Source: Roseococcus sp. SDR (GTDB taxonomy: Bacteria; Pseudomonadota; Alphaproteobacteria; Acetobacterales; Acetobacteraceae). Taken from it: a stretch of DNA of 64,000 bases. The stretch covers positions 1-64,000 of the forward strand of contig NZ_JAHRCU010000023.1 in NCBI RefSeq assembly GCF_019083995.1, read 5' to 3'. Under the pieces are notes generated by a model, which saw only the letters and a list, made by a program, of their open reading frames with translations, did no database searches and was not told the origin of the DNA. Below, piece after piece: positions 1 to 64,000 of this stretch. A program made the translations under genes and the position numbers. Each line of letters starts with the position of its first letter. The first letter of the stretch is position 1.

Positions 1-2
1 CC

Positions 3-716
3 CCGGCGCCGACGCCGACACCGCCGAGCCAGGCTGCGCGCCCCGCGCCCGCGACCCCGCCGCCCGAGCCTGCGCCCTCGCCCGTGCCGGCACCGCCGCG
101 CCCGCAGCAGCAGGCCCAGGCGCCGACACCGCCGAGCCCCACGCCGCCGCCGCCCACGCCCGCGCGCCCCACGCCGCCCTTGCCGCTGCCGCCGCCGCCC
201 ATGCCGCCGCCGCCCGAGCCCGCGCGCACCCCCGGCACCGGCCAGACGCCGCCCGTGCAGCGGCCGGAGGAGCGCAGCCAATCCGTGCTGAACACGCTGG
301 AGCGGCTGCGCCAGCAACAGCAGCAGCAACAGCCGCCCACGGCGCGCGCCAACCCGGCACCTGGCTCGCCCCAGCAGGGTGGTGGCGCGCCGCAGGGGGC
401 GGCCAACCTGACGGCGGCCGAGCGCGCCGGCCTCGCCGACAAGATCGGCGAATGCTGGGCGGTGGATGCCGGGGCGCCCAACATCCAGAACATCATCGTG
501 GAGTTGCGCGTGGTGACGGATGCCGCCGGCGTGGTGCGTCAGGTGACGCCCAATGGCGCGGCGCCGACCGAGCCCCGCGCCCGCATGGTCTTCGAGGCGG
601 CGCGCCGCGCCCTGCTCGACCCGCGCTGCAACCCGCTGCCCCTGCCGCGCGAGCGGCTGGACGCGCTGCGCAACACGGTGTTCCGCTTCAACCCGCGCGA
701 GTTGGGCCTGCGCTGA
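3..716 (+). CDS. tolA: TolA, C-terminal part (5' end outside window)
   Basis: The reading frame is open from the left edge of the window, so only the end of the gene is here. The visible protein starts with a long Pro/Ala-rich stretch, has a Gln-rich helix-like patch, and ends in a globular domain of about 100 residues (from LTAAERAGLADKIGECW to the stop) that fits the TolA/TonB C-terminal domain. TolA spans the periplasm and links the inner-membrane TolQR motor to TolB, Pal and the outer membrane. tolB, pal and cpoB follow in the same direction, which supports TolA over a generic TonB protein. The secreted-protein gene after it lies on the other strand. Confidence 0.85.
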   Translation, partial: PAPTPTPPSQAARPAPATPPPEPAPSPVPAPPRPQQQAQAPTPPSPTPPPPTPARPTPPLPLPPPPMPPPPEPARTPGTGQTPPVQRPEERSQSVLNTLERLRQQQQQQQPPTARANPAPGSPQQGGGAPQGAANLTAAERAGLADKIGECWAVDAGAPNIQNIIVELRVVTDAAGVVRQVTPNGAAPTEPRARMVFEAARRALLDPRCNPLPLPRERLDALRNTVFRFNPRELGLR

Positions 717-722
717 GCGGCC

Positions 723-1106
723 TCAGGCCGCCGTGCAGCCAAGGAAGCGGATCTGCATGGTCGAACCGGCCAGCGAGCCGCCGAAGGGGTAGAATCCGGC
801 CAAGGTCGCCACCTGCCCAGCGGCGATGAGTCCGCTGATGGTCCCTGTCTTGCGTTGATTGTTGCCGCTCAGCGTCACTTCCGCTGTGGCGCGCACCGGG
901 GAGGCGCCCCGGTTCACAATGCCGAAGCGGATCGAGTTCAGCGTGCTCCCGGAATGCGAAACCTCCACGACGCGCAGGTCGCAGCCATTGCTGCGGTTGC
1001 CGGCGATCGCGAGATTGGTGCCCGTCCAGGTCGTCTGCGCCTGGGCCTGGGTCGCGGCCAGGGCAGGGAGGGTGGCGAGAACGGCGAGGGCGAGGATCTT
1101 CTTCAT
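723..1106 (-). CDS. small secreted protein of unknown function
   Basis: I do not recognise the family. The product is 127 residues with a clear Sec signal peptide ([17 protein letters not shown], cleavage near AQAQ) and two Cys (in NGCDL and FLGCTAA) that could form a disulphide. The mature part looks like a small beta-rich domain. An ATG 25 codons upstream is in frame, but the chosen start has an AGGAG ribosome site 8 bases ahead and begins exactly at the signal peptide. It lies on the opposite strand between tolA and tolB, interrupting the Tol operon, so it must have its own promoter reading leftward from about 1,110-1,250. Confidence 0.7.
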
Positions 1107-1274
1107 GGGGCATCTCCTGTCGGCGCGCAGGTTGCCCCCGCTTGGGAAGCTCTTCAATCGTGCCGGCCCGATCCTGGCCATCGGCCCTGCCGATCATGCC
1201 GGGTCCGCACAGGGAGAGATTCACCTTTGGCCCAGAATCGGGCAGAAGAGCCTGAGGTTTGGAGTAGGCCGCAC

Positions 1275-2627
1275 ATGAGCACGATCAACCGCCGTTCGTT
1301 TCTGGCTGCCGGCCTCGTGGCGCCGGGCATTTTCGCCACGCCCTGGCCGGCCAGCGGCCAGTCGGGGCAGCCCACCATCGTGGACATCACCCGCGCCCGC
1401 ACCGAGCCCATCCCCATCGCCATCCCCAACATGGCGGGCACGGGCAGCGAGGGCGCGCGCCTCGGCGCGCAGATCGCCCAGGTCATCACCAACAACCTGC
1501 GCAATTCCGGCCTGTTCCGCCCGGTCGAGCGCGCGGCCTTCATCCAGTCGCCCGAGGCGGCGGCGGCCACGCCCCGCTTCCAGGACTGGCGCGTGATCGG
1601 CGCCGTCGGCCTCGTCACCGGCCGCGTGGATGCGAGCGGCGACCGGCTGCGCGTCGAATTCCGCCTCTGGGACATCCTGCCCGAACAGCAGGCGCTGGGC
1701 ACCGCCTATAATGCCAGCCTCTCCAACTGGCGGCAGATCGCGCACATCATCTCGGACGACATCTACAAGCGGATGCTGGGCGAGAACGGCTATTTCAACA
1801 CCCGCATCGCCTATATCGCCGAAACGGGTCCGCGTGACCGACGCACCCGGCGCCTCGCGATCATGGACCAGGATGGCGAGAACAACCGCTTCCTGACGGA
1901 TGGCCAGTTCCAGGCGCTGACGCCGCGCTTCCACCCGAACGCGACGCAGATCGCCTTCATGTCCTATCAGCGCAACGAGCCGCGCGTGTATCTCTTCAGC
2001 CTGGGGAGCGGCCGGCAGGAGGTGCTGGGCAATTTCGGCGGCATGACGCTGAGCCCGCGCTTCTCGCCCGATGGGCGCAGCGTCGTGCTCTCCGCCATCC
2101 GGGGCGGCGATGCCAACATCTTCGTGGTGGACCTCGCCTCGCGGCGCGAGCGGCAGCTCACCAACTCGCCGGGTCTCGACGTCTCGCCCTGCTTTTCGCC
2201 GGATGGCACGCAGATCGTCTTCAACTCGGACCGCGGCGGCGACCAGCAGCTCTACGTCATGGATGCGAATGGCGGCGGCGCGCGGCGCATCTCCTTCGGC
2301 AATGGCCGCTACGCCACGCCCGTCTGGTCGCCGCGCGGCGACCTCATCGCCTTCACCCGCATTTCGCGCGGGCAATTCGCGATCGGCGTGATGCGGCCCG
2401 ACGGCTCGGGCGAGCGCATCCTCTCCGAGGGCTGGGCGATGGAAGGGCCGACCTTCGCGCCCAATGGCCGCGTCATCATGTTCTATCGCGAGAGCGCATC
2501 CCGCGATCAGCGCGGTGCGGGCTATTCCGCGCGCCTCTCCTCGATCGACATCGCGGGCTTCAACGAGCGGCAGATCGTGACGCCGACCGATGCGACAGAT
2601 CCGAGCTGGTCACCGCTGATCAGTTGA
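1275..2627 (+). CDS. tolB: Tol-Pal system beta-propeller protein TolB
   Basis: 450 residues, normal for TolB. It begins [20 protein letters not shown], a signal peptide with a twin-arginine core. An N-terminal domain (about 30-180) is followed by five to six PD40 propeller repeats with the FSPDG/SPRGD signature, for example around [17 protein letters not shown]. TolB is periplasmic and passes force from TolA to Pal during outer-membrane constriction at division. A longer frame opens upstream at 855 but would encode shadow sequence, and the chosen ATG begins the signal peptide. pal and cpoB follow at once, as in other proteobacteria. Confidence 0.95.
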
Positions 2628-2735
2628 CCCGCTGGCGCAGTTGCCCTGTCACGGAGTGTGACCATGCGGTCATTGCGCAGCTTTCGCCTTGATTGCGCCA
2701 TGTGGCGACGGTAGGGGACTCGCTCATCATTTGAT

Positions 2736-2776
2736 GGCTGGCGCGCTCCGCCGCAGGCGGAGCCTGGGCGCCAGCC
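2736..2776. repeat. GC-rich stem-loop between tolB and pal
   Basis: An inverted repeat with outer arms GGCTGGCGC (2736-2744) and GCGCCAGCC (2768-2776), an inner 8-bp stem GCTCCGCC/GGCGGAGC closed by GCA, and a 4-base bulge on one side. It ends 15 bases before the pal ribosome site, so it could stabilise the pal message or act as a processing point. There is no T-run, so it is not a standard terminator. Confidence 0.6.
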
Positions 2777-2802
2777 TCTCGGAGCCATCGAAGGAGATGA
2801 CC

Positions 2803-3279
2803 ATGGCCGCCACGAAATCCCTCCTTGCCGCGATTGCGGCCGCGGGCCTGCTCGTCGCCTGCTCGTCGGACAATGACAGCGCCAACACCGGCGGTGCGGG
2901 CGCCGGCGCGGGGCAGATCCGCCCCGGCAGCCAGGAGGACCTGGTGGCGAATGTCGGCGACCGCGTGCTGTTCGACACCGATCGCAGCAATATCCGCGCC
3001 GACCAGCGCCCGGTGCTCGAGCGTCAGGCCCGCTGGATGGGCCAGTACCCGGCCGTGCAGGTGATGGTCGAGGGCCACACGGACGAGCGCGGCACGCGCG
3101 AGTACAACCTCGCCCTCGGCCAGCGCCGCGCCAATGCGGCGCGTGACGTCCTGGTGGCGGGCGGCGTGGCCGGCACCCGCATCACGACCATCAGCTACGG
3201 CAAGGACCGCCCTGAGGCGCTCGGCTCCAACGAGCAGGCCTGGGCGCAGAACCGCCGCGCCGTCACCGTCGTCCGCTGA
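2803..3279 (+). CDS. pal: Peptidoglycan-associated lipoprotein Pal
   Basis: 158 residues. It has a lipoprotein signal with lipobox LVAC (Cys about residue 20), a short Gly/Ala/Asn linker, then a complete OmpA-like peptidoglycan-binding domain. That domain has VEGHTDERGTREYNLALGQRRA, which carries the Asp and Arg contacts for meso-diaminopimelate, and ends QNRRAVTVV. Pal anchors the outer membrane to the wall and is a partner of TolB and TolA. Two ATGs lie 6 bases apart (2797 and 2803). The AAGGAG site abuts the first and sits 6 bases before the second, so I chose 2803. Confidence 0.95.
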   Translation: MAATKSLLAAIAAAGLLVACSSDNDSANTGGAGAGAGQIRPGSQEDLVANVGDRVLFDTDRSNIRADQRPVLERQARWMGQYPAVQVMVEGHTDERGTREYNLALGQRRANAARDVLVAGGVAGTRITTISYGKDRPEALGSNEQAWAQNRRAVTVVR

Positions 3280-3293
3280 TCGGGTGAGGGGCC

Positions 3294-4145
3294 GTGTCGG
3301 CATTTCCGGCTGAGGGCGGGTCGCAGCTGCGCTTCCTCGCGGCGGGCCTGGTCGCGGGCGCTTTGGCCCTCGCCGGCCCGGCGCTCGCGCAGATGGACAG
3401 CCGCGAAGGCATCGCGCTCCAGAACCAGATCCTGCAATTGCGGCAGGAGATGGAGCAGTTGCGCAGCCGTGGCGGATCGGCTCCCGCGCCGGTCGCCCGG
3501 GGCGGTTCTGGCGGTGGAGAGCTGGTGGGCCAGTTGCTCGACCGCGTGAACACGTTGGAGGAGGAAGTCCGCCGCCAGCGCGGCCGCGTGGACGTGTTGG
3601 AGAACCAGAACCGCCGCCTCGCCGAGGATATCGAGAAGCTGCGCGGGGATATGGATTTCCGCCTGAGCCAGGGCGGCGGCGGGGGCGCTGCGCCTGCCGC
3701 GCCGTCGCGCCCGGCGGCGCCTGCCGGGCCGCCAACCACCAGCACCGGCGGTGCTGCGCCCCGCACGCCCGAGCGCGCATTGGCCGATGGCCAGGCCGCC
3801 CTCGGCCGGCGTGACTTCGCCGCCGCCGAGGCCGCGGCGCGCGAGGCTCTTGCCGGCCGCTCCGGCGCCGCCACCGTGGCCGGCCAGATGCTGCTCGGCG
3901 ATGCGCTGCTGGGCAAGCGCGACTTCGGCAATGCGGCGATCGCCTTCAACGAGGCCTATACCCGCGCCCGCACCGGCCCCCGTGCGCCCGAGGCGCTGAT
4001 CGGCCTGGCCGGCGCCTTCCAGGGCCTGGGCAACCGCCGCGAGGCCTGCGACACGCTGAACGACCTGCGCAGCCAGTTCCCGAATCTCTCGGGACCGATG
4101 GCTGAGCGCGCCAATGCGGCGCGGCAGCGGGGGCAGTGCCGCTAG
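3294..4145 (+). CDS. cpoB: Cell division coordinator CpoB (YbgF)
   Basis: 283 residues, starting at GTG 14 bases after pal. It has a signal peptide (core [20 protein letters not shown]), then a heptad-rich coiled coil rich in Glu/Arg/Gln (about 35-125) as in the YbgF trimerisation region. A Pro/Ala linker follows, then TPR-like helices (about 155-280; LADGQAALGRRDFAAAEAAAREAL). CpoB is periplasmic and couples Tol-Pal constriction to peptidoglycan synthesis. The last gene of the tol operon is usually this one, which agrees with the position. Confidence 0.9.
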   Translation: MSAFPAEGGSQLRFLAAGLVAGALALAGPALAQMDSREGIALQNQILQLRQEMEQLRSRGGSAPAPVARGGSGGGELVGQLLDRVNTLEEEVRRQRGRVDVLENQNRRLAEDIEKLRGDMDFRLSQGGGGGAAPAAPSRPAAPAGPPTTSTGGAAPRTPERALADGQAALGRRDFAAAEAAAREALAGRSGAATVAGQMLLGDALLGKRDFGNAAIAFNEAYTRARTGPRAPEALIGLAGAFQGLGNRREACDTLNDLRSQFPNLSGPMAERANAARQRGQCR

Positions 4146-4153
4146 CGCCGGCG

Positions 4154-4199
4154 GAGGGGCTCCGCCCCTCGGCACCTGCAAGAACCTCAGGTTCTTGCA
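4154..4199. repeat. two adjacent hairpins between cpoB and tilS
   Basis: First hairpin: GAGGGGC-TCC-GCCCCTC (4154-4170). Second: a near-perfect palindrome with arms GCAAGAACCT/AGGTTCTTGC around one C (4178-4198). Neither is followed by a T-run. They fill most of the gap before the proposed tilS start and may separate the tol operon from the tilS-ftsH unit. Confidence 0.55.
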
Positions 4200-4225
4200 T
4201 CTCCGACTCTGAATTCGCAGCGCTC

Positions 4226-5478
4226 ATGTCCCCGTTGGGGCCCTTCGCTGGTTTGATTGCCGTCGGATGTTCGGGTGGGCCGGACAGCCTGGCCCTGACG
4301 CGGCTCGCTGATCGTTGGGCGCGCCAGCGCGGCGTCGCCCTTCTCGCCCTGATCGTCGACCATGGGCTCCGGCCGGAATCGGCGGCAGAGGCCGAAGCCA
4401 CCGCCATGGCCCTCACCGCGCGGGGCATCGCGACCAGCATCATCCCACTGGCGCTGCCACCCGGACCCCGCCTGCAGGAACGCGCCCGCGCCGCCCGCCG
4501 CTCCGCCCTCCTCGCCGCCTGTGCCGGGGCGGGGGCGCCGCACCTCCTGCTTGCCCACCACGCCGAGGACCAGGCGGAAACGATCCTGTTCCGGGCGCTC
4601 CGAGGCAGCACCGCCCGCGGCCTGGCCGGCATGGCGCCCGTGACGGTGGCCGCCGAGGCACTGATCCTCCGCCCGCTGCTCGGCGAGCCCAAGGCGCGCC
4701 TCGCTGCGACTCTGGCGGACTGGGGTGTGACGCCGGTGCAGGATCCCTCCAACGACAATCCCCGTTTCGCCCGCGCTCGTCTGCGTGAAGCGGCGCCCGG
4801 GCCGCTCGATGCCACGGCCTTCGTCCGCCGCCGTGCCCGCCATGCCGGGGAAGAGGCCAGGCGGCTGGTCGCCTCCGTCCGGCTCTTGCCTGAGGGTTGC
4901 GCGGAGATCGACCGCGCCGCGCTGGGGCGGGACCGCGTCGCCCGTCGCGTCATGACCGCGTTGATCCGTGCCATCGGCGGGGCTGCCTATGCGCCTCCCG
5001 AGAGGGCGGTAGCCGCCATGCTCATGCGCGGTTCCGGCACCTTGGGGGGGGCCCGTTGGCTGTCTGGGGGGCGCTGGCTCGTCCGCGAGGCTGCGACGGG
5101 CGGCCGGGATGCGGCAACCGGGCTCTGGGATGGCCGGTTCCGCTGCCCGCCCCCTCCGCCCGGCTTCGCGCTGCGCCCCCTTGGCACGGAGGCGGCTCGG
5201 TTCCGCCCCCGCTTCCGGCATCTGCCCGCATCCGCCCTCGCGGCCTTGCCCGCCCTCTGGCGCGAGGGCGATGGAATGCTGGCCCTTGTGCCGCATCTGG
5301 CCTACCATGCGCACGGATCAGCACTTTTCGAGCCAGTCTACTTCGCGCCGCTCGCCGGGCCCGTCACCGAATCTCACCCTTCCGGTGATTTTCATGGCCC
5401 CCGGGCATTCTCTCGGGGGGCGCCGACACCATGTTCACCATATGCCGGATCTGAGCCCGGCGAAGGGGAATGCGACAC

Positions 5479-5482
<4 letters not shown>
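4226..5482 (+). CDS. tilS: tRNA(Ile)-lysidine synthase TilS
   Basis: 418 residues from the chosen ATG. The PP-loop SGGPDSLAL (about residues 14-22) is the ATP pyrophosphatase signature of TilS, and VDHGLRPES and [15 protein letters not shown] are further family motifs. The enzyme puts lysine on C34 of the CAU anticodon of tRNA-Ile2 so that it reads AUA. The frame stays open back to 4136, overlapping cpoB, but that stretch would translate hairpin DNA, so I favour 4226. The 3' end overlaps the ftsH start by 4 bases. The last 30 or so residues are not recognisable. Confidence 0.88.
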
Positions 5483-7400
<1,918 letters not shown>

Positions 7401-7401
<1 letters not shown>

Positions 7402-8426
7402 TGTCCACCGAATGGCTGGAGCCGCTGGGCCTGTTGCAGGGCCCCGCGGCCTTCGCCGCGCTGCGCGATGGGCTCGCCCTGCCACTGCAGGGCGGGCCCT
7501 TTGCCTTCACGCTGGTGCGGGAGCCGGCCGGCACCGTGCTTGTGCCGCCCGACGACCACCCGGCGCTGGAGCGGCTGACCCGCCCGCTGCCGCCCTTCGC
7601 CGGCATCGAGCGCCATCGTGCGCGGCCGCTCGTCATGGGCATCGTGAACTGCACGCCGGACAGCTTCTCGGGCGATGGGCTGGGGGCTGCGCATGACGCC
7701 GCCATCGCCCAGGGCCACGCCATGCTGGAAGCGGGCGCCGACATCCTCGATGTCGGCGGCGAGAGCACGCGGCCCGATGCCGCGCCGGTGACGCCGGAGG
7801 AGGAGCAGGCGCGCATCCTCCCCGTCATCCGCGCGCTGGCCAAGGCCGCGCCCGTCAGCGTGGACACGCGCCACGCGCGGAGCATGGCGGCGGCGCTGGA
7901 AGCGGGTGCGGAGATCGTGAACGATGTGAGCGCGCTGCGGCACGATCCCGAGGCGGTCCGCGTCATCGCCCAGGCGCGCTGCCCCGTGATCCTCATGCAT
8001 ATGCGCACGCTCGATCCGCGCACCATGCAGAAGGAGGTGCGCTACGAGGATGCGGCGCTGGAAGTCGCGCGCTTCCTGGAGGGGCGTGTGGCGACGCTGG
8101 AGGCGCTGGGCATTCCGCGCGGGCGCATCTGCGTGGACCCGGGCCTCGGCTTCGGCAAGCGCGTGGAGGACAATCTCGCCCTCATCGCGCGGCTGCCGCT
8201 TTTCGCCAATCTGGGTTGCACCATCCTGGTCGGCGCCTCGCGCAAATCCTTCATCGGCCGCATCACCGGCGTGGCGGAGGCCGGGCAGCGTATGCCTGGC
8301 AGTCTCGGCATCGCCCTGGCGGCGGCGGCGCAAGGCGCCCATATCCTGCGCGTGCATGACGTGGCGGAGACGGTGCAGGCGCTGCAATGCGCCGAGGCCG
8401 TGGCCGTGGGTTTCGAAGAGGGCTGA
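7401..8426 (+). CDS. folP: Dihydropteroate synthase
   Basis: 341 residues. The core has the DHPS signatures MGIVNCTPDSFSGDG (pterin loop) and DVGGESTRP (loop 2), then later HMR, DPGLGFGK and GASRKSF. It joins p-aminobenzoate to dihydropterin pyrophosphate in folate synthesis and is the sulfonamide target. An extra N-terminal region of about 75 residues precedes the usual start of the TIM barrel. Its ATG overlaps the ftsH stop by one base (TGATG), so the two are translationally coupled. A glmM gene, common after folP elsewhere, is absent here. Confidence 0.95.
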
Positions 8427-8428
8427 GA

Positions 8429-8893
8429 ATGTCTGAATGGCTGCCCCTCGGGGGGTTTTTCCTGGCCTGCTTCGCCACAGCGGCCTCGGGCGCCATCTTC
8501 TCCCCGGGCGAATGGTATGAGCGGCTGAAAAAGCCCTGGTGGAACCCGCCCAACTGGCTCTTCGGCCCGGCCTGGGGCGTGCTCTTCATCATGATCGCGG
8601 TGGCGGGCTGGCTCGTCTGGCGGCAGGCGGGCTTCGGCCTCGCCATGTGGCTCTACGGGCTGCAACTGGTGCTGAACTTCGCCTGGTCCGCCCTTTTCTT
8701 CGGCCTGAAGCGGCCTGACCTGGCACTCTATGAGCTGATCGCGCTGTGGTTCGCCATCCTCGCCTGCATCTTCGCCTTCGCGCCCATCAGCCCCTGGGGC
8801 ATGGCGCTGATGATCCCCTATATCGCCTGGGTGAGCTTCGCCGGCTGGCTGAACTACACGATGCTCCGGCTGAACGGGCCGCGCCCGGCCTGA
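8429..8893 (+). CDS. TspO/MBR family protein
   Basis: 154 residues with five predicted membrane helices and the Trp-rich signatures of the TspO/peripheral benzodiazepine receptor family: KPWWNPPNWLFGPAW, then LNFAWSALFFGLKRPDLAL, then the closing YIAWVSFAGWLNYTMLRLN. Members bind porphyrins and affect tetrapyrrole-linked regulation in alphaproteobacteria. It starts 2 bases after folP and is probably in the same transcript. A longer frame from 8387 would overlap folP, and the ATG chosen begins the first membrane helix. Confidence 0.9.
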   Translation: MSEWLPLGGFFLACFATAASGAIFSPGEWYERLKKPWWNPPNWLFGPAWGVLFIMIAVAGWLVWRQAGFGLAMWLYGLQLVLNFAWSALFFGLKRPDLALYELIALWFAILACIFAFAPISPWGMALMIPYIAWVSFAGWLNYTMLRLNGPRPA

Positions 8894-8899
8894 CGCGGA

Positions 8900-10117
8900 C
8901 TACCCGCGCACCAGGCGCATGGCGAAGAACCCGTCCATGCCCTGGTCGGGCCGCGTCCGCAGATAGCCCGGCCCGGCGGCGCCGATGCCGGGCAGTTCCT
9001 CGTTGCGGATCGGGTCGAGCCGCATCCCCTCGGGGATGTGCCCCAGATGCGCCTCGCCTTCCTCGGCCTGGAGCGAGCAGGTGGCGAAGACGATGCGCCC
9101 GCCGTGCTTGAGCAGCTTGCACGCCGCCACCAGCAGGTTGCGCTGCTGCGCCGCCAGCACCGCCACATCCTTGGAGCGCTTGAGGTAGGGCACGTCCGGA
9201 TGGCGGCGGATGGTGCCCGTCGCGGTGCAGGGCGCATCCAGCAGGATGGCGTCGAAGGCCGCCTCGGGCTTCCAGCCGATGACATCGCTGTTCACGAGAT
9301 CGGGCGTGAGCTTCAGCCGGGCCATGTTCTCGCGCAGGCGCGGCATGCGCGACGCCTCGCGCTCCACCGCCACCACGCGCGCGCCGGCGGCGGCCAACTG
9401 CGCGGTCTTGCCGCCCGGGGCCGCGCAAAGATCCGCCACCAGCTCGCCCGGCTTCACCGCCAGCAGCCGCGCGGGCAGGGCGGCCGCGGCGTCCTGCGCC
9501 CAGAGCTCGCCCGCCGCGAAGCCGGGGAGTTCCGTGATGCGCGTGCCGGCCGGCATCCGCGCCGTGCCGGTCGGCAGCAGCGTGGCCCCCTCGGGCGGTG
9601 TCGCCCCGGGCTTGAGCGAGAGGTCGAGCGGCGCCTCCTGCCGGTGCGCGGCGGCGATGGCGCGCACGGCCGATCCATGCGCGGCATGCCAGGAGGCCCA
9701 GAGCCAATTGGGCGTGTCCAGCCGCTCGGCATCCAGCTCTTCCAGCGCGGCCGGGCCATGCTCGGCCACGCGGCGCAGCACGGCGTTCACCAGGCCGGCC
9801 AATGGGCGCGGCACGAGGGAGACGGCGGCCGAGACGGCGGCATGCGGCGGCGTGCCCAGCAGCAGCAATTCGGCGGCGCCGATGCGCAGCGCGCGCAGGG
9901 CCGGGGCAGGGGGCTGGCGGCGCAGGAAGGGCTCCATCACCGCATCCAGGCTGCCCAGCCGGCGCAGCACGGCGGCGGCGATGCGGTGGCCGGCCGCCTT
10001 GTCCCGCGGCTCGATGCTGGCCGGGATGCCGTCCAGCGCCTCCTCCAGCGCGCGGTGCTGCTCCAGCACGGAATCGAGAAGGCTGTCGGCGACGCGGCGG
10101 GCTGGAGAGATGCTCAT
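8900..10117 (-). CDS. rsmB: 16S rRNA (cytosine-967-C5)-methyltransferase, RsmB family
   Basis: 405 residues with an N-terminal NusB-like helical domain (about 1-135) and a C-terminal SAM-dependent methyltransferase domain. In the latter I see LVADLCAAPGGKTAQLA (SAM binding), LDAPCTATGT (motif IV PC) and FATCSLQAEE (motif VI TCS). The two cysteines are the catalytic and release residues of RNA m5C enzymes. The NusB fusion points to RsmB rather than RsmF. It is convergent with tspO, 6 bases apart, and divergent from the glycosyltransferase gene. Confidence 0.88.
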   Translation of the reverse strand: MSISPARRVADSLLDSVLEQHRALEEALDGIPASIEPRDKAAGHRIAAAVLRRLGSLDAVMEPFLRRQPPAPALRALRIGAAELLLLGTPPHAAVSAAVSLVPRPLAGLVNAVLRRVAEHGPAALEELDAERLDTPNWLWASWHAAHGSAVRAIAAAHRQEAPLDLSLKPGATPPEGATLLPTGTARMPAGTRITELPGFAAGELWAQDAAAALPARLLAVKPGELVADLCAAPGGKTAQLAAAGARVVAVEREASRMPRLRENMARLKLTPDLVNSDVIGWKPEAAFDAILLDAPCTATGTIRRHPDVPYLKRSKDVAVLAAQQRNLLVAACKLLKHGGRIVFATCSLQAEEGEAHLGHIPEGMRLDPIRNEELPGIGAAGPGYLRTRPDQGMDGFFAMRLVRG

Positions 10118-10166
10118 CCCCCGCTTTATGGCCGTGCCCGCCCCCCCGTGCTAGACGCGCGCCGAG

Positions 10167-11855
10167 ATGACCACCTTCCTCCCCCGCATGGACCGCTGGA
10201 TCAGCGGCATCGGCGCCCGTGCCCAGGCCTGGCCGCGCCTCGCGCTGGTGCTGCTCTGCCTGGCACTCTTCCTGCCCGGCTTCTTCGTGACCCCGGCGAC
10301 GGACCGCGATGAGAGCCGCTTCTCCCAGGCCACGCGCCAGATGGTGGAGACGGGCGACTACATCCACATCCGCGTGGGGGATGAGGAGCGCAACAAGAAG
10401 CCCGTCGGCATCCATTGGGCACAGGCGGCCAGCGTGCATCTGCTGGAAGCCACGGGGTTGGGCACGCGGCGGGATATCTGGGCCTATCGCATCCCCTCGC
10501 TGCTCGGCGCCATCCTCGCCGTGCTCGGCACCTTCCAATTCGGCCGCGTGCTGGTGGGCCGCCGCGCCGCGCTGCTGGCGGGTGCCATGCTGGCCGGCTG
10601 CATGGTGGTGATGGTCGAGGCGCATATCGCCAAGACCGATGCCGCGCTGCTCGCCACCATCACCGCCGCCATGGGCCTCTTTGGCGCGGCCTATCTCCGG
10701 CCCGAGCAGTTCACCGCGCGCGATGCCGCGGCCTTCTGGGTGATCCTCGGCCTCGGCGTGCTGCTCAAGGGCCCGATCGCGCCCATGGTGCCGCTGCTGG
10801 CCGGCATCACGCTCGCCATCTCCGACCGTGGCGCCCCCTGGTTCCGCGCGCTGCGCCTGCCTTGGGGCCTGCCGCTGATGCTGCTGATGGTGCTGCCCTG
10901 GATGGTGGCCATCGGCATCGCCACCGAGGGCCGCTTCTTCGCCCAGGCCATTGGCGACGACATGCTGGGCAAGGTGGGTTCGGGCGATGAGAAGCATTGG
11001 GGCCCGCCCGGCTTCTACCTGCTGAGCTTCCTGATCGCGGCCTTCCCGGCGGGGTTCCTCGTGGTGCTGGCCGCCGCCGGCGCCTGGGCGCAGCGCCGCC
11101 AGCCGGTCACGCGCTTCCTGCTGGCCTGGATCGTGCCCACCTGGCTGGTCTTCGAGGCGGTGGCGACCAAGCTGCCGCACTACACCATGCCGACCTACCC
11201 CGCGCTGATGCTGCTGGGCGCCATGTGGGCCATGGACCCGCTGCGGCGCGAGCCGCCGCGCTGGCTCATCCGCGCCATGAAGGGCGCGGTCGCTGGCGTG
11301 GCCTTCGGCATCGGCGTGGTGGCGCTGGCCGTGCCCTGGTTCGTGACACGGCATGAGCCGCTGGGCGCGCTGCTCGCGCTGCCCTTCGCGGCGCTTCTGA
11401 CCTGGCTCGTCTGGCGCGAGATGTCGCGTGCCGCCTGGGCCCGCGCCGCCGTGCTGGGCGTGGTGGCCGCCATCCCGCTCTATGCCAGCATCATGCAGCT
11501 CACCTTCCCGCGTATCGAGGCGCTGTGGATCGCGCCCCGCCTGGAAGCGGTGCTGGCGCGCGAGGCGCCGGGGCTCGACCCCGCGCAATTCGGCATCACC
11601 AGCCATGCCGAACCCTCCACGCTCTTCCACATCGGCGGCGCGCTCCGCCTGCTGCGCCGGGGCGAGGATGCGGCGCGCTTCCTGGCCGAGCGCCCGGGCC
11701 GCGTGGTCGCTGTCGGCAATCGCGCGCTGGATGATTTCAACCGCGAGGCCGCCACACTCGGCATCACGCCGCGCCAGATCGGTGAAGTCGCGGGCTTCAA
11801 CTACACGCGCGGGCGGCCCATCACGCTCAGCCTCTTCAAGGTCACCACCCCATGA
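10167..11855 (+). CDS. glycosyltransferase family 39, ArnT-like
   Basis: 562 residues with about 11-12 membrane segments. The N-terminal loop ATDRDESRFSQATRQMVETGDYI has the acidic pair after the first membrane helix that is typical of GT-C enzymes, and DEERNKKPVGIHWAQAASVHL matches ArnT/PMT-like proteins. These use polyprenyl-linked sugars and modify lipid A or other envelope glycans at the outer face of the inner membrane. The acceptor cannot be told from sequence. The dedA-type gene follows with an ATGA overlap, suggesting one operon. Confidence 0.8.
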   Translation: MTTFLPRMDRWISGIGARAQAWPRLALVLLCLALFLPGFFVTPATDRDESRFSQATRQMVETGDYIHIRVGDEERNKKPVGIHWAQAASVHLLEATGLGTRRDIWAYRIPSLLGAILAVLGTFQFGRVLVGRRAALLAGAMLAGCMVVMVEAHIAKTDAALLATITAAMGLFGAAYLRPEQFTARDAAAFWVILGLGVLLKGPIAPMVPLLAGITLAISDRGAPWFRALRLPWGLPLMLLMVLPWMVAIGIATEGRFFAQAIGDDMLGKVGSGDEKHWGPPGFYLLSFLIAAFPAGFLVVLAAAGAWAQRRQPVTRFLLAWIVPTWLVFEAVATKLPHYTMPTYPALMLLGAMWAMDPLRREPPRWLIRAMKGAVAGVAFGIGVVALAVPWFVTRHEPLGALLALPFAALLTWLVWREMSRAAWARAAVLGVVAAIPLYASIMQLTFPRIEALWIAPRLEAVLAREAPGLDPAQFGITSHAEPSTLFHIGGALRLLRRGEDAARFLAERPGRVVAVGNRALDDFNREAATLGITPRQIGEVAGFNYTRGRPITLSLFKVTTP

Positions 11856-12463
11856 TTGATCTCGTCACCTCCTGGGTGGCCGCCGCCGGCTATCTCGGCG
11901 TCTTCGCGCTGATGTTCCTGGAGAACCTCTTCCCGCCCATCCCCTCAGAACTCATCATGCCCTTCGCGGGCTTTGCCGCCGCGCGGGGCGAGCTTTCGCT
12001 GCTGCTGGTGATCGTGGCGGGCGTGGTCGGCACGCTGGTCGGCAATGTCGTCTGGTTCGAAATGGCGCGCGCCTTCGGCGCCGACCGCACGCGCCGCCTC
12101 TGCGAGAAATACGGCCGCTGGATCGGCGTGCTGCGCGAGGACCTGGACAAGGCCGAGGCGACGCTGCGCCGCTGGGGCCCGCTCGCGGTGTTCCTCGGCC
12201 GCATGATGCCGGGCATCCGCACCGTCATCTCCATCCCGGCCGGGCTGATCGAGATGCCGCGCCTGGTGTTCTACTCCTGGACGGCGCTGGGCAGCACCAT
12301 CTGGGTCGGCGCGCTGGCGCTGCTCGGCTACATCCTGGAGGAGGGCTACCAGCACATCGAGGGCTATGTGGACCCGATCGGCAAGGTGCTGGTGCTGCTG
12401 GTGGCGGGCCTCTTCCTCTGGCAGCTCATCCGCATCTGGACGCGCAAGCCGCCCGCGGCCTGA
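11852..12463 (+). CDS. DedA family membrane protein
   Basis: 203 residues. It has the DedA/SNARE-associated family marks: an N-terminal acidic motif near MFLENLFPPIPSELIMPFAG and the FLGRMMPGIRTVISIPAG segment, which holds the conserved Gly, Pro and Arg. Members act in undecaprenyl-phosphate or phospholipid translocation at the inner membrane. It overlaps the preceding glycosyltransferase gene by 4 bases, a sensible pairing because GT-C enzymes need polyprenyl-phosphate recycling. The role is inferred from the family. Confidence 0.85.
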   Translation: MIDLVTSWVAAAGYLGVFALMFLENLFPPIPSELIMPFAGFAAARGELSLLLVIVAGVVGTLVGNVVWFEMARAFGADRTRRLCEKYGRWIGVLREDLDKAEATLRRWGPLAVFLGRMMPGIRTVISIPAGLIEMPRLVFYSWTALGSTIWVGALALLGYILEEGYQHIEGYVDPIGKVLVLLVAGLFLWQLIRIWTRKPPAA

Positions 12464-12467
12464 TCCC

Positions 12468-12512
12468 ACATCCCATGGATCGTGACCGATCCATGGGATG
12501 TAGCATGTTTTT
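12468..12512 (+). terminator. intrinsic terminator after the dedA gene
   Basis: A perfect 15-bp stem (12468-12482 with 12487-12501) closed by the loop TGAC, and five T from 12508 after a 6-base gap. It lies 4 bases after the stop codon of the DedA gene. Confidence 0.75.
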
Positions 12513-12557
12513 CCTGCCCTCAGACGCCGGGCGCGGCCTCCGGCCGCTTGGCTTCGC
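12511..12557. repeat. dispersed structured repeat, family A, copy 1
   Basis: It shares almost every base with 62288-62334, including CTGCCCTCA, CGCCGGGCGCG and CGCTTGGCTTCGC. Each copy has a 6-bp stem (here 12533-12538 with 12542-12547) closed by TCC. Where the two copies differ inside the stem, both sides change so pairing is kept. Further GC-rich hairpins (such as GCCCGCC-TTC-GGCGGGC) follow up to 12,625. The 12,464-12,636 gap holds no gene that I can support. Confidence 0.65.
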
Positions 12558-12636
12558 CGGAATGCCGGCGGGCCGCATTCGCGGCCTCGCCCGCCTTCGG
12601 CGGGCGTGGGTCATGGACCACGGGATTTAGGATGAG

Positions 12637-13428
12637 TCAGCCGGGCACCACGCCCATCGCCATGCGCGCCGTGGCCGCGAAGCTGCGCGGCCCATCCGGC
12701 GCGCCGGCGCACCAGGCCTCGCGCAGCCCCGCCTCGAAGACCGCGCGTTCCGTCGCATCGAGGCCCGCGAGATAGGGGCCGATGATGCCCTGGTTGCCGC
12801 GCCAGGGGCTGAGCCAATCCTCGAAATCCGTGAACTCCATGCGGATCGGCAGGTCATGCTCCACGATCTCGCCAAGCCCCGCCTGCGCCAACAGCCCGCC
12901 GAGCTGCCCGGGCTGGCCCACCAGCCCCGCATAATGCCGCGCCCGCCAGGCGGCGCCCGAGGGAAACAGCGCAGCGGCGGTATCGGCAAAGAGCCGCATC
13001 GCCGGCATGCCACCCCAGAAATCCCACATGGCGAGCGCGACCTGGCCGCCCGGCCGCGTCACACGCCGCAACTCGCGCACGGCCAACGCCGGATCAGGCA
13101 CGAAGGCGATGACGAGCAGGGAGAGCGCCGCGTCGAAGCCGCGATCCGCGAAGGGCAGGGACTGCATGTCGCCCTGCCGGAACTCGCCATCCGGCACGCG
13201 CTGGCGCGCCGCTTCCAGATAAGGCTCCGCGAGGTCGAGGCCCGTGATGGCCGCCGTCGCATCGCGGGCCCGCAGCGCCTCAGAGAGCGAGCCTGTCCCG
13301 CAGCCCGCATCCAGCACGCGGGCGCCGGCGGCCAGCGCGCAGCGATCGAGAAACCCATCGGCCAGCCGGCGGGACCAGCGGCCCATGCTCGCCTCGTAGG
13401 AAGCCGCGCTGGTCGCGCGATAGGTCAC
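12637..13428 (-). CDS. class I SAM-dependent methyltransferase
   Basis: 263 residues. Motif I is VLDAGCGTGSLSEAL (about 39-53), the acidic post-I residue lies in GLDLAEPYLEAA, and an Asp-containing stretch FRQGDMQSLPFADRGFDAALSLLVIAFVPDP fits the UbiE/Methyltransf_11 type. The C-terminal half probably binds a small substrate, which I cannot name. Its start overlaps the stop of the ATC hydrolase-like gene by 4 bases, so the two are co-translated. It could methylate a product of that neighbour. Confidence 0.8.
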   Translation of the reverse strand: MTYRATSAASYEASMGRWSRRLADGFLDRCALAAGARVLDAGCGTGSLSEALRARDATAAITGLDLAEPYLEAARQRVPDGEFRQGDMQSLPFADRGFDAALSLLVIAFVPDPALAVRELRRVTRPGGQVALAMWDFWGGMPAMRLFADTAAALFPSGAAWRARHYAGLVGQPGQLGGLLAQAGLGEIVEHDLPIRMEFTDFEDWLSPWRGNQGIIGPYLAGLDATERAVFEAGLREAWCAGAPDGPRSFAATARMAMGVVPG

Positions 13429-13883
13429 GCCTCGCGCGTGTAGCGGAAGTTGCAGTGCGTGGCGCCGCCCATGATGGTCTGCGTGCGTTCCAGCTTGAGC
13501 TTCGGATCATAGCCCTCGCAAAGCGCGCCATCGCGGTTGCAGGAGAGCACGGCGCCGAGCTTGCCGAGGCCCATCTCGCGATAGGTCTCGGCATAGCGGC
13601 AGCGCGTGACGTTGAAGTCGTAATGCGTCTCGTCCTGGCGCAGCACCTCGATGCGCAGCGCGTCATCCAGCTTCCAGCGCTCCATCGCATCGGCGAAGTG
13701 CTGGATGCTGGGCTGCTCCGTGGTGGCGGCGATGGCCGCACCCGCCTGCCGCGCCAGCTTCACGATGGCGCGGGAGAGGATTTCCGTCGCCTGCTCCTCG
13801 CCCAGGGTCGCGGCCATCTCCTCGAAGATTCCCTTGGCGAAGGCGGCTTCGATGCGGCGCTGCTCGAGAACGGAGATGGTCAT
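13425..13883 (-). CDS. L-2-amino-thiazoline-4-carboxylic acid hydrolase-like protein
   Basis: 152 residues. The C-terminal signature (FNVTRCRYAETYREMG, then LSCNRDGALCEGYDPKLKLERTQTIMGGATHCNFRY) matches the ATC-hydrolase family, in which conserved Cys and His residues are thought to be catalytic. Known members open thiazoline rings in L-cysteine synthesis, but most family proteins have unknown substrates. AGGAG lies 8 bases before the chosen ATG. A 40-codon upstream extension covers repeat DNA and is discarded. It is the first gene of a two-gene leftward operon with the methyltransferase. Confidence 0.75.
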   Translation of the reverse strand: MTISVLEQRRIEAAFAKGIFEEMAATLGEEQATEILSRAIVKLARQAGAAIAATTEQPSIQHFADAMERWKLDDALRIEVLRQDETHYDFNVTRCRYAETYREMGLGKLGAVLSCNRDGALCEGYDPKLKLERTQTIMGGATHCNFRYTREA

Positions 13884-13938
13884 GCAAGGCTCCTGCCGGG
13901 TGTTGCGCGGCAAGCTTGCCCGAGCTTTCGCCTGCTGC

Positions 13939-13981
13939 CCATCCGCTGGCTTGCCGCGATTGCCATCCGCTGGCTTGCCGC
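13939..13981. repeat. two-copy 24-bp tandem repeat upstream of the ATC hydrolase-like gene
   Basis: The 19-base unit CCATCCGCTGGCTTGCCGC occurs at 13939-13957 and again at 13963-13981. It lies in the divergent promoter region between the leftward ATC hydrolase-like gene and the rightward RidA-like gene, so it could be a regulator site. Confidence 0.5.
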
Positions 13982-14027
13982 TCAGCCCGACGCGCGCCAG
14001 CATGCGGCCGGCATTGCAGGAGGGACC

Positions 14028-14786
14028 ATGTCGGCCACGCAGATCGCCCGCGCGGGCGGGTATCGCTTCATCCCGGGCGTCTATCAGTACTCAGCCGGCG
14101 TCGCGGCCGAGCCCGGCTTCCGGCTGGAGCGCGTGCGCTTCGCAGAGCCTGTGCCGATGGCCGAGGGCTTCGCCCGTATCGCTGCCGTGCTGGAAGCGGC
14201 CGGCCGCCCGAAGCAGGCCTTCGCCGCATGCGAACTCCGTTCGCCCGCGCCCTTCACCGAGGCCGGCTTCGAGGCCTTCAACCGCGAATACGGCGCGGTG
14301 CTGACCGAATGGGGCATCTTCCAGGACGGGCTGAATCCCATCGCGCGCAGCAATGTCTGCCCCGAGCTGCACAAGCCCGCCGCGCCCAGCTTCCATGCCT
14401 TCAGCTTCACCGTGCCGGATGCGGCGGCGGCCCCCTCCTTCGTCGTCGCCGGCAGCGGGGAATCGGCCGAGGGCAAGGGCAGCTACCGCGACAACACCGT
14501 GGCGCTGGGCGACCTCTCGCCCGCCGGGATGCGGAAGAAGGCGCAATGGGTGCTGGGCGAGATGGAGCGCCGCATGGCGGCCCTCGGCTTCACCTGGGTC
14601 GAGACCACGGGCGTGCAGGCCTATACCGTGCACGATGTGCACCCCTTCCTGGCCGATGAGCTGGTGGCGCGGGGTGCCGCGCGGCACGGCCTCACCTGGC
14701 AGTTTTGCCGCCCGCCCGTGGTCGATCTCGAATACGAGATGGATTGCCGCGGCGTCTTTACCGAGCGGGTGCTGCCCAAGGGCTGA
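14028..14786 (+). CDS. RidA-like (YjgF fold) protein, unassigned subfamily
   Basis: 252 residues and not one I can name. The C-terminal part (VALGDLSPAGMRKKAQWVLGEMERRMAALGFTWVETTGVQAYTVHDVHPF) reads like the YjgF/RidA helix plus strand, but the protein is twice the usual RidA length, so a duplicated or fused fold is possible. The motif SNVCPELHKPAAPSFHAF is notable. AGGAGG lies 5 bases ahead of the ATG. It is divergent from the ATC hydrolase-like operon and is followed by a Bug receptor and a standard RidA, which suggests small-molecule catabolism. Confidence 0.45.
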   Translation: MSATQIARAGGYRFIPGVYQYSAGVAAEPGFRLERVRFAEPVPMAEGFARIAAVLEAAGRPKQAFAACELRSPAPFTEAGFEAFNREYGAVLTEWGIFQDGLNPIARSNVCPELHKPAAPSFHAFSFTVPDAAAAPSFVVAGSGESAEGKGSYRDNTVALGDLSPAGMRKKAQWVLGEMERRMAALGFTWVETTGVQAYTVHDVHPFLADELVARGAARHGLTWQFCRPPVVDLEYEMDCRGVFTERVLPKG

Positions 14787-14815
14787 CGCTCATTTTTGAT
14801 GCCCGGACGCAAAAA

Positions 14816-14845
14816 CCCGCTCTGGCGCGCTTGACGCCGAGCGGG
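14816..14845 (-). terminator. hairpin with T-run on the minus strand
   Basis: CCCGCTC/GAGCGGG arms with an inner GGCG/CGCC pair. Read on the minus strand the stem is followed by five T (14811-14815). There is no leftward gene upstream of it, so its use is unclear. It may block antisense reads into 14028-14786. Confidence 0.4.
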
Positions 14846-14888
14846 TGCGGCGCAGCATGATCGGGTGCCGCCCCGAAAGGATTTCGCC

Positions 14889-15854
14889 ATGCCGAAGCTC
14901 TCCCGCCGCGCCGCTGGTCTCGCGCTCCTCGCCACGCCTGCCCTCGCCCAGGCCCAATCCTGGGCGCCGAGCCAGCCGGTCCGGGTGATCATCCCCTTCA
15001 CGCCGGGCGGCACGATGGACACGGTGGTGCGCCCCGTGCAGCAGATCCTGCAGCAGGAGCTCGGCCAGCCCATCATCATGGAGCACCGGCCGGGAGCCGC
15101 GACCGTCATCGGCACGCAGGAGGTGATGCGCGCCCCCGCCGATGGCCACACCATGATCATGATCGCCAACAGCTTCGCGGCGAACATCACGCTGCGGCCC
15201 AGCATGCCCTACAACTCGCTGCGGGACTTCGCGCCGCTGGCGATGGCGACCGTGGTGCCGCATGTGCTGGTGGTGCACCCTTCCGTCGCCCGCGATTTCC
15301 CGGCCTTCATCGCCGCGGGCCGCCGCGCAGGCGCCAATCTCGCCTTCGGCTCCTATGGCATCGGCACCTCGAACCATCTGGGCGGCGAGCAGTTCCGCGA
15401 ACTCACCGGCATCGGCGCCACCCATGTGCCCTATAATGGCGCACCCCAGGCCTATACCGACCTGATCGGTGGCCGGCTGCAATTCATGTTCGCGAACCTG
15501 CCCGACGTGATCCAGCCCGCCCAGGCCGGGCAGATGCGCCCCATCGCCATCTCGGCCGAGCGGCGCGTGCGCGAGCTGCCCGACGTGCCGACCATGGCGG
15601 AGCTTGGCTTCCCGCTGGTTCTCTCCGACAGCTGGTTCGGCCTGATCACGCGCGCCGATGTGCCGGCCCCCGCGCGCGCCAGGCTGGAAGCGGCCTGGCT
15701 CGCCGCCCTGACGCGGCCCGAGGTGAAGGGCCGCCTGGAAGAGCTCGGCTTCACCGTGCTGGCGAAGCCCGGCGCGGAATTCGGCACCGAGATCCGCCGC
15801 TACGCGGACACCTACGCGCAGGTGATCCGCGCCAACAACATCCGCGTGGAGTGA
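14889..15854 (+). CDS. Bug-family tripartite tricarboxylate transporter receptor (TctC-like)
   Basis: 321 residues. It has a signal peptide (MPKLSRRAAGLALLATPALAQA), then the Bug signatures VRVIIPFTPGGTMDTVVR and GQPIIMEHRPGAATVIGTQEV, the HVPYNGAPQAYTDLIGGRLQFMF segment and ADVPAPARARLEAAW. Such periplasmic receptors bind carboxylates or other small anions. Acetobacteraceae and Burkholderiales encode many without TctAB partners, as here. GAAAGGA precedes the ATG. The RidA gene begins 8 bases downstream. Confidence 0.9.
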   Translation: MPKLSRRAAGLALLATPALAQAQSWAPSQPVRVIIPFTPGGTMDTVVRPVQQILQQELGQPIIMEHRPGAATVIGTQEVMRAPADGHTMIMIANSFAANITLRPSMPYNSLRDFAPLAMATVVPHVLVVHPSVARDFPAFIAAGRRAGANLAFGSYGIGTSNHLGGEQFRELTGIGATHVPYNGAPQAYTDLIGGRLQFMFANLPDVIQPAQAGQMRPIAISAERRVRELPDVPTMAELGFPLVLSDSWFGLITRADVPAPARARLEAAWLAALTRPEVKGRLEELGFTVLAKPGAEFGTEIRRYADTYAQVIRANNIRVE

Positions 15855-15861
15855 GGAACGC

Positions 15862-16254
15862 ATGAGCACGCCGCTGGAGCACATCTTCGTCGAGGGGCAG
15901 TGGAAGGTCGCCGCCCCCCTCTCGCCCGCCGTGAAGGTGGGCAACCTCATGTTCATCTCGGGCATCCCCGCCTATGACGAGAAGGGTGCCTTGGCCGTCG
16001 GCGACTTCCCGGCGCAGATGAAGCAGACCATGGCGACCATCACCGGCATCCTGAACAGCGTGGGTGCGGGCTGGGACCGCGTGGCGAAGGTGAATGTGCT
16101 GCTGACGCGGCGCGAGGATTTCGAGGAGATGAACCGCATCTACGCGGCGCATTTTCCCGATGGGAAATACCCGGCGCGCACCACCGCCATCGTCTATTCG
16201 CTGCCGCGCCCGAACTTCCTGCTGGAGATCGAGGCGGTCGCCGTCCTCGATTAG
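15862..16254 (+). CDS. RidA family protein
   Basis: 130 residues, the normal length for RidA/YjgF. It has VGNLMFISGIPAYDEKGALAVGDFPAQMKQTMATITGILNSVGAGWDRVAKVNVLLTRREDFEEMN, then the PARTTAIV segment where the conserved Arg sits, and ends FLLEIEAVAVL. RidA proteins hydrolyse reactive enamine/imine intermediates. It is co-directional with the Bug receptor and the larger RidA-like gene, and probably co-transcribed with them. Confidence 0.88.
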   Translation: MSTPLEHIFVEGQWKVAAPLSPAVKVGNLMFISGIPAYDEKGALAVGDFPAQMKQTMATITGILNSVGAGWDRVAKVNVLLTRREDFEEMNRIYAAHFPDGKYPARTTAIVYSLPRPNFLLEIEAVAVLD

Positions 16255-16257
16255 AGC

Positions 16258-16295
16258 CTGATCGTCCTTGGTCGCAGACCAAGGGCGTGAATCAG
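16258..16295. repeat. dispersed 38-bp cruciform repeat, family B, copy 1
   Basis: Outer sequences CTGATCGT and GCGTGAATCAG flank an inner 8-bp stem CCTTGGTC-GCA-GACCAAGG. The same 38-base layout with the same outer sequences and a different inner stem is found at 56696-56733. CTGAT pairs with ATCAG. It lies between convergent genes and may work as a terminator here. Confidence 0.65.
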
Positions 16296-16299
16296 CCTC

Positions 16300-17499
16300 T
16301 CAGCGAACGCCGCGCGGCAGCCAGCGATAGCCGGCCATGCCGGCGAGCAGGCATAGCGCCATGAGGGCGAAGCCGGCGCGATAGCCGGCCTCGCCGGAGC
16401 CCACCACGCCCACGGCCCAGCCCACCAGCACCGGCAGCAGCGCCGAGCCCAGCACCTGCGCGAGATTGACCGTGGTGACGCCGCGCCCCACCAGCGCCTC
16501 AGGGAAGAGCGCGCGGCCCTGCGTGACGAGCAGGATCGAATAGGCCGAGAAGAAGCAGCACAGCATCAGCAGCGTGACCGCCGCGGCCAGCGGCAATCCC
16601 GGCCAGAGGGCGAGGATCAGCAGCGTCCCCACCACCGTGCCGGCCGAGGTCAGAACCGCCGTATCGCGCCCCAGCAGCCGCTCCAGCGGTGGCACCGCCA
16701 GTTGCCCGGCTGGCACGGCGAGGCCCATGGCCAGGATGACGCTGCCCCGCGCCGCCGCCTCCAGCCCGTGCACATCGAACAGGTAAGGACCGGCCCAGAG
16801 CGCCAGCAGCGTCGCCATGGCCGCATAGGCGAATGTATGCAATGAGAGGATGCGCGGCAGGCCGGGCGTCGCCCAGACGGTGAATTGCCCCGCCAGCACC
16901 TGGCCCAGCGTCTCGGCGGCGCGGATGCGCGGCGGCGCATCTGGCGGGTCATCGGCGGCAAAGCGCCACCAGATCAGGCCCACCAGCAGCATCAGGGCGG
17001 CCGCGAGCAGAAAGGCGCCGCGCCAGCCCATCACGCCCGCCATGACGGCAAGCGGCGCGCCAGCGGCGAGGATCCCCGCATTGCTCCAGGCGAAGATGGA
17101 GGAGAGTGCGCGCGTCAACGCCGGTCCCTTGTGCCAGCGCCCGGTGAGAAACACCGCCGCCATGAAGCTCGCCCCGCAGCCCAGGCCCAGCAGGAAGCGT
17201 GCGGCGAGGAATTGCGGGCCATCCTGCGCCATGCCTTGCGCCGCCGCCCCCAGCACGGCGAGGCCTGTGAGCCAGAGCACGAGGCGCCGCGGCCCGATGC
17301 GGTCGAGCATCACGCCGACCGGGATCTGCGCCACCATGAGCGCGCCGAAGAAGGCTGTGTTCGCCGCCCCCAGCGCGGCCGGGCCCATGGCGAGATCGGC
17401 GGCCAATTCGGGCGCGATCACGCCGACCGCCGCTCGATGGAATTGCGAGGCGCCGGTCATCGTGGCCAGCGCCACGGCCACGCGGGTTGCAGGACTCAC
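16300..17499 (-). CDS. MFS transporter
   Basis: 399 residues with about 12 membrane segments. The loop 2-3 motif appears as GVMLDRIGPRRLVLW, typical of the major facilitator superfamily, and the second half mirrors the first (PPLERLLGRDTAV). Substrate unknown. The start is GTG 17499, which overlaps the stop of the ArsR-type gene by 4 bases (GTGA), so the regulator and exporter form one leftward operon. Confidence 0.85.
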   Translation of the reverse strand: MSPATRVAVALATMTGASQFHRAAVGVIAPELAADLAMGPAALGAANTAFFGALMVAQIPVGVMLDRIGPRRLVLWLTGLAVLGAAAQGMAQDGPQFLAARFLLGLGCGASFMAAVFLTGRWHKGPALTRALSSIFAWSNAGILAAGAPLAVMAGVMGWRGAFLLAAALMLLVGLIWWRFAADDPPDAPPRIRAAETLGQVLAGQFTVWATPGLPRILSLHTFAYAAMATLLALWAGPYLFDVHGLEAAARGSVILAMGLAVPAGQLAVPPLERLLGRDTAVLTSAGTVVGTLLILALWPGLPLAAAVTLLMLCCFFSAYSILLVTQGRALFPEALVGRGVTTVNLAQVLGSALLPVLVGWAVGVVGSGEAGYRAGFALMALCLLAGMAGYRWLPRGVR

Positions 17500-18182
17500 A
17501 GCGACATCCCGAATTCCGTGGCGAGGGCACGCGCCCCTTCGGGCGTGCAGGCGAGGCGCCGGCGTTGCAGCGTGTCGGTGGCACCAGGCTCGACGCGGGT
17601 CAGCCAATGGCGGCGCAGCATCATTGCGGTCACCTCTCGCCCGAGGCCGCCGGCCAGATGGGGCCGCCGCTCGGACCAGTCCATGCAGTCACAGGCGAAG
17701 CGCGGCGCGCGGCGGGCGGCGGGCAGGTCCACGCCCAGCGCCGCCATCCGCGCCTCGCCCCGCGCGGTCAGGTCCCAGCCGCCAGGGGCGGCCTCCATCC
17801 ATTGATCGCCGCTGAGCCGCTCATGCAGCGCGACGCCGAGGCGCCCGGCAAGGTGGTGCCAGCAGAGCCGTCCCTGGCGGAAAGCCTCGCCATGCGGCCA
17901 GGATCTCCGCGGGCTTGCCTGCGGAAGGGCGATGAGTGTTTCCAAAGCCGCCGCCACCTCCTCGCCCGCCAGGCGATGATAACGATGCCGGCCTTGGGCA
18001 TGCACGGCGATCAGCCCCGCCTCCGCCAGCGCCTTGAGTTGAGCGCTGGCCGCCGCTGCGCCGATGCCCGCCACGCGTGCCAGTTCGCCGGCCGTCAGCG
18101 CCTCGCCTGGCAGAAGCGCCTGCAGCATGGCGGCGCGGGACGGGTCCCCGATCAGGGCGGCGATGCTGGCGAGGTTGGGCAT
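17496..18182 (-). CDS. ArsR-type winged-helix regulator with C-terminal extension
   Basis: 228 residues. The first 85 residues are an ArsR-like winged helix (IAALIGDPSRAAMLQALLPGEALTAGELARVAGIGAAAASAQLKALAEAGLI), with the recognition helix in the AASAQLKAL part. The rest (about 100-228) has CDCMDWSERRPHLAGGLGREV, a pattern found in ArsR-family proteins that sit beside MFS genes. It probably represses its own operon and the MFS gene. The effector is unknown. A 68-codon upstream extension is discarded because the winged helix begins at the ATG chosen. Confidence 0.8.
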   Translation of the reverse strand: MPNLASIAALIGDPSRAAMLQALLPGEALTAGELARVAGIGAAAASAQLKALAEAGLIAVHAQGRHRYHRLAGEEVAAALETLIALPQASPRRSWPHGEAFRQGRLCWHHLAGRLGVALHERLSGDQWMEAAPGGWDLTARGEARMAALGVDLPAARRAPRFACDCMDWSERRPHLAGGLGREVTAMMLRRHWLTRVEPGATDTLQRRRLACTPEGARALATEFGMSL

Positions 18183-18291
18183 GTGAAGTTCCGGGTGACT
18201 GTCGGCGTCATGGATAGCCGACCACAGGCGCGCATGTTTCGGAACCCGCCGAACCCTCGCGCCTCGTGCGCTTTCCCGGCAGGATGCGCCG

Positions 18292-19161
18292 ATGCGCCTG
18301 CTCCTCCCGCTCGCCCTGCTGCTGCTGGCCCTGCCCGCCGCCGCCTCCGAGCTCAAGATCGCCAGCTGGAACATCGCCTGGCTCACCCTCCGCCCGGCGA
18401 ACGACCCCGATCTGCCGCGCGGCCTGACGCCGCGCCAGCCGGGCGACTTTACCCTGCTGGCCGATTACGTCCGCCGCCTTGATGCCGATGTGGTCGCACT
18501 GCAGGAGGTGGACGGGCCGGAAGCCGCCGCGCGCATCTTCAACCCGCGTGACTACGCCTTCTTTTTTCCCGATGAGCGCGACATCCAGCGCACCGGCTTC
18601 GCCGTGCGCCGCAGCATCCGCGCCATCCGCAACGCCGATCTGGCAGAGCTGGATCTCGCCCCCAATGCCCGCTTCTCCCAGCGGCGCGGCACCGACATCA
18701 CGATCGAGCAGGAGGGCCGGATGCTGCGCCTGCTCTCTGTGCATCTCAACGCCGGCTGCCGCGAAGGTCCGATGGATCCGGCGCGCGGCCGCGAGTGTGA
18801 CAACCTGTCGCGTCAGTCCGAGGTGCTGGCCGGCTGGGTCGCGGCACGCCGGGCGGAGGGCGCCGCCTTTGCCATCCTCGGCGACTTCAACCGCCGCATC
18901 CCCGACGCGCGGGATGACCTGCTGGTGCAACTCACGCGCGCCGCGCCGCTGACGCGCGTGAACGAAGGCCTCGGCAATCCCTGCTGGGCGGATGCGCGGG
19001 GCGGGCGGCCCTTCATCAGCCACATCTTTCTGGGCGGGCCGGCGCAGCGCTGGCTGGTGCCGGGCAGCCTGCGCGTCATGGTCTATGCCGAGCGTGACCC
19101 CGCCATGCGCGACCGCCTTTCCGATCACTGCCCTGTCAGCTTCCGCATCAGGATGAACTGA
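18292..19161 (+). CDS. secreted endonuclease/exonuclease/phosphatase family protein
   Basis: 289 residues. A signal peptide (MRLLLPLALLLLALPAAA) is followed by the EEP fold: KIASWNIAWL (first metal ligand Asn), VALQEV (Glu), SVHLNAGC, ILGDFNRR (GDFN) and the closing LSDHCPVSF (SDH). All the usual catalytic positions are present. The export signal suggests a periplasmic or extracellular nuclease or phosphatase. The MFS gene follows 1 base later. Confidence 0.88.
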   Translation: MRLLLPLALLLLALPAAASELKIASWNIAWLTLRPANDPDLPRGLTPRQPGDFTLLADYVRRLDADVVALQEVDGPEAAARIFNPRDYAFFFPDERDIQRTGFAVRRSIRAIRNADLAELDLAPNARFSQRRGTDITIEQEGRMLRLLSVHLNAGCREGPMDPARGRECDNLSRQSEVLAGWVAARRAEGAAFAILGDFNRRIPDARDDLLVQLTRAAPLTRVNEGLGNPCWADARGGRPFISHIFLGGPAQRWLVPGSLRVMVYAERDPAMRDRLSDHCPVSFRIRMN

Positions 19162-19162
19162 G

Positions 19163-20401
19163 TTGCACACCTTCCTCCGCGTTACCCTGCCGCTTGCCTT
19201 CGTGAATGTGCTGAACCAGGCGAGCCGCGCGATGCTGGCGGTGATCGGTCCGCTGCTGGCGCTCGAATTCTCGCTTTCCGCTTCCGATCTCGGGCTGCTC
19301 GCCGCCGTCCTCTTCGTCGCCTATGCGGGGGCGCAATTGCCGGTGGGCGTCGCGCTCGACCGCTATGGTGCCAGACGGGTGCAGACGGCGCTCGCGGCTC
19401 TGTCGGGCGTGGCCTTCCTGATCTGCGCCCTGGCCGATGGCGTGGTGATGCTGGGCATCGGCCGCTTCCTGACCGGCATCGGCATCGCGGCCGGGCTGAT
19501 GGCGATGCTCAAGGCGAACACGCAATGGTTCCCCAGGGCGCGCATCGCGGCGATGACGGGCAGCGGCATCTTCATCGGCGGCCTGGGCGGCATGATGGCG
19601 ACGCTGCCCCTGCAGGCGATGCTGCCGCTGGTGGGTTGGCGCGGCGGCTTCGCCGTGCTGGCGGTGATGTCCTTCGCCATCGCCGCCTGGATCTGGATCT
19701 CCGTCGCGGATGCGCCGCCGGGCCATGCGAAGCCGCCGACGCGCGGCCTGATGAGCGAGGTGAAAGCCTTCGGGCCGATCTTCACCAACCCCTATTTCAC
19801 CCGCTTCGTGCCGGCCATCATCGTTCTGTCGGGCCTGAACTTCGTCTATCAGGGGCTTTGGGCGGGGCCCTGGTTGCGCGATGTGGCAGGCTTCGATGCG
19901 GAGGCACGCGCCGTCGTGCTTTTCGCCTATGCCTGCGGCATGGCCGCCGGCAGCCTGGGCAACGGCCAGGCGGCGAGCTTCTTCCAGGCGCGCGGCCATT
20001 CGCCCATGCTCGTGCCCTGCATCGCCATGGGCGTGCAGATCTCGCTCCAGGCCCTGCTGATCTTCCAACCGCCGATGAGCCTCTGGGCGCTCTGCCTCGT
20101 CTGGTTCACCTTCGCCTTCTCGGGTTCGGCCGGGCCCATGGGCTATGCCGCGGTGGGCCAGCGGTTCACGGCCGAGTTCGCGGGCCGGGTCGCGACGGCG
20201 ATCAACGGCTCCATGCTCGTCATGGTCTTCATCCTGCAATACGTGATCGGCGCGATCATCGATCTCTGGCCGCAGACCGCCTCGGGCGGCTGGCACGCCA
20301 CAGGCTATGCCTGGGCCATGGGCCTTACCCTCGCGCTTCAGGCCTTCACGATCCTCTGGGCCTGGCGCCTGCACGCGTTCCATCGGGGAGCATTGGCATG
20401 A
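19163..20401 (+). CDS. MFS transporter
   Basis: 412 residues with 12 predicted membrane segments and the loop motif GVALDRYGARRVQTALA. It starts at TTG just after the EEP gene. No closer in-frame ATG would keep the first helix (LPLAFVNVLNQASRAMLAVIGPLLALEF). Its 3' end overlaps ppk2 by 4 bases. The substrate cannot be told. Members of this type are often annotated as nitrate/nitrite or aromatic acid porters, but nothing here decides it. Confidence 0.85.
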   Translation: MHTFLRVTLPLAFVNVLNQASRAMLAVIGPLLALEFSLSASDLGLLAAVLFVAYAGAQLPVGVALDRYGARRVQTALAALSGVAFLICALADGVVMLGIGRFLTGIGIAAGLMAMLKANTQWFPRARIAAMTGSGIFIGGLGGMMATLPLQAMLPLVGWRGGFAVLAVMSFAIAAWIWISVADAPPGHAKPPTRGLMSEVKAFGPIFTNPYFTRFVPAIIVLSGLNFVYQGLWAGPWLRDVAGFDAEARAVVLFAYACGMAAGSLGNGQAASFFQARGHSPMLVPCIAMGVQISLQALLIFQPPMSLWALCLVWFTFAFSGSAGPMGYAAVGQRFTAEFAGRVATAINGSMLVMVFILQYVIGAIIDLWPQTASGGWHATGYAWAMGLTLALQAFTILWAWRLHAFHRGALA

Positions 20402-21291
20402 ACATCGCGGAGCTCGACATCGACGTCGAGAAGATCCTGGCGCGCTACCGCGTCGAAGATGGCAAGGGCTTCCGGTTGAAGAAGCACGATCCGAGCGAGA
20501 CCGCGGGCCTCAAGCTCGACAAGAAGGATGCGGCCGAGTTGCTGCAATACGGTGTGGACCGGCTGAGCGCCCAGCAGGACATGCTCTACGCGCAGGACCG
20601 CTGGTCGGTGCTCTGCCTCTTCCAGGCGATGGATGCGGCGGGCAAGGATGGCACGATCAAGCACGTCTTCTCCGGCCTCAACCCGCAGGGCTGCCATGTG
20701 GTGAGCTTCAAGCAGCCGGGCCCGGTCGAGCTCGACCACGACTTTCTCTGGCGCCATGTGACCGCCCTGCCGACGCGCGGGCAGATCGGCATTCATAACC
20801 GCAGCTGGTACGAGGAGGTCCTGGTGGCGCGCGTCCACCCGCGCGTTCTGGCCGCCGAGAAGCTGCCCGATGCGCTGGTGACGAAGCACATCTGGGACGA
20901 GCGGCTGGAGGACATCGCGGGGTTCGAGCGCTACCTCGCGCGGCAGGGCGTGGTGGTGCTGAAGTTCTTCCTCAACGTCTCCAAGGCCGAGCAGAAGCGC
21001 CGCTTCCTAGCGCGTCTCGACGAGCCCGAGAAGAACTGGAAGTTCAGCGCGAGCGATGTGGCCGAGCGCCGCCACTGGGACGCCTACATGGATGCCTATG
21101 AGCAGGCGATCCGCGCGACGGCCAAGCCGCATAGCCCCTGGTATGTGGTGCCTGCGGACAACAAGTGGTTCACGCGCCTCATCGTGGTGGCAGCCATGAA
21201 CCGCGCGCTTTCGCGGCTGAAGCTGCACTACCCGGTGGTGACGGAAGCGCAGCGCGCGGCGCTTGCGGAAGCGCGGGCAGCGCTCGCATGA
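20398..21291 (+). CDS. ppk2: polyphosphate kinase 2 family protein
   Basis: 297 residues, normal for PPK2. The Walker A-like motif is FQAMDAAGKDGTIKHVFSGLNPQGC, followed by GQIGIHNRSWYEEVLVARVHP (the second catalytic region with Arg and Tyr) and WDERLEDIAGFERYL. Such enzymes move phosphate between polyphosphate and nucleotides. The class (NDP or NMP kinase) cannot be told by eye. The start ATG overlaps the MFS stop (ATGA) and the end overlaps the next gene by 4 bases, so 18,292-22,166 is probably one operon. Confidence 0.92.
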   Translation: MNIAELDIDVEKILARYRVEDGKGFRLKKHDPSETAGLKLDKKDAAELLQYGVDRLSAQQDMLYAQDRWSVLCLFQAMDAAGKDGTIKHVFSGLNPQGCHVVSFKQPGPVELDHDFLWRHVTALPTRGQIGIHNRSWYEEVLVARVHPRVLAAEKLPDALVTKHIWDERLEDIAGFERYLARQGVVVLKFFLNVSKAEQKRRFLARLDEPEKNWKFSASDVAERRHWDAYMDAYEQAIRATAKPHSPWYVVPADNKWFTRLIVVAAMNRALSRLKLHYPVVTEAQRAALAEARAALA

Positions 21292-22166
21292 CGCTCTACT
21301 TCGGCTACGGCTCCAACCTCGACGCACGGGACTGGAACGCCTTTTGCGAGCGCTGGGGCTTCGTCGGCGCGGAGCTTGTTCCCGTGTCCACCGCGTTGAT
21401 GCTCGATTGCGAGCTGGCCTTCGACCGTTATGCCGCTTCCCGCAGGGGCGGCGCGCTGAACCTGCGCGACCGGCCTGGCCAGGCCGTGGAGGGCGTCGTG
21501 TTCCGCGCGAACCGTGCCGCACTCTATGCACTCGACCGCAAGGAGGGAGCGCCCGCGCATTACCAGCGCCTCGACCGGCATGCCGTGCTTCCCGACGGGC
21601 ATGTGCTGCCCGTCATGACCTATGCCGGTCCGAGCCAGGGCTATCATGCACCGCATGAGGATTATGTGGGCGTGGTGCGGCGCGGTCAGGCGACGCACGG
21701 CATCGCGCATGCGATGATGGAGGCCGTGGCGCGCGATGGCGCACCACCGCTCACCATCCGGCACCTCTTTGTCTACGGCACCTTGATGCTGGGAGAGGCC
21801 AACGCGCATCACCTGGACGGGATCGCCCGCACGCCCGGCCTTGTGAGCGGGCGCCTGCATGATTGCGGCGCCTATCCTGCCTTGGGCCTGGAAGAGGGTG
21901 AGGTGAAGGGCGAACTGCTCGAGCTGCCGATTGAACGGCTCGCCGGCATGGACGCGCTGGAGGACGCGATGCCTGGCGGGGCGCCGGGCGGGATGTATCG
22001 CCGGAGCGTATTGCGCGTACGCACGGCCGCGGGCGTCATCCGCGCCTATGCTTATGTGATGGACGATGCAGCGCGTTTTCCGGTCATCGCTGCCGGGGAT
22101 TGGCGCAGCGTTGGCCATCGGCAAGCGGCCTGGGCGGAGTACGTGGCGCGCGGCGGGGAGGACTAG
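21288..22166 (+). CDS. tandem gamma-glutamylcyclotransferase-fold protein (two GGCT domains)
   Basis: 292 residues. The first half opens with YFGYGSNLDARDW, the YGSxL pocket of gamma-glutamylcyclotransferases. The second opens with HLFVYGTLMLGEANAH, the YGTL pocket of the AIG2/YtfP branch. Two members of the same fold are thus joined, each about 140 residues. The likely catalytic acid of each half is less certain, for example E in LEEGEVKGELLEL for the second. Substrates of either half are unknown. It overlaps ppk2 by 4 bases. Confidence 0.8.
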   Translation: MTLYFGYGSNLDARDWNAFCERWGFVGAELVPVSTALMLDCELAFDRYAASRRGGALNLRDRPGQAVEGVVFRANRAALYALDRKEGAPAHYQRLDRHAVLPDGHVLPVMTYAGPSQGYHAPHEDYVGVVRRGQATHGIAHAMMEAVARDGAPPLTIRHLFVYGTLMLGEANAHHLDGIARTPGLVSGRLHDCGAYPALGLEEGEVKGELLELPIERLAGMDALEDAMPGGAPGGMYRRSVLRVRTAAGVIRAYAYVMDDAARFPVIAAGDWRSVGHRQAAWAEYVARGGED

Positions 22167-22170
22167 GAAA

Positions 22171-22261
<91 letters not shown>

Positions 22262-22844
22262 GGCTGCCGCATTGCGGCGTCCGCCCGTGAGGGCGGTCGT
22301 GGCGTCGCCTAATTGCCCCGATGGGCGGCAGGACGCAAGGGGACCCGGTGGCTGGTGCCCGATTTGAACTGAGAACGCGGCAGCGCGTCCCGTACGCGGA
22401 ACGGAGGCCACCTGCCGGTGGCGCCATGCCTGGGAAGTGGAACGTCCGCGAGGACCTGTCGTAGCCCGATGAGTACAAGCGCTCGACCTCCCAGGCACGA
22501 CAGAGGGCGTTGCCCAATCGGACGCCGCGCGGAGCGCCACTTTCGGCCCCTGGCTCGGCCGCCCGCTCACCTTGATGGCCGGCATGGTCCTGGCGGTACC
22601 CAGCCTGATGAAGGTGATCCAGCCCGACCCACGCGCCGCGGCGGCGGGGGTCTAGACCCGCACCGCACTGACCATTGCGTTTTGCAAGCCGGCCGAAGGT
22701 TTCTTGCATTTTGCGACGCATTTGGGGGCAGATGCTGACACAGCGCCCAAAGCTCCGACCATATTTCTTTTATAATCAACGAATTATGCGGATGGCCCAG
22801 GCTTTGCTCCTTGAGGATCAGACTACCAACCGAAGGAGCACCCC
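22262..22844. other. 583-bp gap without a supportable gene
   Basis: Only short frames occur, on both strands, and none resembles a protein. One plus-strand frame ending at 22,654 has a hydrophobic stretch (LMAGMVLAVPSLMKVIQPDP) with no good start, possibly a remnant. A strong -10 type TATAAT is at 22771-22776 in an AT-rich patch, about 70 bases before the small gene at 22845. No clear -35 is visible. Confidence 0.5.
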
Positions 22845-22973
22845 ATGTCCCAGATGACTGAAGCCGCCCGCGGTGACATCGCCCTGACCATCCTCCGCCT
22901 CGTCGTCCTCGGCACGGCCAGCACCCTGGTCGGCGTCCTGGCTCACATCGCCTGGCGCGCCCTCAGCCAGTAA
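22845..22973 (+). CDS. 42-residue single-span membrane protein
   Basis: I do not recognise it. It encodes MSQMTEAARGDIALTILRLV followed by a hydrophobic run (VLGTASTLVGVLAHIAW) and ends ALSQ. A GAAGGAG site lies 7 bases before the ATG, and a TATAAT box lies about 70 bases ahead, so it has its own expression signals in an otherwise empty gap. The codon positions are GC-rich at third bases like real genes nearby. One helix with a short polar N-terminus suggests an inner-membrane small protein. Confidence 0.6.
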   Translation: MSQMTEAARGDIALTILRLVVLGTASTLVGVLAHIAWRALSQ

Positions 22974-23034
22974 GCCCCCCCCATTCGGGCACAACCTTCT
23001 CGCCGGGTTCCCCTCCCCAATCCCCCCTGGCGCC

Positions 23035-25356
23035 TCAACGACCAAGCAATCCCCTGAGCAGGTTGTTGATGGAAGGTTGAGCCTGACCTGGCGGGGCCGG
23101 TGCTGCACTCGGCACCGGCCCCTCCCGACCCCCCCGCGCGATCCTCAGCGTCCCCGCGCAATCCGGCATGATCCCCGTGCCGGCCCCCCCACCGGGCGCC
23201 CCGAGCAGACTGCCCACCGCCCCCTCGGTCAGGGCAGCGAGTTCAAGGCGTGGCGCCGCCAGCGTTCCCCCGAGCGGGATCGGCGCCCGCACCCGCACCC
23301 CGGCCAACCGCAAATCCCCCTGCATGCGGATGGCCAGCGTCTCGTCGCGCAAGCTCATCCCCCCCTCGCCGGCGAGACGTCCCGCGGCCCCATCCAGATA
23401 GAAGGCGCTGAAGCGCACAAGGCCGCGGTCCGCTTCACCTCGGAGCGCGAGGCACGTGACGGGCACGCCACCCGCAAAGCCGGGAAGCTGCGCCAGCGCC
23501 TGCGCCGGTCCGCCGCTCAGCCGACCCTCCGTCATCGCCAGCCCGAAATGCCCCGTCGCTGTCGCCGCAATGGCCCGCCAGTCGGGGCCCTCACCCCTCA
23601 GGTTGACGTCCAGATCCGTGCGGCCAGAGAGCGGGCCAGGCAGGCCGAAGGCACCCAGCAGCGCCGCCGGATCCAGCCCTTGGCCGCCGCCGCTGATCTG
23701 TAGTGCAGGCGCGGCGCCTGTCGTATCGGCGGCCAGCGCGAGTGAGAGCCTCCCGCCCGGCAAGCTGGCAGCAAAGGGGTCGAGGCGCGCGCGGCCGGCC
23801 TGGTTCACGAAGCGGCCATCAACCTGCCGCACCCGCAACTCCCGCCCGATCACCTCGCCCAGGGCGAAGGTGACATCGGCATCGAAAAGGCGGAGCGCTG
23901 CCAGGTCGAGCGGCCGATCAGGAATCACCCGGCCGGATGGCGGCGGTGCCGCCGGCGCCGGTGCCGCGGCGACGGGCGCGTCCGTTGATGGTGGCGCCGG
24001 CAGGCGCAGCGCGTTCAGGTCAAGCCGTGTCGAGGTGATGCGCCCCGTGACCGAGGGCCGCGGCGCCCAGCGCCACTCCAGCGCCCCCGCCAGATCCCCG
24101 CCGGACGAGCCGAGCGCGAATTCGCCGAGCCGCACCCCCTCGCCGAACATCGGCCCGAGCCCGGTGAAGGCGGCGCTCAGGCTCGCCTCGCGCAGCGGCG
24201 GCAAGGCCCGGCCGGCCATGGTCGAGAGCCGCGCCAACTCGGGCACCGATGCCGAAAGCCGCAGCGCGCCGGGCCATTCGCCGATCAGGCTGGCCGCCGC
24301 GTCGCCCATCGCGAGGCGAAGCGCCAGCGGCGCCGGCCTCCCCGCGATCAGCGCGGCGGGTCGCGCTTCGGCGGTCAGCGTCACCGCTTCGCCCCGGATG
24401 CGCGCTTGCGCCTCCAGTGTGAGCGGTGCGTCCTGGCCGGCCTGGATGAAGCGCGCGCTGGCCAGGGTCACGCCGCCCACCTCGCCGCCCGCGATCTCGC
24501 CGTCCAGCCCGGCCAGCCGTGCCGTCCCCCCCGTCACCTCCACCGCCGCGCGCAGGGTGAGGCCGGTCAGCGCCGGCAGCGGGCGCCCGGCCAGCGGGGC
24601 GAGCGCATCGAGGCGTGGAACCTCCGCGCGCAACGCCGCGCGCCAATCGCCGCTGGCCTGCCGCCCCTCCGCCGTCAGCCGGAGGCCGGGAAGGGCGGCG
24701 GTGAGCTGGAAGGGCCAGGGCGCCGGTCCGTTCCAGGCCGCGGGTGCGCCGAGGCGCCCCTCGATCCGCGCCTCCGTGCCGCGTGCGGTGAGACGCGCCG
24801 CGAGGTCGAGCGGTGTGCCAGGGCCGCTGCCGGTCAGGCGCAGCTCGGGCAGGCTCACCGTCTCCCCACTTGCCGTCACCTGCCAGTCGCGGAGCGTCAC
24901 GGCGCGCAGGTCGAGCTCCATCGGGCGCGCGGGCGCGGTGGCGGGCGCTGGGGCGGTGGGTGCCGGTTCCGCTGCGGGTGGGCGGGCGAAGCGCCAGTTC
25001 TCGCGCTCCAACAGGAGTTTTCCGCCCTCCAGGCGCAGATGCGCCAGCTCGATGCGGCCTGAGAGCAATGGCAGAAGCGCGAGGCGCAATTCGGCTTGCG
25101 CGATGCGCAGCATCTCAGGCGCGCTGCCGCCGGGCAGGTTCGCGAGCACCAGCCCCTCGGCGGCAAGGGTAGGACTCAGGGCGGGGGCGAGGTGCAGCCG
25201 TCCTTCGATGCGGAATTCCCGGCCCGTGGCGCGCTGCACCGCCTCGACCACCCGTGGGCGGAAGGCGTCGGCGTCGAAGAACAGGACAAAGCCCGCGAGG
25301 ACGAGCAGCGGCAGCGCGAGGATCAGGCCCAGCGCCAGGAGGAGCGCGCGCTTCAC
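23035..25356 (-). CDS. AsmA family protein
   Basis: 773 residues. One N-terminal membrane helix (ALLLALGLILALPLLVLAGFVLFF) leads into the AsmA opening FRPRVVEAVQRATGREFRIEGRLHLAPALSPTLAAEGLVLAN. A long repetitive beta-rich body follows, and then the AsmA C-terminal region with TEGRLSGGPAQALAQLPGF. AsmA-like proteins are thought to form bridges for lipid movement between inner and outer membrane. The GTG start at 25356 overlaps the rluC-type stop by 4 bases, so the two are co-translated. Confidence 0.88.
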   Translation of the reverse strand: MKRALLLALGLILALPLLVLAGFVLFFDADAFRPRVVEAVQRATGREFRIEGRLHLAPALSPTLAAEGLVLANLPGGSAPEMLRIAQAELRLALLPLLSGRIELAHLRLEGGKLLLERENWRFARPPAAEPAPTAPAPATAPARPMELDLRAVTLRDWQVTASGETVSLPELRLTGSGPGTPLDLAARLTARGTEARIEGRLGAPAAWNGPAPWPFQLTAALPGLRLTAEGRQASGDWRAALRAEVPRLDALAPLAGRPLPALTGLTLRAAVEVTGGTARLAGLDGEIAGGEVGGVTLASARFIQAGQDAPLTLEAQARIRGEAVTLTAEARPAALIAGRPAPLALRLAMGDAAASLIGEWPGALRLSASVPELARLSTMAGRALPPLREASLSAAFTGLGPMFGEGVRLGEFALGSSGGDLAGALEWRWAPRPSVTGRITSTRLDLNALRLPAPPSTDAPVAAAPAPAAPPPSGRVIPDRPLDLAALRLFDADVTFALGEVIGRELRVRQVDGRFVNQAGRARLDPFAASLPGGRLSLALAADTTGAAPALQISGGGQGLDPAALLGAFGLPGPLSGRTDLDVNLRGEGPDWRAIAATATGHFGLAMTEGRLSGGPAQALAQLPGFAGGVPVTCLALRGEADRGLVRFSAFYLDGAAGRLAGEGGMSLRDETLAIRMQGDLRLAGVRVRAPIPLGGTLAAPRLELAALTEGAVGSLLGAPGGGAGTGIMPDCAGTLRIARGGREGPVPSAAPAPPGQAQPSINNLLRGLLGR

Positions 25357-26339
25357 GTTCCGCGCCGCGGCGGGCGGGGGGCCGGATTGTCGAACCCGAA
25401 GAAGCGCATCGTCTCCTGGAAATGTGCGGGCGGCGCGGCGCTGACCTCGAGCCATCCGCCCTCGGGATGGGGCAGGCGAAGGGCCCGCGCATGCAGGTGC
25501 AAGCTGCCGGACAGCCCTTCGAGATGCGCGGCCTGCCCACCATATTTGCCATCACCCAGGATGGGCGTCTTGAGCGCCTCGGCGCAGTGGACCCGCAACT
25601 GGTGCGTGCGTCCGGTCTGCGGGCGCAGTTCGAGGAAGGCGGCGCGGTGCTTGGCCGCCTCCAGGACCTGGTAGTCGGTCACCGCGCGCATCCCGGCATC
25701 GCCCTTTTCGGCGGGCGCGGTGCGCTCGCCGCCGCGGCCCTGCGCCTGCGCGCCCACGAGGCGCATCAGCGGCATGGTGATGCGGCCGAGCGCGATCTGC
25801 GGCTCGCCCACCACCACGGCCCAATAGGTCTTCTCCATGTCCCGCCCACGGAACGCCTTGGCCAGATGGGCGGCGGCGGAGACAGAGCGCGCCACCACCA
25901 GGACGCCCGATGTGTCACGGTCGAGCCGGTGGACCAGGCGCGGCTTCTCCCCCTCCGTCGCGAAGGCTTCCAGCATTCCGTCCAGATGCTTCTTGATGCC
26001 TGGCCCGCCCTGTACGGCGAGGCCGGGCGGCTTGTTGAGCACGATCAGGCTGGCATCCCGATACAGCACCATGGCGTGCATCTCGGCCACTGCGGCGTCC
26101 GTGAGCGGCCGCGGCTCGGCCTTGGGCGCGGGGGCGGTTGGCATCGGCGGCACCCGCAGTTCCTGGCCGGCGAGGAGGCGGGTGTTCGCCTCGGCCCGCT
26201 TGCCGTCCACACGGATCTGCCCGGTGCGCAGCATCTTCTGCAACGCGCCTTGCGTAAGGGCGGGAAAGCGCCGCTTGAGCCAGCGGTCGAGGCGGGTGTC
26301 GTCTTCCGCCAGGGGGACTTTGAGTGTGGTGATGGACAT
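25353..26339 (-). CDS. rluC: RluA-family pseudouridine synthase (RluC-like)
   Basis: 328 residues. An N-terminal S4 domain (DDTRLDRWLKRRFPALTQGALQKMLRTGQIRVDGKRAEANTRLLAGQEL) is followed by the synthase domain with PRLVHRLDRDTSGVLVVAR, whose Asp is catalytic, and by LRPQTGRTHQLRVHCA. S4 plus RluA points to 23S rRNA modification, most likely positions 955/2504/2580 as in RluC, though RluD is possible. It is the first gene of the leftward pair with the AsmA gene. Confidence 0.85.
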   Translation of the reverse strand: MSITTLKVPLAEDDTRLDRWLKRRFPALTQGALQKMLRTGQIRVDGKRAEANTRLLAGQELRVPPMPTAPAPKAEPRPLTDAAVAEMHAMVLYRDASLIVLNKPPGLAVQGGPGIKKHLDGMLEAFATEGEKPRLVHRLDRDTSGVLVVARSVSAAAHLAKAFRGRDMEKTYWAVVVGEPQIALGRITMPLMRLVGAQAQGRGGERTAPAEKGDAGMRAVTDYQVLEAAKHRAAFLELRPQTGRTHQLRVHCAEALKTPILGDGKYGGQAAHLEGLSGSLHLHARALRLPHPEGGWLEVSAAPPAHFQETMRFFGFDNPAPRPPRRGT

Positions 26340-26448
26340 CGCTGCCCTCTAGCAGGTTTCCAAGGCCATGGGGTGCCCGCCCCTTGCACCGATGCGGAAG
26401 GCGGTTCCATGCTGACGGCATACATGGAAGGCAAAAAGGAGAAGCACC

Positions 26449-26988
26449 ATGCAACGCCGTTTTCTCGTCACCGCGCTGCCCGCCGTTCTCGCGGCGCCGC
26501 TGCTCGCCGGCTGCGTGTCCGAGCAGCGCTACAACCAGCTGCAGACCGCCTATAACCAGCTGCAGGCGCGCTATACCGCCGATGAGGCGACGATCCAGCT
26601 GCTGGAAGGCCGGCTGAAGGTCACGATGACCGACCGCATCCTCTTCTCCTCCGGCGGCTATCACATCGATCGTCGCGCCCAGGAGGCCCTGGGCAAGATG
26701 ATCCCGACGCTGCAGGGCCTGCAGAACACGCGCATCATCGTGGAAGGCTACACCGACACGACGCCGGTGGGCGCCGAGCTCCGCCGCCAGGGCATCACCA
26801 CCAACCTCGACCTCTCCTCGCGCCGCGCCGACACGGTGGCCGACAGCCTGATCCGTCAGGGCGCGCCGCGGAACCTGGTCTCGGCCGATGGCCGTGGCGA
26901 GGCGAACCCGATCGCCTCCAACGACACGCCGGCCGGGCGCGCGCAGAACCGCCGGATCGAGATCACGCTGGTCGGCCCCGGGACCTGA
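26449..26988 (+). CDS. OmpA-family lipoprotein
   Basis: 179 residues. Lipoprotein signal with lipobox LLAGC (Cys about 23), a coiled-coil spacer (YNQLQTAYNQLQARYTADEATIQLLEGRLKV), then an OmpA-like domain with ILFSSGGYHIDRRAQEAL and VEGYTDTTPVG and the closing NRRIEITLVG. The position that contacts diaminopimelate in Pal is kept as Asp, and the later Arg lies in SSRRADTVADSL. It probably tethers the outer membrane to peptidoglycan. AGGAG lies 7 bases before the ATG. Confidence 0.88.
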   Translation: MQRRFLVTALPAVLAAPLLAGCVSEQRYNQLQTAYNQLQARYTADEATIQLLEGRLKVTMTDRILFSSGGYHIDRRAQEALGKMIPTLQGLQNTRIIVEGYTDTTPVGAELRRQGITTNLDLSSRRADTVADSLIRQGAPRNLVSADGRGEANPIASNDTPAGRAQNRRIEITLVGPGT

Positions 26989-27005
26989 TCCGGACCGATC
27001 GTCGG

Positions 27006-27033
27006 ACGGCCGTTTCCGGGAGGGGGCGGCCGT
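27006..27033 (+). terminator. hairpin after the OmpA-like lipoprotein gene
   Basis: 7-bp stem ACGGCCG/CGGCCGT with a 14-base loop, 17 bases after the stop codon. The T-run is poor (GCGTTTCTG follows), so termination is likely but not certain. Confidence 0.45.
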
Positions 27034-27059
27034 TCGCGTTTCTGCGGGTGGGAAGAGGC

Positions 27060-27104
27060 TGGTGCCGACTCGGGGAATCGAACCCCGGACCTACTGATTA
27101 CGAA
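27060..27104 (-). pseudogene. 3' half of a split tRNA-Thr(CGT)
   Basis: Read on the minus strand this is a perfect tRNA 3' part: anticodon loop TTCGTAA, stem strand TCAGT, variable region AGGTC, T-arm CCGGG-TTCGATT-CCCGG-like, acceptor strand AGTCGGC, discriminator A and CCA. Nothing to its right (upstream on this strand) resembles a D-arm or a 5' acceptor strand. The missing 5' half, with acceptor strand GCCGACT that pairs exactly with AGTCGGC and stem strand ACTGA that pairs exactly with TCAGT, lies 25 kb away at 52,281-52,317. Confidence 0.9.
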
Positions 27105-27109
27105 TCGGT
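27093..27109. repeat. attL
   Basis: On the minus strand this reads ACCGA-TTCGTAA-TCAGT. The right part is chromosomal tRNA-Thr (stem strand TCAGT) and the left part comes from the element. The core shared with attR is the 11 bases 27096-27106, which contain the whole anticodon loop. Confidence 0.85.
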
Positions 27110-27137
27110 TTCCTTGCTTCCCATATATCTGCATTAT

Positions 27138-27197
27138 GCAGACTTTCTCCCCTGTTTTTTGCCATCCAAACCACTCAAAAGATTTGGGAAAGTCTGC
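27138..27197. repeat. 10-bp inverted repeat near the left end
   Basis: GCAGACTTTC (27138-27147) and GAAAGTCTGC (27188-27197) are perfect inverted copies 40 bases apart, between attL and the integrase gene. A binding site for an excision or integration cofactor is possible. Confidence 0.5.
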
Positions 27198-27244
27198 CTT
27201 TTAGGTCTGGATGTCTGTATGCCAGGGAAAGCCTTATGTGGCCT

Positions 27245-27298
27245 GATTTGACAACATCTGTTGTCTGGCCCGTTGTCTGAAACCCATGGATGTTGTCT
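27245..27298. repeat. left arm-type sites (TGTTGTCT repeats)
   Basis: A 23-base sequence here (27245-27267, starting GATTTGACAACATC) is identical to 52068-52090 near the right end. The subunit GTTGTCT recurs at 27261, 27272 and 27292, and on the right at 52084 and 52095, with an inverted copy near 52259. The arrangement fits arm-type binding sites of a tyrosine recombinase. Its own gene begins inside the left set. Confidence 0.7.
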
Positions 27299-28645
27299 AA
27301 GACGTCTATGGGAGCCTTCAGAGAACCTTTGTCGTATCGGGAATTGGCGGAGGCCATGGACCGACCCTTCACGGGTCAGGAGGACATCTTCGTTGGTGGG
27401 GTGTCAGGCCTCTCGGTCCGCAGGGGTGCGAAGGGGGCTTCTTGGGTTCTGCGCGGCCGTATCAAAGGGGCGACCACGGTTCGGACATGGACGCTTGCTG
27501 GATATGATGACCTGAACCTTCGGGAAGCCCGTGAGCGTGCTGCTGCTGCGCTTCAGATGGCTCGTGACGGCACTGACCCAGCGCCGTGGTTGTCTGGTCT
27601 ATCGGGTGCGAATTCCAGGAAGCCTAAGGCTCCTCCTGTGGAGGTTCGGAAGCCTGTCCCGTATCGGGAAGCCTTGGAATCCTTTTTGAAAGAGAAGGCG
27701 CAGACCACGGTCGAGGCGACTGTGAGGAGCTACAAAAGTGACCTCATGCACTCGGATGTGGTGTCGGCATTCCAGACCATGGATGACATCACAGTTGATG
27801 GGCTTCAGGGGGTCGTGGATAGTCTGACGAAGCGGGGGAAGCGGACCCAAGCCATCAATGTGCGGCGGAACCTGCTCACTCTCCTGAGGTGGGCGGCGAC
27901 GGTTCCGAGCATCAGGTTTTCCCGTGACCGCATTGCGACCCTTGAGGAAGAGACTGCGGTCGGACAGGTCTCAAAGAAGATGGCCAGGAACCAAAAGGCC
28001 GAGCGTTTGCCATCCCTTGAAGCAATGTCGGAGTTCCTATGGAAGCTCGATGCGGCATCCGCGCCCGTGCACATGAAGCTCGGTCTCGTGATGCTCGCCT
28101 TGACAGGCCAACGCATCAAAACCCTTCGCGAAGCCGAGGCGGGATGGTTCAAAGATGGTCATTGGGAAATCCCTGGTCGCGCTATGAAGAGCGGACGGGA
28201 CCACGCCATTCCGCTTGGGCCTTTTGGGTTGGCCGTGTCTGAGGCGCTCGTGAAATCAGCGCCCACCGACCCGAGCGGCAAGGGTCTTCTGTTCCCAGGT
28301 CGCCACATCGAGACCCAGGATGACGATGAGGAACCAACGGCCAAGGCGATGACATATCGTCCGTTCAACGAACTCTGCCATGAAGCTCTTGGTGACAGCC
28401 TGCACCCGCTCAGGCACGCATTTGCGACATACGGCGAAGCTCGCCTTGGCTTAGAAAGGCTAACTCTCCAGGCCCTGATGGACCACAGCGAACGCAGTGT
28501 GTTTGAGAGGGCCTATGCTCACGGCAAGAGAACAGAACTCATGCGTTCTGCCCTTGTCTCCTGGGAAATTTGGTTCTTGAACATCTCACGACGAGAAGAA
28601 CATCTCCCCCGTTTTCTGCCAGACCTGCCTGTCCCCAGACTGTGA
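27290..28645 (+). CDS. tyrosine recombinase / phage-type integrase
   Basis: 451 residues. A core-binding region (about 120-215; YREALESFLKEKAQTTVEATVRSYKSDL) precedes the catalytic domain. I see Arg I in TGQRIKTLR (about 273), the HxxR box in LHPLRHAFATYG (about 370) and the nucleophile Tyr in FERAYAHG (about 408). It is the integrase expected for the split tRNA site, lying about 180 bases inside attL and overlapping arm-type repeats, so its product may repress its own gene. ATG 27308 is an alternative start. Confidence 0.88.
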   Translation: MLSKTSMGAFREPLSYRELAEAMDRPFTGQEDIFVGGVSGLSVRRGAKGASWVLRGRIKGATTVRTWTLAGYDDLNLREARERAAAALQMARDGTDPAPWLSGLSGANSRKPKAPPVEVRKPVPYREALESFLKEKAQTTVEATVRSYKSDLMHSDVVSAFQTMDDITVDGLQGVVDSLTKRGKRTQAINVRRNLLTLLRWAATVPSIRFSRDRIATLEEETAVGQVSKKMARNQKAERLPSLEAMSEFLWKLDAASAPVHMKLGLVMLALTGQRIKTLREAEAGWFKDGHWEIPGRAMKSGRDHAIPLGPFGLAVSEALVKSAPTDPSGKGLLFPGRHIETQDDDEEPTAKAMTYRPFNELCHEALGDSLHPLRHAFATYGEARLGLERLTLQALMDHSERSVFERAYAHGKRTELMRSALVSWEIWFLNISRREEHLPRFLPDLPVPRL

Positions 28646-28881
28646 GAAGGCCCTCCGAGCCCGGCATGTTCGACTGGCTTCATTCAACACCGGGGCGTCC
28701 CGGTCACACATGAAACTGGACGCTTGTCGTCCGCGTGCGCTACTCAATCGCCATGACCTTCGTTTTGCGAACACGCATAGCCTGAGCTCGACGGCGCGCC
28801 CGTGCTCTCCGCCTTGCGGAAATACAGCACAGGCCGCCGACTGACCAACTCACGCTTGCCGCTTCGGAAGGTTATGCCGCC

Positions 28882-30354
28882 ATGGCCAACAGGCCCAAGG
28901 CCGTCTTCGTTAATCCCGACGACAGTGCCGCTACCAGTGAGCAAATTGAAGAACTCGCGGCCGAGCGCGAGGAAATCAGCCGAGACATCGCCGTGCGCGT
29001 AGCTCGGGTTATGCTCAATTCCGCGTTGATGACGGAAGTGTGCGAACTCGGTGAACTCGACGGGCTGAGCCTCGTAATGCTGCCCTCGATGGAATGGGCG
29101 AGGCCCGTCCGCGATGCCATCAAACTGGGGGCACGGGGCGGCAAGGGTCCGACGACGGTTCGAGCGGGACAGCCCGCGCCTTTGCGTGCCGAGCCTGGCT
29201 GGGCTTTCGTTGAAATCTCTGGCCGCGTTGGCTGCGAAGCACCTGCTCGCATTGCCATCGCGCTGTCGCAGGGCCTGTCTGTTGTCGCCGTCGCAGCGGC
29301 GGCTGACCGTGAGCGGCTACCGCTTGGCCTTGAAGGCGCTGCTGACCGCGTGCTCGTCCTGCAGCCCCCGTCCTGGGTCGGTCTCGCCGCAGCGGCGATG
29401 GAGGGCAGGCAAATCGAACGCGTCGACTGGAACTCGGTTCGGCACGACGAGGCTCTGCTGGACGGGCTGACCCCGTCCATTCTCGGCATGTGTTATCGCC
29501 ACGGGCAGCGCGTACAGGCGTTCTGCTCCCGCCTTGCCAGCGCGCTCAAGTTCGCCGCGAAACGCAAGCTCGCTTCCAGCGGTCCTCGTGGGCTGGCCCG
29601 AGTTCCTGGCCTTTCTCCTGCGGTGAACGACTGGGTGCACAGCCTCGTCCGCGACTTCGCGGATTATCGGGAGGGGCGAATTGGGTGGGCTGAGGTTGAC
29701 CGTGGTGCGGTCATCGCTGGCCCGCCTGGCTGCGGGAAAACGACGTTGGCCCGTGCCATGGCCGAAGAGATGGGTGTCCCGCTCATCCTCGGCTCCCAGG
29801 CGCAGTGGCAGTCCTGTGGGCACCAGGGGGATATGCTCAAGGCGATGCGCGGCACCTTCGCTGAGGCCCGACAAGCCGCGCCGTGCCTGCTGTTCCTTGA
29901 CGAACTCGATGCCTTCTCTGACCGCCGTAAGCTGAGCGGGGATAACGCCGAGTATTGTCGCCAGGTGACCAATGCGCTGCTCGCGGAACTCGATGGGGCG
30001 GTCGGTCGAGACGGGGTGGTCGTGATTGGCGCGTGCAACCATGCCGACCTGCTCGAACCCGCTTTGACCCGCCCAGGGCGGCTTGAACGTGTGCTGGCCC
30101 TGGGACCGCCCGACCGCGACGTAATGGAAGCTGTGCTGCGTGTTCATCTCGGCGGTGAGCTCAAGCACGAAGCGCTCGCTGATGTCGCGGTGCTCGCACA
30201 CGGGATGACGGGTGCTGAAGCGGAGGCAGCCGTGCGTGACGCGAAGCGGGCGGCACGCGTCCTGGGGCGACCTCTGCGACGCGGTGACCTGCTCTTGGCC
30301 ATTTGCGAAGCGCGAGGAATTGAGCTCGTTGCACATGCGGCGCTAATTCACTGA
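28882..30354 (+). CDS. FtsH-like AAA+ ATPase without a protease domain
   Basis: 490 residues. The first 265 are unrecognised. The AAA+ module then has Walker A AGPPGCGKTTLA, Walker B CLLFLDELDAF, sensor 1 in VIGACNHADLL, and the RPGRLERVL region that supplies the Arg finger, with a short lid. FtsH-type proteins would continue into an M41 zinc protease with HExxH, but this one stops right after the lid (last residues ELVAHAALIH). It may act as a remodelling ATPase. It is alone on its strand, and the 236 bases before it hold no gene. Confidence 0.8.
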   Translation: MANRPKAVFVNPDDSAATSEQIEELAAEREEISRDIAVRVARVMLNSALMTEVCELGELDGLSLVMLPSMEWARPVRDAIKLGARGGKGPTTVRAGQPAPLRAEPGWAFVEISGRVGCEAPARIAIALSQGLSVVAVAAAADRERLPLGLEGAADRVLVLQPPSWVGLAAAAMEGRQIERVDWNSVRHDEALLDGLTPSILGMCYRHGQRVQAFCSRLASALKFAAKRKLASSGPRGLARVPGLSPAVNDWVHSLVRDFADYREGRIGWAEVDRGAVIAGPPGCGKTTLARAMAEEMGVPLILGSQAQWQSCGHQGDMLKAMRGTFAEARQAAPCLLFLDELDAFSDRRKLSGDNAEYCRQVTNALLAELDGAVGRDGVVVIGACNHADLLEPALTRPGRLERVLALGPPDRDVMEAVLRVHLGGELKHEALADVAVLAHGMTGAEAEAAVRDAKRAARVLGRPLRRGDLLLAICEARGIELVAHAALIH

Positions 30355-30377
30355 CCGTCATGCGACATGATGGCCAA

Positions 30378-30387
30378 AGCGAACTAT
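30378..30387. repeat. AGCGAACTAT motif, copy 1 of 3
   Basis: The ten-base word AGCGAACTAT occurs three times in the element, each time between genes: here, at 33856-33865 and at 48990-48999. Here it lies between the convergent ATPase and methyltransferase genes. Confidence 0.4.
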
Positions 30388-30435
30388 GTCAGTTCGACAA
30401 GCCTTCTGGCAGCTCTTACGAAGGACCTGAATTGC

Positions 30436-32700
30436 CTATCCTGAAAGTGGGAGCGGCGGACCCGTTCCCTTCATGAGCAAGAGTTCCGCCCTCGCACGAC
30501 GATGAGCGTCTCGGATGCCCAGAGGGGCGACCGAGAACCCGTGCTGAGCGGCGAGTGCCCGGACTTCGGGGCGGTCATCATAGGTCACCAGCACTCGCCC
30601 CCGCACACGAGCCAGGCTGGAAAGCATGGCGGCGTGGTCGAGGTCGTGATGCTCGTACAGCCTGGCCCCTGGACCACCCGCGAAAGAGTATGGCGGGTCC
30701 ACGAAGAACGACACCCGCCCGTCATCGCGGAACTCGTGGATGGTCTGCATCGCGTCCCCGCGAAGCAAGATGCGGCTGCGGTGTCGGCGGATGGCGTGGA
30801 GGCGCTCGACCATGGTGCCCACGCGCCAGTGCCGGTGAAGTTCCTCATCCCTGGCCAGGCCTCCCCGAACGATGCCCCCGTAATGGAACCGCGAAGCGAG
30901 AAGGCGACGGGCCGCCACCACATCAGGGGCCTGGTCACCATCCGTGCGGGCGACGAAATCCGCCCACCACGCTCGGCTCGGCTTGGCTTCCTCAAGCCTG
31001 TCCACCAAGCCACGGAACTCCGAGGACGTGCCTGCCGAGACAACCTGCCAGAGGCAGCGCAGTCCGTGGTCGCGTTCTGCCAGCACGATGCGGTCGGTCG
31101 CACCCGTGAGCAGGGCGCGCACGGACACGGCCGCGCTACCCGCGAAGGGTTCAACGAGGCACGTCGTTGCTCCGAGCAGGGACACCAGCCGCGACGCGAC
31201 CTTGGCCTTGCCACCAGGACACCGGACAGGAGTCGAAGCGACACCGATGCGCCCGCGTGCGCCCGCACCACGCCGTGACGGCGCTGCCCGTCGCCCCCCA
31301 CTGCGGATGCCCCGCCTGGGTTCGGGAACATAACGCGGGAGCGGGGGCAGGCCGCGAGAGGACAGGTCTCGGTCGACGGCGGCGAGCAGGAACTCGGCCA
31401 TGCCGACATTTGCGTCCGCCGCCAAGGCAGAGATGCGCTGATGCGCCTCGGGCACCAGGCCGACTTCGAGGCGCGTCGTCCGACGCTTCATCGGCCGATT
31501 GGCCGTCGAGCCACCTCGGGTGTCCTTGCGGGCACGCTGCACGGGAGCGCGCCGCGACTGGACCGAAGCCGAGACCGCCGCACGGGCCAGGGGGGCGAGC
31601 AGGTGCTGGGCGAGATGCTCGTACACAGGCACCACCACCGCGTCGCCCGTGAGTTCCCTGGTCCTGATGTTCGCAGGCAGCACATAGGTGTCGGGCAGGC
31701 CCGTCAGCCTCGCCCGCTCTCGCGACGTGAAGGGCCGCACGCGGAAGCCCTCATCATCCACGACTACGAGTTGCTGCGCCTCGTGTCCTTCCGACGCGAG
31801 AAGGCACCGTGCCACGCCGTCGAAAGCAACCTGCTGACGCAGCATCGGCGCGCCGCTCGCATCGTTGCGCCGCTTCTGCAGCGTGACCCCAACCCGAACC
31901 CCAGCCTGGCGCGCGGCTTCGATGGCGGCGTGGTCCTGGGGCTGCATGCGGGCCTTGATTTCCTCAAGCCGCAAGGGAGCAACCCAACGCGGGTCGGCGG
32001 GCGCGTCCTCCATGAGGTCGGTGAGAGTGGGGGGATGAGAAGGCGGGGCGGGCAGCGTCCACCACCGCCATGCCGCACGCACCGCAATAGGCAGTGCCGC
32101 ATGAGCCTTCTTTAGGGGAGCGGTGTGCCAGCGCGCCACGGGACCGCTGCGGGCGAGAGACCTGGGAACTGCGACGTCTCGGCGCACCGCCACGAGAAAG
32201 AGCCGCAGTCGGTTTTGCGGCAGAAACTGGCGGGCATTCATGAGCAGGGCACCGACGACGTACCCATGCGAGACGAGCGAGGTGCAGAGCGCCGCGAAAT
32301 CGCGCCCGTCATCCACGGAAAGCAGTCCCGGGACATTCTCGAACGCGAGAACCTTGGGAGCGCGCCCCAGTCCACGGAGTTCATCGACCAGGCGAAGGAC
32401 GTGGAATGCGACCACGCCGCGCTCCCCGTCACCGAAGCCACGACGCTCTCCCTGGATGCTGTGGTCCTGGCATGGGGACGAGGCGGTGATGAGTTCGACG
32501 TGCGGAAGTTCGTGCCCCCGAACCTGCTCAATCGGCCTGGGGTCGAAACGCACCTCGGGGCAGTTCGCACGGTACGACTTCGCCTTGTGCCGGCAGAAGT
32601 CGTTCGCGTAGGCCGTGGTGAACCCAGCCCGCGACATCGCGATATGGACACTGCCGCCGCCAGCGAACAGTTCCGCGAAGGGAATGCCAGCCGTTTCCAT
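30436..32700 (-). CDS. fused cytosine-C5 and adenine-N6 DNA methyltransferase
   Basis: 754 residues. The N-terminal part is a Dcm-type enzyme: FAELFAGGG (motif I, about 8-16), SSPCQDHS (motif IV with the catalytic Cys, about 74-81), FENVPGL (motif VI) and QNRLRLFLV (motif VIII). Around 415-460 there is a ribbon-helix-helix-like linker (RRTTRLEVGLVPEAHQRISALAADANVGMAEFL). The C-terminal part is a D12-class adenine enzyme: CPGGKAK, VEPFAGSAAVS (about 520-530) and DPPYSF (about 670). Both active sites look complete. ATG 32700 has GAGG 7 bases ahead. A partner nuclease is not adjacent. Confidence 0.85.
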   Translation of the reverse strand: METAGIPFAELFAGGGSVHIAMSRAGFTTAYANDFCRHKAKSYRANCPEVRFDPRPIEQVRGHELPHVELITASSPCQDHSIQGERRGFGDGERGVVAFHVLRLVDELRGLGRAPKVLAFENVPGLLSVDDGRDFAALCTSLVSHGYVVGALLMNARQFLPQNRLRLFLVAVRRDVAVPRSLARSGPVARWHTAPLKKAHAALPIAVRAAWRWWTLPAPPSHPPTLTDLMEDAPADPRWVAPLRLEEIKARMQPQDHAAIEAARQAGVRVGVTLQKRRNDASGAPMLRQQVAFDGVARCLLASEGHEAQQLVVVDDEGFRVRPFTSRERARLTGLPDTYVLPANIRTRELTGDAVVVPVYEHLAQHLLAPLARAAVSASVQSRRAPVQRARKDTRGGSTANRPMKRRTTRLEVGLVPEAHQRISALAADANVGMAEFLLAAVDRDLSSRGLPPLPRYVPEPRRGIRSGGRRAAPSRRGAGARGRIGVASTPVRCPGGKAKVASRLVSLLGATTCLVEPFAGSAAVSVRALLTGATDRIVLAERDHGLRCLWQVVSAGTSSEFRGLVDRLEEAKPSRAWWADFVARTDGDQAPDVVAARRLLASRFHYGGIVRGGLARDEELHRHWRVGTMVERLHAIRRHRSRILLRGDAMQTIHEFRDDGRVSFFVDPPYSFAGGPGARLYEHHDLDHAAMLSSLARVRGRVLVTYDDRPEVRALAAQHGFSVAPLGIRDAHRRARAELLLMKGTGPPLPLSG

Positions 32701-32927
32701 CACCAGCCTCGCTTGCAGCTGGCCGCACGCCCGCCCAGAGCGCGGCGATGAGAAGCCAGGTTGGCGCGGGCACGGGCCGTGCGAACACGGCACGCGGCGC
32801 GACGGGCGTGGGGACGTTGAAAAATGGACGGAGAAGGGGCGCTGCTCGCTTCGCGCGAGATGATGTCGCTCGCCATGATGATGGTGGTCCTGCCAGGAGG
32901 GATGTCCGCGAGGGGCCGTTGGCCCAG

Positions 32928-32957
32928 GACCGCTCCTCCAAGGCTGGAGGAGCGGTC
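32928..32957. terminator. perfect 13-bp hairpin between two leftward genes
   Basis: Arms 32928-32940 and 32945-32957 pair fully around the loop AGGC. It lies 43 bases after the end of the gene at 33000-33671 and about 230 bases before the methyltransferase start. There is no T-run, so it could be a terminator, a processing site or a binding site. Confidence 0.45.
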
Positions 32958-32999
32958 ATCGCGGTATCGAGCGGGGCAGGAAGGGCAGGGCGCGCACGG

Positions 33000-33671
33000 T
33001 CAGCGGCCCATCCGGTTGCGGGGGCGGTGGAACGTCACGGGGACGTTTTCTTCCCAAACGAACGCGCCGTGGGCGGGATGTGTGCCGTTCAAGGCCTGTA
33101 GTTCGGATTGGTAGCCCTTCACGGTCGCCTCAACGCTCGGGACCTCGCCGTTGGACGATTGGCGGTCAAACTCCGCACCGAGGGCCTGCGCCACGGCCGC
33201 CGAGATGCGGTGCTCCCGCACCGAAGCGGCCACACCGTAGGTAAGGCTGGAGATGGCCAGGGCGACCCGCATACCAGGACGGATGGCTTCGCGGACTTCC
33301 GCCCACTGGTTACCCAGGAACAGGCCGCGCGCCAGGGGAATGGCGATGATGACGGGCTGGGGCTGCGTGCCGGACAGCTTCATCACGAGCTTGCCCACGT
33401 CATTGGACACGCCCATCAGGCAGAGCATGAGAGCGGTCGCGTGCTGCCCCAGCGGGCGGATGCCGATGGACAGGGGGCTGCCGTAGGCGTGACCGGCTTG
33501 GCGAGCGGACAGGCTTTCAAGGGCCATGTTGTGCACGAGACCGTCACGCGCCGTGAACGTCGTGCGGCTGGTCAATTGCGGCGAAATCGCAATGGACGCG
33601 GGAAGGGGCAGGCACTCGCGAAGCGGGGCGAAGCAATCGCGGTTGTGTTGGTCGATATGGGGAAGACGCAT
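33000..33671 (-). CDS. protein of unknown function
   Basis: I do not recognise it. 223 residues, no signal peptide, two mildly hydrophobic stretches (LGQHATALMLCLMGVSNDVGKLVMKLSG and PVIIAIPLARGLFLGNQWAEVREAI) and an ending rich in Trp, His and Arg. The antisense frame 33108-33833 is similar in length, but its product is Arg/His/Gly-rich and looks like a shadow. AGGAA lies about 8 bases before the ATG. It is followed 300 bases later by the fused methyltransferase on the same strand. Confidence 0.55.
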   Translation of the reverse strand: MRLPHIDQHNRDCFAPLRECLPLPASIAISPQLTSRTTFTARDGLVHNMALESLSARQAGHAYGSPLSIGIRPLGQHATALMLCLMGVSNDVGKLVMKLSGTQPQPVIIAIPLARGLFLGNQWAEVREAIRPGMRVALAISSLTYGVAASVREHRISAAVAQALGAEFDRQSSNGEVPSVEATVKGYQSELQALNGTHPAHGAFVWEENVPVTFHRPRNRMGR

Positions 33672-34207
33672 CTTCAGAGTTCCTTCGCATTTGGAACCCC
33701 GACAAGCAGCTCGCGGACGCTCCCCCACGCGGCGGAATGCCGTCGCAGGTGGTCCACTGCTGATGTGTCAGGGTGGGGAGCGGCTCTATGGGCCGCCCAG
33801 TTCAGTGAGCCGTTGGTCCTACGTGCCGATTGAAGTCGGCCCGTGAGAGCGGCTCAGCGAACTATGCGAAAAATCTGCTGGGGGGCGCTGGACAAGCGAG
33901 CGCGAGGGGCGCTATCACCCTCTTCGCGGCGGGACTGATGTCCCGTGATGATGCTCGTCCTTCGCATGGCCGAGGCGTCTAGCAGCTCGCGTGCAAAAAA
34001 GCTAGCTAAATTTTCGTGCCTCCGCAGATTTTTGTTTGGCCGCCGCTAGGCGTGCGCGCGGCGCTATCGCAAATGGCCCACTGTGCACGCGCTCCCTGAC
34101 TGCGTTCCCCGTGGTGAAAACGACGAAAGGACTTTTGTACGTGCCGCTGCGGGCAGGATACCGATACTGCCCACGGCAGTGCCGAAAGTCCCTGCCAAAA
34201 CCTTTCG
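33672..34207. other. 536-bp gap, no gene seen
   Basis: Short frames only. It contains the second AGCGAACTAT motif (33856-33865), and an AT-rich stretch near 33,995-34,035 (GCAAAAAAGCTAGCTAAATTT) that could be a promoter or the end of a transcript. A copy of a lost gene cannot be excluded. Confidence 0.4.
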
Positions 34208-35353
34208 TCAGGTTGCGGGCCACTTGATGGTAAAGCCCCCAGCCCTCGGATGGGCAATCCCAAAGCCGTTCTCCAGTGCGAGGGCCATCTCCTTTGGGCC
34301 TGGCTTGCTTCCGACAACGACCAGCAGGTGCGGCTGTGAAGCTGACCACTTCTGCTGATAATCCAGCAGCTGCCCCATTGCGGTGCGTACGGCGTAACGC
34401 ACGTCGGGCGGGTCGCAGGGCTTCACTTCAGCCAGGACGTGCCCACGCCCCTGAAGTGTGAAATCGATATCCACGCCGCTGAAATTCTCGCGGAGATTCG
34501 AGATATTGAGGGTCGTAATATACGCCTTAAGCCGCGCTTGTAGTTCGCCGTGCCTCGGTGTCACTTTCAGTTCGTGCTCTGTCACATAGCGGACATAAGG
34601 CTGGTCTGCTGGTGCAGCGGTATTTCCTCCTCCTCTCCCGGCAGGTGACTTCGGCTTTCCATAGCTCTTCGTCTTCTTCGCAATGACATCAAGGTCGAAG
34701 GGACCGGTCCGCAGCCATCGGAGAATTGGGCTGTCCATGTCCAGCGATTGCTCGACGATGCTGAGTGCCTGGTCGGGCCTGATGGGCATGAACCTACTGT
34801 GCATTTTGATGAAGACCGGTGGCTTTCCGCCCACTTGCTCGGGTGGAAACAAGGCTTCGGTGTCGAGGGGGACGGGCTCACGGAACCAAGCGAACTCTGC
34901 TGGAGGGCAACGCCAGTTGTTATGGTGCCCCTCCTCACGCCACCTTGCTCGGACCGCTGCGAGGGAGCGGTGAGTCTTCCGCACGCTCGGCAGGGCCCAG
35001 AGCTTATCGGCCTCATCCTTCAGACGCAGCGCCTTGAATATGGCCTGCTTTTCTTCTTCCGTGTTCGCCAGGACGCTGGTGGCAATCCCCAGTGCATAGG
35101 GGGTACCGTTGTTGTAGGCGGTCATGATGATACCGAGGCGTCTCCCATCGCCCCACGAGGTCAATTTTTCGGTGGTCTCCGTGTGAAACACGCGCGAACC
35201 ATCCCAAGTCCGGTTCGGGTCGCCGTTCCATTCTTCATGGCCGAACCCAGCCTTTGTGACGTAGCCGGCATTTTTTCGAATAACCCCGTCGGGACGTAGG
35301 TAGCCCATGGTATTCCAGACCATCGGCTTCACGACGATGACTTTACCGACCAT
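34208..35353 (-). CDS. putative PD-(D/E)XK nuclease with unrecognised N-terminal domain
   Basis: 381 residues. Near the C-terminus GVDIDFTLQGRGHVLAEVKPCDPP gives an Asp followed by EVK, the spacing of a PD-(D/E)XK active site, and the later RTAMGQLLDYQQ supplies the Gln seen in many such nucleases. The N-terminal 220 residues (MVGKVIVVKPMVWNTMGYLR, later AGFGHEEWNGDP) look like a separate domain that I cannot name. A base-reading PUA/EVE-like domain is one idea. GGAGG lies 8 bases ahead of the ATG. A restriction or anti-invader role is inferred. Confidence 0.55.
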   Translation of the reverse strand: MVGKVIVVKPMVWNTMGYLRPDGVIRKNAGYVTKAGFGHEEWNGDPNRTWDGSRVFHTETTEKLTSWGDGRRLGIIMTAYNNGTPYALGIATSVLANTEEEKQAIFKALRLKDEADKLWALPSVRKTHRSLAAVRARWREEGHHNNWRCPPAEFAWFREPVPLDTEALFPPEQVGGKPPVFIKMHSRFMPIRPDQALSIVEQSLDMDSPILRWLRTGPFDLDVIAKKTKSYGKPKSPAGRGGGNTAAPADQPYVRYVTEHELKVTPRHGELQARLKAYITTLNISNLRENFSGVDIDFTLQGRGHVLAEVKPCDPPDVRYAVRTAMGQLLDYQQKWSASQPHLLVVVGSKPGPKEMALALENGFGIAHPRAGGFTIKWPAT

Positions 35354-35443
35354 GCTTTCCCTCCTCTTTGGAGGGGAGGCTAATCTAATCCGAAGACTGA
35401 TTTCCAGTTGCGTGAGCCGCAATGGCCCACGGACCTGAGGGCG

Positions 35444-36010
35444 TTAAGCAGCGTCCTTCACGGCCCTCCAAACAATCGTCTTCCCGACACCAAGGACGCG
35501 CCCGATATCCCGCAGGCTTCGGCCCTCAGCGGCCATCCGCCTCGCCTCATCACGCTGGAATGGTGTGAGAACCCGCCGCCGACCAGGGTGACGGCCAGCC
35601 TTGCGAGCGGCAGCGATGCCCGCCCTCGTCCTCTCCAACATCACGCCACGTTCCCATTCCGCGACCGCCGCTAGAACCTGAACGACCAGGCGGCCTGCAG
35701 CTGTGCCTGTGTCCGCACCCATATCCAGAAGACGAACGGCCACGCCGCGGCGGTCGAGGCCTTCGATGACGGACAGTAGGTCAGCGGAGTTCCTACCCAA
35801 CCTGTCGAGCTTGGCCACAACCAGCACGTCACCCGTGACCAACCGTCCCAGGACGGAAGCGAGGATGGGGCGGGCCAGGGCGGGGACTGAGCCGCTGATG
35901 ACCTCCGACGCGATGTGGTCGGCAGGAACTCCAGCGGCCACCAGCGCCATCACCTGCGGCGCGGTCTCCTGTTCCGCTGTGCTGACCCTCGCATATCCCC
36001 ACGTCGCCAT
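35444..36010 (-). CDS. serine recombinase (resolvase/invertase family)
   Basis: 188 residues. The N-terminal catalytic domain has GYARVSTAEQ (nucleophile Ser), VVAKLDRLGRNSADLLSVIE and AVAEWERGVMLERTRAGIAAAR. The C-terminal helix-turn-helix has GRSLRDIGRVLGVGKTIVWRAV. It is the usual length for a resolvase. Such enzymes resolve cointegrates or multimers at nearby res sites, and the gene-free DNA at 36,011-36,645 is the natural place for one. Confidence 0.88.
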   Translation of the reverse strand: MATWGYARVSTAEQETAPQVMALVAAGVPADHIASEVISGSVPALARPILASVLGRLVTGDVLVVAKLDRLGRNSADLLSVIEGLDRRGVAVRLLDMGADTGTAAGRLVVQVLAAVAEWERGVMLERTRAGIAAARKAGRHPGRRRVLTPFQRDEARRMAAEGRSLRDIGRVLGVGKTIVWRAVKDAA

Positions 36011-36645
36011 GGCCCCCCCTTTCAATGCCTGTCCCTAATGGTGCCCTGGCATATTGCAGAACGTCCGGTCTTTTCGCAGTTCCGCCCCCTCCCCCCACTC
36101 TCCGTTTTGGGCGCGCTGTCGCCTGCCGTTTCTCGGCAGCAACTACGGGACAGGGATGCGGGACGCGGAGGGGCTGGACTGGCCTGGAGCGGGTTGAGTG
36201 GGTCGCAACCGTCCGTTTTGGGGACGGCTGACGCCTTTTGTTGCTGACTACCAAAGAAAAGCGGCTGCCTGCTCAGAGGCGGTGCATCAATCATCTCGAT
36301 GATGGAACGCATGGTGGCGGGCACGATGGCCTCCGATTGTGCCAGCCACGGGCCACGGTGCGGTCGACTGCAATCCATGGCGCACTCCGAAGAAGCGCTG
36401 CCGCGACGAATACAGTAATAGTCCTGAGCGATAAAAATTCCGTCCGTTACTTCGATGTGACATGAAGCACCTGAAAAGCTTTCTCAGCTTGATGGCAGCT
36501 TCAATTTTATCTGACCTACATGACAAAAGAAATTTTTTGGATACGCCTCTTTTTTTGAAATGATGACTTGACTGGCTATTACTGCAGGATAAATGATATG
36601 CAATCGGCGATATTGCCGATGAATTCAAGATAGGAGATTATCGAA
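36011..36645. other. 635-bp gap, possible res region
   Basis: No gene is supportable. The left half is GC-rich with several small inverted repeats (for example CCGTCC-GTTTTGG-GGACGG near 36,210). The right half from about 36,400 turns sharply AT-rich and leads into the next gene. The composition step marks a likely junction between DNA segments of different origin. Confidence 0.4.
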
Positions 36646-37095
36646 ATGCCAGTCATACCTTATTGCGACCTCGTAGAGAGGATGTTGAAAAGAGAGAAGC
36701 ATGAGATTTGCTTTGCTCCTGGCGCGGCATTTAGGAGTGTCATTGAAGATGCTGGTCAAATTTGTATGGAGGCGCTGACCGATGAAGTAGAAATTCAGGT
36801 CTACACCGGCGAGCGGCGAGGCTCTGCTCATCTTATTGGGCGCACATTCGCGAATAATAGAGTTTGCGGTCAGTATCTTAGCAGGCCCAGGCTGAATTTT
36901 TGTGAAATAGGCCCGCTCGATTTGGCTGAGATAATCATGAAGATGGTTGAATCATTTCGCAATAAGCCGGCCAAATTCGAAGTGATTTCCAAAATAAGGA
37001 CGCAGAATGCATCCATATTTGAGCCTGACCTTCAGTTTTCGAGTGGTGTATTTTCGTCAATTCGTGAAGCCAAGGCGGCTTTTTTGATAAAGTGA
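36646..37095 (+). CDS. AT-rich protein of unknown function
   Basis: I do not recognise it. 149 residues, mixed alpha/beta by eye, with no signal peptide or membrane segment. Cys residues lie at about 7, 22, 40, 74 and 86. AGGAG lies 11 bases before the ATG. Codon use is far more AT-rich than in chromosomal genes and differs from most of the element, so it is a recent arrival. It stands alone between a resolvase region and a 290-bp gap, a typical position for a cargo gene. Confidence 0.55.
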   Translation: MPVIPYCDLVERMLKREKHEICFAPGAAFRSVIEDAGQICMEALTDEVEIQVYTGERRGSAHLIGRTFANNRVCGQYLSRPRLNFCEIGPLDLAEIIMKMVESFRNKPAKFEVISKIRTQNASIFEPDLQFSSGVFSSIREAKAAFLIK

Positions 37096-37387
37096 GCGGA
37101 TTTGATTTAACTAATTGCTTCTCAAATTCTGAAATAAATGATGGGCTTATCTTCAGAGTGGGAACCGCCGATTTATTTGGCGGCGGGTTCTGTGAGATTG
37201 AGAATTTTCCTATTGTGTATTGCGATAAAAGGCTTGTTGTGTGAGGCAAATAGGGCGAAGTCTCTTCTGGGTGGGGAGGCTTCGTGGCTCATCGAGTAAA
37301 GATGATGGCTATAATTTGAGTTATCGTTCGCTATTTTCTAGCTGATTTCCGATATGTTGTGCTGTATATTGATGTTGGAGGTTGCTG

Positions 37388-37711
37388 ATGCGAGAGATTG
37401 CTCAAATTGAATCCCTGATGTCCTCGGTCGCTTCGGCGAGTGCGGCCGCGCTAATTTCGGGCCTTGGCCGCGGCTTCGATGAGGCAGACCGCGAGCGGCT
37501 TGCTGGCTGGATTCGTTACTATGCGGCGCTGGCCACGCAAGAAGCTAGTCGCGCCGACGCTGCCGAAGCGGAACTTCATGAATCGCGCGCGAAGTTGCGC
37601 TTCGCCGAACTGCAGATGCACCTCCTCCAGGAAGAGCTCGACGACCGAGACCTCCAGGCGCGAGACGACACTCATCGCCTACTCGCGGCTGTCAGAGACC
37701 GAGCGGACTAG
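37388..37711 (+). CDS. coiled-coil protein of unknown function
   Basis: 107 residues. The second half (LATQEASRADAAEAELHESRAKLRFAELQMHLLQEELDDRDLQARDD) is a long charged coiled coil. The first part is Ala/Ser-rich. GGAGG lies 6 bases before ATG 37388, and a TTG two codons upstream is less likely. The last 20 bases overlap the end of the convergent gene 37692-38189. The 290 bases before it are AT-rich and hold no gene. Confidence 0.55.
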   Translation: MREIAQIESLMSSVASASAAALISGLGRGFDEADRERLAGWIRYYAALATQEASRADAAEAELHESRAKLRFAELQMHLLQEELDDRDLQARDDTHRLLAAVRDRAD

Positions 37712-38189
37712 CGTTCGCCATTCGAGGCATGCGTGGCGCGATGTCCCAGGACGAAGCGGGGGCAACGCCGCCGTGAATCGCCCGCTCGTCCGATACGCGT
37801 CGAGCCGCTCGTGGCGAACTGAGGCGGCCACCCTCTATGCGCCGAGCTAATCCATCCAGGTCCTGGCGCAGAAGTTCTCGTAGGTCAAAATCCGACATCG
37901 TGCGGAGTTGATGTGCGAGGGGCGGCGGAATGGAAGCAAGCAACTCTGTGGCATCGCGGTCGCCGAGAAGCCGGTGAGCTATTCGCCGCGCTGCCGAGGC
38001 AAGTTCCAGCGCCGAGAGAGTGGACTTGCTGCTCGGCGCTTGTTCAGTAGGCCTCGGGGCGGCCGATGCGGGTTCGGGCGGGGCAAGAGGGACCGAGGGG
38101 CCCGCTCCAGCCAATCGTCGGGCAAGGCCTCCCAGAAAGCCGAGAATTGTAAGGCAGAGGGCTTGGAGACATCTCAGGATATAGCGCAT
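37692..38189 (-). CDS. small membrane-anchored protein of unknown function
   Basis: 165 residues. One N-terminal hydrophobic segment (LRCLQALCLTILGFLGGLARRLAG) followed by a Pro/Ala/Ser linker and a helical, charged domain with LLASIPPPLAHQLRTMSDFDLRELLRQDLDGLARRI. GGAGCC lies 6 bases before the ATG. It converges with the coiled-coil gene. The two ends overlap by 20 bases, so one of the two could be wrong. Confidence 0.45.
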   Translation of the reverse strand: MRYILRCLQALCLTILGFLGGLARRLAGAGPSVPLAPPEPASAAPRPTEQAPSSKSTLSALELASAARRIAHRLLGDRDATELLASIPPPLAHQLRTMSDFDLRELLRQDLDGLARRIEGGRLSSPRAARRVSDERAIHGGVAPASSWDIAPRMPRMANASPLGL

Positions 38190-38415
38190 GGTTGGCTCCA
38201 CGATGGTTAAGTAGGCCAAGTGTACCACCTCGCCATGCAAGTCAAATGCTCATAATTTAACTTCGACAGCAGAAGGAAACGCCTTATCGATGCACTTTTT
38301 TAGTTGACAAATCCGAAAAATAAACGAAAAGGATGAAAATAACATTTGACCTGCGGTGCGTTATCTGACATTCTTCACTCAGAGCAAGGGATTTTGCTTG
38401 CTCCATATGCAGATG

Positions 38416-38575
38416 ACCCAGGGTTTTCCCCGCCAATGCAGGGATGTTTCGAGCTACTCCCTGGGTAGGGTATTGTTTCCCCATAGGGGGTTAGAAGGAA
38501 GCACTAGACTTCTGACTATGAGTCCTGTTCCCCCAATCGGGGTCTGCCCCGCCAGTAAATCTGGCAGGGCTTTTT
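38416..38575 (+). ncRNA. candidate structured RNA ending in an intrinsic terminator
   Basis: Between 38,190 and 38,670 there is no protein gene. A series of pairings is visible: ACCCAGGG/CCCTGGGT (38416-38423 with 38459-38466), a GGGGG/CCCCC pair enclosing TTAGAAGG...CTTCTGAC, and then the terminator at 38546-38575. The central part (GAAGCACTAGACTTCTGACT) faintly recalls a tRNA-Gln anticodon arm, but no full cloverleaf can be drawn. A small RNA, a leader or a tRNA remnant are all possible. Confidence 0.4.
38546..38575 (+). terminator. intrinsic terminator
   Basis: GCCCCGCCA and TGGCAGGGC pair over 9 positions with one mismatch, with a 7-base loop and five T directly after the stem. It reads rightward, and no rightward protein gene lies close upstream. 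Confidence 0.65.
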
Positions 38576-38670
38576 CGATTTATTGACGTTTTAGTGTTGT
38601 TGATTGTGTGTTACGGGCTCACAGGACGTAGGGCGTGCATGTCCGTTTTAGGGACGAAGCCCGCCCCCAA

Positions 38671-39801
38671 TCAATCGCCGGTATCTTCGCTTGTGCCTTG
38701 TGCGGCGTCGTCGTTCGCTGGCTTGGCTAGAAACTTGAGTGGTTCATCGGAGAACGTTGGGAACAAAAGCTTCTGCCTGACCTCCGCGAGCTCAGCATAG
38801 TTGGCTTTGCGAACCCGTCCCTGCTCATCCTCTCTTTCGCCATCCGCCTGCTCTGGCGGCGGTGGACCGAGGCGAACCTCAATCGTGATGCCCTTTTGCA
38901 ACTGGTCGAGGAGAATGCCCAATACCTGCGTCAAGTCCGTGCGCTGCTCCTGCGCGCGACCAGCTTCCTCATACCGAACTCCCAACATTTCGCGGACCTT
39001 GGCCTCAACCAAGCCATTCACCTTCTTCTCAATCGCCTTTTCATACATTTCAGCCAAAGCCGCTGAATTCTCGATGTCTAGCTTTCGTGTTTGTGCGCGA
39101 ACCAGCCGAATGTCCTCGACCTGCTTCCAAACCCCCAGCCCCCATGTCACCAGCTTCCCAATCGCCAGTATGGTGGCGAGTGGTAGGCCCAGCGTGAAAA
39201 GTGGGTCGGATGTTGAGATACGCCGCACCTCGGCTGTATCGGGACTACCAGAAACGGCCTCGGAAACCGCGCGAATGATGCGGTTGATGGTCTTGAGTTC
39301 CTGTTGCAGGCCATCGAGCGAGTTCGAGAAAACGGTCCGTGGAAGGCGGATACCCAACTCCGCTTCACCCGCTTCGAGGGGCGGCTCTTCCAGCCCAAGC
39401 TCGCGCAAATGCCTCGACAGTGCGTCCAAGCCAGTCAGGAAATCCGCGCGGCGCTGGATGAACGGGGCTAATTCGTTTGCGGCGACTTGAAGCGTAGCGG
39501 CGTTCGCCTGGACAACGCCATCTACCATCTCGGCTAAATCATTGAGGAGAAATTCCGCACCGCGCAGTTCCGCAAATGCTTTGCGGTCTTCTGGCCCCAA
39601 AGACTTGGTGGCTGCCGTCTGCGCATCTGACAGCTGGGTCAATCCGTCGCGCAGACTTGTCTGCCATTGTGGGGAGTTGGGGCTGCTGACGAGGTTCTGG
39701 AGGCTCGACATAACCGAGTTTACCAGAAGGTTTTGCAAGCCGCCGTGGGCTTCCGTGGCCCGCATGCGCTCCACAATTTCAAGAAGGCGACTTGCGTTCA
39801 T
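38671..39801 (-). CDS. coiled-coil protein of unknown function with one hydrophobic segment
   Basis: I do not recognise it. 376 residues, largely alpha-helical, with a hydrophobic stretch at about 205-225 (LFTLGLPLATILAIGKLVTWGLGVW) between two helical halves. The C-terminal 60 residues are acidic and Pro-rich. It lies at the downstream end of the leftward mobilisation cluster, 51 bases after the next gene, so it could be part of that operon. Confidence 0.55.
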   Translation of the reverse strand: MNASRLLEIVERMRATEAHGGLQNLLVNSVMSSLQNLVSSPNSPQWQTSLRDGLTQLSDAQTAATKSLGPEDRKAFAELRGAEFLLNDLAEMVDGVVQANAATLQVAANELAPFIQRRADFLTGLDALSRHLRELGLEEPPLEAGEAELGIRLPRTVFSNSLDGLQQELKTINRIIRAVSEAVSGSPDTAEVRRISTSDPLFTLGLPLATILAIGKLVTWGLGVWKQVEDIRLVRAQTRKLDIENSAALAEMYEKAIEKKVNGLVEAKVREMLGVRYEEAGRAQEQRTDLTQVLGILLDQLQKGITIEVRLGPPPPEQADGEREDEQGRVRKANYAELAEVRQKLLFPTFSDEPLKFLAKPANDDAAQGTSEDTGD

Positions 39802-39852
39802 TTGGACCCATCCAGCGTGAGCTGTGATTTGTCGGTTAGCGCAAGAGATTCT

Positions 39853-40404
39853 TCAAGAACTCAGTGGCAAGCCAGCCCGCTCTTGCATCACCTGAACCAT
39901 CGCCGCCGCGAGCGCCTGCTGCCCTGCATCTGGCCTTTTGGGTGGGAGCAGCTCAAACATCGGCCCCGCCGTGTCGACCTTCCCTTTCGGAAGCGCGATG
40001 TCCTTCAGGCCCGTGGGCCTGGCATCCGCGCCACGGACGATTTCGCGCAGGCTGGCTCGATGGACGATACGCTTGGCCACCCGCGCGGAACCAGCCACCG
40101 ACATGACCTCAACCCTGCGGTCTGACTGCGACGGAGACACGCCCTCGGGCAGTTGTCCCAGGACAACCCATGATTCCGCTCGGAGCAGGACCATCTCCGC
40201 GTCCACTGAGATGGCAGTGAGCCGCGCGAGGTCCATGAATTTGGCCTTGGTCTCGTCGTCCACGAAGGAGGCGGGCAACAAGCGTGTCGTCCCATCTGCG
40301 CCTACGATGATGAATAGCGGGGAGACATGCCCATCCTTGATGAGAGTCTTTTCTGCATGAGCCAGGTCATGCTTCCAGCGAGCTTCGAACTGTGCAGGCG
40401 TCAT
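39853..40404 (-). CDS. protein of unknown function in the mobilisation cluster
   Basis: 183 residues, not recognised. The middle (SPLFIIVGADGTTRLLPASFVDDETKAKFMDLARLTAISVDAEMVLLRAESWVV) looks like an alpha/beta domain, and the end is Ala/Gln-rich helix. The ribosome site is weak. It follows the relaxase gene by 43 bases on the same strand. Confidence 0.55.
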   Translation of the reverse strand: MTPAQFEARWKHDLAHAEKTLIKDGHVSPLFIIVGADGTTRLLPASFVDDETKAKFMDLARLTAISVDAEMVLLRAESWVVLGQLPEGVSPSQSDRRVEVMSVAGSARVAKRIVHRASLREIVRGADARPTGLKDIALPKGKVDTAGPMFELLPPKRPDAGQQALAAAMVQVMQERAGLPLSS

Positions 40405-40447
40405 GGCAAACGATTACCACGGCCAATCAGAGAAGGGAGCGCCCGAA

Positions 40448-42361
40448 CTATATCCTGAAGCCGATGGCAGCCTGCGGTTCTGCAACGCGGGCAGGGGCCA
40501 TCTCTGTCTCTGCCCTGAATTGCTCACGCAGGCGCTCTTGCTCGTCCCAGGACAACGGGCAATCCTCGACCTCGATGCCGCGCGCCAGCAACTCACGCGA
40601 CGCGTTGGCACGGAACTCGTCATCACCCGTCACGACCACACTCGCCCAGCTCCTGCGCTGGACACAAGACACCAGCTCGGAGATGGCCACATCGTCGGCT
40701 TTGCCGCGAACCGTGATGCGGTCCCCCGTATCGAGCAACTGCGCCCCCGACCAGAGCGTCAGCAGCAGCCACGCACCCGCCTTGTCCCTGTCTATCCGCC
40801 TCACGTTTACGATGGCCTCGGGCGGCAGCCAGTAGTCCAGCCGATAGGCTTGCCGTAGGAGCACCAGGCGAAAACGCTCGCGCCTCAACCTCAAGTCTGG
40901 TTCAGGCTCGGCCACGCGAATGGTGCGACTTGCCACGCCCTCCACGCGCGCGACGCGCTTCACTGGACCTCGGACCTGCTCGCTCCATGTCAGCAGCCTG
41001 GCCCTGTCCTGGGGCAGCCCAAACCGACCTTGGATGGCCGCGACGTCAATCAGTCGTCTGAGTCGTCGTGCTCTGTCCTCTTGGCTACGCGGGGCTTGCG
41101 CTGCGGCACAGTCTCGTCTGCCAGTTGCTTGGCCTCGTTCCATGCCGCTTCGCGGTTCGCCCTGCTGCTGAACAAGAGCACCAGCGCGTTCAGCCTCTCG
41201 TTCGTGACTTTCTGCTGTTCCACCATTTCGCCGAGCAGCCCCTCGATGCGGTCCAGCGAAGTCTCCCCCGCGTGCTCCTCCGCCATGTCCAGGAGCGCCA
41301 TGAGCAGGTTTGCTTTCTCGGCTGCGTGCAGCGATGCTGCGTATGCAGGCGTCATACCTCGCGCGTCTAGAGTTCGCAGCGTCGCTGGGTCCACCATCCC
41401 CGCGAGCATCTCCGAGAAGTCGTGGGTGCTCCAGCGCCTGTCGTTCGTGTCGTCGTCCATTGTTCTTCCTCCCCGTTGTTCCTGCCTCTGGCAGGAAGCA
41501 ACCTGTTGTTGGCGCGTCGACCTCGGCGCGCATGAAGTTGTTGACCGCGTTGCTCTTCACTCGAACGAGTCGATGCAACGCCCCCGCGAAAGCCCACGAA
41601 CCGTCTGGTCCCTGAGCCTCGACGACCCAGCGCGATGCCTTGTCGCCCCGCACAGCGCGCAGCCCGCTTTCGCTCAGTATGTCCTGGAACGCTGCAACAT
41701 CGCCGCCCGCCAGCGTCCAAGCATCGCGCACATCACGCTCGACCCCAGGCATTGACCGCCTGGCTCGCCGCCCGAGTTCGTTGTGCAGCCCATCAGGCCA
41801 GGCGCTCTCCGCACGGGCATCGGGCTGCAATCCCTCGGCGCGCAGATAGTCCGCGACTTCGCCACTTCCCTCAGCCGCCAGGGCATCGAGCACGGGTGCA
41901 TTGAAGCGTCCTGGGACGATATCGTGTCCCCACGCTACCTCCAGCTTGCGGCTGACCTTCTCGTGCCTCGCGTAATCCCAGCGCGTCGAAAGAACCTTGC
42001 CCGTCAGCGGATTCACCTCGGGCACGAGCAGGTGAAGATGGAACTCCGAGGCAGCACCATCATGTCGTGGCTTCTTGTGCCGAATGAGGACGACGCGTTC
42101 AGTGTCGAACTCAAATTCCGCCGCCAGTGCCGCCACGGCCTCGGCTTCTTGCTCGGGAGTGATGTCCTGCTCGGGCGAGAGCTTCCAATGACGGATAGCG
42201 AACTCCTTCTTTCGCTTCCGCGCGTCTCGAACCCAGTCGTGCAGGTCTTGCTCCGCGCCGCGCAGCAGCGTGATTTCTTCGTTCGCGGGACCACGCAGGA
42301 CGTGCTGTGCGGTGCTTTTCGCACCCACACGCGCTGGCAGGCGGGAGGACTTGATAATCAT
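40448..42361 (-). CDS. relaxase (MobA/VirD2-like) with C-terminal LPD7-type domain
   Basis: 637 residues. The start MIIKSSRLPARVGAKSTAQHVLRGPANEEI and the metal-binding FHLHLLVPEVNPLTGKVL (about 107-125) fit the Relaxase/mobilisation nuclease family. The last 120 residues (from LPPEAIVNVRRIDRDKAGAWLLLTLWSGAQLLDTGDRITVRG) fit the large polyvalent protein domain 7 seen after relaxases. The middle (about 300-435) is a low-complexity Gly/Arg/Ala linker, because that DNA also encodes another protein in a different frame. The start overlaps the MobC-like gene by 4 bases. Confidence 0.8.
   Translation of the reverse strand: MIIKSSRLPARVGAKSTAQHVLRGPANEEITLLRGAEQDLHDWVRDARKRKKEFAIRHWKLSPEQDITPEQEAEAVAALAAEFEFDTERVVLIRHKKPRHDGAASEFHLHLLVPEVNPLTGKVLSTRWDYARHEKVSRKLEVAWGHDIVPGRFNAPVLDALAAEGSGEVADYLRAEGLQPDARAESAWPDGLHNELGRRARRSMPGVERDVRDAWTLAGGDVAAFQDILSESGLRAVRGDKASRWVVEAQGPDGSWAFAGALHRLVRVKSNAVNNFMRAEVDAPTTGCFLPEAGTTGRKNNGRRHERQALEHPRLLGDARGDGGPSDAANSRRARYDACIRSIAARSRESKPAHGAPGHGGGARGGDFAGPHRGAARRNGGTAESHEREAERAGALVQQQGEPRSGMERGQATGRRDCAAAQAPRSQEDRARRLRRLIDVAAIQGRFGLPQDRARLLTWSEQVRGPVKRVARVEGVASRTIRVAEPEPDLRLRRERFRLVLLRQAYRLDYWLPPEAIVNVRRIDRDKAGAWLLLTLWSGAQLLDTGDRITVRGKADDVAISELVSCVQRRSWASVVVTGDDEFRANASRELLARGIEVEDCPLSWDEQERLREQFRAETEMAPARVAEPQAAIGFRI
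41050..41460 (-). CDS. protein nested out of frame inside the relaxase gene
   Basis: 136 residues, entirely inside the relaxase coding region in another frame. It reads like a real protein: an acidic N-terminus (MDDDTNDRRWSTHDFSEMLA), helical middle with LLMALLDMAEEHAGETSLDRIEGLLGEMVEQQKVTNERLNAL, and an acidic end. The start has the strong ribosome site GGGGAGG 7 bases ahead, within the relaxase frame. IncQ plasmids such as RSF1010 also nest mobB (about the same length) within mobA. I see no sequence similarity to MobB and no membrane segments here. Confidence 0.6.
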   Translation of the reverse strand: MDDDTNDRRWSTHDFSEMLAGMVDPATLRTLDARGMTPAYAASLHAAEKANLLMALLDMAEEHAGETSLDRIEGLLGEMVEQQKVTNERLNALVLLFSSRANREAAWNEAKQLADETVPQRKPRVAKRTEHDDSDD

Positions 42362-42915
42362 CGTCGCCCCCTCGGGTGCAGAACCCTCTCCAAATCCCGC
42401 CGCAGTTCCTCGACGCCCGCCTGCACGGCCAGGACCGCCTCCAGCAGCCGTGCGCGGTCGGGCGCGCGGCCCATCTTCGCTTCTCGGTTTGCCCAGACCA
42501 TCGCTTGGTTCAGGTTGTTCCCCACACCAGAGTTCAGGTCTCGCCGAAGACGCAGGAGTTCCTGCAACGCTTCGTCCCCCACGTGTGGTATGTCTTCCTT
42601 CGCGGCATGAGCGAGAAGCACTTCACGCGCCCAAGCCGATACGTCATCGCGTCGTGCCCGCCGTACGGCAGCGAGCAGGGCAGACCGTTCGCGTGGATGC
42701 AGGCGAATACCCAATGGTCTGGACCGTGGCTCGCCCTCCACGGCCCTGGGGGCGCGCTTCTTCCGCTTTGCCTTGGTCCGCTGCGGTCCTGGGACGGGTT
42801 GGCGTTTCGCCATCGGCGAAAGCGCCTGAACGGATGGTGTAGGGGCAGCATCCATGGGCATCCCCCACTCGTCGAGTTCCTCCGCAGCCGAGTTGGGCGA
42901 GAGGGCCTCAGTCAT
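42358..42915 (-). CDS. MobC-like relaxosome accessory protein
   Basis: 185 residues. After a Pro/Lys-rich N-terminus there is PLGIRLHPRERSALLAAVRRARRDDVSAWAREVLLAHA, a ribbon-helix-helix-like DNA-binding part. It is followed by LRRDLNSGVGNNLNQAMVWANR, the signature of MobC-type proteins that open oriT DNA for the relaxase. ATG 42915 overlaps the upstream stop (TGATG), and a GTG one codon earlier is possible. It overlaps the relaxase start by 4 bases. Confidence 0.75.
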   Translation of the reverse strand: MTEALSPNSAAEELDEWGMPMDAAPTPSVQALSPMAKRQPVPGPQRTKAKRKKRAPRAVEGEPRSRPLGIRLHPRERSALLAAVRRARRDDVSAWAREVLLAHAAKEDIPHVGDEALQELLRLRRDLNSGVGNNLNQAMVWANREAKMGRAPDRARLLEAVLAVQAGVEELRRDLERVLHPRGRR

Positions 42916-43157
42916 CACACGTCCGTTTCCCGAGCACGGGCGGCGATGCGGTCTGCGTCCTCCATCGCCTGCACGAGGTCGGGATGTTCGACCTCGTGAA
43001 TCACTATGCCGTCTCGGTTCATGGTCAGCTTGAGCCGACCCTGGATGGTCAGGAACTCCACCTCTGCAGTCAGAGTTCCGCGCGGTACGTCCCAGGACGC
43101 ACGCAGGATGCCGTCGCCAGGATGTTCCCAGCGTGTGGAGGTGTCGGTTGTGGTCAT
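42915..43157 (-). CDS. small protein of unknown function in the mobilisation operon
   Basis: 80 residues, not recognised, with a short beta-rich central part (GTLTAEVEFLTIQGRLKLTMNRDGIVIHEVEHPDL) and a helical end. GGGAGG lies 7 bases before the ATG. It overlaps both neighbours by a few bases, which places it in one translationally coupled set with the MobC-like protein and the relaxase. The longer frame to 43445 is a shadow of the upstream gene. Confidence 0.55.
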   Translation of the reverse strand: MTTTDTSTRWEHPGDGILRASWDVPRGTLTAEVEFLTIQGRLKLTMNRDGIVIHEVEHPDLVQAMEDADRIAARARETDV

Positions 43158-43612
43158 GGCCGTGCCTCCCTTTTTGCGACCATCAACTGCGCGACGGCAT
43201 ACCGCAGCGCCTCCCACCTCGTCGTCATATCCTCCACCAGTGCGTCGGTCAGTGGCCTCGTGGCGAGGTGCATCTGTGACACCTGCCGCACCCTGGCGAC
43301 CAGGGACTCGATGGGAACGCCTGAGAGCAGGCCAGCTTCGCGTGGCGCGTCGCTGGGAGTGCAGGCCAAACCCTCGCAAACCTCGATGTCCGTCAGCGTC
43401 CGACCATCCGCCGCGTGGAAGGTGAGGGCCGCATGCGCTTGCCATCGGCAGAGCTGCGCGGCGCCCAAAGCGGCCAAGCGTGGCCGCTCGTCTGAGGCTT
43501 CATCAATGGCCTTGCGGTAGGCTGCCGCTGCCTCGCTGACGGCGACGAAATGCACAAACCCCTGAGCCGCGAGTCGTAGAATTCGTTCGTCTCTCCAGTC
43601 CAGTATTTCCAT
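43154..43612 (-). CDS. protein of unknown function, first gene of the mobilisation operon
   Basis: 152 residues, mainly helical, no motif that I recognise (MEILDWRDERILRLAAQGFV, later WQAHAALTFHAADGRTLTDIEVCEG). It overlaps the next gene by 4 bases. Lying closest to the candidate oriT, it may be a relaxosome or regulatory protein, but that is only from position. Confidence 0.55.
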   Translation of the reverse strand: MEILDWRDERILRLAAQGFVHFVAVSEAAAAYRKAIDEASDERPRLAALGAAQLCRWQAHAALTFHAADGRTLTDIEVCEGLACTPSDAPREAGLLSGVPIESLVARVRQVSQMHLATRPLTDALVEDMTTRWEALRYAVAQLMVAKREARP

Positions 43613-43800
43613 CTCCCAATACCTCTAAAAAAGCAGGGGCAAAGTTTTGCGCTAAAGGCAACAAATTTACTGTCCCGTACTGACCCGTTTCCGATGGTCT
43701 GGAGCGATGGTTTTCCACTTCCCGACCAGGGGCCTTGGTTGTCTTCACCCCATTACTGGAGGGGCTTTCCTGGGGGTCCACGGGGGATGAAATCCCCCTG

Positions 43801-43837
43801 GCGAGCTGATTCTTGTGAAACAAGAAGCATGGCTCGC
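43801..43837. repeat. nested hairpin in the candidate oriT region
   Basis: Outer arms GCGAGC (43801-43806) and GCTCGC (43832-43837), and inner arms TTCTTG (43810-43815) and CAAGAA (43821-43826) around TGAAA. An inverted repeat beside the nick site is typical of oriT sequences. Confidence 0.45.
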
Positions 43838-44123
43838 ACCACCAAAAACCAGACAACCAAAGTCCCATAGAAGGAAGTATAGTTTACTGATTTGCAGATT
43901 GCCGGTCTTTTAGTCAAAAACAAATATTATTTGGTTGTCACTGTTTGAAAGTGATGGATGACGGCAGAAAGCTACGTCTTAAAACGCCGTATTGTAAGGC
44001 GTTGTCCAAAGCAGGTTTTGCTCAATGAAATCGGGGGTCTTTGCCACTTTCGGAGGGAAAAATTTTTCGCCGTTTTGCGGATATCTGAACGTACCAACAC
44101 ATTCTTTCAGGCTTGAGGTGCCT

Positions 44124-44165
44124 GAGTTAGATTAGGTTGGGTCATGCCTAACCAAACCTAACTAA
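44124..44165. repeat. imperfect inverted repeat of GGTTAG/CTAACC words
   Basis: The sequence carries GTTAG, TTAGGTTGG, CCTAACC and AACCTAACTAA in opposed orientation. The same word AACTAACC recurs as a pair at 44993-45011, on the far side of the KfrA-like gene, so both may be sites for that protein. Confidence 0.5.
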
Positions 44166-44202
44166 TGCCGCGTTGCTTGGGCCGTATCAGGGTGGGGAGC
44201 AC

Positions 44203-44895
44203 TCAGCGGGTGCGGTCGCTGCGCAGGGCCTCCAGTGCGCCTTCTGCGCGTGCCGCTCGCTCCAGTGCGTCACGGGCTCGGTCTTCGGCAGCCCGCTCCG
44301 CGACAGCGGCAGCTGCGACCCTCGACATTGCTTCGTCCCGTGCGGCGATGGCCATGTCGATTTCCTTGCGCGCCGCATCCACCTGGCTCCTCAAGGATGC
44401 CTCAGCGGCCTGGGCTGCGTGGAGCATAGCGCGAACGTCAGAGAGTTCCTGGCGAAGGCCGCTGACCTCGGCGGCGGCTCGCTCAACTCTGACGGCCATG
44501 TCGGCCTCCCGTGAGCCAGAGACTTGAGCGCGTGCGACTGCTTCCGTGGCGCGGTCTTCCGCTTGGTGCAGGAGACTCTCCAGGCGTTCGATGACCGCCT
44601 CAGCCTCCCTGGTGGCTTCACGCAGCGCCTCGTGATGCGCTTGGTCGCGAGCGGCAAGAATATTCGCTACCTGTCCATCCAGGCCTGCCATGGCATCCCG
44701 AAGGAGTTCGCTCAGGCCTCGGCCCACATCGCGTGTCAGCGCACCCCAGGCTTCTGCTGGAATAGCATGCGGGCCAGCCGCGTCTGTCTGTGCACCTGCC
44801 TCGCCCAGGCCTGCCAAGTGGCGCTGCCACACTGAGGTGAGGCGGGTAGTCTTGCCGCCGCCCACACGCATTCTTAGCGCCCACCCCGTGACCAC
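44203..44895 (-). CDS. KfrA-like DNA-binding coiled-coil protein
   Basis: 230 residues from GTG 44895. From there the protein begins in the middle of a KfrA_N-like helix-turn-helix (GWALRMRVGGGKTTRLTSVWQRHL), then a long Ala/Glu/Arg coiled coil. In-frame codons upstream to 44964 read ARRAEVTDETIIEAGEALR, which completes that domain, so the real start must lie at or before 44964. There the frame runs into 21 consecutive G (on the coding strand) with no start codon. KfrA-type proteins bind plasmid control DNA and act in partitioning or copy control. Confidence 0.7.
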   Translation of the reverse strand: MVTGWALRMRVGGGKTTRLTSVWQRHLAGLGEAGAQTDAAGPHAIPAEAWGALTRDVGRGLSELLRDAMAGLDGQVANILAARDQAHHEALREATREAEAVIERLESLLHQAEDRATEAVARAQVSGSREADMAVRVERAAAEVSGLRQELSDVRAMLHAAQAAEASLRSQVDAARKEIDMAIAARDEAMSRVAAAAVAERAAEDRARDALERAARAEGALEALRSDRTR

Positions 44896-44963
44896 TTCGC
44901 CCGCAGTCCTGAGAGCTTCTCCTGCCTCAATGATTGTCTCGTCCGTGACTTCCGCCCGCCTCG

Positions 44964-44984
44964 CCCCCCCCCCCCCCCCCCCCC
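44964..44984. repeat. homopolymer of 21 C
   Basis: Twenty-one C in a row on the plus strand (G on the coding strand of the KfrA-like gene) where that gene should start. A TTG directly before the tract on the coding strand would be in frame if the tract were one base shorter or two longer. It could be a slippage-prone switch or an assembly/sequencing artefact. Confidence 0.75.
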
Positions 44985-44992
44985 AAAGTTTG

Positions 44993-45011
44993 AACTAACC
45001 ACAAACTAACC
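44993..45011. promoter_or_regulatory. paired AACTAACC sites upstream of the KfrA-like gene
   Basis: AACTAACC occurs at 44993-45000 and 45004-45011, 11 bases apart, which is about one helical turn, so a dimer could bind on one DNA face. The site lies directly upstream of the KfrA-like gene and just after the 3' end of the primase-like gene. Self-regulation is plausible. Confidence 0.45.
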
Positions 45012-45056
45012 AAACATATCGTGGATTGGGCGGATTGTCCGGTCTTATTTTAAATA

Positions 45057-47549
45057 TCAGCCCGTCGCTACGCCCATAAAGCCGCGATGGAAGCGGTGGT
45101 AGGAGTGCTTTTTGTTCTCCCGTTTACTCTGCTCTTTGGCCCAAATCCGAATTTCGCGGTCTCTCTCCGCTTCAACGGCCTTGGCCTCTTCCTCCACTGT
45201 CGGGACGTGCATGACCAGCACGGAGAAGGCCAGCGGCTCTGTGCGGCGGAACTCCTCCAGTCCCTGCCGCCAGTCTCTGCCGCGCAGGATGCGGATGAGC
45301 TTCTTCCAATTCGTGGCCCACCAGTCCTGGGTGCCAGGCACCGTGCTTGGGTCGGGCTCTGCTGGCATGGTCAGGACAGGGTTGGGCATCCGCCCCACAG
45401 AATGCGCCCAGGTCACGTAGGAGCGGTCCTGAGCGGTCATCCGTGCCTCCGCAACCTGAGACGCCTCAAAAACTCTCAGCGCCTTCCTGTACGGCTCCAG
45501 AACGGCTTCCGCAGCATCGTGGAACGCGGCGGGGTCGCCAGGCACGTCGCAGAGCTTCCAGCGCAGGGCCACACCAGCCCCCGAAATCCAGGCATGAATC
45601 TTACGCCGCTTCCCCGTGCGCCCCTCGTTCGCCCAACTTGGGGGTGGGAGTGGGCCGAGCGGGATGGGGATGGTTGGGTCCAGAATGCGGTCTGGGGCCT
45701 GCTGACGCCCTGGTCGGCGCGGTTCGCGCGCGGACGTAATGACCTCAACAGAGAAATCAGGAATCTGATTCCCAGTACCAACCTCAGAGTTAGAGAGTAC
45801 TACCTCCCTATGGACTACCAACTCCTTTAGAGGTGCACACGGAGTAGCCAGGCTGTTTTGCGGTTTTCTGCGGCTTTCAGTGTGATGAATTGTCAACCCA
45901 ATCGTGTATTTCTTGACCCAGGCCTCGGACCTGCTCACAGCCTCTGCGGTCGCTCTGATGGAAGCTCCTTTGGCTCTCATCGCGTGTGCGCGAGAGATGA
46001 CTTCAGCCGTCTCGGCCGCGAGGTCAGCGCGGGTCTTCCTTCCCGACTGCTTGCGTTTCGCCTGTAGTCGTGCGGCGCGGTCACCGAGGCCCCCGAGACC
46101 GAGAGCCTTGCACTCGACCGTGCTGATGCCGAGCAGGCTGCGGATGGTCGCGGGCCTATAGGAGTACATCGGCGACCGCGCCGCGCCCTGCCAATCCACG
46201 GTCTCGCCCGCGCCGTGGCGGTGGATGCGCTCGGTGACCGACCTGTGGGCACCGCTGCCCCACCATTCCTTGTCAAGCCACTCACGGGAGACACAGAGTT
46301 CGGCGACGGCCGTCACGGTCTCGCGGAAGCTGCGGTCTCTCGTTCCTTGTCCATCGAGCGCATAGGCAAGGCACGAATGCAGGGCGAGCATGAACGAGTT
46401 CCGCTGACCCTCAGGAACACCTCCCGCGACGTGCCACGCGCGAAGCTCGGCGTGGTCTTTGCCCCACGCGACGCGGGCGCGGACCCATTCTATGAGGTCG
46501 AGGGTGATGCGGGCGTAGCCCTGCATCAGCGCGCATTTCTCGCGGTGGAGATGGAACGCGGCGCGGTTGCCCAGGATGCTGGTCCGCCTCGCCAGAACCG
46601 CTGCGACATCCAAGGGGAGCACCATCGCCCCTTCGGGTTTCCGCAGTTTTGTAGCCACATCGTCGGGCAGGGTAGGGACCACGAATGGCTCCGAGGCACG
46701 TCGCTTTGCTCTCGGCCTCCTGACTTCCCTTGGCTGTTCTGCCTCGGTGATGAAGGGCGCGAGTTCCGCCAGGACCGCGTCCACGTCGAACTCGTCGGCC
46801 TCGCCGTCGAGAAGCAGCCAGCGCCTGTCACCGAGCGGGTCGTCCATATCCTCGGGCAGGCGGGGCGGGGAGATGTACTGGAGCTGGACGGCGAAGCCCG
46901 TGCGGTGGTCGATGCCACCCTTGCCCATATCGATGCCCGCTGCCTCCATCGCCGCGCGGACCCATCGGTCCAGGCCTTTCAGGATGAGGACGCGTTCGGC
47001 TTCATCCATCGGGCGATTGCCTATGCGCCGCACAGCCGCCGACAGAGTGGCGGGCACCTGGCTCCCCGACCTCACGCAGCAGGACGAGGACCAGGCGTGC
47101 GATGCAGTGGCCACGCGCAGTGATGGGGGCAGGAATCCGTCCATCCATCGAGCGGCGGCCATACTATCCACTCTGGGGTCAAGGCCCTGTAGATTTGGGA
47201 ACTTGTCGCGGTCCTCCGTTAGGACGCGCGATGGCTGGTCCACGATGGTCTTGTCCTTCAGGCGGCGGATGCGTCGGTCCTGGGACGGCTCAGTTAGCGT
47301 GCCAGCAATCAGGGCGGCTGAGGTTTGGCCTGTGGCCAGCCCGACGATTTCGCGATGAAGGTCCGTGATTGAGGTGACGGGGATGGACCGCGCATCGTAC
47401 CACTTCAGCGGCGGAACCTTGTCTTCGAGGGCGCCATCCACGGTTTTTGTGAAGACTTTCCCGAGGAAGGGCGTGGTCGCAGCACCGCTGGCAGGAGTCA
47501 GAACGGTCAGAAGTTCAGTTTTAAGTTGAATTTTGCTATGTGGCGACAC
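45057..47549 (-). CDS. large primase-like replication protein (tentative)
   Basis: 830 residues. The N-terminal part (about 100-260) has RVATASHAWSSS, then a helix near PMDEAERVLILKGLDRWVRAA, then VQLQYISPPRLPEDMDDPLGDRRWLLLDG. This resembles the end of archaeo-eukaryotic primase-type domains found in plasmid and phage replication proteins. A later region (GASIRATAEAVSRSEAWVKKYTIGL) is a helix-turn-helix. No helicase Walker motif is visible. Its place beside the KfrA-like gene fits a replication module. This assignment is a reading by eye and could be wrong. Confidence 0.45.
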   Translation of the reverse strand: MSPHSKIQLKTELLTVLTPASGAATTPFLGKVFTKTVDGALEDKVPPLKWYDARSIPVTSITDLHREIVGLATGQTSAALIAGTLTEPSQDRRIRRLKDKTIVDQPSRVLTEDRDKFPNLQGLDPRVDSMAAARWMDGFLPPSLRVATASHAWSSSCCVRSGSQVPATLSAAVRRIGNRPMDEAERVLILKGLDRWVRAAMEAAGIDMGKGGIDHRTGFAVQLQYISPPRLPEDMDDPLGDRRWLLLDGEADEFDVDAVLAELAPFITEAEQPREVRRPRAKRRASEPFVVPTLPDDVATKLRKPEGAMVLPLDVAAVLARRTSILGNRAAFHLHREKCALMQGYARITLDLIEWVRARVAWGKDHAELRAWHVAGGVPEGQRNSFMLALHSCLAYALDGQGTRDRSFRETVTAVAELCVSREWLDKEWWGSGAHRSVTERIHRHGAGETVDWQGAARSPMYSYRPATIRSLLGISTVECKALGLGGLGDRAARLQAKRKQSGRKTRADLAAETAEVISRAHAMRAKGASIRATAEAVSRSEAWVKKYTIGLTIHHTESRRKPQNSLATPCAPLKELVVHREVVLSNSEVGTGNQIPDFSVEVITSAREPRRPGRQQAPDRILDPTIPIPLGPLPPPSWANEGRTGKRRKIHAWISGAGVALRWKLCDVPGDPAAFHDAAEAVLEPYRKALRVFEASQVAEARMTAQDRSYVTWAHSVGRMPNPVLTMPAEPDPSTVPGTQDWWATNWKKLIRILRGRDWRQGLEEFRRTEPLAFSVLVMHVPTVEEEAKAVEAERDREIRIWAKEQSKRENKKHSYHRFHRGFMGVATG

Positions 47550-47923
47550 GGATACCGCCCAGGGAAATCAGAGTTCCCTTGACTGCATCCCAAGAAAAAA
47601 AGATGGAAAACTTTTCCAATTCCACAGCAAAAGGCTGGACAACAGCCATCACGACCATTACATTTGTGTCAGTGAGGCGCGTCGGGTAGTCCTTCATGTC
47701 TGGTCTTTTCTAGGGATGGTTGAACCACTTGAAGAAACTTGGTTGAGATGATGTGAAAACCTTCTCAATCAGCGCACTTCATAACCCATTATATGCATTG
47801 TACGGCAAAACAAAAGAAAAAAGTGAGTAGCCTTGAAAAATCAAGGCCCCTTAAATTTGGTATTGGAGTGAAGGTAGTAGGGACAAAACTTTGGATTGCG
47901 TCAAGGTTTCAAGGTTACTCCAA
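47550..47923. other. 374-bp AT-rich gap
   Basis: No gene seen. It contains the terminator-like hairpin at 47830-47847 and a weaker TTGAGA/TCTCAA pair near 47,743-47,768. The strong AT bias suggests that it holds promoters for leftward genes, including the primase-like gene. Confidence 0.45.
47830..47847 (-). terminator. terminator-like hairpin after the 47924 gene
   Basis: GCCTTGA-AAAA-TCAAGGC, a perfect 7-bp stem. On the minus strand a T-run (TTTTTT, 47817-47822) follows about 7 bases after the stem. It lies 77 bases after the leftward gene ends. Confidence 0.5.
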
Positions 47924-48961
47924 TCAGAATGGGATATCATCATCGAGCTGCTTGGGGCTTTTGTGAATTGCCTTACGTGGCAGCGGTACATTATTGACAA
48001 TGAATAAGTTCATGACGTCTTCTCGGTCCATAAACATGATTTGGCTACGCTTATGCCTATCTAGGGCCTGCCCTATGAACTCCCTGGCGGCTTTGGTTAT
48101 CTCCCCGCCCGCCGCGATGAATGCATGGTCGACCAAAACCTTTCTGTTCAGTTCGGGGTCGAACACCTCGTGTGCCAACATCATCTGTGCTTGATTCAGA
48201 ATTTCAGATATGTTGGCGTTGCCTTGCTTGGTAATCCCTGAGGCGTCCAACTTTCCCTTCTTTGCTTGAATGCCGAAATAGAGGACATGCTGTGTGGGCA
48301 GAACATAGCGCATCCAAATGTCTTTTCCGAACTCAAGTGCCTTATCCTTGTGTCCGCCCGATGTGATGCGGTGAAAGCCAACTTGCCGCAGCATCGGTAG
48401 AAGTACCTCGCCTATGAACTCGTCCTCAGATGCCTTGTCGAGGTAGGCGGCAAGCTGCGCCCGTTTCTCTTCCTCCTGCCTACTGAACGGACGGTGTGGA
48501 TTGGCAGCACTGGCGATGACGCTTTGAGTTCCGACGTGTCGTAGGTAGCATTTGCCATTATCTGCGTAGAAGGCCTCGTAGCCCTCCCTGCCGAGCGGCA
48601 CATTGATGACTCTCAGCGCGTTTTCGCGCTTTTCAGTGTCGTGAACTGTGCGGTCTCCGAGGTCCATCAGTCGGGTCAGAACTCGCAGGAAAGCGTCGGG
48701 CGGTGTCTTCGCATCGGGCTGAGGCTCGTTGAGGATTTCAGTCAGGGCAGAGGCCACCCAGGCCGCCCGCGTGCTCCCATCATGCCGAAAGTCTGTGTCG
48801 GCATCCCTGAAGAACCGCGTCAGCGCACTGCTTGCGCGGTAGGGGAAAAAGAAAGGGGCGTTCTGGTCGTAGTTGCCACAGACCATGTCAGCCAATTCTT
48901 CGATGCTTCGGTCGCGCCACTTCATGGGCAGGAGCATATCAGGCACGCGGGGTGCCAGCAT
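47924..48961 (-). CDS. putative Mrr-like/PD-(D/E)XK protein with an Abi-type N-terminal region
   Basis: 345 residues. The N-terminal part (about 80-155; FLRVLTRLMDLGDRTVHDTEKRENALRVINVPLGREGYEAFYADNGKCYL) recalls the small domain found in front of abortive-infection AbiJ-type proteins. The second half has LEFGKDIWMRYVLPTQHVLYFGIQAKKGKLDASG, where E, D and QAK could form a PD-(D/E)XK site of the Mrr type, then helices with AHEVFDPELNRKVLVDHAFIAAG. A DNA-cleaving defence role is inferred. No cognate methyltransferase is adjacent. Other ATGs at 48937 and 48925 are possible. Confidence 0.5.
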   Translation of the reverse strand: MLAPRVPDMLLPMKWRDRSIEELADMVCGNYDQNAPFFFPYRASSALTRFFRDADTDFRHDGSTRAAWVASALTEILNEPQPDAKTPPDAFLRVLTRLMDLGDRTVHDTEKRENALRVINVPLGREGYEAFYADNGKCYLRHVGTQSVIASAANPHRPFSRQEEEKRAQLAAYLDKASEDEFIGEVLLPMLRQVGFHRITSGGHKDKALEFGKDIWMRYVLPTQHVLYFGIQAKKGKLDASGITKQGNANISEILNQAQMMLAHEVFDPELNRKVLVDHAFIAAGGEITKAAREFIGQALDRHKRSQIMFMDREDVMNLFIVNNVPLPRKAIHKSPKQLDDDIPF

Positions 48962-48989
48962 ACCAGTGGAAAAGCCCGCTTTGCGCGCC

Positions 48990-48999
48990 AGCGAACTAT
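48990..48999. repeat. AGCGAACTAT motif, copy 3 of 3
   Basis: Located 29 bases before the start of the Mrr-like gene. On its coding strand it reads ATAGTTCGCT, which could include a -10-like ATAGTT. The copy at 33856 lies upstream of another leftward gene. Confidence 0.4.
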
Positions 49000-49148
49000 C
49001 TCAAGTCCGTTGACATGGAGGCGGTGAAGCAATGCGAGCGCGATGCCTCTGTCCCTTGCCTTGTCCCACCAATTGTCCCACTATGCCCGTGGTGAGTGTT
49101 GAAAAATAAGGGCTTACTGGTTTGGCTGGGGGTCCAGGTCCCCAATGC

Positions 49149-49432
49149 TTAACCCTTCTTTTTCTGGTCTCGCATCACCTCGCGTTCCGCCCACCCGATG
49201 ATGCCCTCGACGGTGTGGCTCCAGGCAGGCGGTCGGGGGTGCGAGGGGCCGCGCCTCAGGAACTCGTGCCCTTTAAACTCGTGGGCCACTGTCCGTCTTG
49301 TCCCAGGACTGTCACGTCTTCGCCAAGGAACCGAACCTCCCCCGCCACCCGAGCAATCTCGGCCCTGGGCCGCAGACGCAGCGCTAGAAGGTCCTCTCCC
49401 TCGGCCGTGCGGTGCGCTATGGGATTCCACAT
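49149..49432 (-). pseudogene. frame-broken small ORF opposite the cytosine methyltransferase promoter
   Basis: Two overlapping minus-strand frames look like parts of one protein. The first (from ATG 49432) reads MWNPIAHRTAEGEDLLALRL and on to LGQDGQWPT. The second, in the -1 frame, continues VAHEFKGHEFLRRGPSHPRP to the stop at 49149. A single missing or extra base near 49,280-49,300 would join them into about 94 residues. Two separate tiny genes are also possible. Nothing about its function can be said. Confidence 0.3.
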
Positions 49433-49745
49433 GAAGGATGACCAACCACGCCCTGAATCGCGCTGGATGATTCTCGCTGAGGACGGGCGGCACTCGTGGA
49501 TTGGGAGAGCCACAGACCCCAGTCCGCAGGAGATTGCTGCTGCTGGTAGTGCCCTGGATGGCATGGGCCTGGCTGGTTGGGTTGCGGTATGCCGTGGCGA
49601 TTATTGGTGTGGGGTTGGTGAGCCGGAGGTGATGATTATGCGGAGGGTGACCCTCAGGCATCCCGTGGCAGGGGATGAGGCATCTGCGGTGGAGAGGTGG
49701 AGGGAGGCTAGGCGCACCAGGCTTTCTGGTGTCAGTGATGGTTGA
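49431..49745 (+). CDS. small protein of unknown function upstream of the cytosine methyltransferase
   Basis: 104 residues, compact alpha/beta by eye: RWMILAEDGRHSWIGRATDPSPQEIAAAGSALDGMGLAGWVAVCRGDYW, then VMIMRRVTL. I recall similar short proteins on alphaproteobacterial elements, without a known role. ATG 49419 is an alternative start. Ribosome sites are weak for both. It ends 12 bases before the methyltransferase start, so it may be the first gene of the restriction-modification operon. Confidence 0.5.
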   Translation: MKDDQPRPESRWMILAEDGRHSWIGRATDPSPQEIAAAGSALDGMGLAGWVAVCRGDYWCGVGEPEVMIMRRVTLRHPVAGDEASAVERWREARRTRLSGVSDG

Positions 49746-49757
49746 GGGGTGACAATC

Positions 49758-51017
49758 ATGCGGCCAATCGGAATCGACCTTTTCGCCTGTGCTGGGGGTA
49801 TGTCCCTGGGCTTCGAGCAAGCTGGGTTCGACGTGCGTGTGGCCGTGGAAATCGACCCCGTTCATTGCGCCGTCCATGCGTTCAACTTCCCGAACACGGC
49901 CATCATCTGCAAGTCGGTCTCTGAGGTGTCAGGTGCTGACATCCGAAAGGCTGGGAACATCGGTGATGCAGAGATTGCCGTGGTGTTCGGTGGTGCTCCG
50001 TGTCAGGGCTTCTCGATGATGGGAAAGAGGGTTCTCGATGACCCTCGGAACAGCCTCGTCCTTGATTTCATCCGCATCATCGCGGAACTCCGTCCGAAGC
50101 ACTTCGTGTTCGAGAATGTGAAGGGCATCACCATCGCCCCTCACTCGGCCATCCTCGAAGAGATGGTCGATGCGTTCCTTGAGCATGGATATAAAATCCT
50201 TCAGCCGTGGCGAGTGCTGAATGCCGTGGATTACGGCGTTCCTCAAAAGCGTGAGCGCCTCTTCCTCATCGGAACTCGGACAGGAAACCGCTCACCGCGA
50301 TACCCACGCCCGTCCTTGGAGCGTGTGACGTGCGGGGATGCATTGGGGGACATTCCAAATGCAGAGCATTTCCCTGAACTCGTTCACACGGATTCCGTGA
50401 AGACGCATCTCGGAAACCCATCCAGATACGCCATGAAGATGCGCGGTCTGCTGAACGACGACACCGACTTTTCCCATCCTCGGGTGTGGGACAAAGGGGT
50501 GCTGACGGGCAGCCTGCGGGCATCGCACACTGACCTATCACGAAGCCGATTTCTCGCTACAACACCAGGCGACACTGAACCTGTGAGCCGCTTCTTCAAG
50601 CTGGCTCCCGATGGGTTCTGCAACACGCTACGAGCTGGCACGAACACCGACCGTGGCGCGTTCTCCGCACCCAGGCCCATCCACTACGCCTTCCCTCGAT
50701 GCATCACGGTCAGGGAAGCGCAGCGCCTGCACGGATATCCCGACTGGTTCCGCATGCACGTGACGAAGTGGCACGGGTTCCGTCAGGTCGGGAACAGCGT
50801 TCCGCCTCCCTTGGCTCATGCCGTTGCTTCGTCCGTTATGGCGGCTATGGATGGCAAACCGACACGGCCAACCAAGGCCATCAAGCTTGGTCCTGTGTCC
50901 TTGCTTCAGATGGACCTGACCCAAGCGAGTGAACACTTCAATGTGCAGGGCAGGGCCATCGCTCCGCGCACTCGGAACCGCGACCTGTTTACCGCTACCG
51001 AAGAGGTGGATGCCTAG
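49758..51017 (+). CDS. DNA (cytosine-5-)-methyltransferase
   Basis: 419 residues. The conserved blocks appear in order: IDLFACAGGMSLGF (motif I, about 5-18), VVFGGAPCQGFS (motif IV, catalytic Cys), HFVFENVKG (motif VI), VPQKRERLFLIG (motif VIII), a variable recognition region (about 175-270), and RQVGNSVPPPLA (motif X). GAGGGG lies 8 bases before ATG 49758, and a GTG three codons earlier is less likely. The downstream gene is a probable restriction enzyme, so this should protect its site. Confidence 0.92.
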   Translation: MRPIGIDLFACAGGMSLGFEQAGFDVRVAVEIDPVHCAVHAFNFPNTAIICKSVSEVSGADIRKAGNIGDAEIAVVFGGAPCQGFSMMGKRVLDDPRNSLVLDFIRIIAELRPKHFVFENVKGITIAPHSAILEEMVDAFLEHGYKILQPWRVLNAVDYGVPQKRERLFLIGTRTGNRSPRYPRPSLERVTCGDALGDIPNAEHFPELVHTDSVKTHLGNPSRYAMKMRGLLNDDTDFSHPRVWDKGVLTGSLRASHTDLSRSRFLATTPGDTEPVSRFFKLAPDGFCNTLRAGTNTDRGAFSAPRPIHYAFPRCITVREAQRLHGYPDWFRMHVTKWHGFRQVGNSVPPPLAHAVASSVMAAMDGKPTRPTKAIKLGPVSLLQMDLTQASEHFNVQGRAIAPRTRNRDLFTATEEVDA

Positions 51018-51038
51018 CTAAGCTCCCCATGAGAAATC

Positions 51039-52064
51039 ATGGGGGATGACGTGTCCGACGATATAGAACCGATAGAGATAATACCTGAAGAGGAACCCAC
51101 GTCCGCAAAGGCTGGGAACCTCTACAACAGTGTGATATCGGCCATATTCTTTAAGCACTTCGACCCATCAAATCCAAGTCTTCCAATCCCATTCAATAGA
51201 CGAGAATTGAAGGCTACTGCTATAGCCCTCGGAATGGATGAGGCTGGCAATGATGGTGATATCCTCTATAGCTTTAGATTTCGTAAGCCATTCCCCAAGG
51301 AAATCTTGGATACCCAGCCAGAGGGTTTTGAATGGCGGCTCGACCTGAATGGTCGGAGCAAATACCTCTTCAAGCTGGCAAAGCCTTCCAAAATCATTCC
51401 TGATGTGACCTTGGAGGCCATTAACATTCCTGATGCAACTCCTGAAATCATCAAACAATACTCATTGTCCGATGAACAGGCAGCCTTGGCTATCATCAGA
51501 TACAACAGGCTTCTGGATGTCTTTTTGGCTCTGACGACATCCAGCCTTCAGAACCACCTCAGAACCACGGCCAAGGGGTTTGGTCAGGTCGAGATTGATG
51601 AGGTCTATATCGCCGTCGATTCGGATGGCCTGCGCTACGTGATACCCGTTCAGGCCAAGGGTGGGTCGGACAAGATTTCCGTGGTCCAGACCATGCAGGA
51701 TTTGGCTGTCTGCCAACAAAAATTCCCAGGGACGATTGCTCGACCCGTGTCCGTGCAGATTATGCCAGACGGCAAGCTCTGCATGTTCGAGTTGAAGGTT
51801 GAGGATGATGAGACATTGAGCGTTGTCAGAGAGCGCCACTATGTCCTGTCAGCCGCTCCCACGAATGCGAAACTCGGGGCACGTATGCGGAAGGCCCTGG
51901 GCGACAGGCTGCCGAATCCTGATGAGATGGTGATTGACCCCATGATGGGTTCGGGTCGCAAAGACCTTTCTGTCACCCTCAATTCCATCATCAACAGTGG
52001 TGTGGTGGGTGCGAATCCGCCCTTCACGAAGCCAAAGCGGAAGCGAAGAACCACCGCCAAGTGA
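51039..52064 (+). CDS. putative type II restriction endonuclease
   Basis: 341 residues. GFGQVEIDEVYIAVDSDGLRYVIPVQAKGGSDKISVVQTMQDL gives an Asp/Glu pair followed by QAK, a form of the PD-(D/E)XK active site. The helix after it is typical for restriction enzymes. The C-terminus is Lys/Arg-rich (PKRKRRTTAK). It starts 21 bases after the cytosine methyltransferase on the same strand, the usual arrangement of a type II pair. The recognition sequence is not known. Sequence style is AT-richer than that of the methyltransferase. Confidence 0.7.
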   Translation: MGDDVSDDIEPIEIIPEEEPTSAKAGNLYNSVISAIFFKHFDPSNPSLPIPFNRRELKATAIALGMDEAGNDGDILYSFRFRKPFPKEILDTQPEGFEWRLDLNGRSKYLFKLAKPSKIIPDVTLEAINIPDATPEIIKQYSLSDEQAALAIIRYNRLLDVFLALTTSSLQNHLRTTAKGFGQVEIDEVYIAVDSDGLRYVIPVQAKGGSDKISVVQTMQDLAVCQQKFPGTIARPVSVQIMPDGKLCMFELKVEDDETLSVVRERHYVLSAAPTNAKLGARMRKALGDRLPNPDEMVIDPMMGSGRKDLSVTLNSIINSGVVGANPPFTKPKRKRRTTAK

Positions 52065-52067
52065 GGG

Positions 52068-52110
52068 GATTTGACAACATCTGTTGTCTGAAATGTTGTC
52101 TGAGGTGGTG
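52068..52110. repeat. right arm-type sites (TGTTGTCT repeats)
   Basis: 52068-52090 is identical over 23 bases to 27245-27267 at the other end of the element, and a second TGTTGTCTGA lies at 52094-52103. They directly precede the element's own tRNA-Thr. Confidence 0.7.
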
Positions 52111-52183
52111 GTGCCGCAGGAGGGAATTGAACCCCCGACCCACGCATTACGAATGCGTTGCTCTACCCCTGAGCTACTGCGGC
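52109..52183 (-). tRNA. complete tRNA-Thr(CGT) carried by the element
   Basis: On the minus strand: acceptor GCCGCAG with CTGCGGC, D-arm TAGCTCAGGGGTAGAGCAAC, anticodon arm ACGCA-TTCGTAA-TGCGT (anticodon CGT), T-loop TTCAATT, discriminator A and an encoded CCA (52109-52111). All stems pair. It has the same anticodon as the tRNA gene that the element has split and lies 93 bases inside attR. Confidence 0.93.
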
Positions 52184-52275
52184 CCTTAGCACAACCTGGC
52201 TTTCCGCTCGATAGCACGGAGCGAAACGGACAACAATCTACCAGCAAGATACCCACTCAGACAACAGGTCTTACA

Positions 52276-52292
52276 ACCGATTACGAATCAGT
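52276..52292. repeat. attR
   Basis: On the minus strand this reads ACTGA-TTCGTAA-TCGGT. The left part (ACTGA, loop) is the chromosomal tRNA and the right part (TCGGT) comes from the element. With attL this predicts an attP of ACCGA-TTCGTAA-TCGGT and a chromosomal attB of ACTGA-TTCGTAA-TCAGT. Confidence 0.85.
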
Positions 52293-52317
52293 TGCTCTAC
52301 CCCTGAGCTAAGTCGGC
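52281..52317 (-). pseudogene. 5' half of the split tRNA-Thr(CGT)
   Basis: Minus strand: acceptor strand GCCGACT, D-arm TAGCTCAGGGGTAGAGCAAC, stem strand ACTGA and anticodon loop TTCGTAA. It then runs into element DNA with no variable region or T-arm. Joined to 27,060-27,104 it makes a perfect tRNA-Thr. Confidence 0.9.
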
Positions 52318-52433
52318 GCCCTTGGTGGCGCGGTGCATAGCGCCAGCGGCGCCGCCTGTCCATCGCCCTGGGTGACCTTTCCTGTCTTCGCAGCCGGCAT
52401 GCGTGACCCTATGTCAGCGGCACCCTCGGACGG

Positions 52434-53363
52434 ATGCAGCATCCCATGGCCCTTGAGCCTGATCTCCTTCTCGATCGTCGTCGCCTGAAGCGGCAACTCG
52501 GCTTCTGGCGCGCCGCCCTCATCCTGGGCGCCGTGCTCGGCGGCGCCGCGCTGATGGCGGACAGCCTGCCCGAGAACCCGGCGCTGGGCGGCGAGCACAT
52601 CGCCCGGCTGCCGCTCAACGGCACCATCACCGACAATCGCGAACTCGTCCGGCTGGTCGAGCGTGCGGGCCGCGACTCGCAGGTGCGCGCCCTCCTGGTC
52701 TCGATCGACAGCCCCGGCGGTACCGTGGCCGGCGGCGAGGCCTTCCATACCGCGATCCGCGGCGTGCGCGCGGCGGGGAAGCCCGTCGTCGCCGTCATGG
52801 GCGCCACCGCGGCCTCTGCCGGCTACATGGTGGCTCTCCCGGCCGAGCGCATCTTCGCGCGCGAAGCGACGCTGACGGGCTCGATCGGCGTCATCCTGCA
52901 ATCCTTCGAGGTGTCGGAGTTGATGGACCGGCTGGGCCTGCGCGCCGAGGCGCTGACCTCAGGTCCGCTCAAGGACCAGCCCAGCCCCTTCCGTCCGCTC
53001 ACCGAGCAGGGCCGCGCCTCGCTCAATGCCGTCGTGCAGGACATGCAAAGCCAGTTCGTCGCCATGGTGGTCGCCGGCCGCAACATGCCGGAGGAGCGCG
53101 TGCGCGAGATTGCCGATGGTCGCGTCATGACCGGCCGCCAGGCCGTGGCGGCGGGCCTCGTGGACGCCATCGGCGGCGAGGCAGAGGCCCGGCGCTGGCT
53201 GGCCGAAACGCACAGCCTCCCCGCCGATCTCCGCCTGCGTGACCTCGACCCCCGCGGCGCGGCGGAGCGGGTGCTCTCGATGGCCTCGATGCGCTTCTGG
53301 GAAGGCGGGGTTGCCATGTTGCGGGCGCAAGGATGGTGGCCGGGGCATGTTCTTCCCCGGTGA
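52434..53363 (+). CDS. sppA: signal peptide peptidase SppA-like S49 protease
   Basis: 309 residues. One N-terminal membrane helix ([19 protein letters not shown]), then the S49 core: [20 protein letters not shown], the nucleophile region [34 protein letters not shown] and the Lys in [16 protein letters not shown]. Membrane-bound proteases of this kind clear signal peptides. ATG 52446 (MALEPDLL) is an alternative start. It is the first chromosomal gene right of the element and is followed by ihfB, a common alphaproteobacterial order. Confidence 0.92.
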
Positions 53364-53434
53364 GACGCCACTCAACCCTTGCAAAAGCGTGCAACTCGGC
53401 ATGCTATACGAGACGGTCAAGCCTTGAGGGAATC

Positions 53435-53737
53435 ATGACTAAGAGCGAATTGATCGCGCATCTCGCCATGCAGCACCCTCATCTGCGGCTGCCGGACGTG
53501 GAGGCCGTCGTCGGCACCATCTTCGAGGAAGTCAGCGCCGCCCTCGCCCGCGGGGATCGTGTGGAGCTGCGCGGCTTCGGGGCCTTCACCACCCGCCGGC
53601 GCGATCCCCGCCAGGGGCGCAACCCCCGCACGGGAGAGGCCGTGGCCGTGGCCGGCAAGGGCATGCCGCATTTCCGCCCCGGCAAGGAGCTGCGCGCCAG
53701 GGTCAATGGCGGCCAGGACCCTGGCGACGCGGGGTGA
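53435..53737 (+). CDS. ihfB: integration host factor subunit beta
   Basis: 100 residues. [70 protein letters not shown] is the HU/IHF fold with the DNA-intercalating arm at RNPRTGEAV. The order after sppA and before a LapA-type gene supports the beta subunit. IHF bends DNA and is also a usual host factor for integrases such as that of the neighbouring element. It overlaps the next gene by 4 bases. Confidence 0.93.
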
Positions 53738-54021
53738 TCGCCTATCTGCTGCCGGCGCTGCTTGCGGCAGGGCTGGCCTTTTTCGCGCTGGCCAATCCGC
53801 AACCCGTCGCCGTCACCATCTGGCCCGAAGGCTGGGTGATGGAAGTTCCGCTCTGGCAAGCCATCCTGGCACCCTGCCTTGTCACATTCCTGGCCGGCGC
53901 GCTGACGGTCTGGTTCGCGCATCTTCCGGCGCGACGCAGTGCCGCGCAGCTGCGCCAGGCCGCCGCCCTGCTTGACGCCGAACTCGCCAGCCGCGATCCC
54001 AGGCCCGCCAAGCCGCGCTGA
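53734..54021 (+). CDS. LapA-domain (DUF1049) membrane protein
   Basis: 95 residues with two membrane helices ([28 protein letters not shown] and [24 protein letters not shown]) and a short cytosolic coiled helix, the usual form of LapA/YciS proteins that help lipopolysaccharide assembly control. It starts at GTG inside the end of ihfB (GTGA), so it is translationally coupled. Confidence 0.85.
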
Positions 54022-54037
54022 GGAATGTTCCCGAGTC

Positions 54038-54751
54038 ATGCTGCATCGCCCGACAGGCCCGAAGGGCCGGCTTATCGTCGCCCTCGATACCCCGAAGCTG
54101 GAGACGGCCGAGGCGCTGGCAGGCCAGGTCGCGCCCTCCGCCGGGCTTGTGAAGCTGGGCCTTGAGCTGTTCTGCGCGGCCGGGCCACCCGCGCTGGCGC
54201 GTCTCGCCAGCCATGCGCCGGTCTTCCTCGACCTCAAGCTGCACGACATCCCGAACACGGTCGCGGGCGCCGTGGGTTCACTGGCCCCGCTGGGCGCCTC
54301 CATGCTCACGCTGCATGCGGGGGGTGGGCCAGCCATGATCAGCGCCGCGCGCAAGGCAGCCGAGGGCGCGGGGGCCGCGCGCCCCATTCTGCTGGCTGTG
54401 ACCGTGCTGACCAGCATGGACTCCGAGCAGCTCGGCGCGGTCGGCGTGGCCGGCGGCCCGGCACAGCAGGTGCTGCGCCTCGCCCGCATGGCGATGGAAT
54501 CGGGCGCCGATGGCCTGGTGTGCTCGCCTCGGGAGGTCTCGCTGATCCGAGACGCGCTGGGCGAGGCGCCGATGCTGGTTGTCCCGGGTATCCGCCCCGC
54601 GGGCAGCGCCGCGGGCGACCAGATGCGGATCGCGACGCCGGAGGACGCGGTGGCCGCCGGTGCCGACTGGATCGTCGTAGGCCGCCCGATCACCGGGGCC
54701 GCCGACCCTGGTGCCGCCGCCGCCGCCATCACGGCGGGCCTGACCCGGTGA
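54038..54751 (+). CDS. pyrF: orotidine 5'-phosphate decarboxylase
   Basis: 237 residues. LIVALDTPKLETAEALA (phosphate and substrate strand), KLGLELFCAAG, FLDLKLHDIPNTVAGAV (the catalytic DxKxxDI core), VVPGIRPAG and GADWIVVGRPIT are all present. It makes UMP in pyrimidine synthesis. It is the fourth gene of the sppA-ihfB-lapA-pyrF-trpF run. Its stop overlaps trpF by 4 bases. Confidence 0.95.
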   Translation: MLHRPTGPKGRLIVALDTPKLETAEALAGQVAPSAGLVKLGLELFCAAGPPALARLASHAPVFLDLKLHDIPNTVAGAVGSLAPLGASMLTLHAGGGPAMISAARKAAEGAGAARPILLAVTVLTSMDSEQLGAVGVAGGPAQQVLRLARMAMESGADGLVCSPREVSLIRDALGEAPMLVVPGIRPAGSAAGDQMRIATPEDAVAAGADWIVVGRPITGAADPGAAAAAITAGLTR

Positions 54752-55410
54752 GCATCGAGGTCAAGATCTGCGGGGTGAACACGCCCGAGGCATTGGCATG
54801 GGCGGCCAATGCGGGCGCGGATTTCGTGGGTTTTGTCTTTTTTCCCGCTTCGCCGCGCGCGGTGACGCCGGAACAGGCCGGTGGCATTTCGGCCAGCCTG
54901 GAAGGGGGGCCGCGCCGCGTCGGCCTCTTCGTGGACCCCGAGGATGCGCTGCTGGAGTCGGCCCTGGGCGCGGCTGCGCTCGACGTGATCCAGCTGCATG
55001 GCGAGGAGACGCCGGCGCGCGTCGCCGCGATCCGCGCGCGTTTCGGGGTGCCGGTGATGAAGGCCATCGGCATCGCGACCGAGGCCGATCTCGCACAGAT
55101 CGCGGAATATGCGCCCGTCGCGGACCGGCTGCTGCTGGACGCCAAGCCGCCGCCCGATGCCGTGCTGCCCGGCGGCAATGCCGCGCCCTTCGAGTGGCGC
55201 CTGGCGCGGTTAGCCTCCATCCCGCGCCCCTGGCTGCTCGCCGGCGGCCTCACGCCCGGCAACGTCGCCGAAGCGATCGCGGCGAGCGGCGCGCCGGGGG
55301 TGGATGTCTCCTCCGGAGTCGAACGAGCGCGCGGGGTCAAGGATGCGGGCCTGATCCGGGATTTCATCGCCGCCGCCAGGGGTTGGGAAAAGCCCGCGCC
55401 TTCTATATGA
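54748..55410 (+). CDS. trpF: phosphoribosylanthranilate isomerase
   Basis: 220 residues starting at [42 protein letters not shown] holds the catalytic Cys and opening TIM-barrel signature, followed by [25 protein letters not shown] and the phosphate loop [14 protein letters not shown] plus GVDVSSGVE. It turns phosphoribosylanthranilate into CdRP in tryptophan synthesis. It overlaps pyrF and is followed by trpB and trpA. Confidence 0.95.
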
Positions 55411-55435
55411 CCAAGGCCACACGCCAGACTTCGGG

Positions 55436-56689
55436 ATGTCTCCGTTGAACCAGCTCCTCAAGCCCAACACCTACAAGAGCGGCCCGGACGCCGCCGGCCG
55501 CTTTGGCGGCTTCGGTGGCCGCTATGTCGCCGAGACGCTGATGCCTCTCATCCTCGAGGTCGAGGCCGCCTATGCCAAGGCCAAGGCCGATCCGACCTTC
55601 GACGAAGAGTGGCGCCGCCTCCTGAAGGATTACGTGGGCCGCCCGAGCCCGCTCTGGTTCGCCGAGCGCGTGACGGAGCATGGCCGCGCCAAGGCGGAGC
55701 CGGGGAAGGGTGCCAAGGTCTATTTCAAGCGCGATGAGCTGAACCACACCGGCGCGCACAAGATCAACGCCGTGCTGGGCCAGATCCTGCTCGCCAAGCG
55801 CATGGGCAAGAAGCGCATCATCGCGGAGACCGGCGCCGGCCAGCACGGCGTGGCGACGGCCACCGCCTGCGCGCTGTTCAACCTGCCCTGCACCGTCTTC
55901 ATGGGTGCCACCGACGTCGAGCGGCAGCAGCCCAATGTCTTCCGCATGAAGCTCCTGGGTGCCGAGGTCGTCGCCGTCACCTCGGGTGCGGCCACGCTGA
56001 AGGACGCGATGAACGAGGCGCTGCGCCACTGGGTCGCGAATGTCGAGGACACCTATTACTGCATCGGCACGGTGGCGGGCCCGCACCCCTATCCGATGAT
56101 GGTGCGCGACTTCCAGTCCATCATCGGCGCCGAGACCCGCACGCAGATGCAGGAGGCCGAGGGCCGCCTGCCGGACCTGCTCGTGGCGGCGATCGGCGGC
56201 GGTTCCAACGCCATGGGCCTCTTCTACCCCTTCCTGGACGACCCCTCCGTGCAGATGCATGGCGTGGAGGCCGGCGGCCACGGCATCGAGACGGTGACGG
56301 GCCATGCGGCGAGCCTGACCGGCGGCCGCCCCGGCGTGCTGCACGGCAACCGCACCTACCTGCTGCAGGATGAGTTCGGCCAGATCCTGGAGGGGCATTC
56401 GATCAGCGCCGGCCTCGACTATCCCGGCGTCGGTCCCGAGCATGCCTGGCTGCATGAGCTCGGCCGCGTGCAATACGTGAACGCGACGGACAAGGAGGCG
56501 CTGGAGGCCTTCCAGCTCTGCTCGCGCCTCGAGGGCATCATCCCGGCGCTGGAGCCCGCGCATGCGCTGGCGCATGTGCTGAAGGTGGCGCCGACCCTGC
56601 CGGCCGAGACGCTGATCGTGATGAACATGTGCGGCCGCGGCGACAAGGACATCTTCACCGTCGCCGGCCATCTGGGAGTGAAGCTGTGA
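55436..56689 (+). CDS. trpB: tryptophan synthase beta chain
   Basis: 417 residues. The PLP Lys lies in [14 protein letters not shown], with [16 protein letters not shown], the phosphate-binding loop [23 protein letters not shown] and the ending [17 protein letters not shown]. It condenses indole and serine to tryptophan as an alpha2beta2 complex with TrpA. The stop codon is shared with the trpA start (TGTGA). Confidence 0.96.
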
Positions 56690-57558
56690 ACGCGTCTGAT
56701 CGTGGAGCGGCGGAGCCGCGGAGCGTGAATCAGCCGCGCAGCCAAGGCCGCATTGCCGCACGCTTTGCCGCGCTGAAGGCCGAGGGCCGCGGCGCGCTGA
56801 TCCCCTTCCTCGAGGCCTATGACCCCGACCCCGCCACCAGCATGGCCATCCTGCGCGGCATGCCGGGCGCGGGCGCGGATCTGATCGAGATCGGCGTTCC
56901 CTTCACCGACCCGATGGCCGATGGCCCGATCATCCAGCTCGCCGGCCAGCGCGGGCTGAAGGCGGGGGCCACGCTCGCCGGCACGCTCGCCATGGTGCGC
57001 GATTTCCGCGCCGAGGATGACGCCACACCCGTGATCCTCATGGGCTATCTGAACCCCATCCTCTCCTACGGTGCGGAGCGCTTCATCACCGATGCGGCGG
57101 CGAGCGGCGTGGACGGGTTGATCGTGGTGGACATGCCGCCCGAGGAGGCCGAGGTGCTGGCCCCCGGCGCCATGGCCGCGGGCCTCGACATCATCCGCCT
57201 CGTGGCGCCGACGACGGATGAGGCGCGGCTCCCGCTCGTGCTGAACGCCTCCTCCGGCTTCGTCTATTACGTGGCGATCACCGGCATCACCGGCACCCGC
57301 AGCGCGGACCCCGAGGCGCTGCGCGCCGCCATTCCCCGCATCCGCGCGCATACCGATCTGCCGATCGCGATTGGCTTCGGCGTGCGCACGCCGGAGCAGG
57401 CGGGCTTCGCCGCCAAGGTGGCCGATGGCGCGGTGGTGGCGAGCGCCCTGATCGACACGCTCGCCAAGTCGCTGGACGAGCAGGGCCGCGCCAAGCCGGA
57501 CAGCGTCCGCAAGGTGCTGGACCAGGTGCGCGAGCTCGCGGCCGCGGTGCGCGGCTGA
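56686..57558 (+). CDS. trpA: tryptophan synthase alpha chain
   Basis: 290 residues from GTG 56686. The alpha-chain marks are [46 protein letters not shown] (with catalytic Glu), VDMPPEE (catalytic Asp), [14 protein letters not shown] and [15 protein letters not shown] lies 7 bases before this start, and coupling with trpB favours it. About 13 extra N-terminal residues are then read from a 38-bp repeat element (56696-56733). A GTG at 56725 would give a more usual N-terminus but has a badly spaced ribosome site. Confidence 0.94.
56696..56733. repeat. dispersed 38-bp cruciform repeat, family B, copy 2
   Basis: Same length and same outer bases (CTGATCGT, GCGTGAATCAG) as 16258-16295, with a different inner stem (GCGGC-GGA-GCCGC). 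Here it is within the 5' end of the trpA reading frame. Confidence 0.65.
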
Positions 57559-57595
57559 GCATGGCCCGGCCCCCCCGTCTCGCCGGGGGGCTGGC

Positions 57596-58366
57596 TTGGA
57601 TCTGAGCCTCTGGACCCTCGTGGCGCTGCTGCTGGCGGGCGCCGGGGTGGGCCTCGCGGGCGGCCTGCTCGGCATCGGCGGCGGCGTGATCGCGGTGCCG
57701 GCGCTGCTGGAAATTCTCTCGCATCTGCCGGTGGAGCAGCGCCTGCCGCTGGCCATCGGCACGGCGCAGGCGGTGATCCTGCTCTCCGCCGTGACCGCGG
57801 TGCGCGCGCATGCGGCGGCGGGCAGCGTGGAACCTGGGCTGCTGCGTGCCTGGCTGCCGGCCATGGTGCTGGGCGCGGTGCTGGGGCTTGTGTTGGCGCC
57901 CTTTGCCCCGGCGGCGCTGTCGCTGATCGTCTTTGCCGTCATCGCCGCCGCGCTCGCCACCACACTGGTGCTGGAGCTGGGCGCGCAGGCGGCCGGGGCC
58001 TTGCCGCGTGCGCCCTGGGGCTGGGTGCCGCCGGGGCTGATCGGCCTTGCCTCCGCAGCGCTCGGCGTGGGCGCGGGGACGTTGAGCGGGCCGGTCTTCG
58101 GTCTGTTCGGCGTGGGGCTGCATCGCGCGGTGGGGGCGGGGGCGGTGTTCAACCTGGCCATCGCCGCCCCGGCCACGCTGGTGGCGCTGGCGGGCGGGCA
58201 GGTCAGCCTGCCGGGCCTGATCTTGCTGGCGGCCCCGGCCATGCTGGTCGCGCCCGCCGCGGCGCGGCTGAGCCGCCGCCTGCCGCAGCGCGCGCTGCGC
58301 TGGGGCTTCGCGCTTTGCCTCTACGGCATCGCGGCGCGGGTGGCGTGGCGGGCCTTAGGCGGCTGA
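57596..58366 (+). CDS. TauE/SafE (TSUP) family permease
   Basis: 256 residues with about eight membrane helices. The family signature GLAGGLLGIGGGVIAVPALLEI is at about 20-40 and its repeat-like partner GLASAALGVGAGTLSGPVFGLFGVGLHRAVGAGAVFN in the second half. Family members export or import sulfite, sulfoacetate or other small anions. The substrate is unknown here. It starts at TTG 37 bases after trpA. Convergent with serB beyond a large inverted repeat. Confidence 0.85.
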   Translation: MDLSLWTLVALLLAGAGVGLAGGLLGIGGGVIAVPALLEILSHLPVEQRLPLAIGTAQAVILLSAVTAVRAHAAAGSVEPGLLRAWLPAMVLGAVLGLVLAPFAPAALSLIVFAVIAAALATTLVLELGAQAAGALPRAPWGWVPPGLIGLASAALGVGAGTLSGPVFGLFGVGLHRAVGAGAVFNLAIAAPATLVALAGGQVSLPGLILLAAPAMLVAPAAARLSRRLPQRALRWGFALCLYGIAARVAWRALGG

Positions 58367-58390
58367 GTGATGCCCGGCGTACGGGACCAG

Positions 58391-58535
58391 AAAAAGCCTC
58401 CGGCGGCCGGGGCCTCAGGCCCCGGACCCCATTTCTTTGGGCCGGTGCCGCACTTGCCGAGCTTGGCGAGCGCCCACTCCTGGGGTCCGGGGCCTCTCGG
58501 CCCCGGCCGCCGGAGGCCCCTTCTCCTTTTTGTAA
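58391..58535. terminator. large GC-rich inverted repeat, probable two-way terminator
   Basis: Arms 58396-58431 and 58481-58517 are near-complete inverted copies (both contain CCTCCGGC or its complement, and GGCCCCGG), with about 50 bases between. Each arm is itself palindromic around GGGGCC. AAAAA precedes the left arm and a T-rich tail (CTTCTCCTTTTTG) follows the right arm, so transcripts from both convergent genes (the TauE-type gene and serB) could end here. Confidence 0.6.
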
Positions 58536-58553
58536 CTGCGAAAGGCCCGGGAC

Positions 58554-59447
58554 TCACCCGCCCACGAACACGCTCGCCTTGTAGCCCTGCGCGAAGAGCA
58601 GCCCCCGCAGATCGCCATGCTGGATGCGGTGCCGCGCCGCCGCCGCCACGCTGGGCTTGGCGCGATAGGCCACGCCGAGCCCCGCGGCCTGGATCATCGC
58701 GAGATCATTCGCGCCATCGCCCACCGTCGCCGCCTCGGTGAGCGCGAGGCCACGCGCGGCGGCCAGGCGCTTCAGCGCGGCCAGCTTGGCGTCCCGGTCC
58801 AGGATGGGCTGGCCGACCTGGCCGGTGAGCTTGCCGTCTTCGAGCAAGAGCGTATTGGCGTGGTGCTCATGGAACCCCACCAGCTCCGCCACGCGGCCCG
58901 TGAAGAAGGTGAAGCCGCCCGAGACCAGCGCGGTATGCGCGCCATGCGCGCGCATCGTCGCCACCAGCTCCCGCGCGCCGGGCATGAGCTCCGTGGCCTT
59001 CCAGGTCTCTTCCAGCGCCGAGGCGTCGAGGCCCTTCAGCATGCCCACGCGCTCGGTGAGCGCCTGCCTGAAGTCCAGCTCGCCATTCATCGAGCGCGCG
59101 GTGATCTCCGCGATCTTCTCCTTCAGGCCGGCGAAGGCGGCGATCTCGTCCAGCGTCTCGGTGGTGACGATGGTGCTGTCCATATCGGCCAGCAGCAGCT
59201 TCTTGCGGCGCCCGGCGATGGGCTGCGCGATGAGGTCGAGCGGCGCCTCGCCCAGCGCGCCGCGCACGGCGGCGATGGCCTGCTCGGCGGCCAGCGCGGT
59301 GAAGGGGAGGTCGGCGGCTTCGGCCTCGGCCAGCCATTCGGCGGCCTCGCAATCGGCGCCGAGCGCGGTGAGCGCCGCGCGGGCGGCGTTGAGATGGGCG
59401 GGCGCGAGCGCGCCGGGCGGGGCGATCAGGGTCAGGACATGCGGCAT
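58554..59447 (-). CDS. serB: phosphoserine phosphatase
   Basis: 297 residues. A short ACT-like N-terminal region (about 1-80) precedes the HAD domain: LLADMDSTIVTTETLDEIA (motif I, DxD), ALVSGGFTFFTGRVAE (motif II Ser), the later DRDAKLAALKRLAAARG (Lys) and VGDGANDLAMI (motif III). It makes L-serine from phosphoserine. It is divergent from miaA, 29 bases apart, an arrangement common in alphaproteobacteria. Confidence 0.94.
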   Translation of the reverse strand: MPHVLTLIAPPGALAPAHLNAARAALTALGADCEAAEWLAEAEAADLPFTALAAEQAIAAVRGALGEAPLDLIAQPIAGRRKKLLLADMDSTIVTTETLDEIAAFAGLKEKIAEITARSMNGELDFRQALTERVGMLKGLDASALEETWKATELMPGARELVATMRAHGAHTALVSGGFTFFTGRVAELVGFHEHHANTLLLEDGKLTGQVGQPILDRDAKLAALKRLAAARGLALTEAATVGDGANDLAMIQAAGLGVAYRAKPSVAAAARHRIQHGDLRGLLFAQGYKASVFVGG

Positions 59448-59476
59448 GGCGGCCGGACCATGCCGGGGGCGCGCGC

Positions 59477-60436
59477 ATGACGCAACCGGACCCCGCGCCG
59501 CTCCTAAAGGCGCTGATCATCGCGGGGCCGACCGCCTCCGGAAAATCCGCCCTCGCGCTGCATCTGGCTGAACGCTTCGGCGGCACGGTCATCAATGCCG
59601 ACGCGATGCAATGCTATCGCGAACTGCGCATCGTCACCGCGCGGCCCTCGCCGGAGGATGAGGCGCGCGCGCCGCATGCGCTCTATGGCGTTCTGCCAGC
59701 CTCCGAGACCGGCTCGGTTGCCTGGTGGCGCCGCGAGGCGCTGGCGGCGATGGGGGCCGCCCGCCTGCCCATCCTCTGCGGCGGGACGGGCATGTATCTG
59801 CGCGCCCTGACCCAGGGCCTCTCCATCCTGCCCGACATCCCCGAGCCGGCGCGCGAGGCAGCCCGCGCGCGCCTCGCCGAACTCGGCCCCGAGCGGCTGC
59901 ACGCCACGCTGCACCCCGAGGATGCCGCGAAGCTCCGCCCCTCCGACAGCCAGCGCCTGGCGCGCGCGCTGGAGGTGTTTCTCGCCACAGGAAAAAGCCT
60001 GGCCGCCTGGCAGCGCGAAGCGCCGCGCCTGCCGCCCGCGCCCTACGATTTCCGTGCCATCCTGCTGACGCCCCCGCGCGAGCAGCTGCACCCCGCCATC
60101 ATCACGCGCTGGGGCCAGATGCGGGAGCAGGGGGCGTTGCAGGAGGTCGGCGCGCTGGTGGACCAGGGGCTGGATGCCAGCCTGCCCGCCATGCGGGCCC
60201 ATGGCGTGCCCGAACTCGCCGCCGAATGGCGCGGCGAGATCAGCCGCGAGGAAGCGGACCGCCGCGCCATCGCCGGCACCTGGACCTATACAAGGCGGCA
60301 AGCGACCTGGTTTCGGCACCAGGCGCTGGTCGCCCCCTCGGCAACGCATAGGATCAATGCGCGAATCGCGGGTCTGGCGCAACTTTCAGAAAGAAATCAA
60401 CCCGAAATCTTCGCGTTTCTTCAATCGGGCGGTTGA
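59477..60436 (+). CDS. miaA: tRNA dimethylallyltransferase
   Basis: 319 residues. The P-loop IAGPTASGKSALALHLAERFGGTVINADAMQCYRELRIVTARPS (with the Asp that acts on A37) and PILCGGTGMYLRALTQGL are MiaA signatures, and DSQRLARALEVFLATGKSLAAWQ with the C-terminal WTYTRRQATWFR complete it. It puts the isopentenyl group on A37 of tRNAs that read U-starting codons. It lies upstream of ilvB in the same direction, but a 51-base gap separates them. Confidence 0.95.
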   Translation: MTQPDPAPLLKALIIAGPTASGKSALALHLAERFGGTVINADAMQCYRELRIVTARPSPEDEARAPHALYGVLPASETGSVAWWRREALAAMGAARLPILCGGTGMYLRALTQGLSILPDIPEPAREAARARLAELGPERLHATLHPEDAAKLRPSDSQRLARALEVFLATGKSLAAWQREAPRLPPAPYDFRAILLTPPREQLHPAIITRWGQMREQGALQEVGALVDQGLDASLPAMRAHGVPELAAEWRGEISREEADRRAIAGTWTYTRRQATWFRHQALVAPSATHRINARIAGLAQLSERNQPEIFAFLQSGG

Positions 60437-60487
60437 CGCGCTGCACCATGCCCCCTAAGCCTCGGCCCACAGAACACGAGGTCCACC

Positions 60488-62287
60488 ATGTCCATCACCG
60501 CAGCCCCTGCCGCCGACACCGCCCTGCAAAGCGGCGCCGAGGTCGTCCTCCGCGCGCTGAAGGACCAGGGCGTGGATGTCATCTTCGGCTATCCCGGCGG
60601 CGCCGTCCTGCCGATCTATGACGCGCTGTTCCAGCAGAATTCCATCCGCCACATCCTCGTCCGGCACGAGCAGGCGGCGGTGCACGCGGCCGAGGGCTAT
60701 GCCCGCTCCACCGGCAAGGTGGGCGTGGTGCTGGTCACCTCCGGCCCCGGCGCGACCAATGCGGTGACCGGCCTGGTGGACGCGCTGATGGACAGCATCC
60801 CGGTGGTCTGCCTCACCGGCCAGGTGCCGACGCACCTGATCGGCAATGACGCCTTCCAGGAGGCGGACACGACCGGCATCACCCGCCCCGCCACCAAGCA
60901 CAATTATCTGGTGAAGCGCAGCGAGGACCTCGCGCGGGTCATGCACGACGCCTTCTATGTGGCCAAGTCCGGCCGCCCTGGCCCGGTCGTGATCGATCTG
61001 CCCAAGGACATCCTGATCAAGCCCGCCCCCTATAGCGAGGCGCCGGCGCCGAACGCGCCGCATCGCAGCTATCGCCCGGTGACGCAGCCCGATGCGGCGC
61101 GCATCCAGGAGGCGGTGCGCCTGCTCAAGCAGAGCCAGCGCCCGGTGATCTATGCCGGCGGCGGCGTGATCAATTCCGGCCCCGAGGCCTCGCGCCTGCT
61201 GCGCGAATTCGTGCACCTGACGGGCATGCCCTGCACCAACACGCTGATGGGCCTCGGCGCCTTCCCGGCGACGGACCCGCAATTCATCGGCATGCTGGGC
61301 ATGCACGGCACCTACGAAGCGAACCTCACGATGCATGGCTGCGACGTGATGTTCAACATCGGCGCCCGCTTCGATGACCGCATCACCGGCCGCCTCGATG
61401 CCTTCAGCCCCGGCTCGAAGAAGATCCACGCCGACATTGATCCCTCCTCCATCAACAAGAATGTGAAGGTCGAGGTGCCGATCGTGGGCGATGCGGCCGC
61501 CGTCCTCGCCGCCATGATCGAATGCTGGAAGAGCGACCCGACGCCGGTGGCGAAGGAGGCGCAGCTCGGCTGGTGGCGCCAGATCGATGAGTGGCGCAAG
61601 CGCGACTGCCTCGCCTATGTCCAGCAGGGGCCGATCATCAAGCCGCAGCACGCGGTGAAGCGCCTCTACGAGATCACGAAGGAGCTCGGCCGCGAGACCT
61701 TCATCTCCACCGAGGTGGGCCAGCACCAGATGTGGGCCGCGCAGTATTTCGGTTTCGACAAGCCGAACCGCTGGATGACCTCGGGCGGGCTTGGCACCAT
61801 GGGCTATGGCCTGCCGGCCGCGATGGGCGTGCAGATCGCGCATCCGGATGCGCTCTGCATCGACATCGCGGGCGAGGCCTCGATCCTGATGAACATCCAG
61901 GAGATGGGGACGCTCGCGCAGTATCGCCTGCCGGTGAAGGTCTTCATCCTGAACAACGAATATATGGGCATGGTGCGCCAGTGGCAGGAACTGCTGCATG
62001 GCGGCCGCTACTCGGAATCCTACAGCGACGCGCTGCCCGATTTCGTGAAGCTGGCCGAGGCCTTCCATGCGCGCGGCCTGCGCGCCGAGACCTCGGACCA
62101 GCTGGATGACGTGATCCGCGAGATGATCGCCCATCCCGGCCCGGTCATCGCCGATATCTGCGTCGCCAAGGATGAGAACTGCTTCCCGATGATCCCCTCG
62201 GGGGCCGCGCATAACGACATGATCATGGGCCCGGGCCAGGAGAAGAACGCGGCCGCGGTGACGGATGCCGGGAAGGTGCTGGTTTAG
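60488..62287 (+). CDS. ilvB: acetolactate synthase large subunit
   Basis: 599 residues. The opening VIFGYPGGAVLPIYDAL, the catalytic Glu in HEQAAVHAAEGYARSTGKVG, SGPGATNAVTGLVDALMDSIPVV, the FAD-region GRFDDRITG-type segment (GARFDDRITG) and the thiamine-diphosphate motif GEASILMNIQEMGTLAQYRLPVKVFILNN are all there. It makes acetolactate or acetohydroxybutyrate at the first shared step of branched-chain amino acid synthesis. ilvN follows after 146 bases that hold a repeat. I see no leader-peptide gene rich in Leu/Val/Ile. Confidence 0.95.
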   Translation: MSITAAPAADTALQSGAEVVLRALKDQGVDVIFGYPGGAVLPIYDALFQQNSIRHILVRHEQAAVHAAEGYARSTGKVGVVLVTSGPGATNAVTGLVDALMDSIPVVCLTGQVPTHLIGNDAFQEADTTGITRPATKHNYLVKRSEDLARVMHDAFYVAKSGRPGPVVIDLPKDILIKPAPYSEAPAPNAPHRSYRPVTQPDAARIQEAVRLLKQSQRPVIYAGGGVINSGPEASRLLREFVHLTGMPCTNTLMGLGAFPATDPQFIGMLGMHGTYEANLTMHGCDVMFNIGARFDDRITGRLDAFSPGSKKIHADIDPSSINKNVKVEVPIVGDAAAVLAAMIECWKSDPTPVAKEAQLGWWRQIDEWRKRDCLAYVQQGPIIKPQHAVKRLYEITKELGRETFISTEVGQHQMWAAQYFGFDKPNRWMTSGGLGTMGYGLPAAMGVQIAHPDALCIDIAGEASILMNIQEMGTLAQYRLPVKVFILNNEYMGMVRQWQELLHGGRYSESYSDALPDFVKLAEAFHARGLRAETSDQLDDVIREMIAHPGPVIADICVAKDENCFPMIPSGAAHNDMIMGPGQEKNAAAVTDAGKVLV

Positions 62288-62334
62288 TTTCTGCCCTCAA
62301 GCGCCGGGCGCGCGCTCCGCGCGCTTGGCTTCGC
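62288..62334. repeat. dispersed structured repeat, family A, copy 2
   Basis: Counterpart of 12511-12557. The stem is GCGCGC (62310-62315) with GCGCGC (62319-62324) around TCC. It separates ilvB from ilvN, which are otherwise one operon, and may affect the ratio of the two subunits by message stability. Confidence 0.65.
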
Positions 62335-62433
62335 GCCGCGGCGGTTGCGCGGGTTTTGATCTCAGTCTGGGCGCGGCGGCCGGTTCCCGGCCGCATCCTC
62401 TGAACGAGGCGCCCCTCTTTGGTGGATGGTTCG

Positions 62434-62949
62434 ATGTCTGGAACGAATGTGCGCACGGCCACGATCGCCGTGCTGGTGGAGAACGAGGCTGGCGTGCTGG
62501 CCCGCGTCATCGGCCTTTTCTCCGGCCGCGGCTACAACATCGATAGCCTGACCGTGGCCCCGGTGGATGAGGAGGGGCGGCTGTCCCGAATCACCATTGT
62601 CACCTCCGGCACCGAGATGGTGATCGAGCAGATCAAGGCGCAGCTGGACCGCCTCGTCCCCGTGCACCGCGTGCATGACCTGACGATGGAAGGCCCGCAC
62701 CTGACGCGCGAACTCGCCCTCATCAAGGTCGTGGGCAAGGGCGAGAATCGCGTCGAGGCGCTGCGCCTCGCTGATGCCTTCCGCGCCCGCGTGGTGGACG
62801 CGACGACAGAGAGCTTCGTCTTCGAGATGACCGGCAATGCCGACAAGATCGATGCCTTCTGCGGGCTCATGCGCCCGCTCGGCCTCAAGGAAGTTTGCCG
62901 CACGGGGGCGGTTGCCATCGCGCGCGGCACGGCGCACATGGCGGCGTGA
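62434..62949 (+). CDS. ilvN: acetolactate synthase small (regulatory) subunit
   Basis: 171 residues. The ACT domain begins ATIAVLVENEAGVLARVIGLFSGRGYNIDSLTVAPVDEEGRLSRITIVTSG, the site of valine feedback, and the second domain has RELALIKVVGKGENRVEALRLADAFRARVVDATTESFVFEMTGN. ATG 62434 is chosen, but TTG 62419 and GTG 62422 are in frame. It activates IlvB and gives it feedback control. ilvC lies 57 bases downstream. Confidence 0.94.
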   Translation: MSGTNVRTATIAVLVENEAGVLARVIGLFSGRGYNIDSLTVAPVDEEGRLSRITIVTSGTEMVIEQIKAQLDRLVPVHRVHDLTMEGPHLTRELALIKVVGKGENRVEALRLADAFRARVVDATTESFVFEMTGNADKIDAFCGLMRPLGLKEVCRTGAVAIARGTAHMAA

Positions 62950-62985
62950 TTTTTTCTTTCGACCCCATTTTCTGACCAAGACTGA

Positions 62986-64000
<1,015 letters not shown>

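Follow-up and report, generated by a model that had tools for sequence, protein, structure and literature searches.

The window (the whole 64,000-nucleotide stretch of DNA analysed here) contains an element of 25,183 bp that interrupts the host tRNA-Thr(CGT) gene at its anticodon loop. The G+C content of the element is 0.604, compared to 0.707 and 0.700 in the two flanks. The features that we assigned are as follows.

27060–27106, minus strand: displaced 3′ half of the host tRNA-Thr(CGT) gene, starting with the common core (attL)
27093–27109, no strand: attL core ACTGATTACGAATCGGT, part host half and part element half
27259–27300, plus strand: three TGTTGTCTGA-like repeats (one mismatch each), putative arm-type integrase sites of the left end
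27290–28645, plus strand: tyrosine integrase of 451 aa (Pfam Phage_integrase and Arm-DNA-bind_3)
28882–30354, plus strand: AAA ATPase distantly like IetA defence ATPases (PADLOC IetA, 9.2e-27; far under the NCBIfam IteA cut-off)
30436–32793, minus strand: fused cytosine-C5 and D12-type adenine DNA methyltransferase
35444–36025, minus strand: serine resolvase (Pfam Resolvase, 1.1e-34)
40448–42361, minus strand: relaxase (MobA/VirD2 type with LPD7), with distant kin on four plasmid records
42358–42918, minus strand: NikA/MobC-like mobilisation protein, a weak assignment (Pfam matches under the curated cut-offs)
49749–51017, plus strand: cytosine-C5 DNA methyltransferase
51039–52064, plus strand: type II restriction enzyme adjoining the replacement tRNA (PADLOC PDLC03404, 9.5e-95)
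52068–52103, plus strand: two exact right-end TGTTGTCTGA repeats, in a stretch that opens with a 23-bp direct repeat of 27245–27267
52109–52183, minus strand: intact replacement tRNA-Thr(CGT), CCA encoded (ARAGORN and Rfam, 70.9 bits)
52257–52266, minus strand: third exact right-end repeat
52276–52292, no strand: attR core ACCGATTACGAATCAGT
52279–52317, minus strand: 5′ half of the host tRNA-Thr(CGT) gene
52334–52362, minus strand: candidate host tRNA promoter (TGGACA, 17 nt, TATGCA), directed at the broken 5′ half and, beyond it, the replacement tRNA

The two halves of the host gene form all seven acceptor pairs (GCCGACT with AGTCGGC) and their anticodon stem strands are paired, while the broken 5′ half forms only 4/7 acceptor pairs with the replacement tRNA. 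The junctions share an 11-bp core, GATTACGAATC, at 27096–27106 and 52279–52289, with no further copy in the window. ARAGORN detected no tRNA at either junction, in agreement with the original prediction that neither end of the element rebuilds the gene, and the locus thus lacks the rebuilt target tRNA that characterises tRNA-restoring genomic islands. That the two halves were once one gene is borne out both by the 7/7 acceptor pairing and by the closest relative (L032), in which both flanks (window 25678–27037 on the left, 87%; 52318–54000 on the right, 88%) meet around an intact 75-nt tRNA-Thr(CGT) gene. No match to the element was found at the L032 locus, and an element-free relative thus carries the joined gene, whose absence from such relatives had been set beforehand as a refuting test. 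Among the relative loci, which are short stretches, the right flank is present in 17/17 and the left flank in 1/17. The intact gene adjoins the right flank in 17 of 20 same-genus genomes; the remaining three comprise one stretch without a tRNA and two with weak flank matches only.

The replacement tRNA-Thr(CGT) sits 95 bp inside the attR core, sharing its strand with the broken 5′ half, and is the only intact tRNA-Thr(CGT) that ARAGORN and Rfam identify in the window. A whole tRNA-Thr with this anticodon had been predicted inside the right end; only the distance, given as 93 bases, needed correction. The replacement and the broken host gene are identical at 60/75 positions. The window's own genome (G000, a draft of 62 contigs, 99.5% complete) yielded 47 tRNA matches, the sole Thr(CGT) match among them being the element's copy; the second intact tRNA-Thr(CGT) that would speak against replacement was not found in this draft, although a gap in the assembly could hide one. 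The genome also has tRNA-Thr(TGT) and tRNA-Thr(GGT). Taken together, the empty site, the location of the only copy on the element, its matching anticodon and strand, and the recurrence of the layout elsewhere make the destruction and replacement of the host tRNA well supported.

The call of a host promoter upstream of the broken 5′ half was made by reading and by partial conservation, the GGCGCTA motif of the candidate region being present in 11/17 relatives; a consensus promoter scan listed no sigma-70-like site in this stretch. On the same strand, no terminator-like site separates the replacement tRNA from the broken half; a promoter belonging to the replacement itself can be read only weakly in the sequence. 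The replacement was found in the same orientation in 1/398 genomes (G000 itself) and in four viral_contigs records, and in the opposite orientation in 0/398 genomes and no viral_contigs record; these are small numbers.

Within the integrase, R275, K300, H372, R375, H399 and Y409 occupy invariant columns of an eight-sequence alignment, and we take these residues to be the catalytic set. Six of the seven matches to TGTTGTCTGA in the window with at most one mismatch lie near the two ends of the element, and the replacement tRNA sits between the right-end repeats. By this placement, the repeats are candidate arm-type integrase sites. The element combines an integrase with a relaxase, as an integrative mobilizable element does, and it looks like one. 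A Pfam scan of 20 of its ORFs revealed no virion or conjugation-pore protein, and the element, which has a relaxase, is apparently non-phage. No Pfam or NCBIfam match was obtained for the type II restriction enzyme, and no kin were found for an 830-aa protein.

These observations are very probably explained by an integrative mobilizable element that breaks the sole tRNA-Thr(CGT) gene of its host and resupplies the tRNA from its own copy under the host promoter. In this model, the tyrosine integrase joins attP to attB in the anticodon loop of the only tRNA-Thr(CGT) gene that the host possesses, and an overlap of just 11 bp between the two sites leaves the gene unrestored at either junction. The host would tolerate the insertion since a complete tRNA-Thr(CGT) is encoded in the attachment region of the element and would supply the ACG-decoding tRNA that the host has lost. 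Integration probably brings the replacement under the host tRNA promoter, which is retained at the adjacent junction and reads the same strand; a weak promoter of the replacement itself may contribute. Mobilisation would presumably be provided by a helper. With tRNA-Thr(TGT) present, the host might not depend on the CGT gene.

The original prediction went further and proposed an addiction device, in which the host tRNA is destroyed so that cells losing the element die. The part of this claim that holds is that the only CGT tRNA found in the G000 draft is element-borne. However, both halves and the core are intact, and precise excision (attL × attR) should therefore re-create the host gene, so that a cell would be penalised only if the replacement were lost or decayed or the deletion were imprecise; moreover, ACG may be read by the remaining tRNA-Thr(TGT). 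We consider addiction unlikely on these grounds. In a variant of the idea, deletion or decay of the element could still be punished. Wobble reading of ACG by tRNA-Thr(TGT) is plausible, and since this tRNA is encoded in the genome, the host might cope without any CGT tRNA, with the element's tRNA being a mere passenger. Such a passenger would hardly be expected to have the same anticodon and strand as the broken gene, to lie 95 bp from the junction and to recur in this layout in many hosts, which makes this reading improbable.

The perfect complementarity of the halves would also suit a split tRNA of the kind found in some archaea, whose parts are transcribed separately and then joined in trans. 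Given that relatives have an intact gene, that a full replacement lies nearby and that a mobile element separates the halves, we attach practically no weight to this explanation, and we know of no bacterial trans-joining system. An erroneous joining of unrelated contigs is conceivable in a draft assembly, but this was already disfavoured by the complementary halves, the integrase at one end, the contiguity of the flanks in L032 and the same anatomy in other genomes, and its likelihood is negligible. Breakage of the gene and its resupply by an integrative mobilizable element thus remains our preferred reading.

The strategy itself has been in print since 2024: tRNA-dependent lysogeny was published for the actinobacteriophages Fionnbharth, LeBron, Gaia and others (Guerrero-Bustamante and Hatfull, mBio 2024, PMC10865867). 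In these phages, attB is located within a tRNA gene, the common core is 8–17 bp and the tRNA is not rebuilt. The element described here shares with these phages a tyrosine integrase, putative arm sites, a tRNA target, a short core and the lack of rebuilding, as well as a tRNA of the same isotype that is not close to that of the host (the best relatives of the Fionnbharth tRNA are 88% identical). Unlike the actinobacteriophages, it bears a relaxase, is apparently non-phage, resides in a host outside Actinobacteria, probably an alphaproteobacterium judging by the kin of its tRNA and relaxase, and targets tRNA-Thr(CGT). Its replacement tRNA is found within the attachment region, on the side of the candidate host promoter; that of Fionnbharth instead overlaps a gene at another location and has a promoter of its own that was tested (PMC10865867).

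A second case is that of two Sinorhizobium meliloti prophages, of AK21 and RU11/001, which inactivate tRNA-Leu(UAG) mid-gene and carry a replacement isoacceptor nearer to that of other Alphaproteobacteria (PMC11476347). Breakage mid-gene and an element-borne replacement are common to both cases, but these are prophages and the tRNA is a different one; other tRNA-integrated elements in the same study left the gene whole. The phiLM21-like prophages are reported not to follow this strategy (PMC12429752). Classical tRNA-targeted islands (Islander, PMC4383910) also combine a tyrosine integrase with a tRNA target, but there the gene is restored, which agrees with the premise of the original prediction that tRNA-targeting elements usually rebuild it. 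Since the target gene is not restored here, tools that seek a rebuilt tRNA may miss such islands. In the literature searched, which was mostly without subscription journals, we recognised no published non-phage element of this kind. Castillo et al. 2018 reportedly describe Acidithiobacillus ICEs that recombine at the anticodon stem-loop, which may bear on novelty. As far as the literature searched shows, two points are new: an apparently non-phage element uses the strategy, and the strategy is spread broadly across islands.

The layout is uncommon, the only match among 398 phylum genomes being G000 itself. A search of genome_contigs for a broken half followed by an intact tRNA-Thr(CGT) matched at least 117 stretches, with a record title for 80 of the 117 listed. 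At least 121 loci match the pattern and, among the matches listed, 82/121 are cut in the anticodon loop, by a counting rule of our own that does not require the 3′ half and would thus count a decayed copy; these include some loci that by record title are non-proteobacterial, such as L125 and L177. The other 39 comprise 26 in which the cut lies past the anticodon stem, 12 that show no convincing 5′ half and one tandem intact pair, although a few assignments may err (L114, L218 and L154 are possibly anticodon cuts). The replacement is the sole intact match to the tRNA-Thr(CGT) 3′-half pattern in 22/23 genomes, G795 having a second match.

Both broken halves could be read in 17 other records, 5.2–22.7 kb apart, and in 15 of these the integrases form one clade separate from that of the window. 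When the acceptor test was applied to 18 elements including the window, the best half pair was 7/7 in 16 and 6/7 in two (L261 and L107). In four of the 18 (L260, L261, L263+264 and L275) pairing of the broken 5′ half with the replacement is equal or superior, and in seven more it falls short by one pair only; such close pairing in many elements makes the acceptor test alone weak outside the window. In Comamonas (L275) the 3′ half is degenerate, with an ATCA end, and the integrase is a 195-aa piece only. No integrase kin were found in Marimonas. We dropped the idea that its differing anticodon stem shields the window's replacement from re-insertion: remains in L219 and Marimonas suggest that replacements are split again.

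The Arm-DNA-bind_3 islands (L107, L269, L259, L271 and others) have the same target and the same replacement anatomy as the window element, with restriction or defence-like genes in those scanned, but they differ in belonging to a separate integrase clade and in being 5–23 kb in size. Prim-Pol is present in 4/6 of these islands with genes listed (two by Pfam, two by homology). We put at about an even chance the broader proposition that tRNA-Thr(CGT) breakage with resupply from the host promoter is a standard module of mostly non-phage islands with anti-phage genes in Alpha-, Beta- and Gammaproteobacteria, gained more than once and represented in Bacillota and Bacteroidota by a T-loop variant, and that these islands escape tools based on a rebuilt tRNA and keep exchanging their hosts' tRNA-Thr(CGT). 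As a whole, the observations widen what was a lysogeny strategy of phages to include a mobilizable element and small islands that bear restriction or defence-like genes, and they suggest that foreign copies replace a core translation gene in a range of species. They also offer a straightforward criterion by which to search for islands that may be overlooked by tools relying on a rebuilt tRNA, and could explain, in a form open to testing, why a single tRNA gene accompanies the attachment site of some elements.

The window integrase has no close kin in genome_contigs or viral_contigs (searched with patterns from one sequence only) or in plasmids, and one weak phage match was found. At 1e-20 it matched 1/397 family genomes, namely itself, and none of the 396 others. 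With no close relative, the integrase cannot draw on a family of similar proteins as support for its activity. In a tree of the window and the other replacing integrases, a single clade of all 16 was not rejected (p 0.486) and grouping of the window integrase with the beta/gamma group was rejected (p 0.002), neither result being firm given a quick tree and a very long branch (4.15) leading to the window integrase. A search for the integrase class matched 34/385 genomes including its own, the other matches having 23–30% identity, and five of the 29 integrase-class loci examined lie near an intact tRNA-Ser(GGA).

The 25-kb island, which we read as an integrative mobilizable element, separates the two halves of a host tRNA-Thr(CGT) gene and carries an intact tRNA with the same anticodon. 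Its features are as follows; the Pfam scan covered 20 ORFs.

27060-27106, minus strand: 3′ half of tRNA-Thr(CGT)
27290-28645: integrase beside the left junction (Arm-DNA-bind_3 and Phage_integrase domains)
30436-32793: fused C5/D12 methyltransferase, 785 aa
52109-52183, minus strand: intact replacement tRNA-Thr(CGT), 95 bp inside the right core
52279-52317, minus strand: 5′ half of tRNA-Thr(CGT)
52362-52334: candidate host promoter (TGGACA, 17 nt, TATGCA)
Within the element: AAA ATPase with distant likeness to IetA
Within the element: resolvase
Within the element: relaxase
Within the element: weak NikA/MobC match
Within the element: cytosine methyltransferase, on the side of the replacement tRNA
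Within the element: type II restriction enzyme, beside the replacement tRNA

The acceptor strands of the two halves pair at 7/7 positions. An 11-bp core, GATTACGAATC, is common to both junctions, at 27096 and 52279, and thus defines an element of 25,183 bp, with a G+C content of 0.604 versus 0.707 and 0.700 for the flanks. In the closest relative (L032), stretches 87% and 88% identical to the left (window 25678-27037) and right (52318-54000) flanks enclose an intact tRNA-Thr(CGT) at L032 1434-1508, with no match to the element at this locus. Since this tRNA is identical, in both parts, to the broken halves, the original prediction that they once formed one gene, joined in relatives without the element, is borne out. 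The whole same-anticodon tRNA predicted inside the right end is also present, but at 95 bp rather than 93. In the remaining 16 relative loci the right flank alone was matched. Across the genus, an intact tRNA-Thr(CGT) adjoins the right flank in 17/20 genomes, while two of the 20 gave weak flank matches only and no tRNA was seen in the stretch examined of L049, from the same genus; in 11 loci from more distant genomes (L050-L060) no tRNA adjoins the flank gene. The cores suggest that attB is ACTGATTACGAATCAGT and attP ACCGATTACGAATCGGT, each forming a 17-bp anticodon arm. Among the 17 relatives, the anticodon arm of tRNA-Thr(CGT) is identical to the inferred attP in 7 and to the inferred attB in the other 10. 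The window contains seven TGTTGTCTGA-like repeats at ≤1 mismatch; six lie no more than about 200 bp from the junctions, with the replacement tRNA sitting between the right-hand ones; these repeats are putative integrase arm sites.

After recombination at the anticodon loop, the right junction would probably retain the likely host promoter along with the 5′ half. In 11/17 relatives a GGCGCTA motif is conserved at the −10 region of the candidate promoter, and a consensus promoter scan listed none at the TGGACA-17-TATGCA stretch. The replacement tRNA begins 95 bp beyond the junction on the same strand as the 5′ half, with no terminator-like site between them on that strand, and read-through from the host promoter followed by tRNA processing would supply the needed tRNA. 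Among the 47 tRNA matches of the 5.0-Mb draft genome (62 contigs, 99.5% complete), read via loci L001-L030 and L061-L076 plus the window, the only Thr(CGT) is the element's copy, alongside a single Thr(TGT) and a single Thr(GGT); the search for another intact tRNA-Thr(CGT), which would have made replacement unnecessary, thus found none among these matches. ACG accounts for 75/201 Thr codons in nine chromosomal candidate ORFs and 79/214 in nine element ORFs. The proposed addiction-like dependence agrees with this sole copy, but with neither half damaged, precise excision would be expected to re-create the host gene, which argues against a plain addiction device.

To assess how widespread the layout is, we searched for ATTCGTAAT followed by a D-arm motif, with ATTCGTAAT recurring about 90-150 bp on. 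This pattern matches the window once, versus 0 in 100 shuffles, as well as four viral contigs and, in genome_contigs, at least 117 stretches. Among these 121 matches listed, the cut falls in the anticodon loop in 82 and further on, towards the T-loop, in 26; another 12 have no clear 5′ half and one is a tandem of intact genes. We sought 3′ halves in 27 of the 121 listed records and examined 19 stretches or sets in detail; 17 of the 19 carry a broken 3′ half on the same strand, 5.2 to 22.7 kb downstream of the break (Devosia, Pelagibacterium, Ciceribacter, Pseudaminobacter, Oceaniradius, Actibacterium, Marimonas, Ruegeria, Nioella, Zoogloea, Comamonas (degenerate), three MAGs and viral contigs L107, L109 and L110). 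None was found within the stretch examined in L108 or Lysobacter (L276). Setting the four viral records apart, in 22/23 genomes the 3′-half pattern matches besides the replacement are broken or absent, G795 having one second match. Of the 398 genomes in the phylum sample, one carries the pattern, namely the window's own, so the layout is uncommon; with the replacement in the opposite orientation, there were 0/398 phylum genomes and 0 viral contigs, versus 1 and 4 in the same orientation.

In a quick tree, 15 integrases, from 15/17 islands, form one fully supported clade, and that of the window sits outside this clade with a very long branch. A single origin of the replacing integrases is not rejected (p 0.486) and kinship of the window integrase with the beta/gamma group alone is rejected (p 0.002), long branches weakening both tests. 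Four of six beta/gamma-type elements (L107, L110, L269, L270) share with the window the inferred attP core CCGATTCGTAATCGG. Prim-Pol occurs in 4/6 islands with genes listed (Pfam matches in L107 and L259, homologues of the L107 protein in L109 and L269), and cargo in the islands scanned includes PRTase-CE (L107), type II restriction (L269) and type I restriction-like genes (L259, L263). An 8.6-kb island in a Burkholderiales MAG (L271) encodes SIR2-domain and short Argonaute proteins with a replacement tRNA-Thr(CGT), and the window's 30436-32793 is a single ORF joining a cytosine-C5 to a D12-type adenine methyltransferase.

The principle is shared with tRNA-dependent lysogeny, where lysogeny becomes rare, and integration plasmids fail, once the phage tRNA is removed (PMC10865867); the same paper cites prophage Lj965 of Lactobacillus johnsonii as another likely example. 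Two S. meliloti prophages also belong here (PMC11476347), and phiLM21-like prophages are reported not to use the strategy (PMC12429752). In the literature searched, no case was recognised in a mobilizable element or restriction-carrying islands; with the principle known from phages, the novelty is therefore a variant in such islands.

In records from Bacillota and Bacteroidota, the break in the first tRNA-Thr(CGT) often falls later, at the T-loop (the sequence ending ..GGTT), and an intact copy follows (for example L113, L116, L119, L130, L176, L186 and L215, among the 26 T-loop-side loci); this is the same strategy at another sublocation. A Flavonifractor contig (G1170 C259) holds two identical 3′ parts 11 kb apart. 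In Ruminococcus MAGs L186 and L117, five or six tRNA-Thr(CGT) anticodon arms form arrays at about 117 bp spacing; the copies that were read are broken, with similar att-like sequence after each, resembling footprints of repeated insertions. L219 and L265/L266 (Marimonas) show two broken 5′ halves ahead of one intact tRNA, or two successive broken 3′ halves, and these nested remains suggest that the next element targets the replacement tRNA itself. Distant integrases in L084, L085, L093, L097 and L099 have 3′ halves of other tRNAs nearby, and these halves seemingly start at the anticodon arm.
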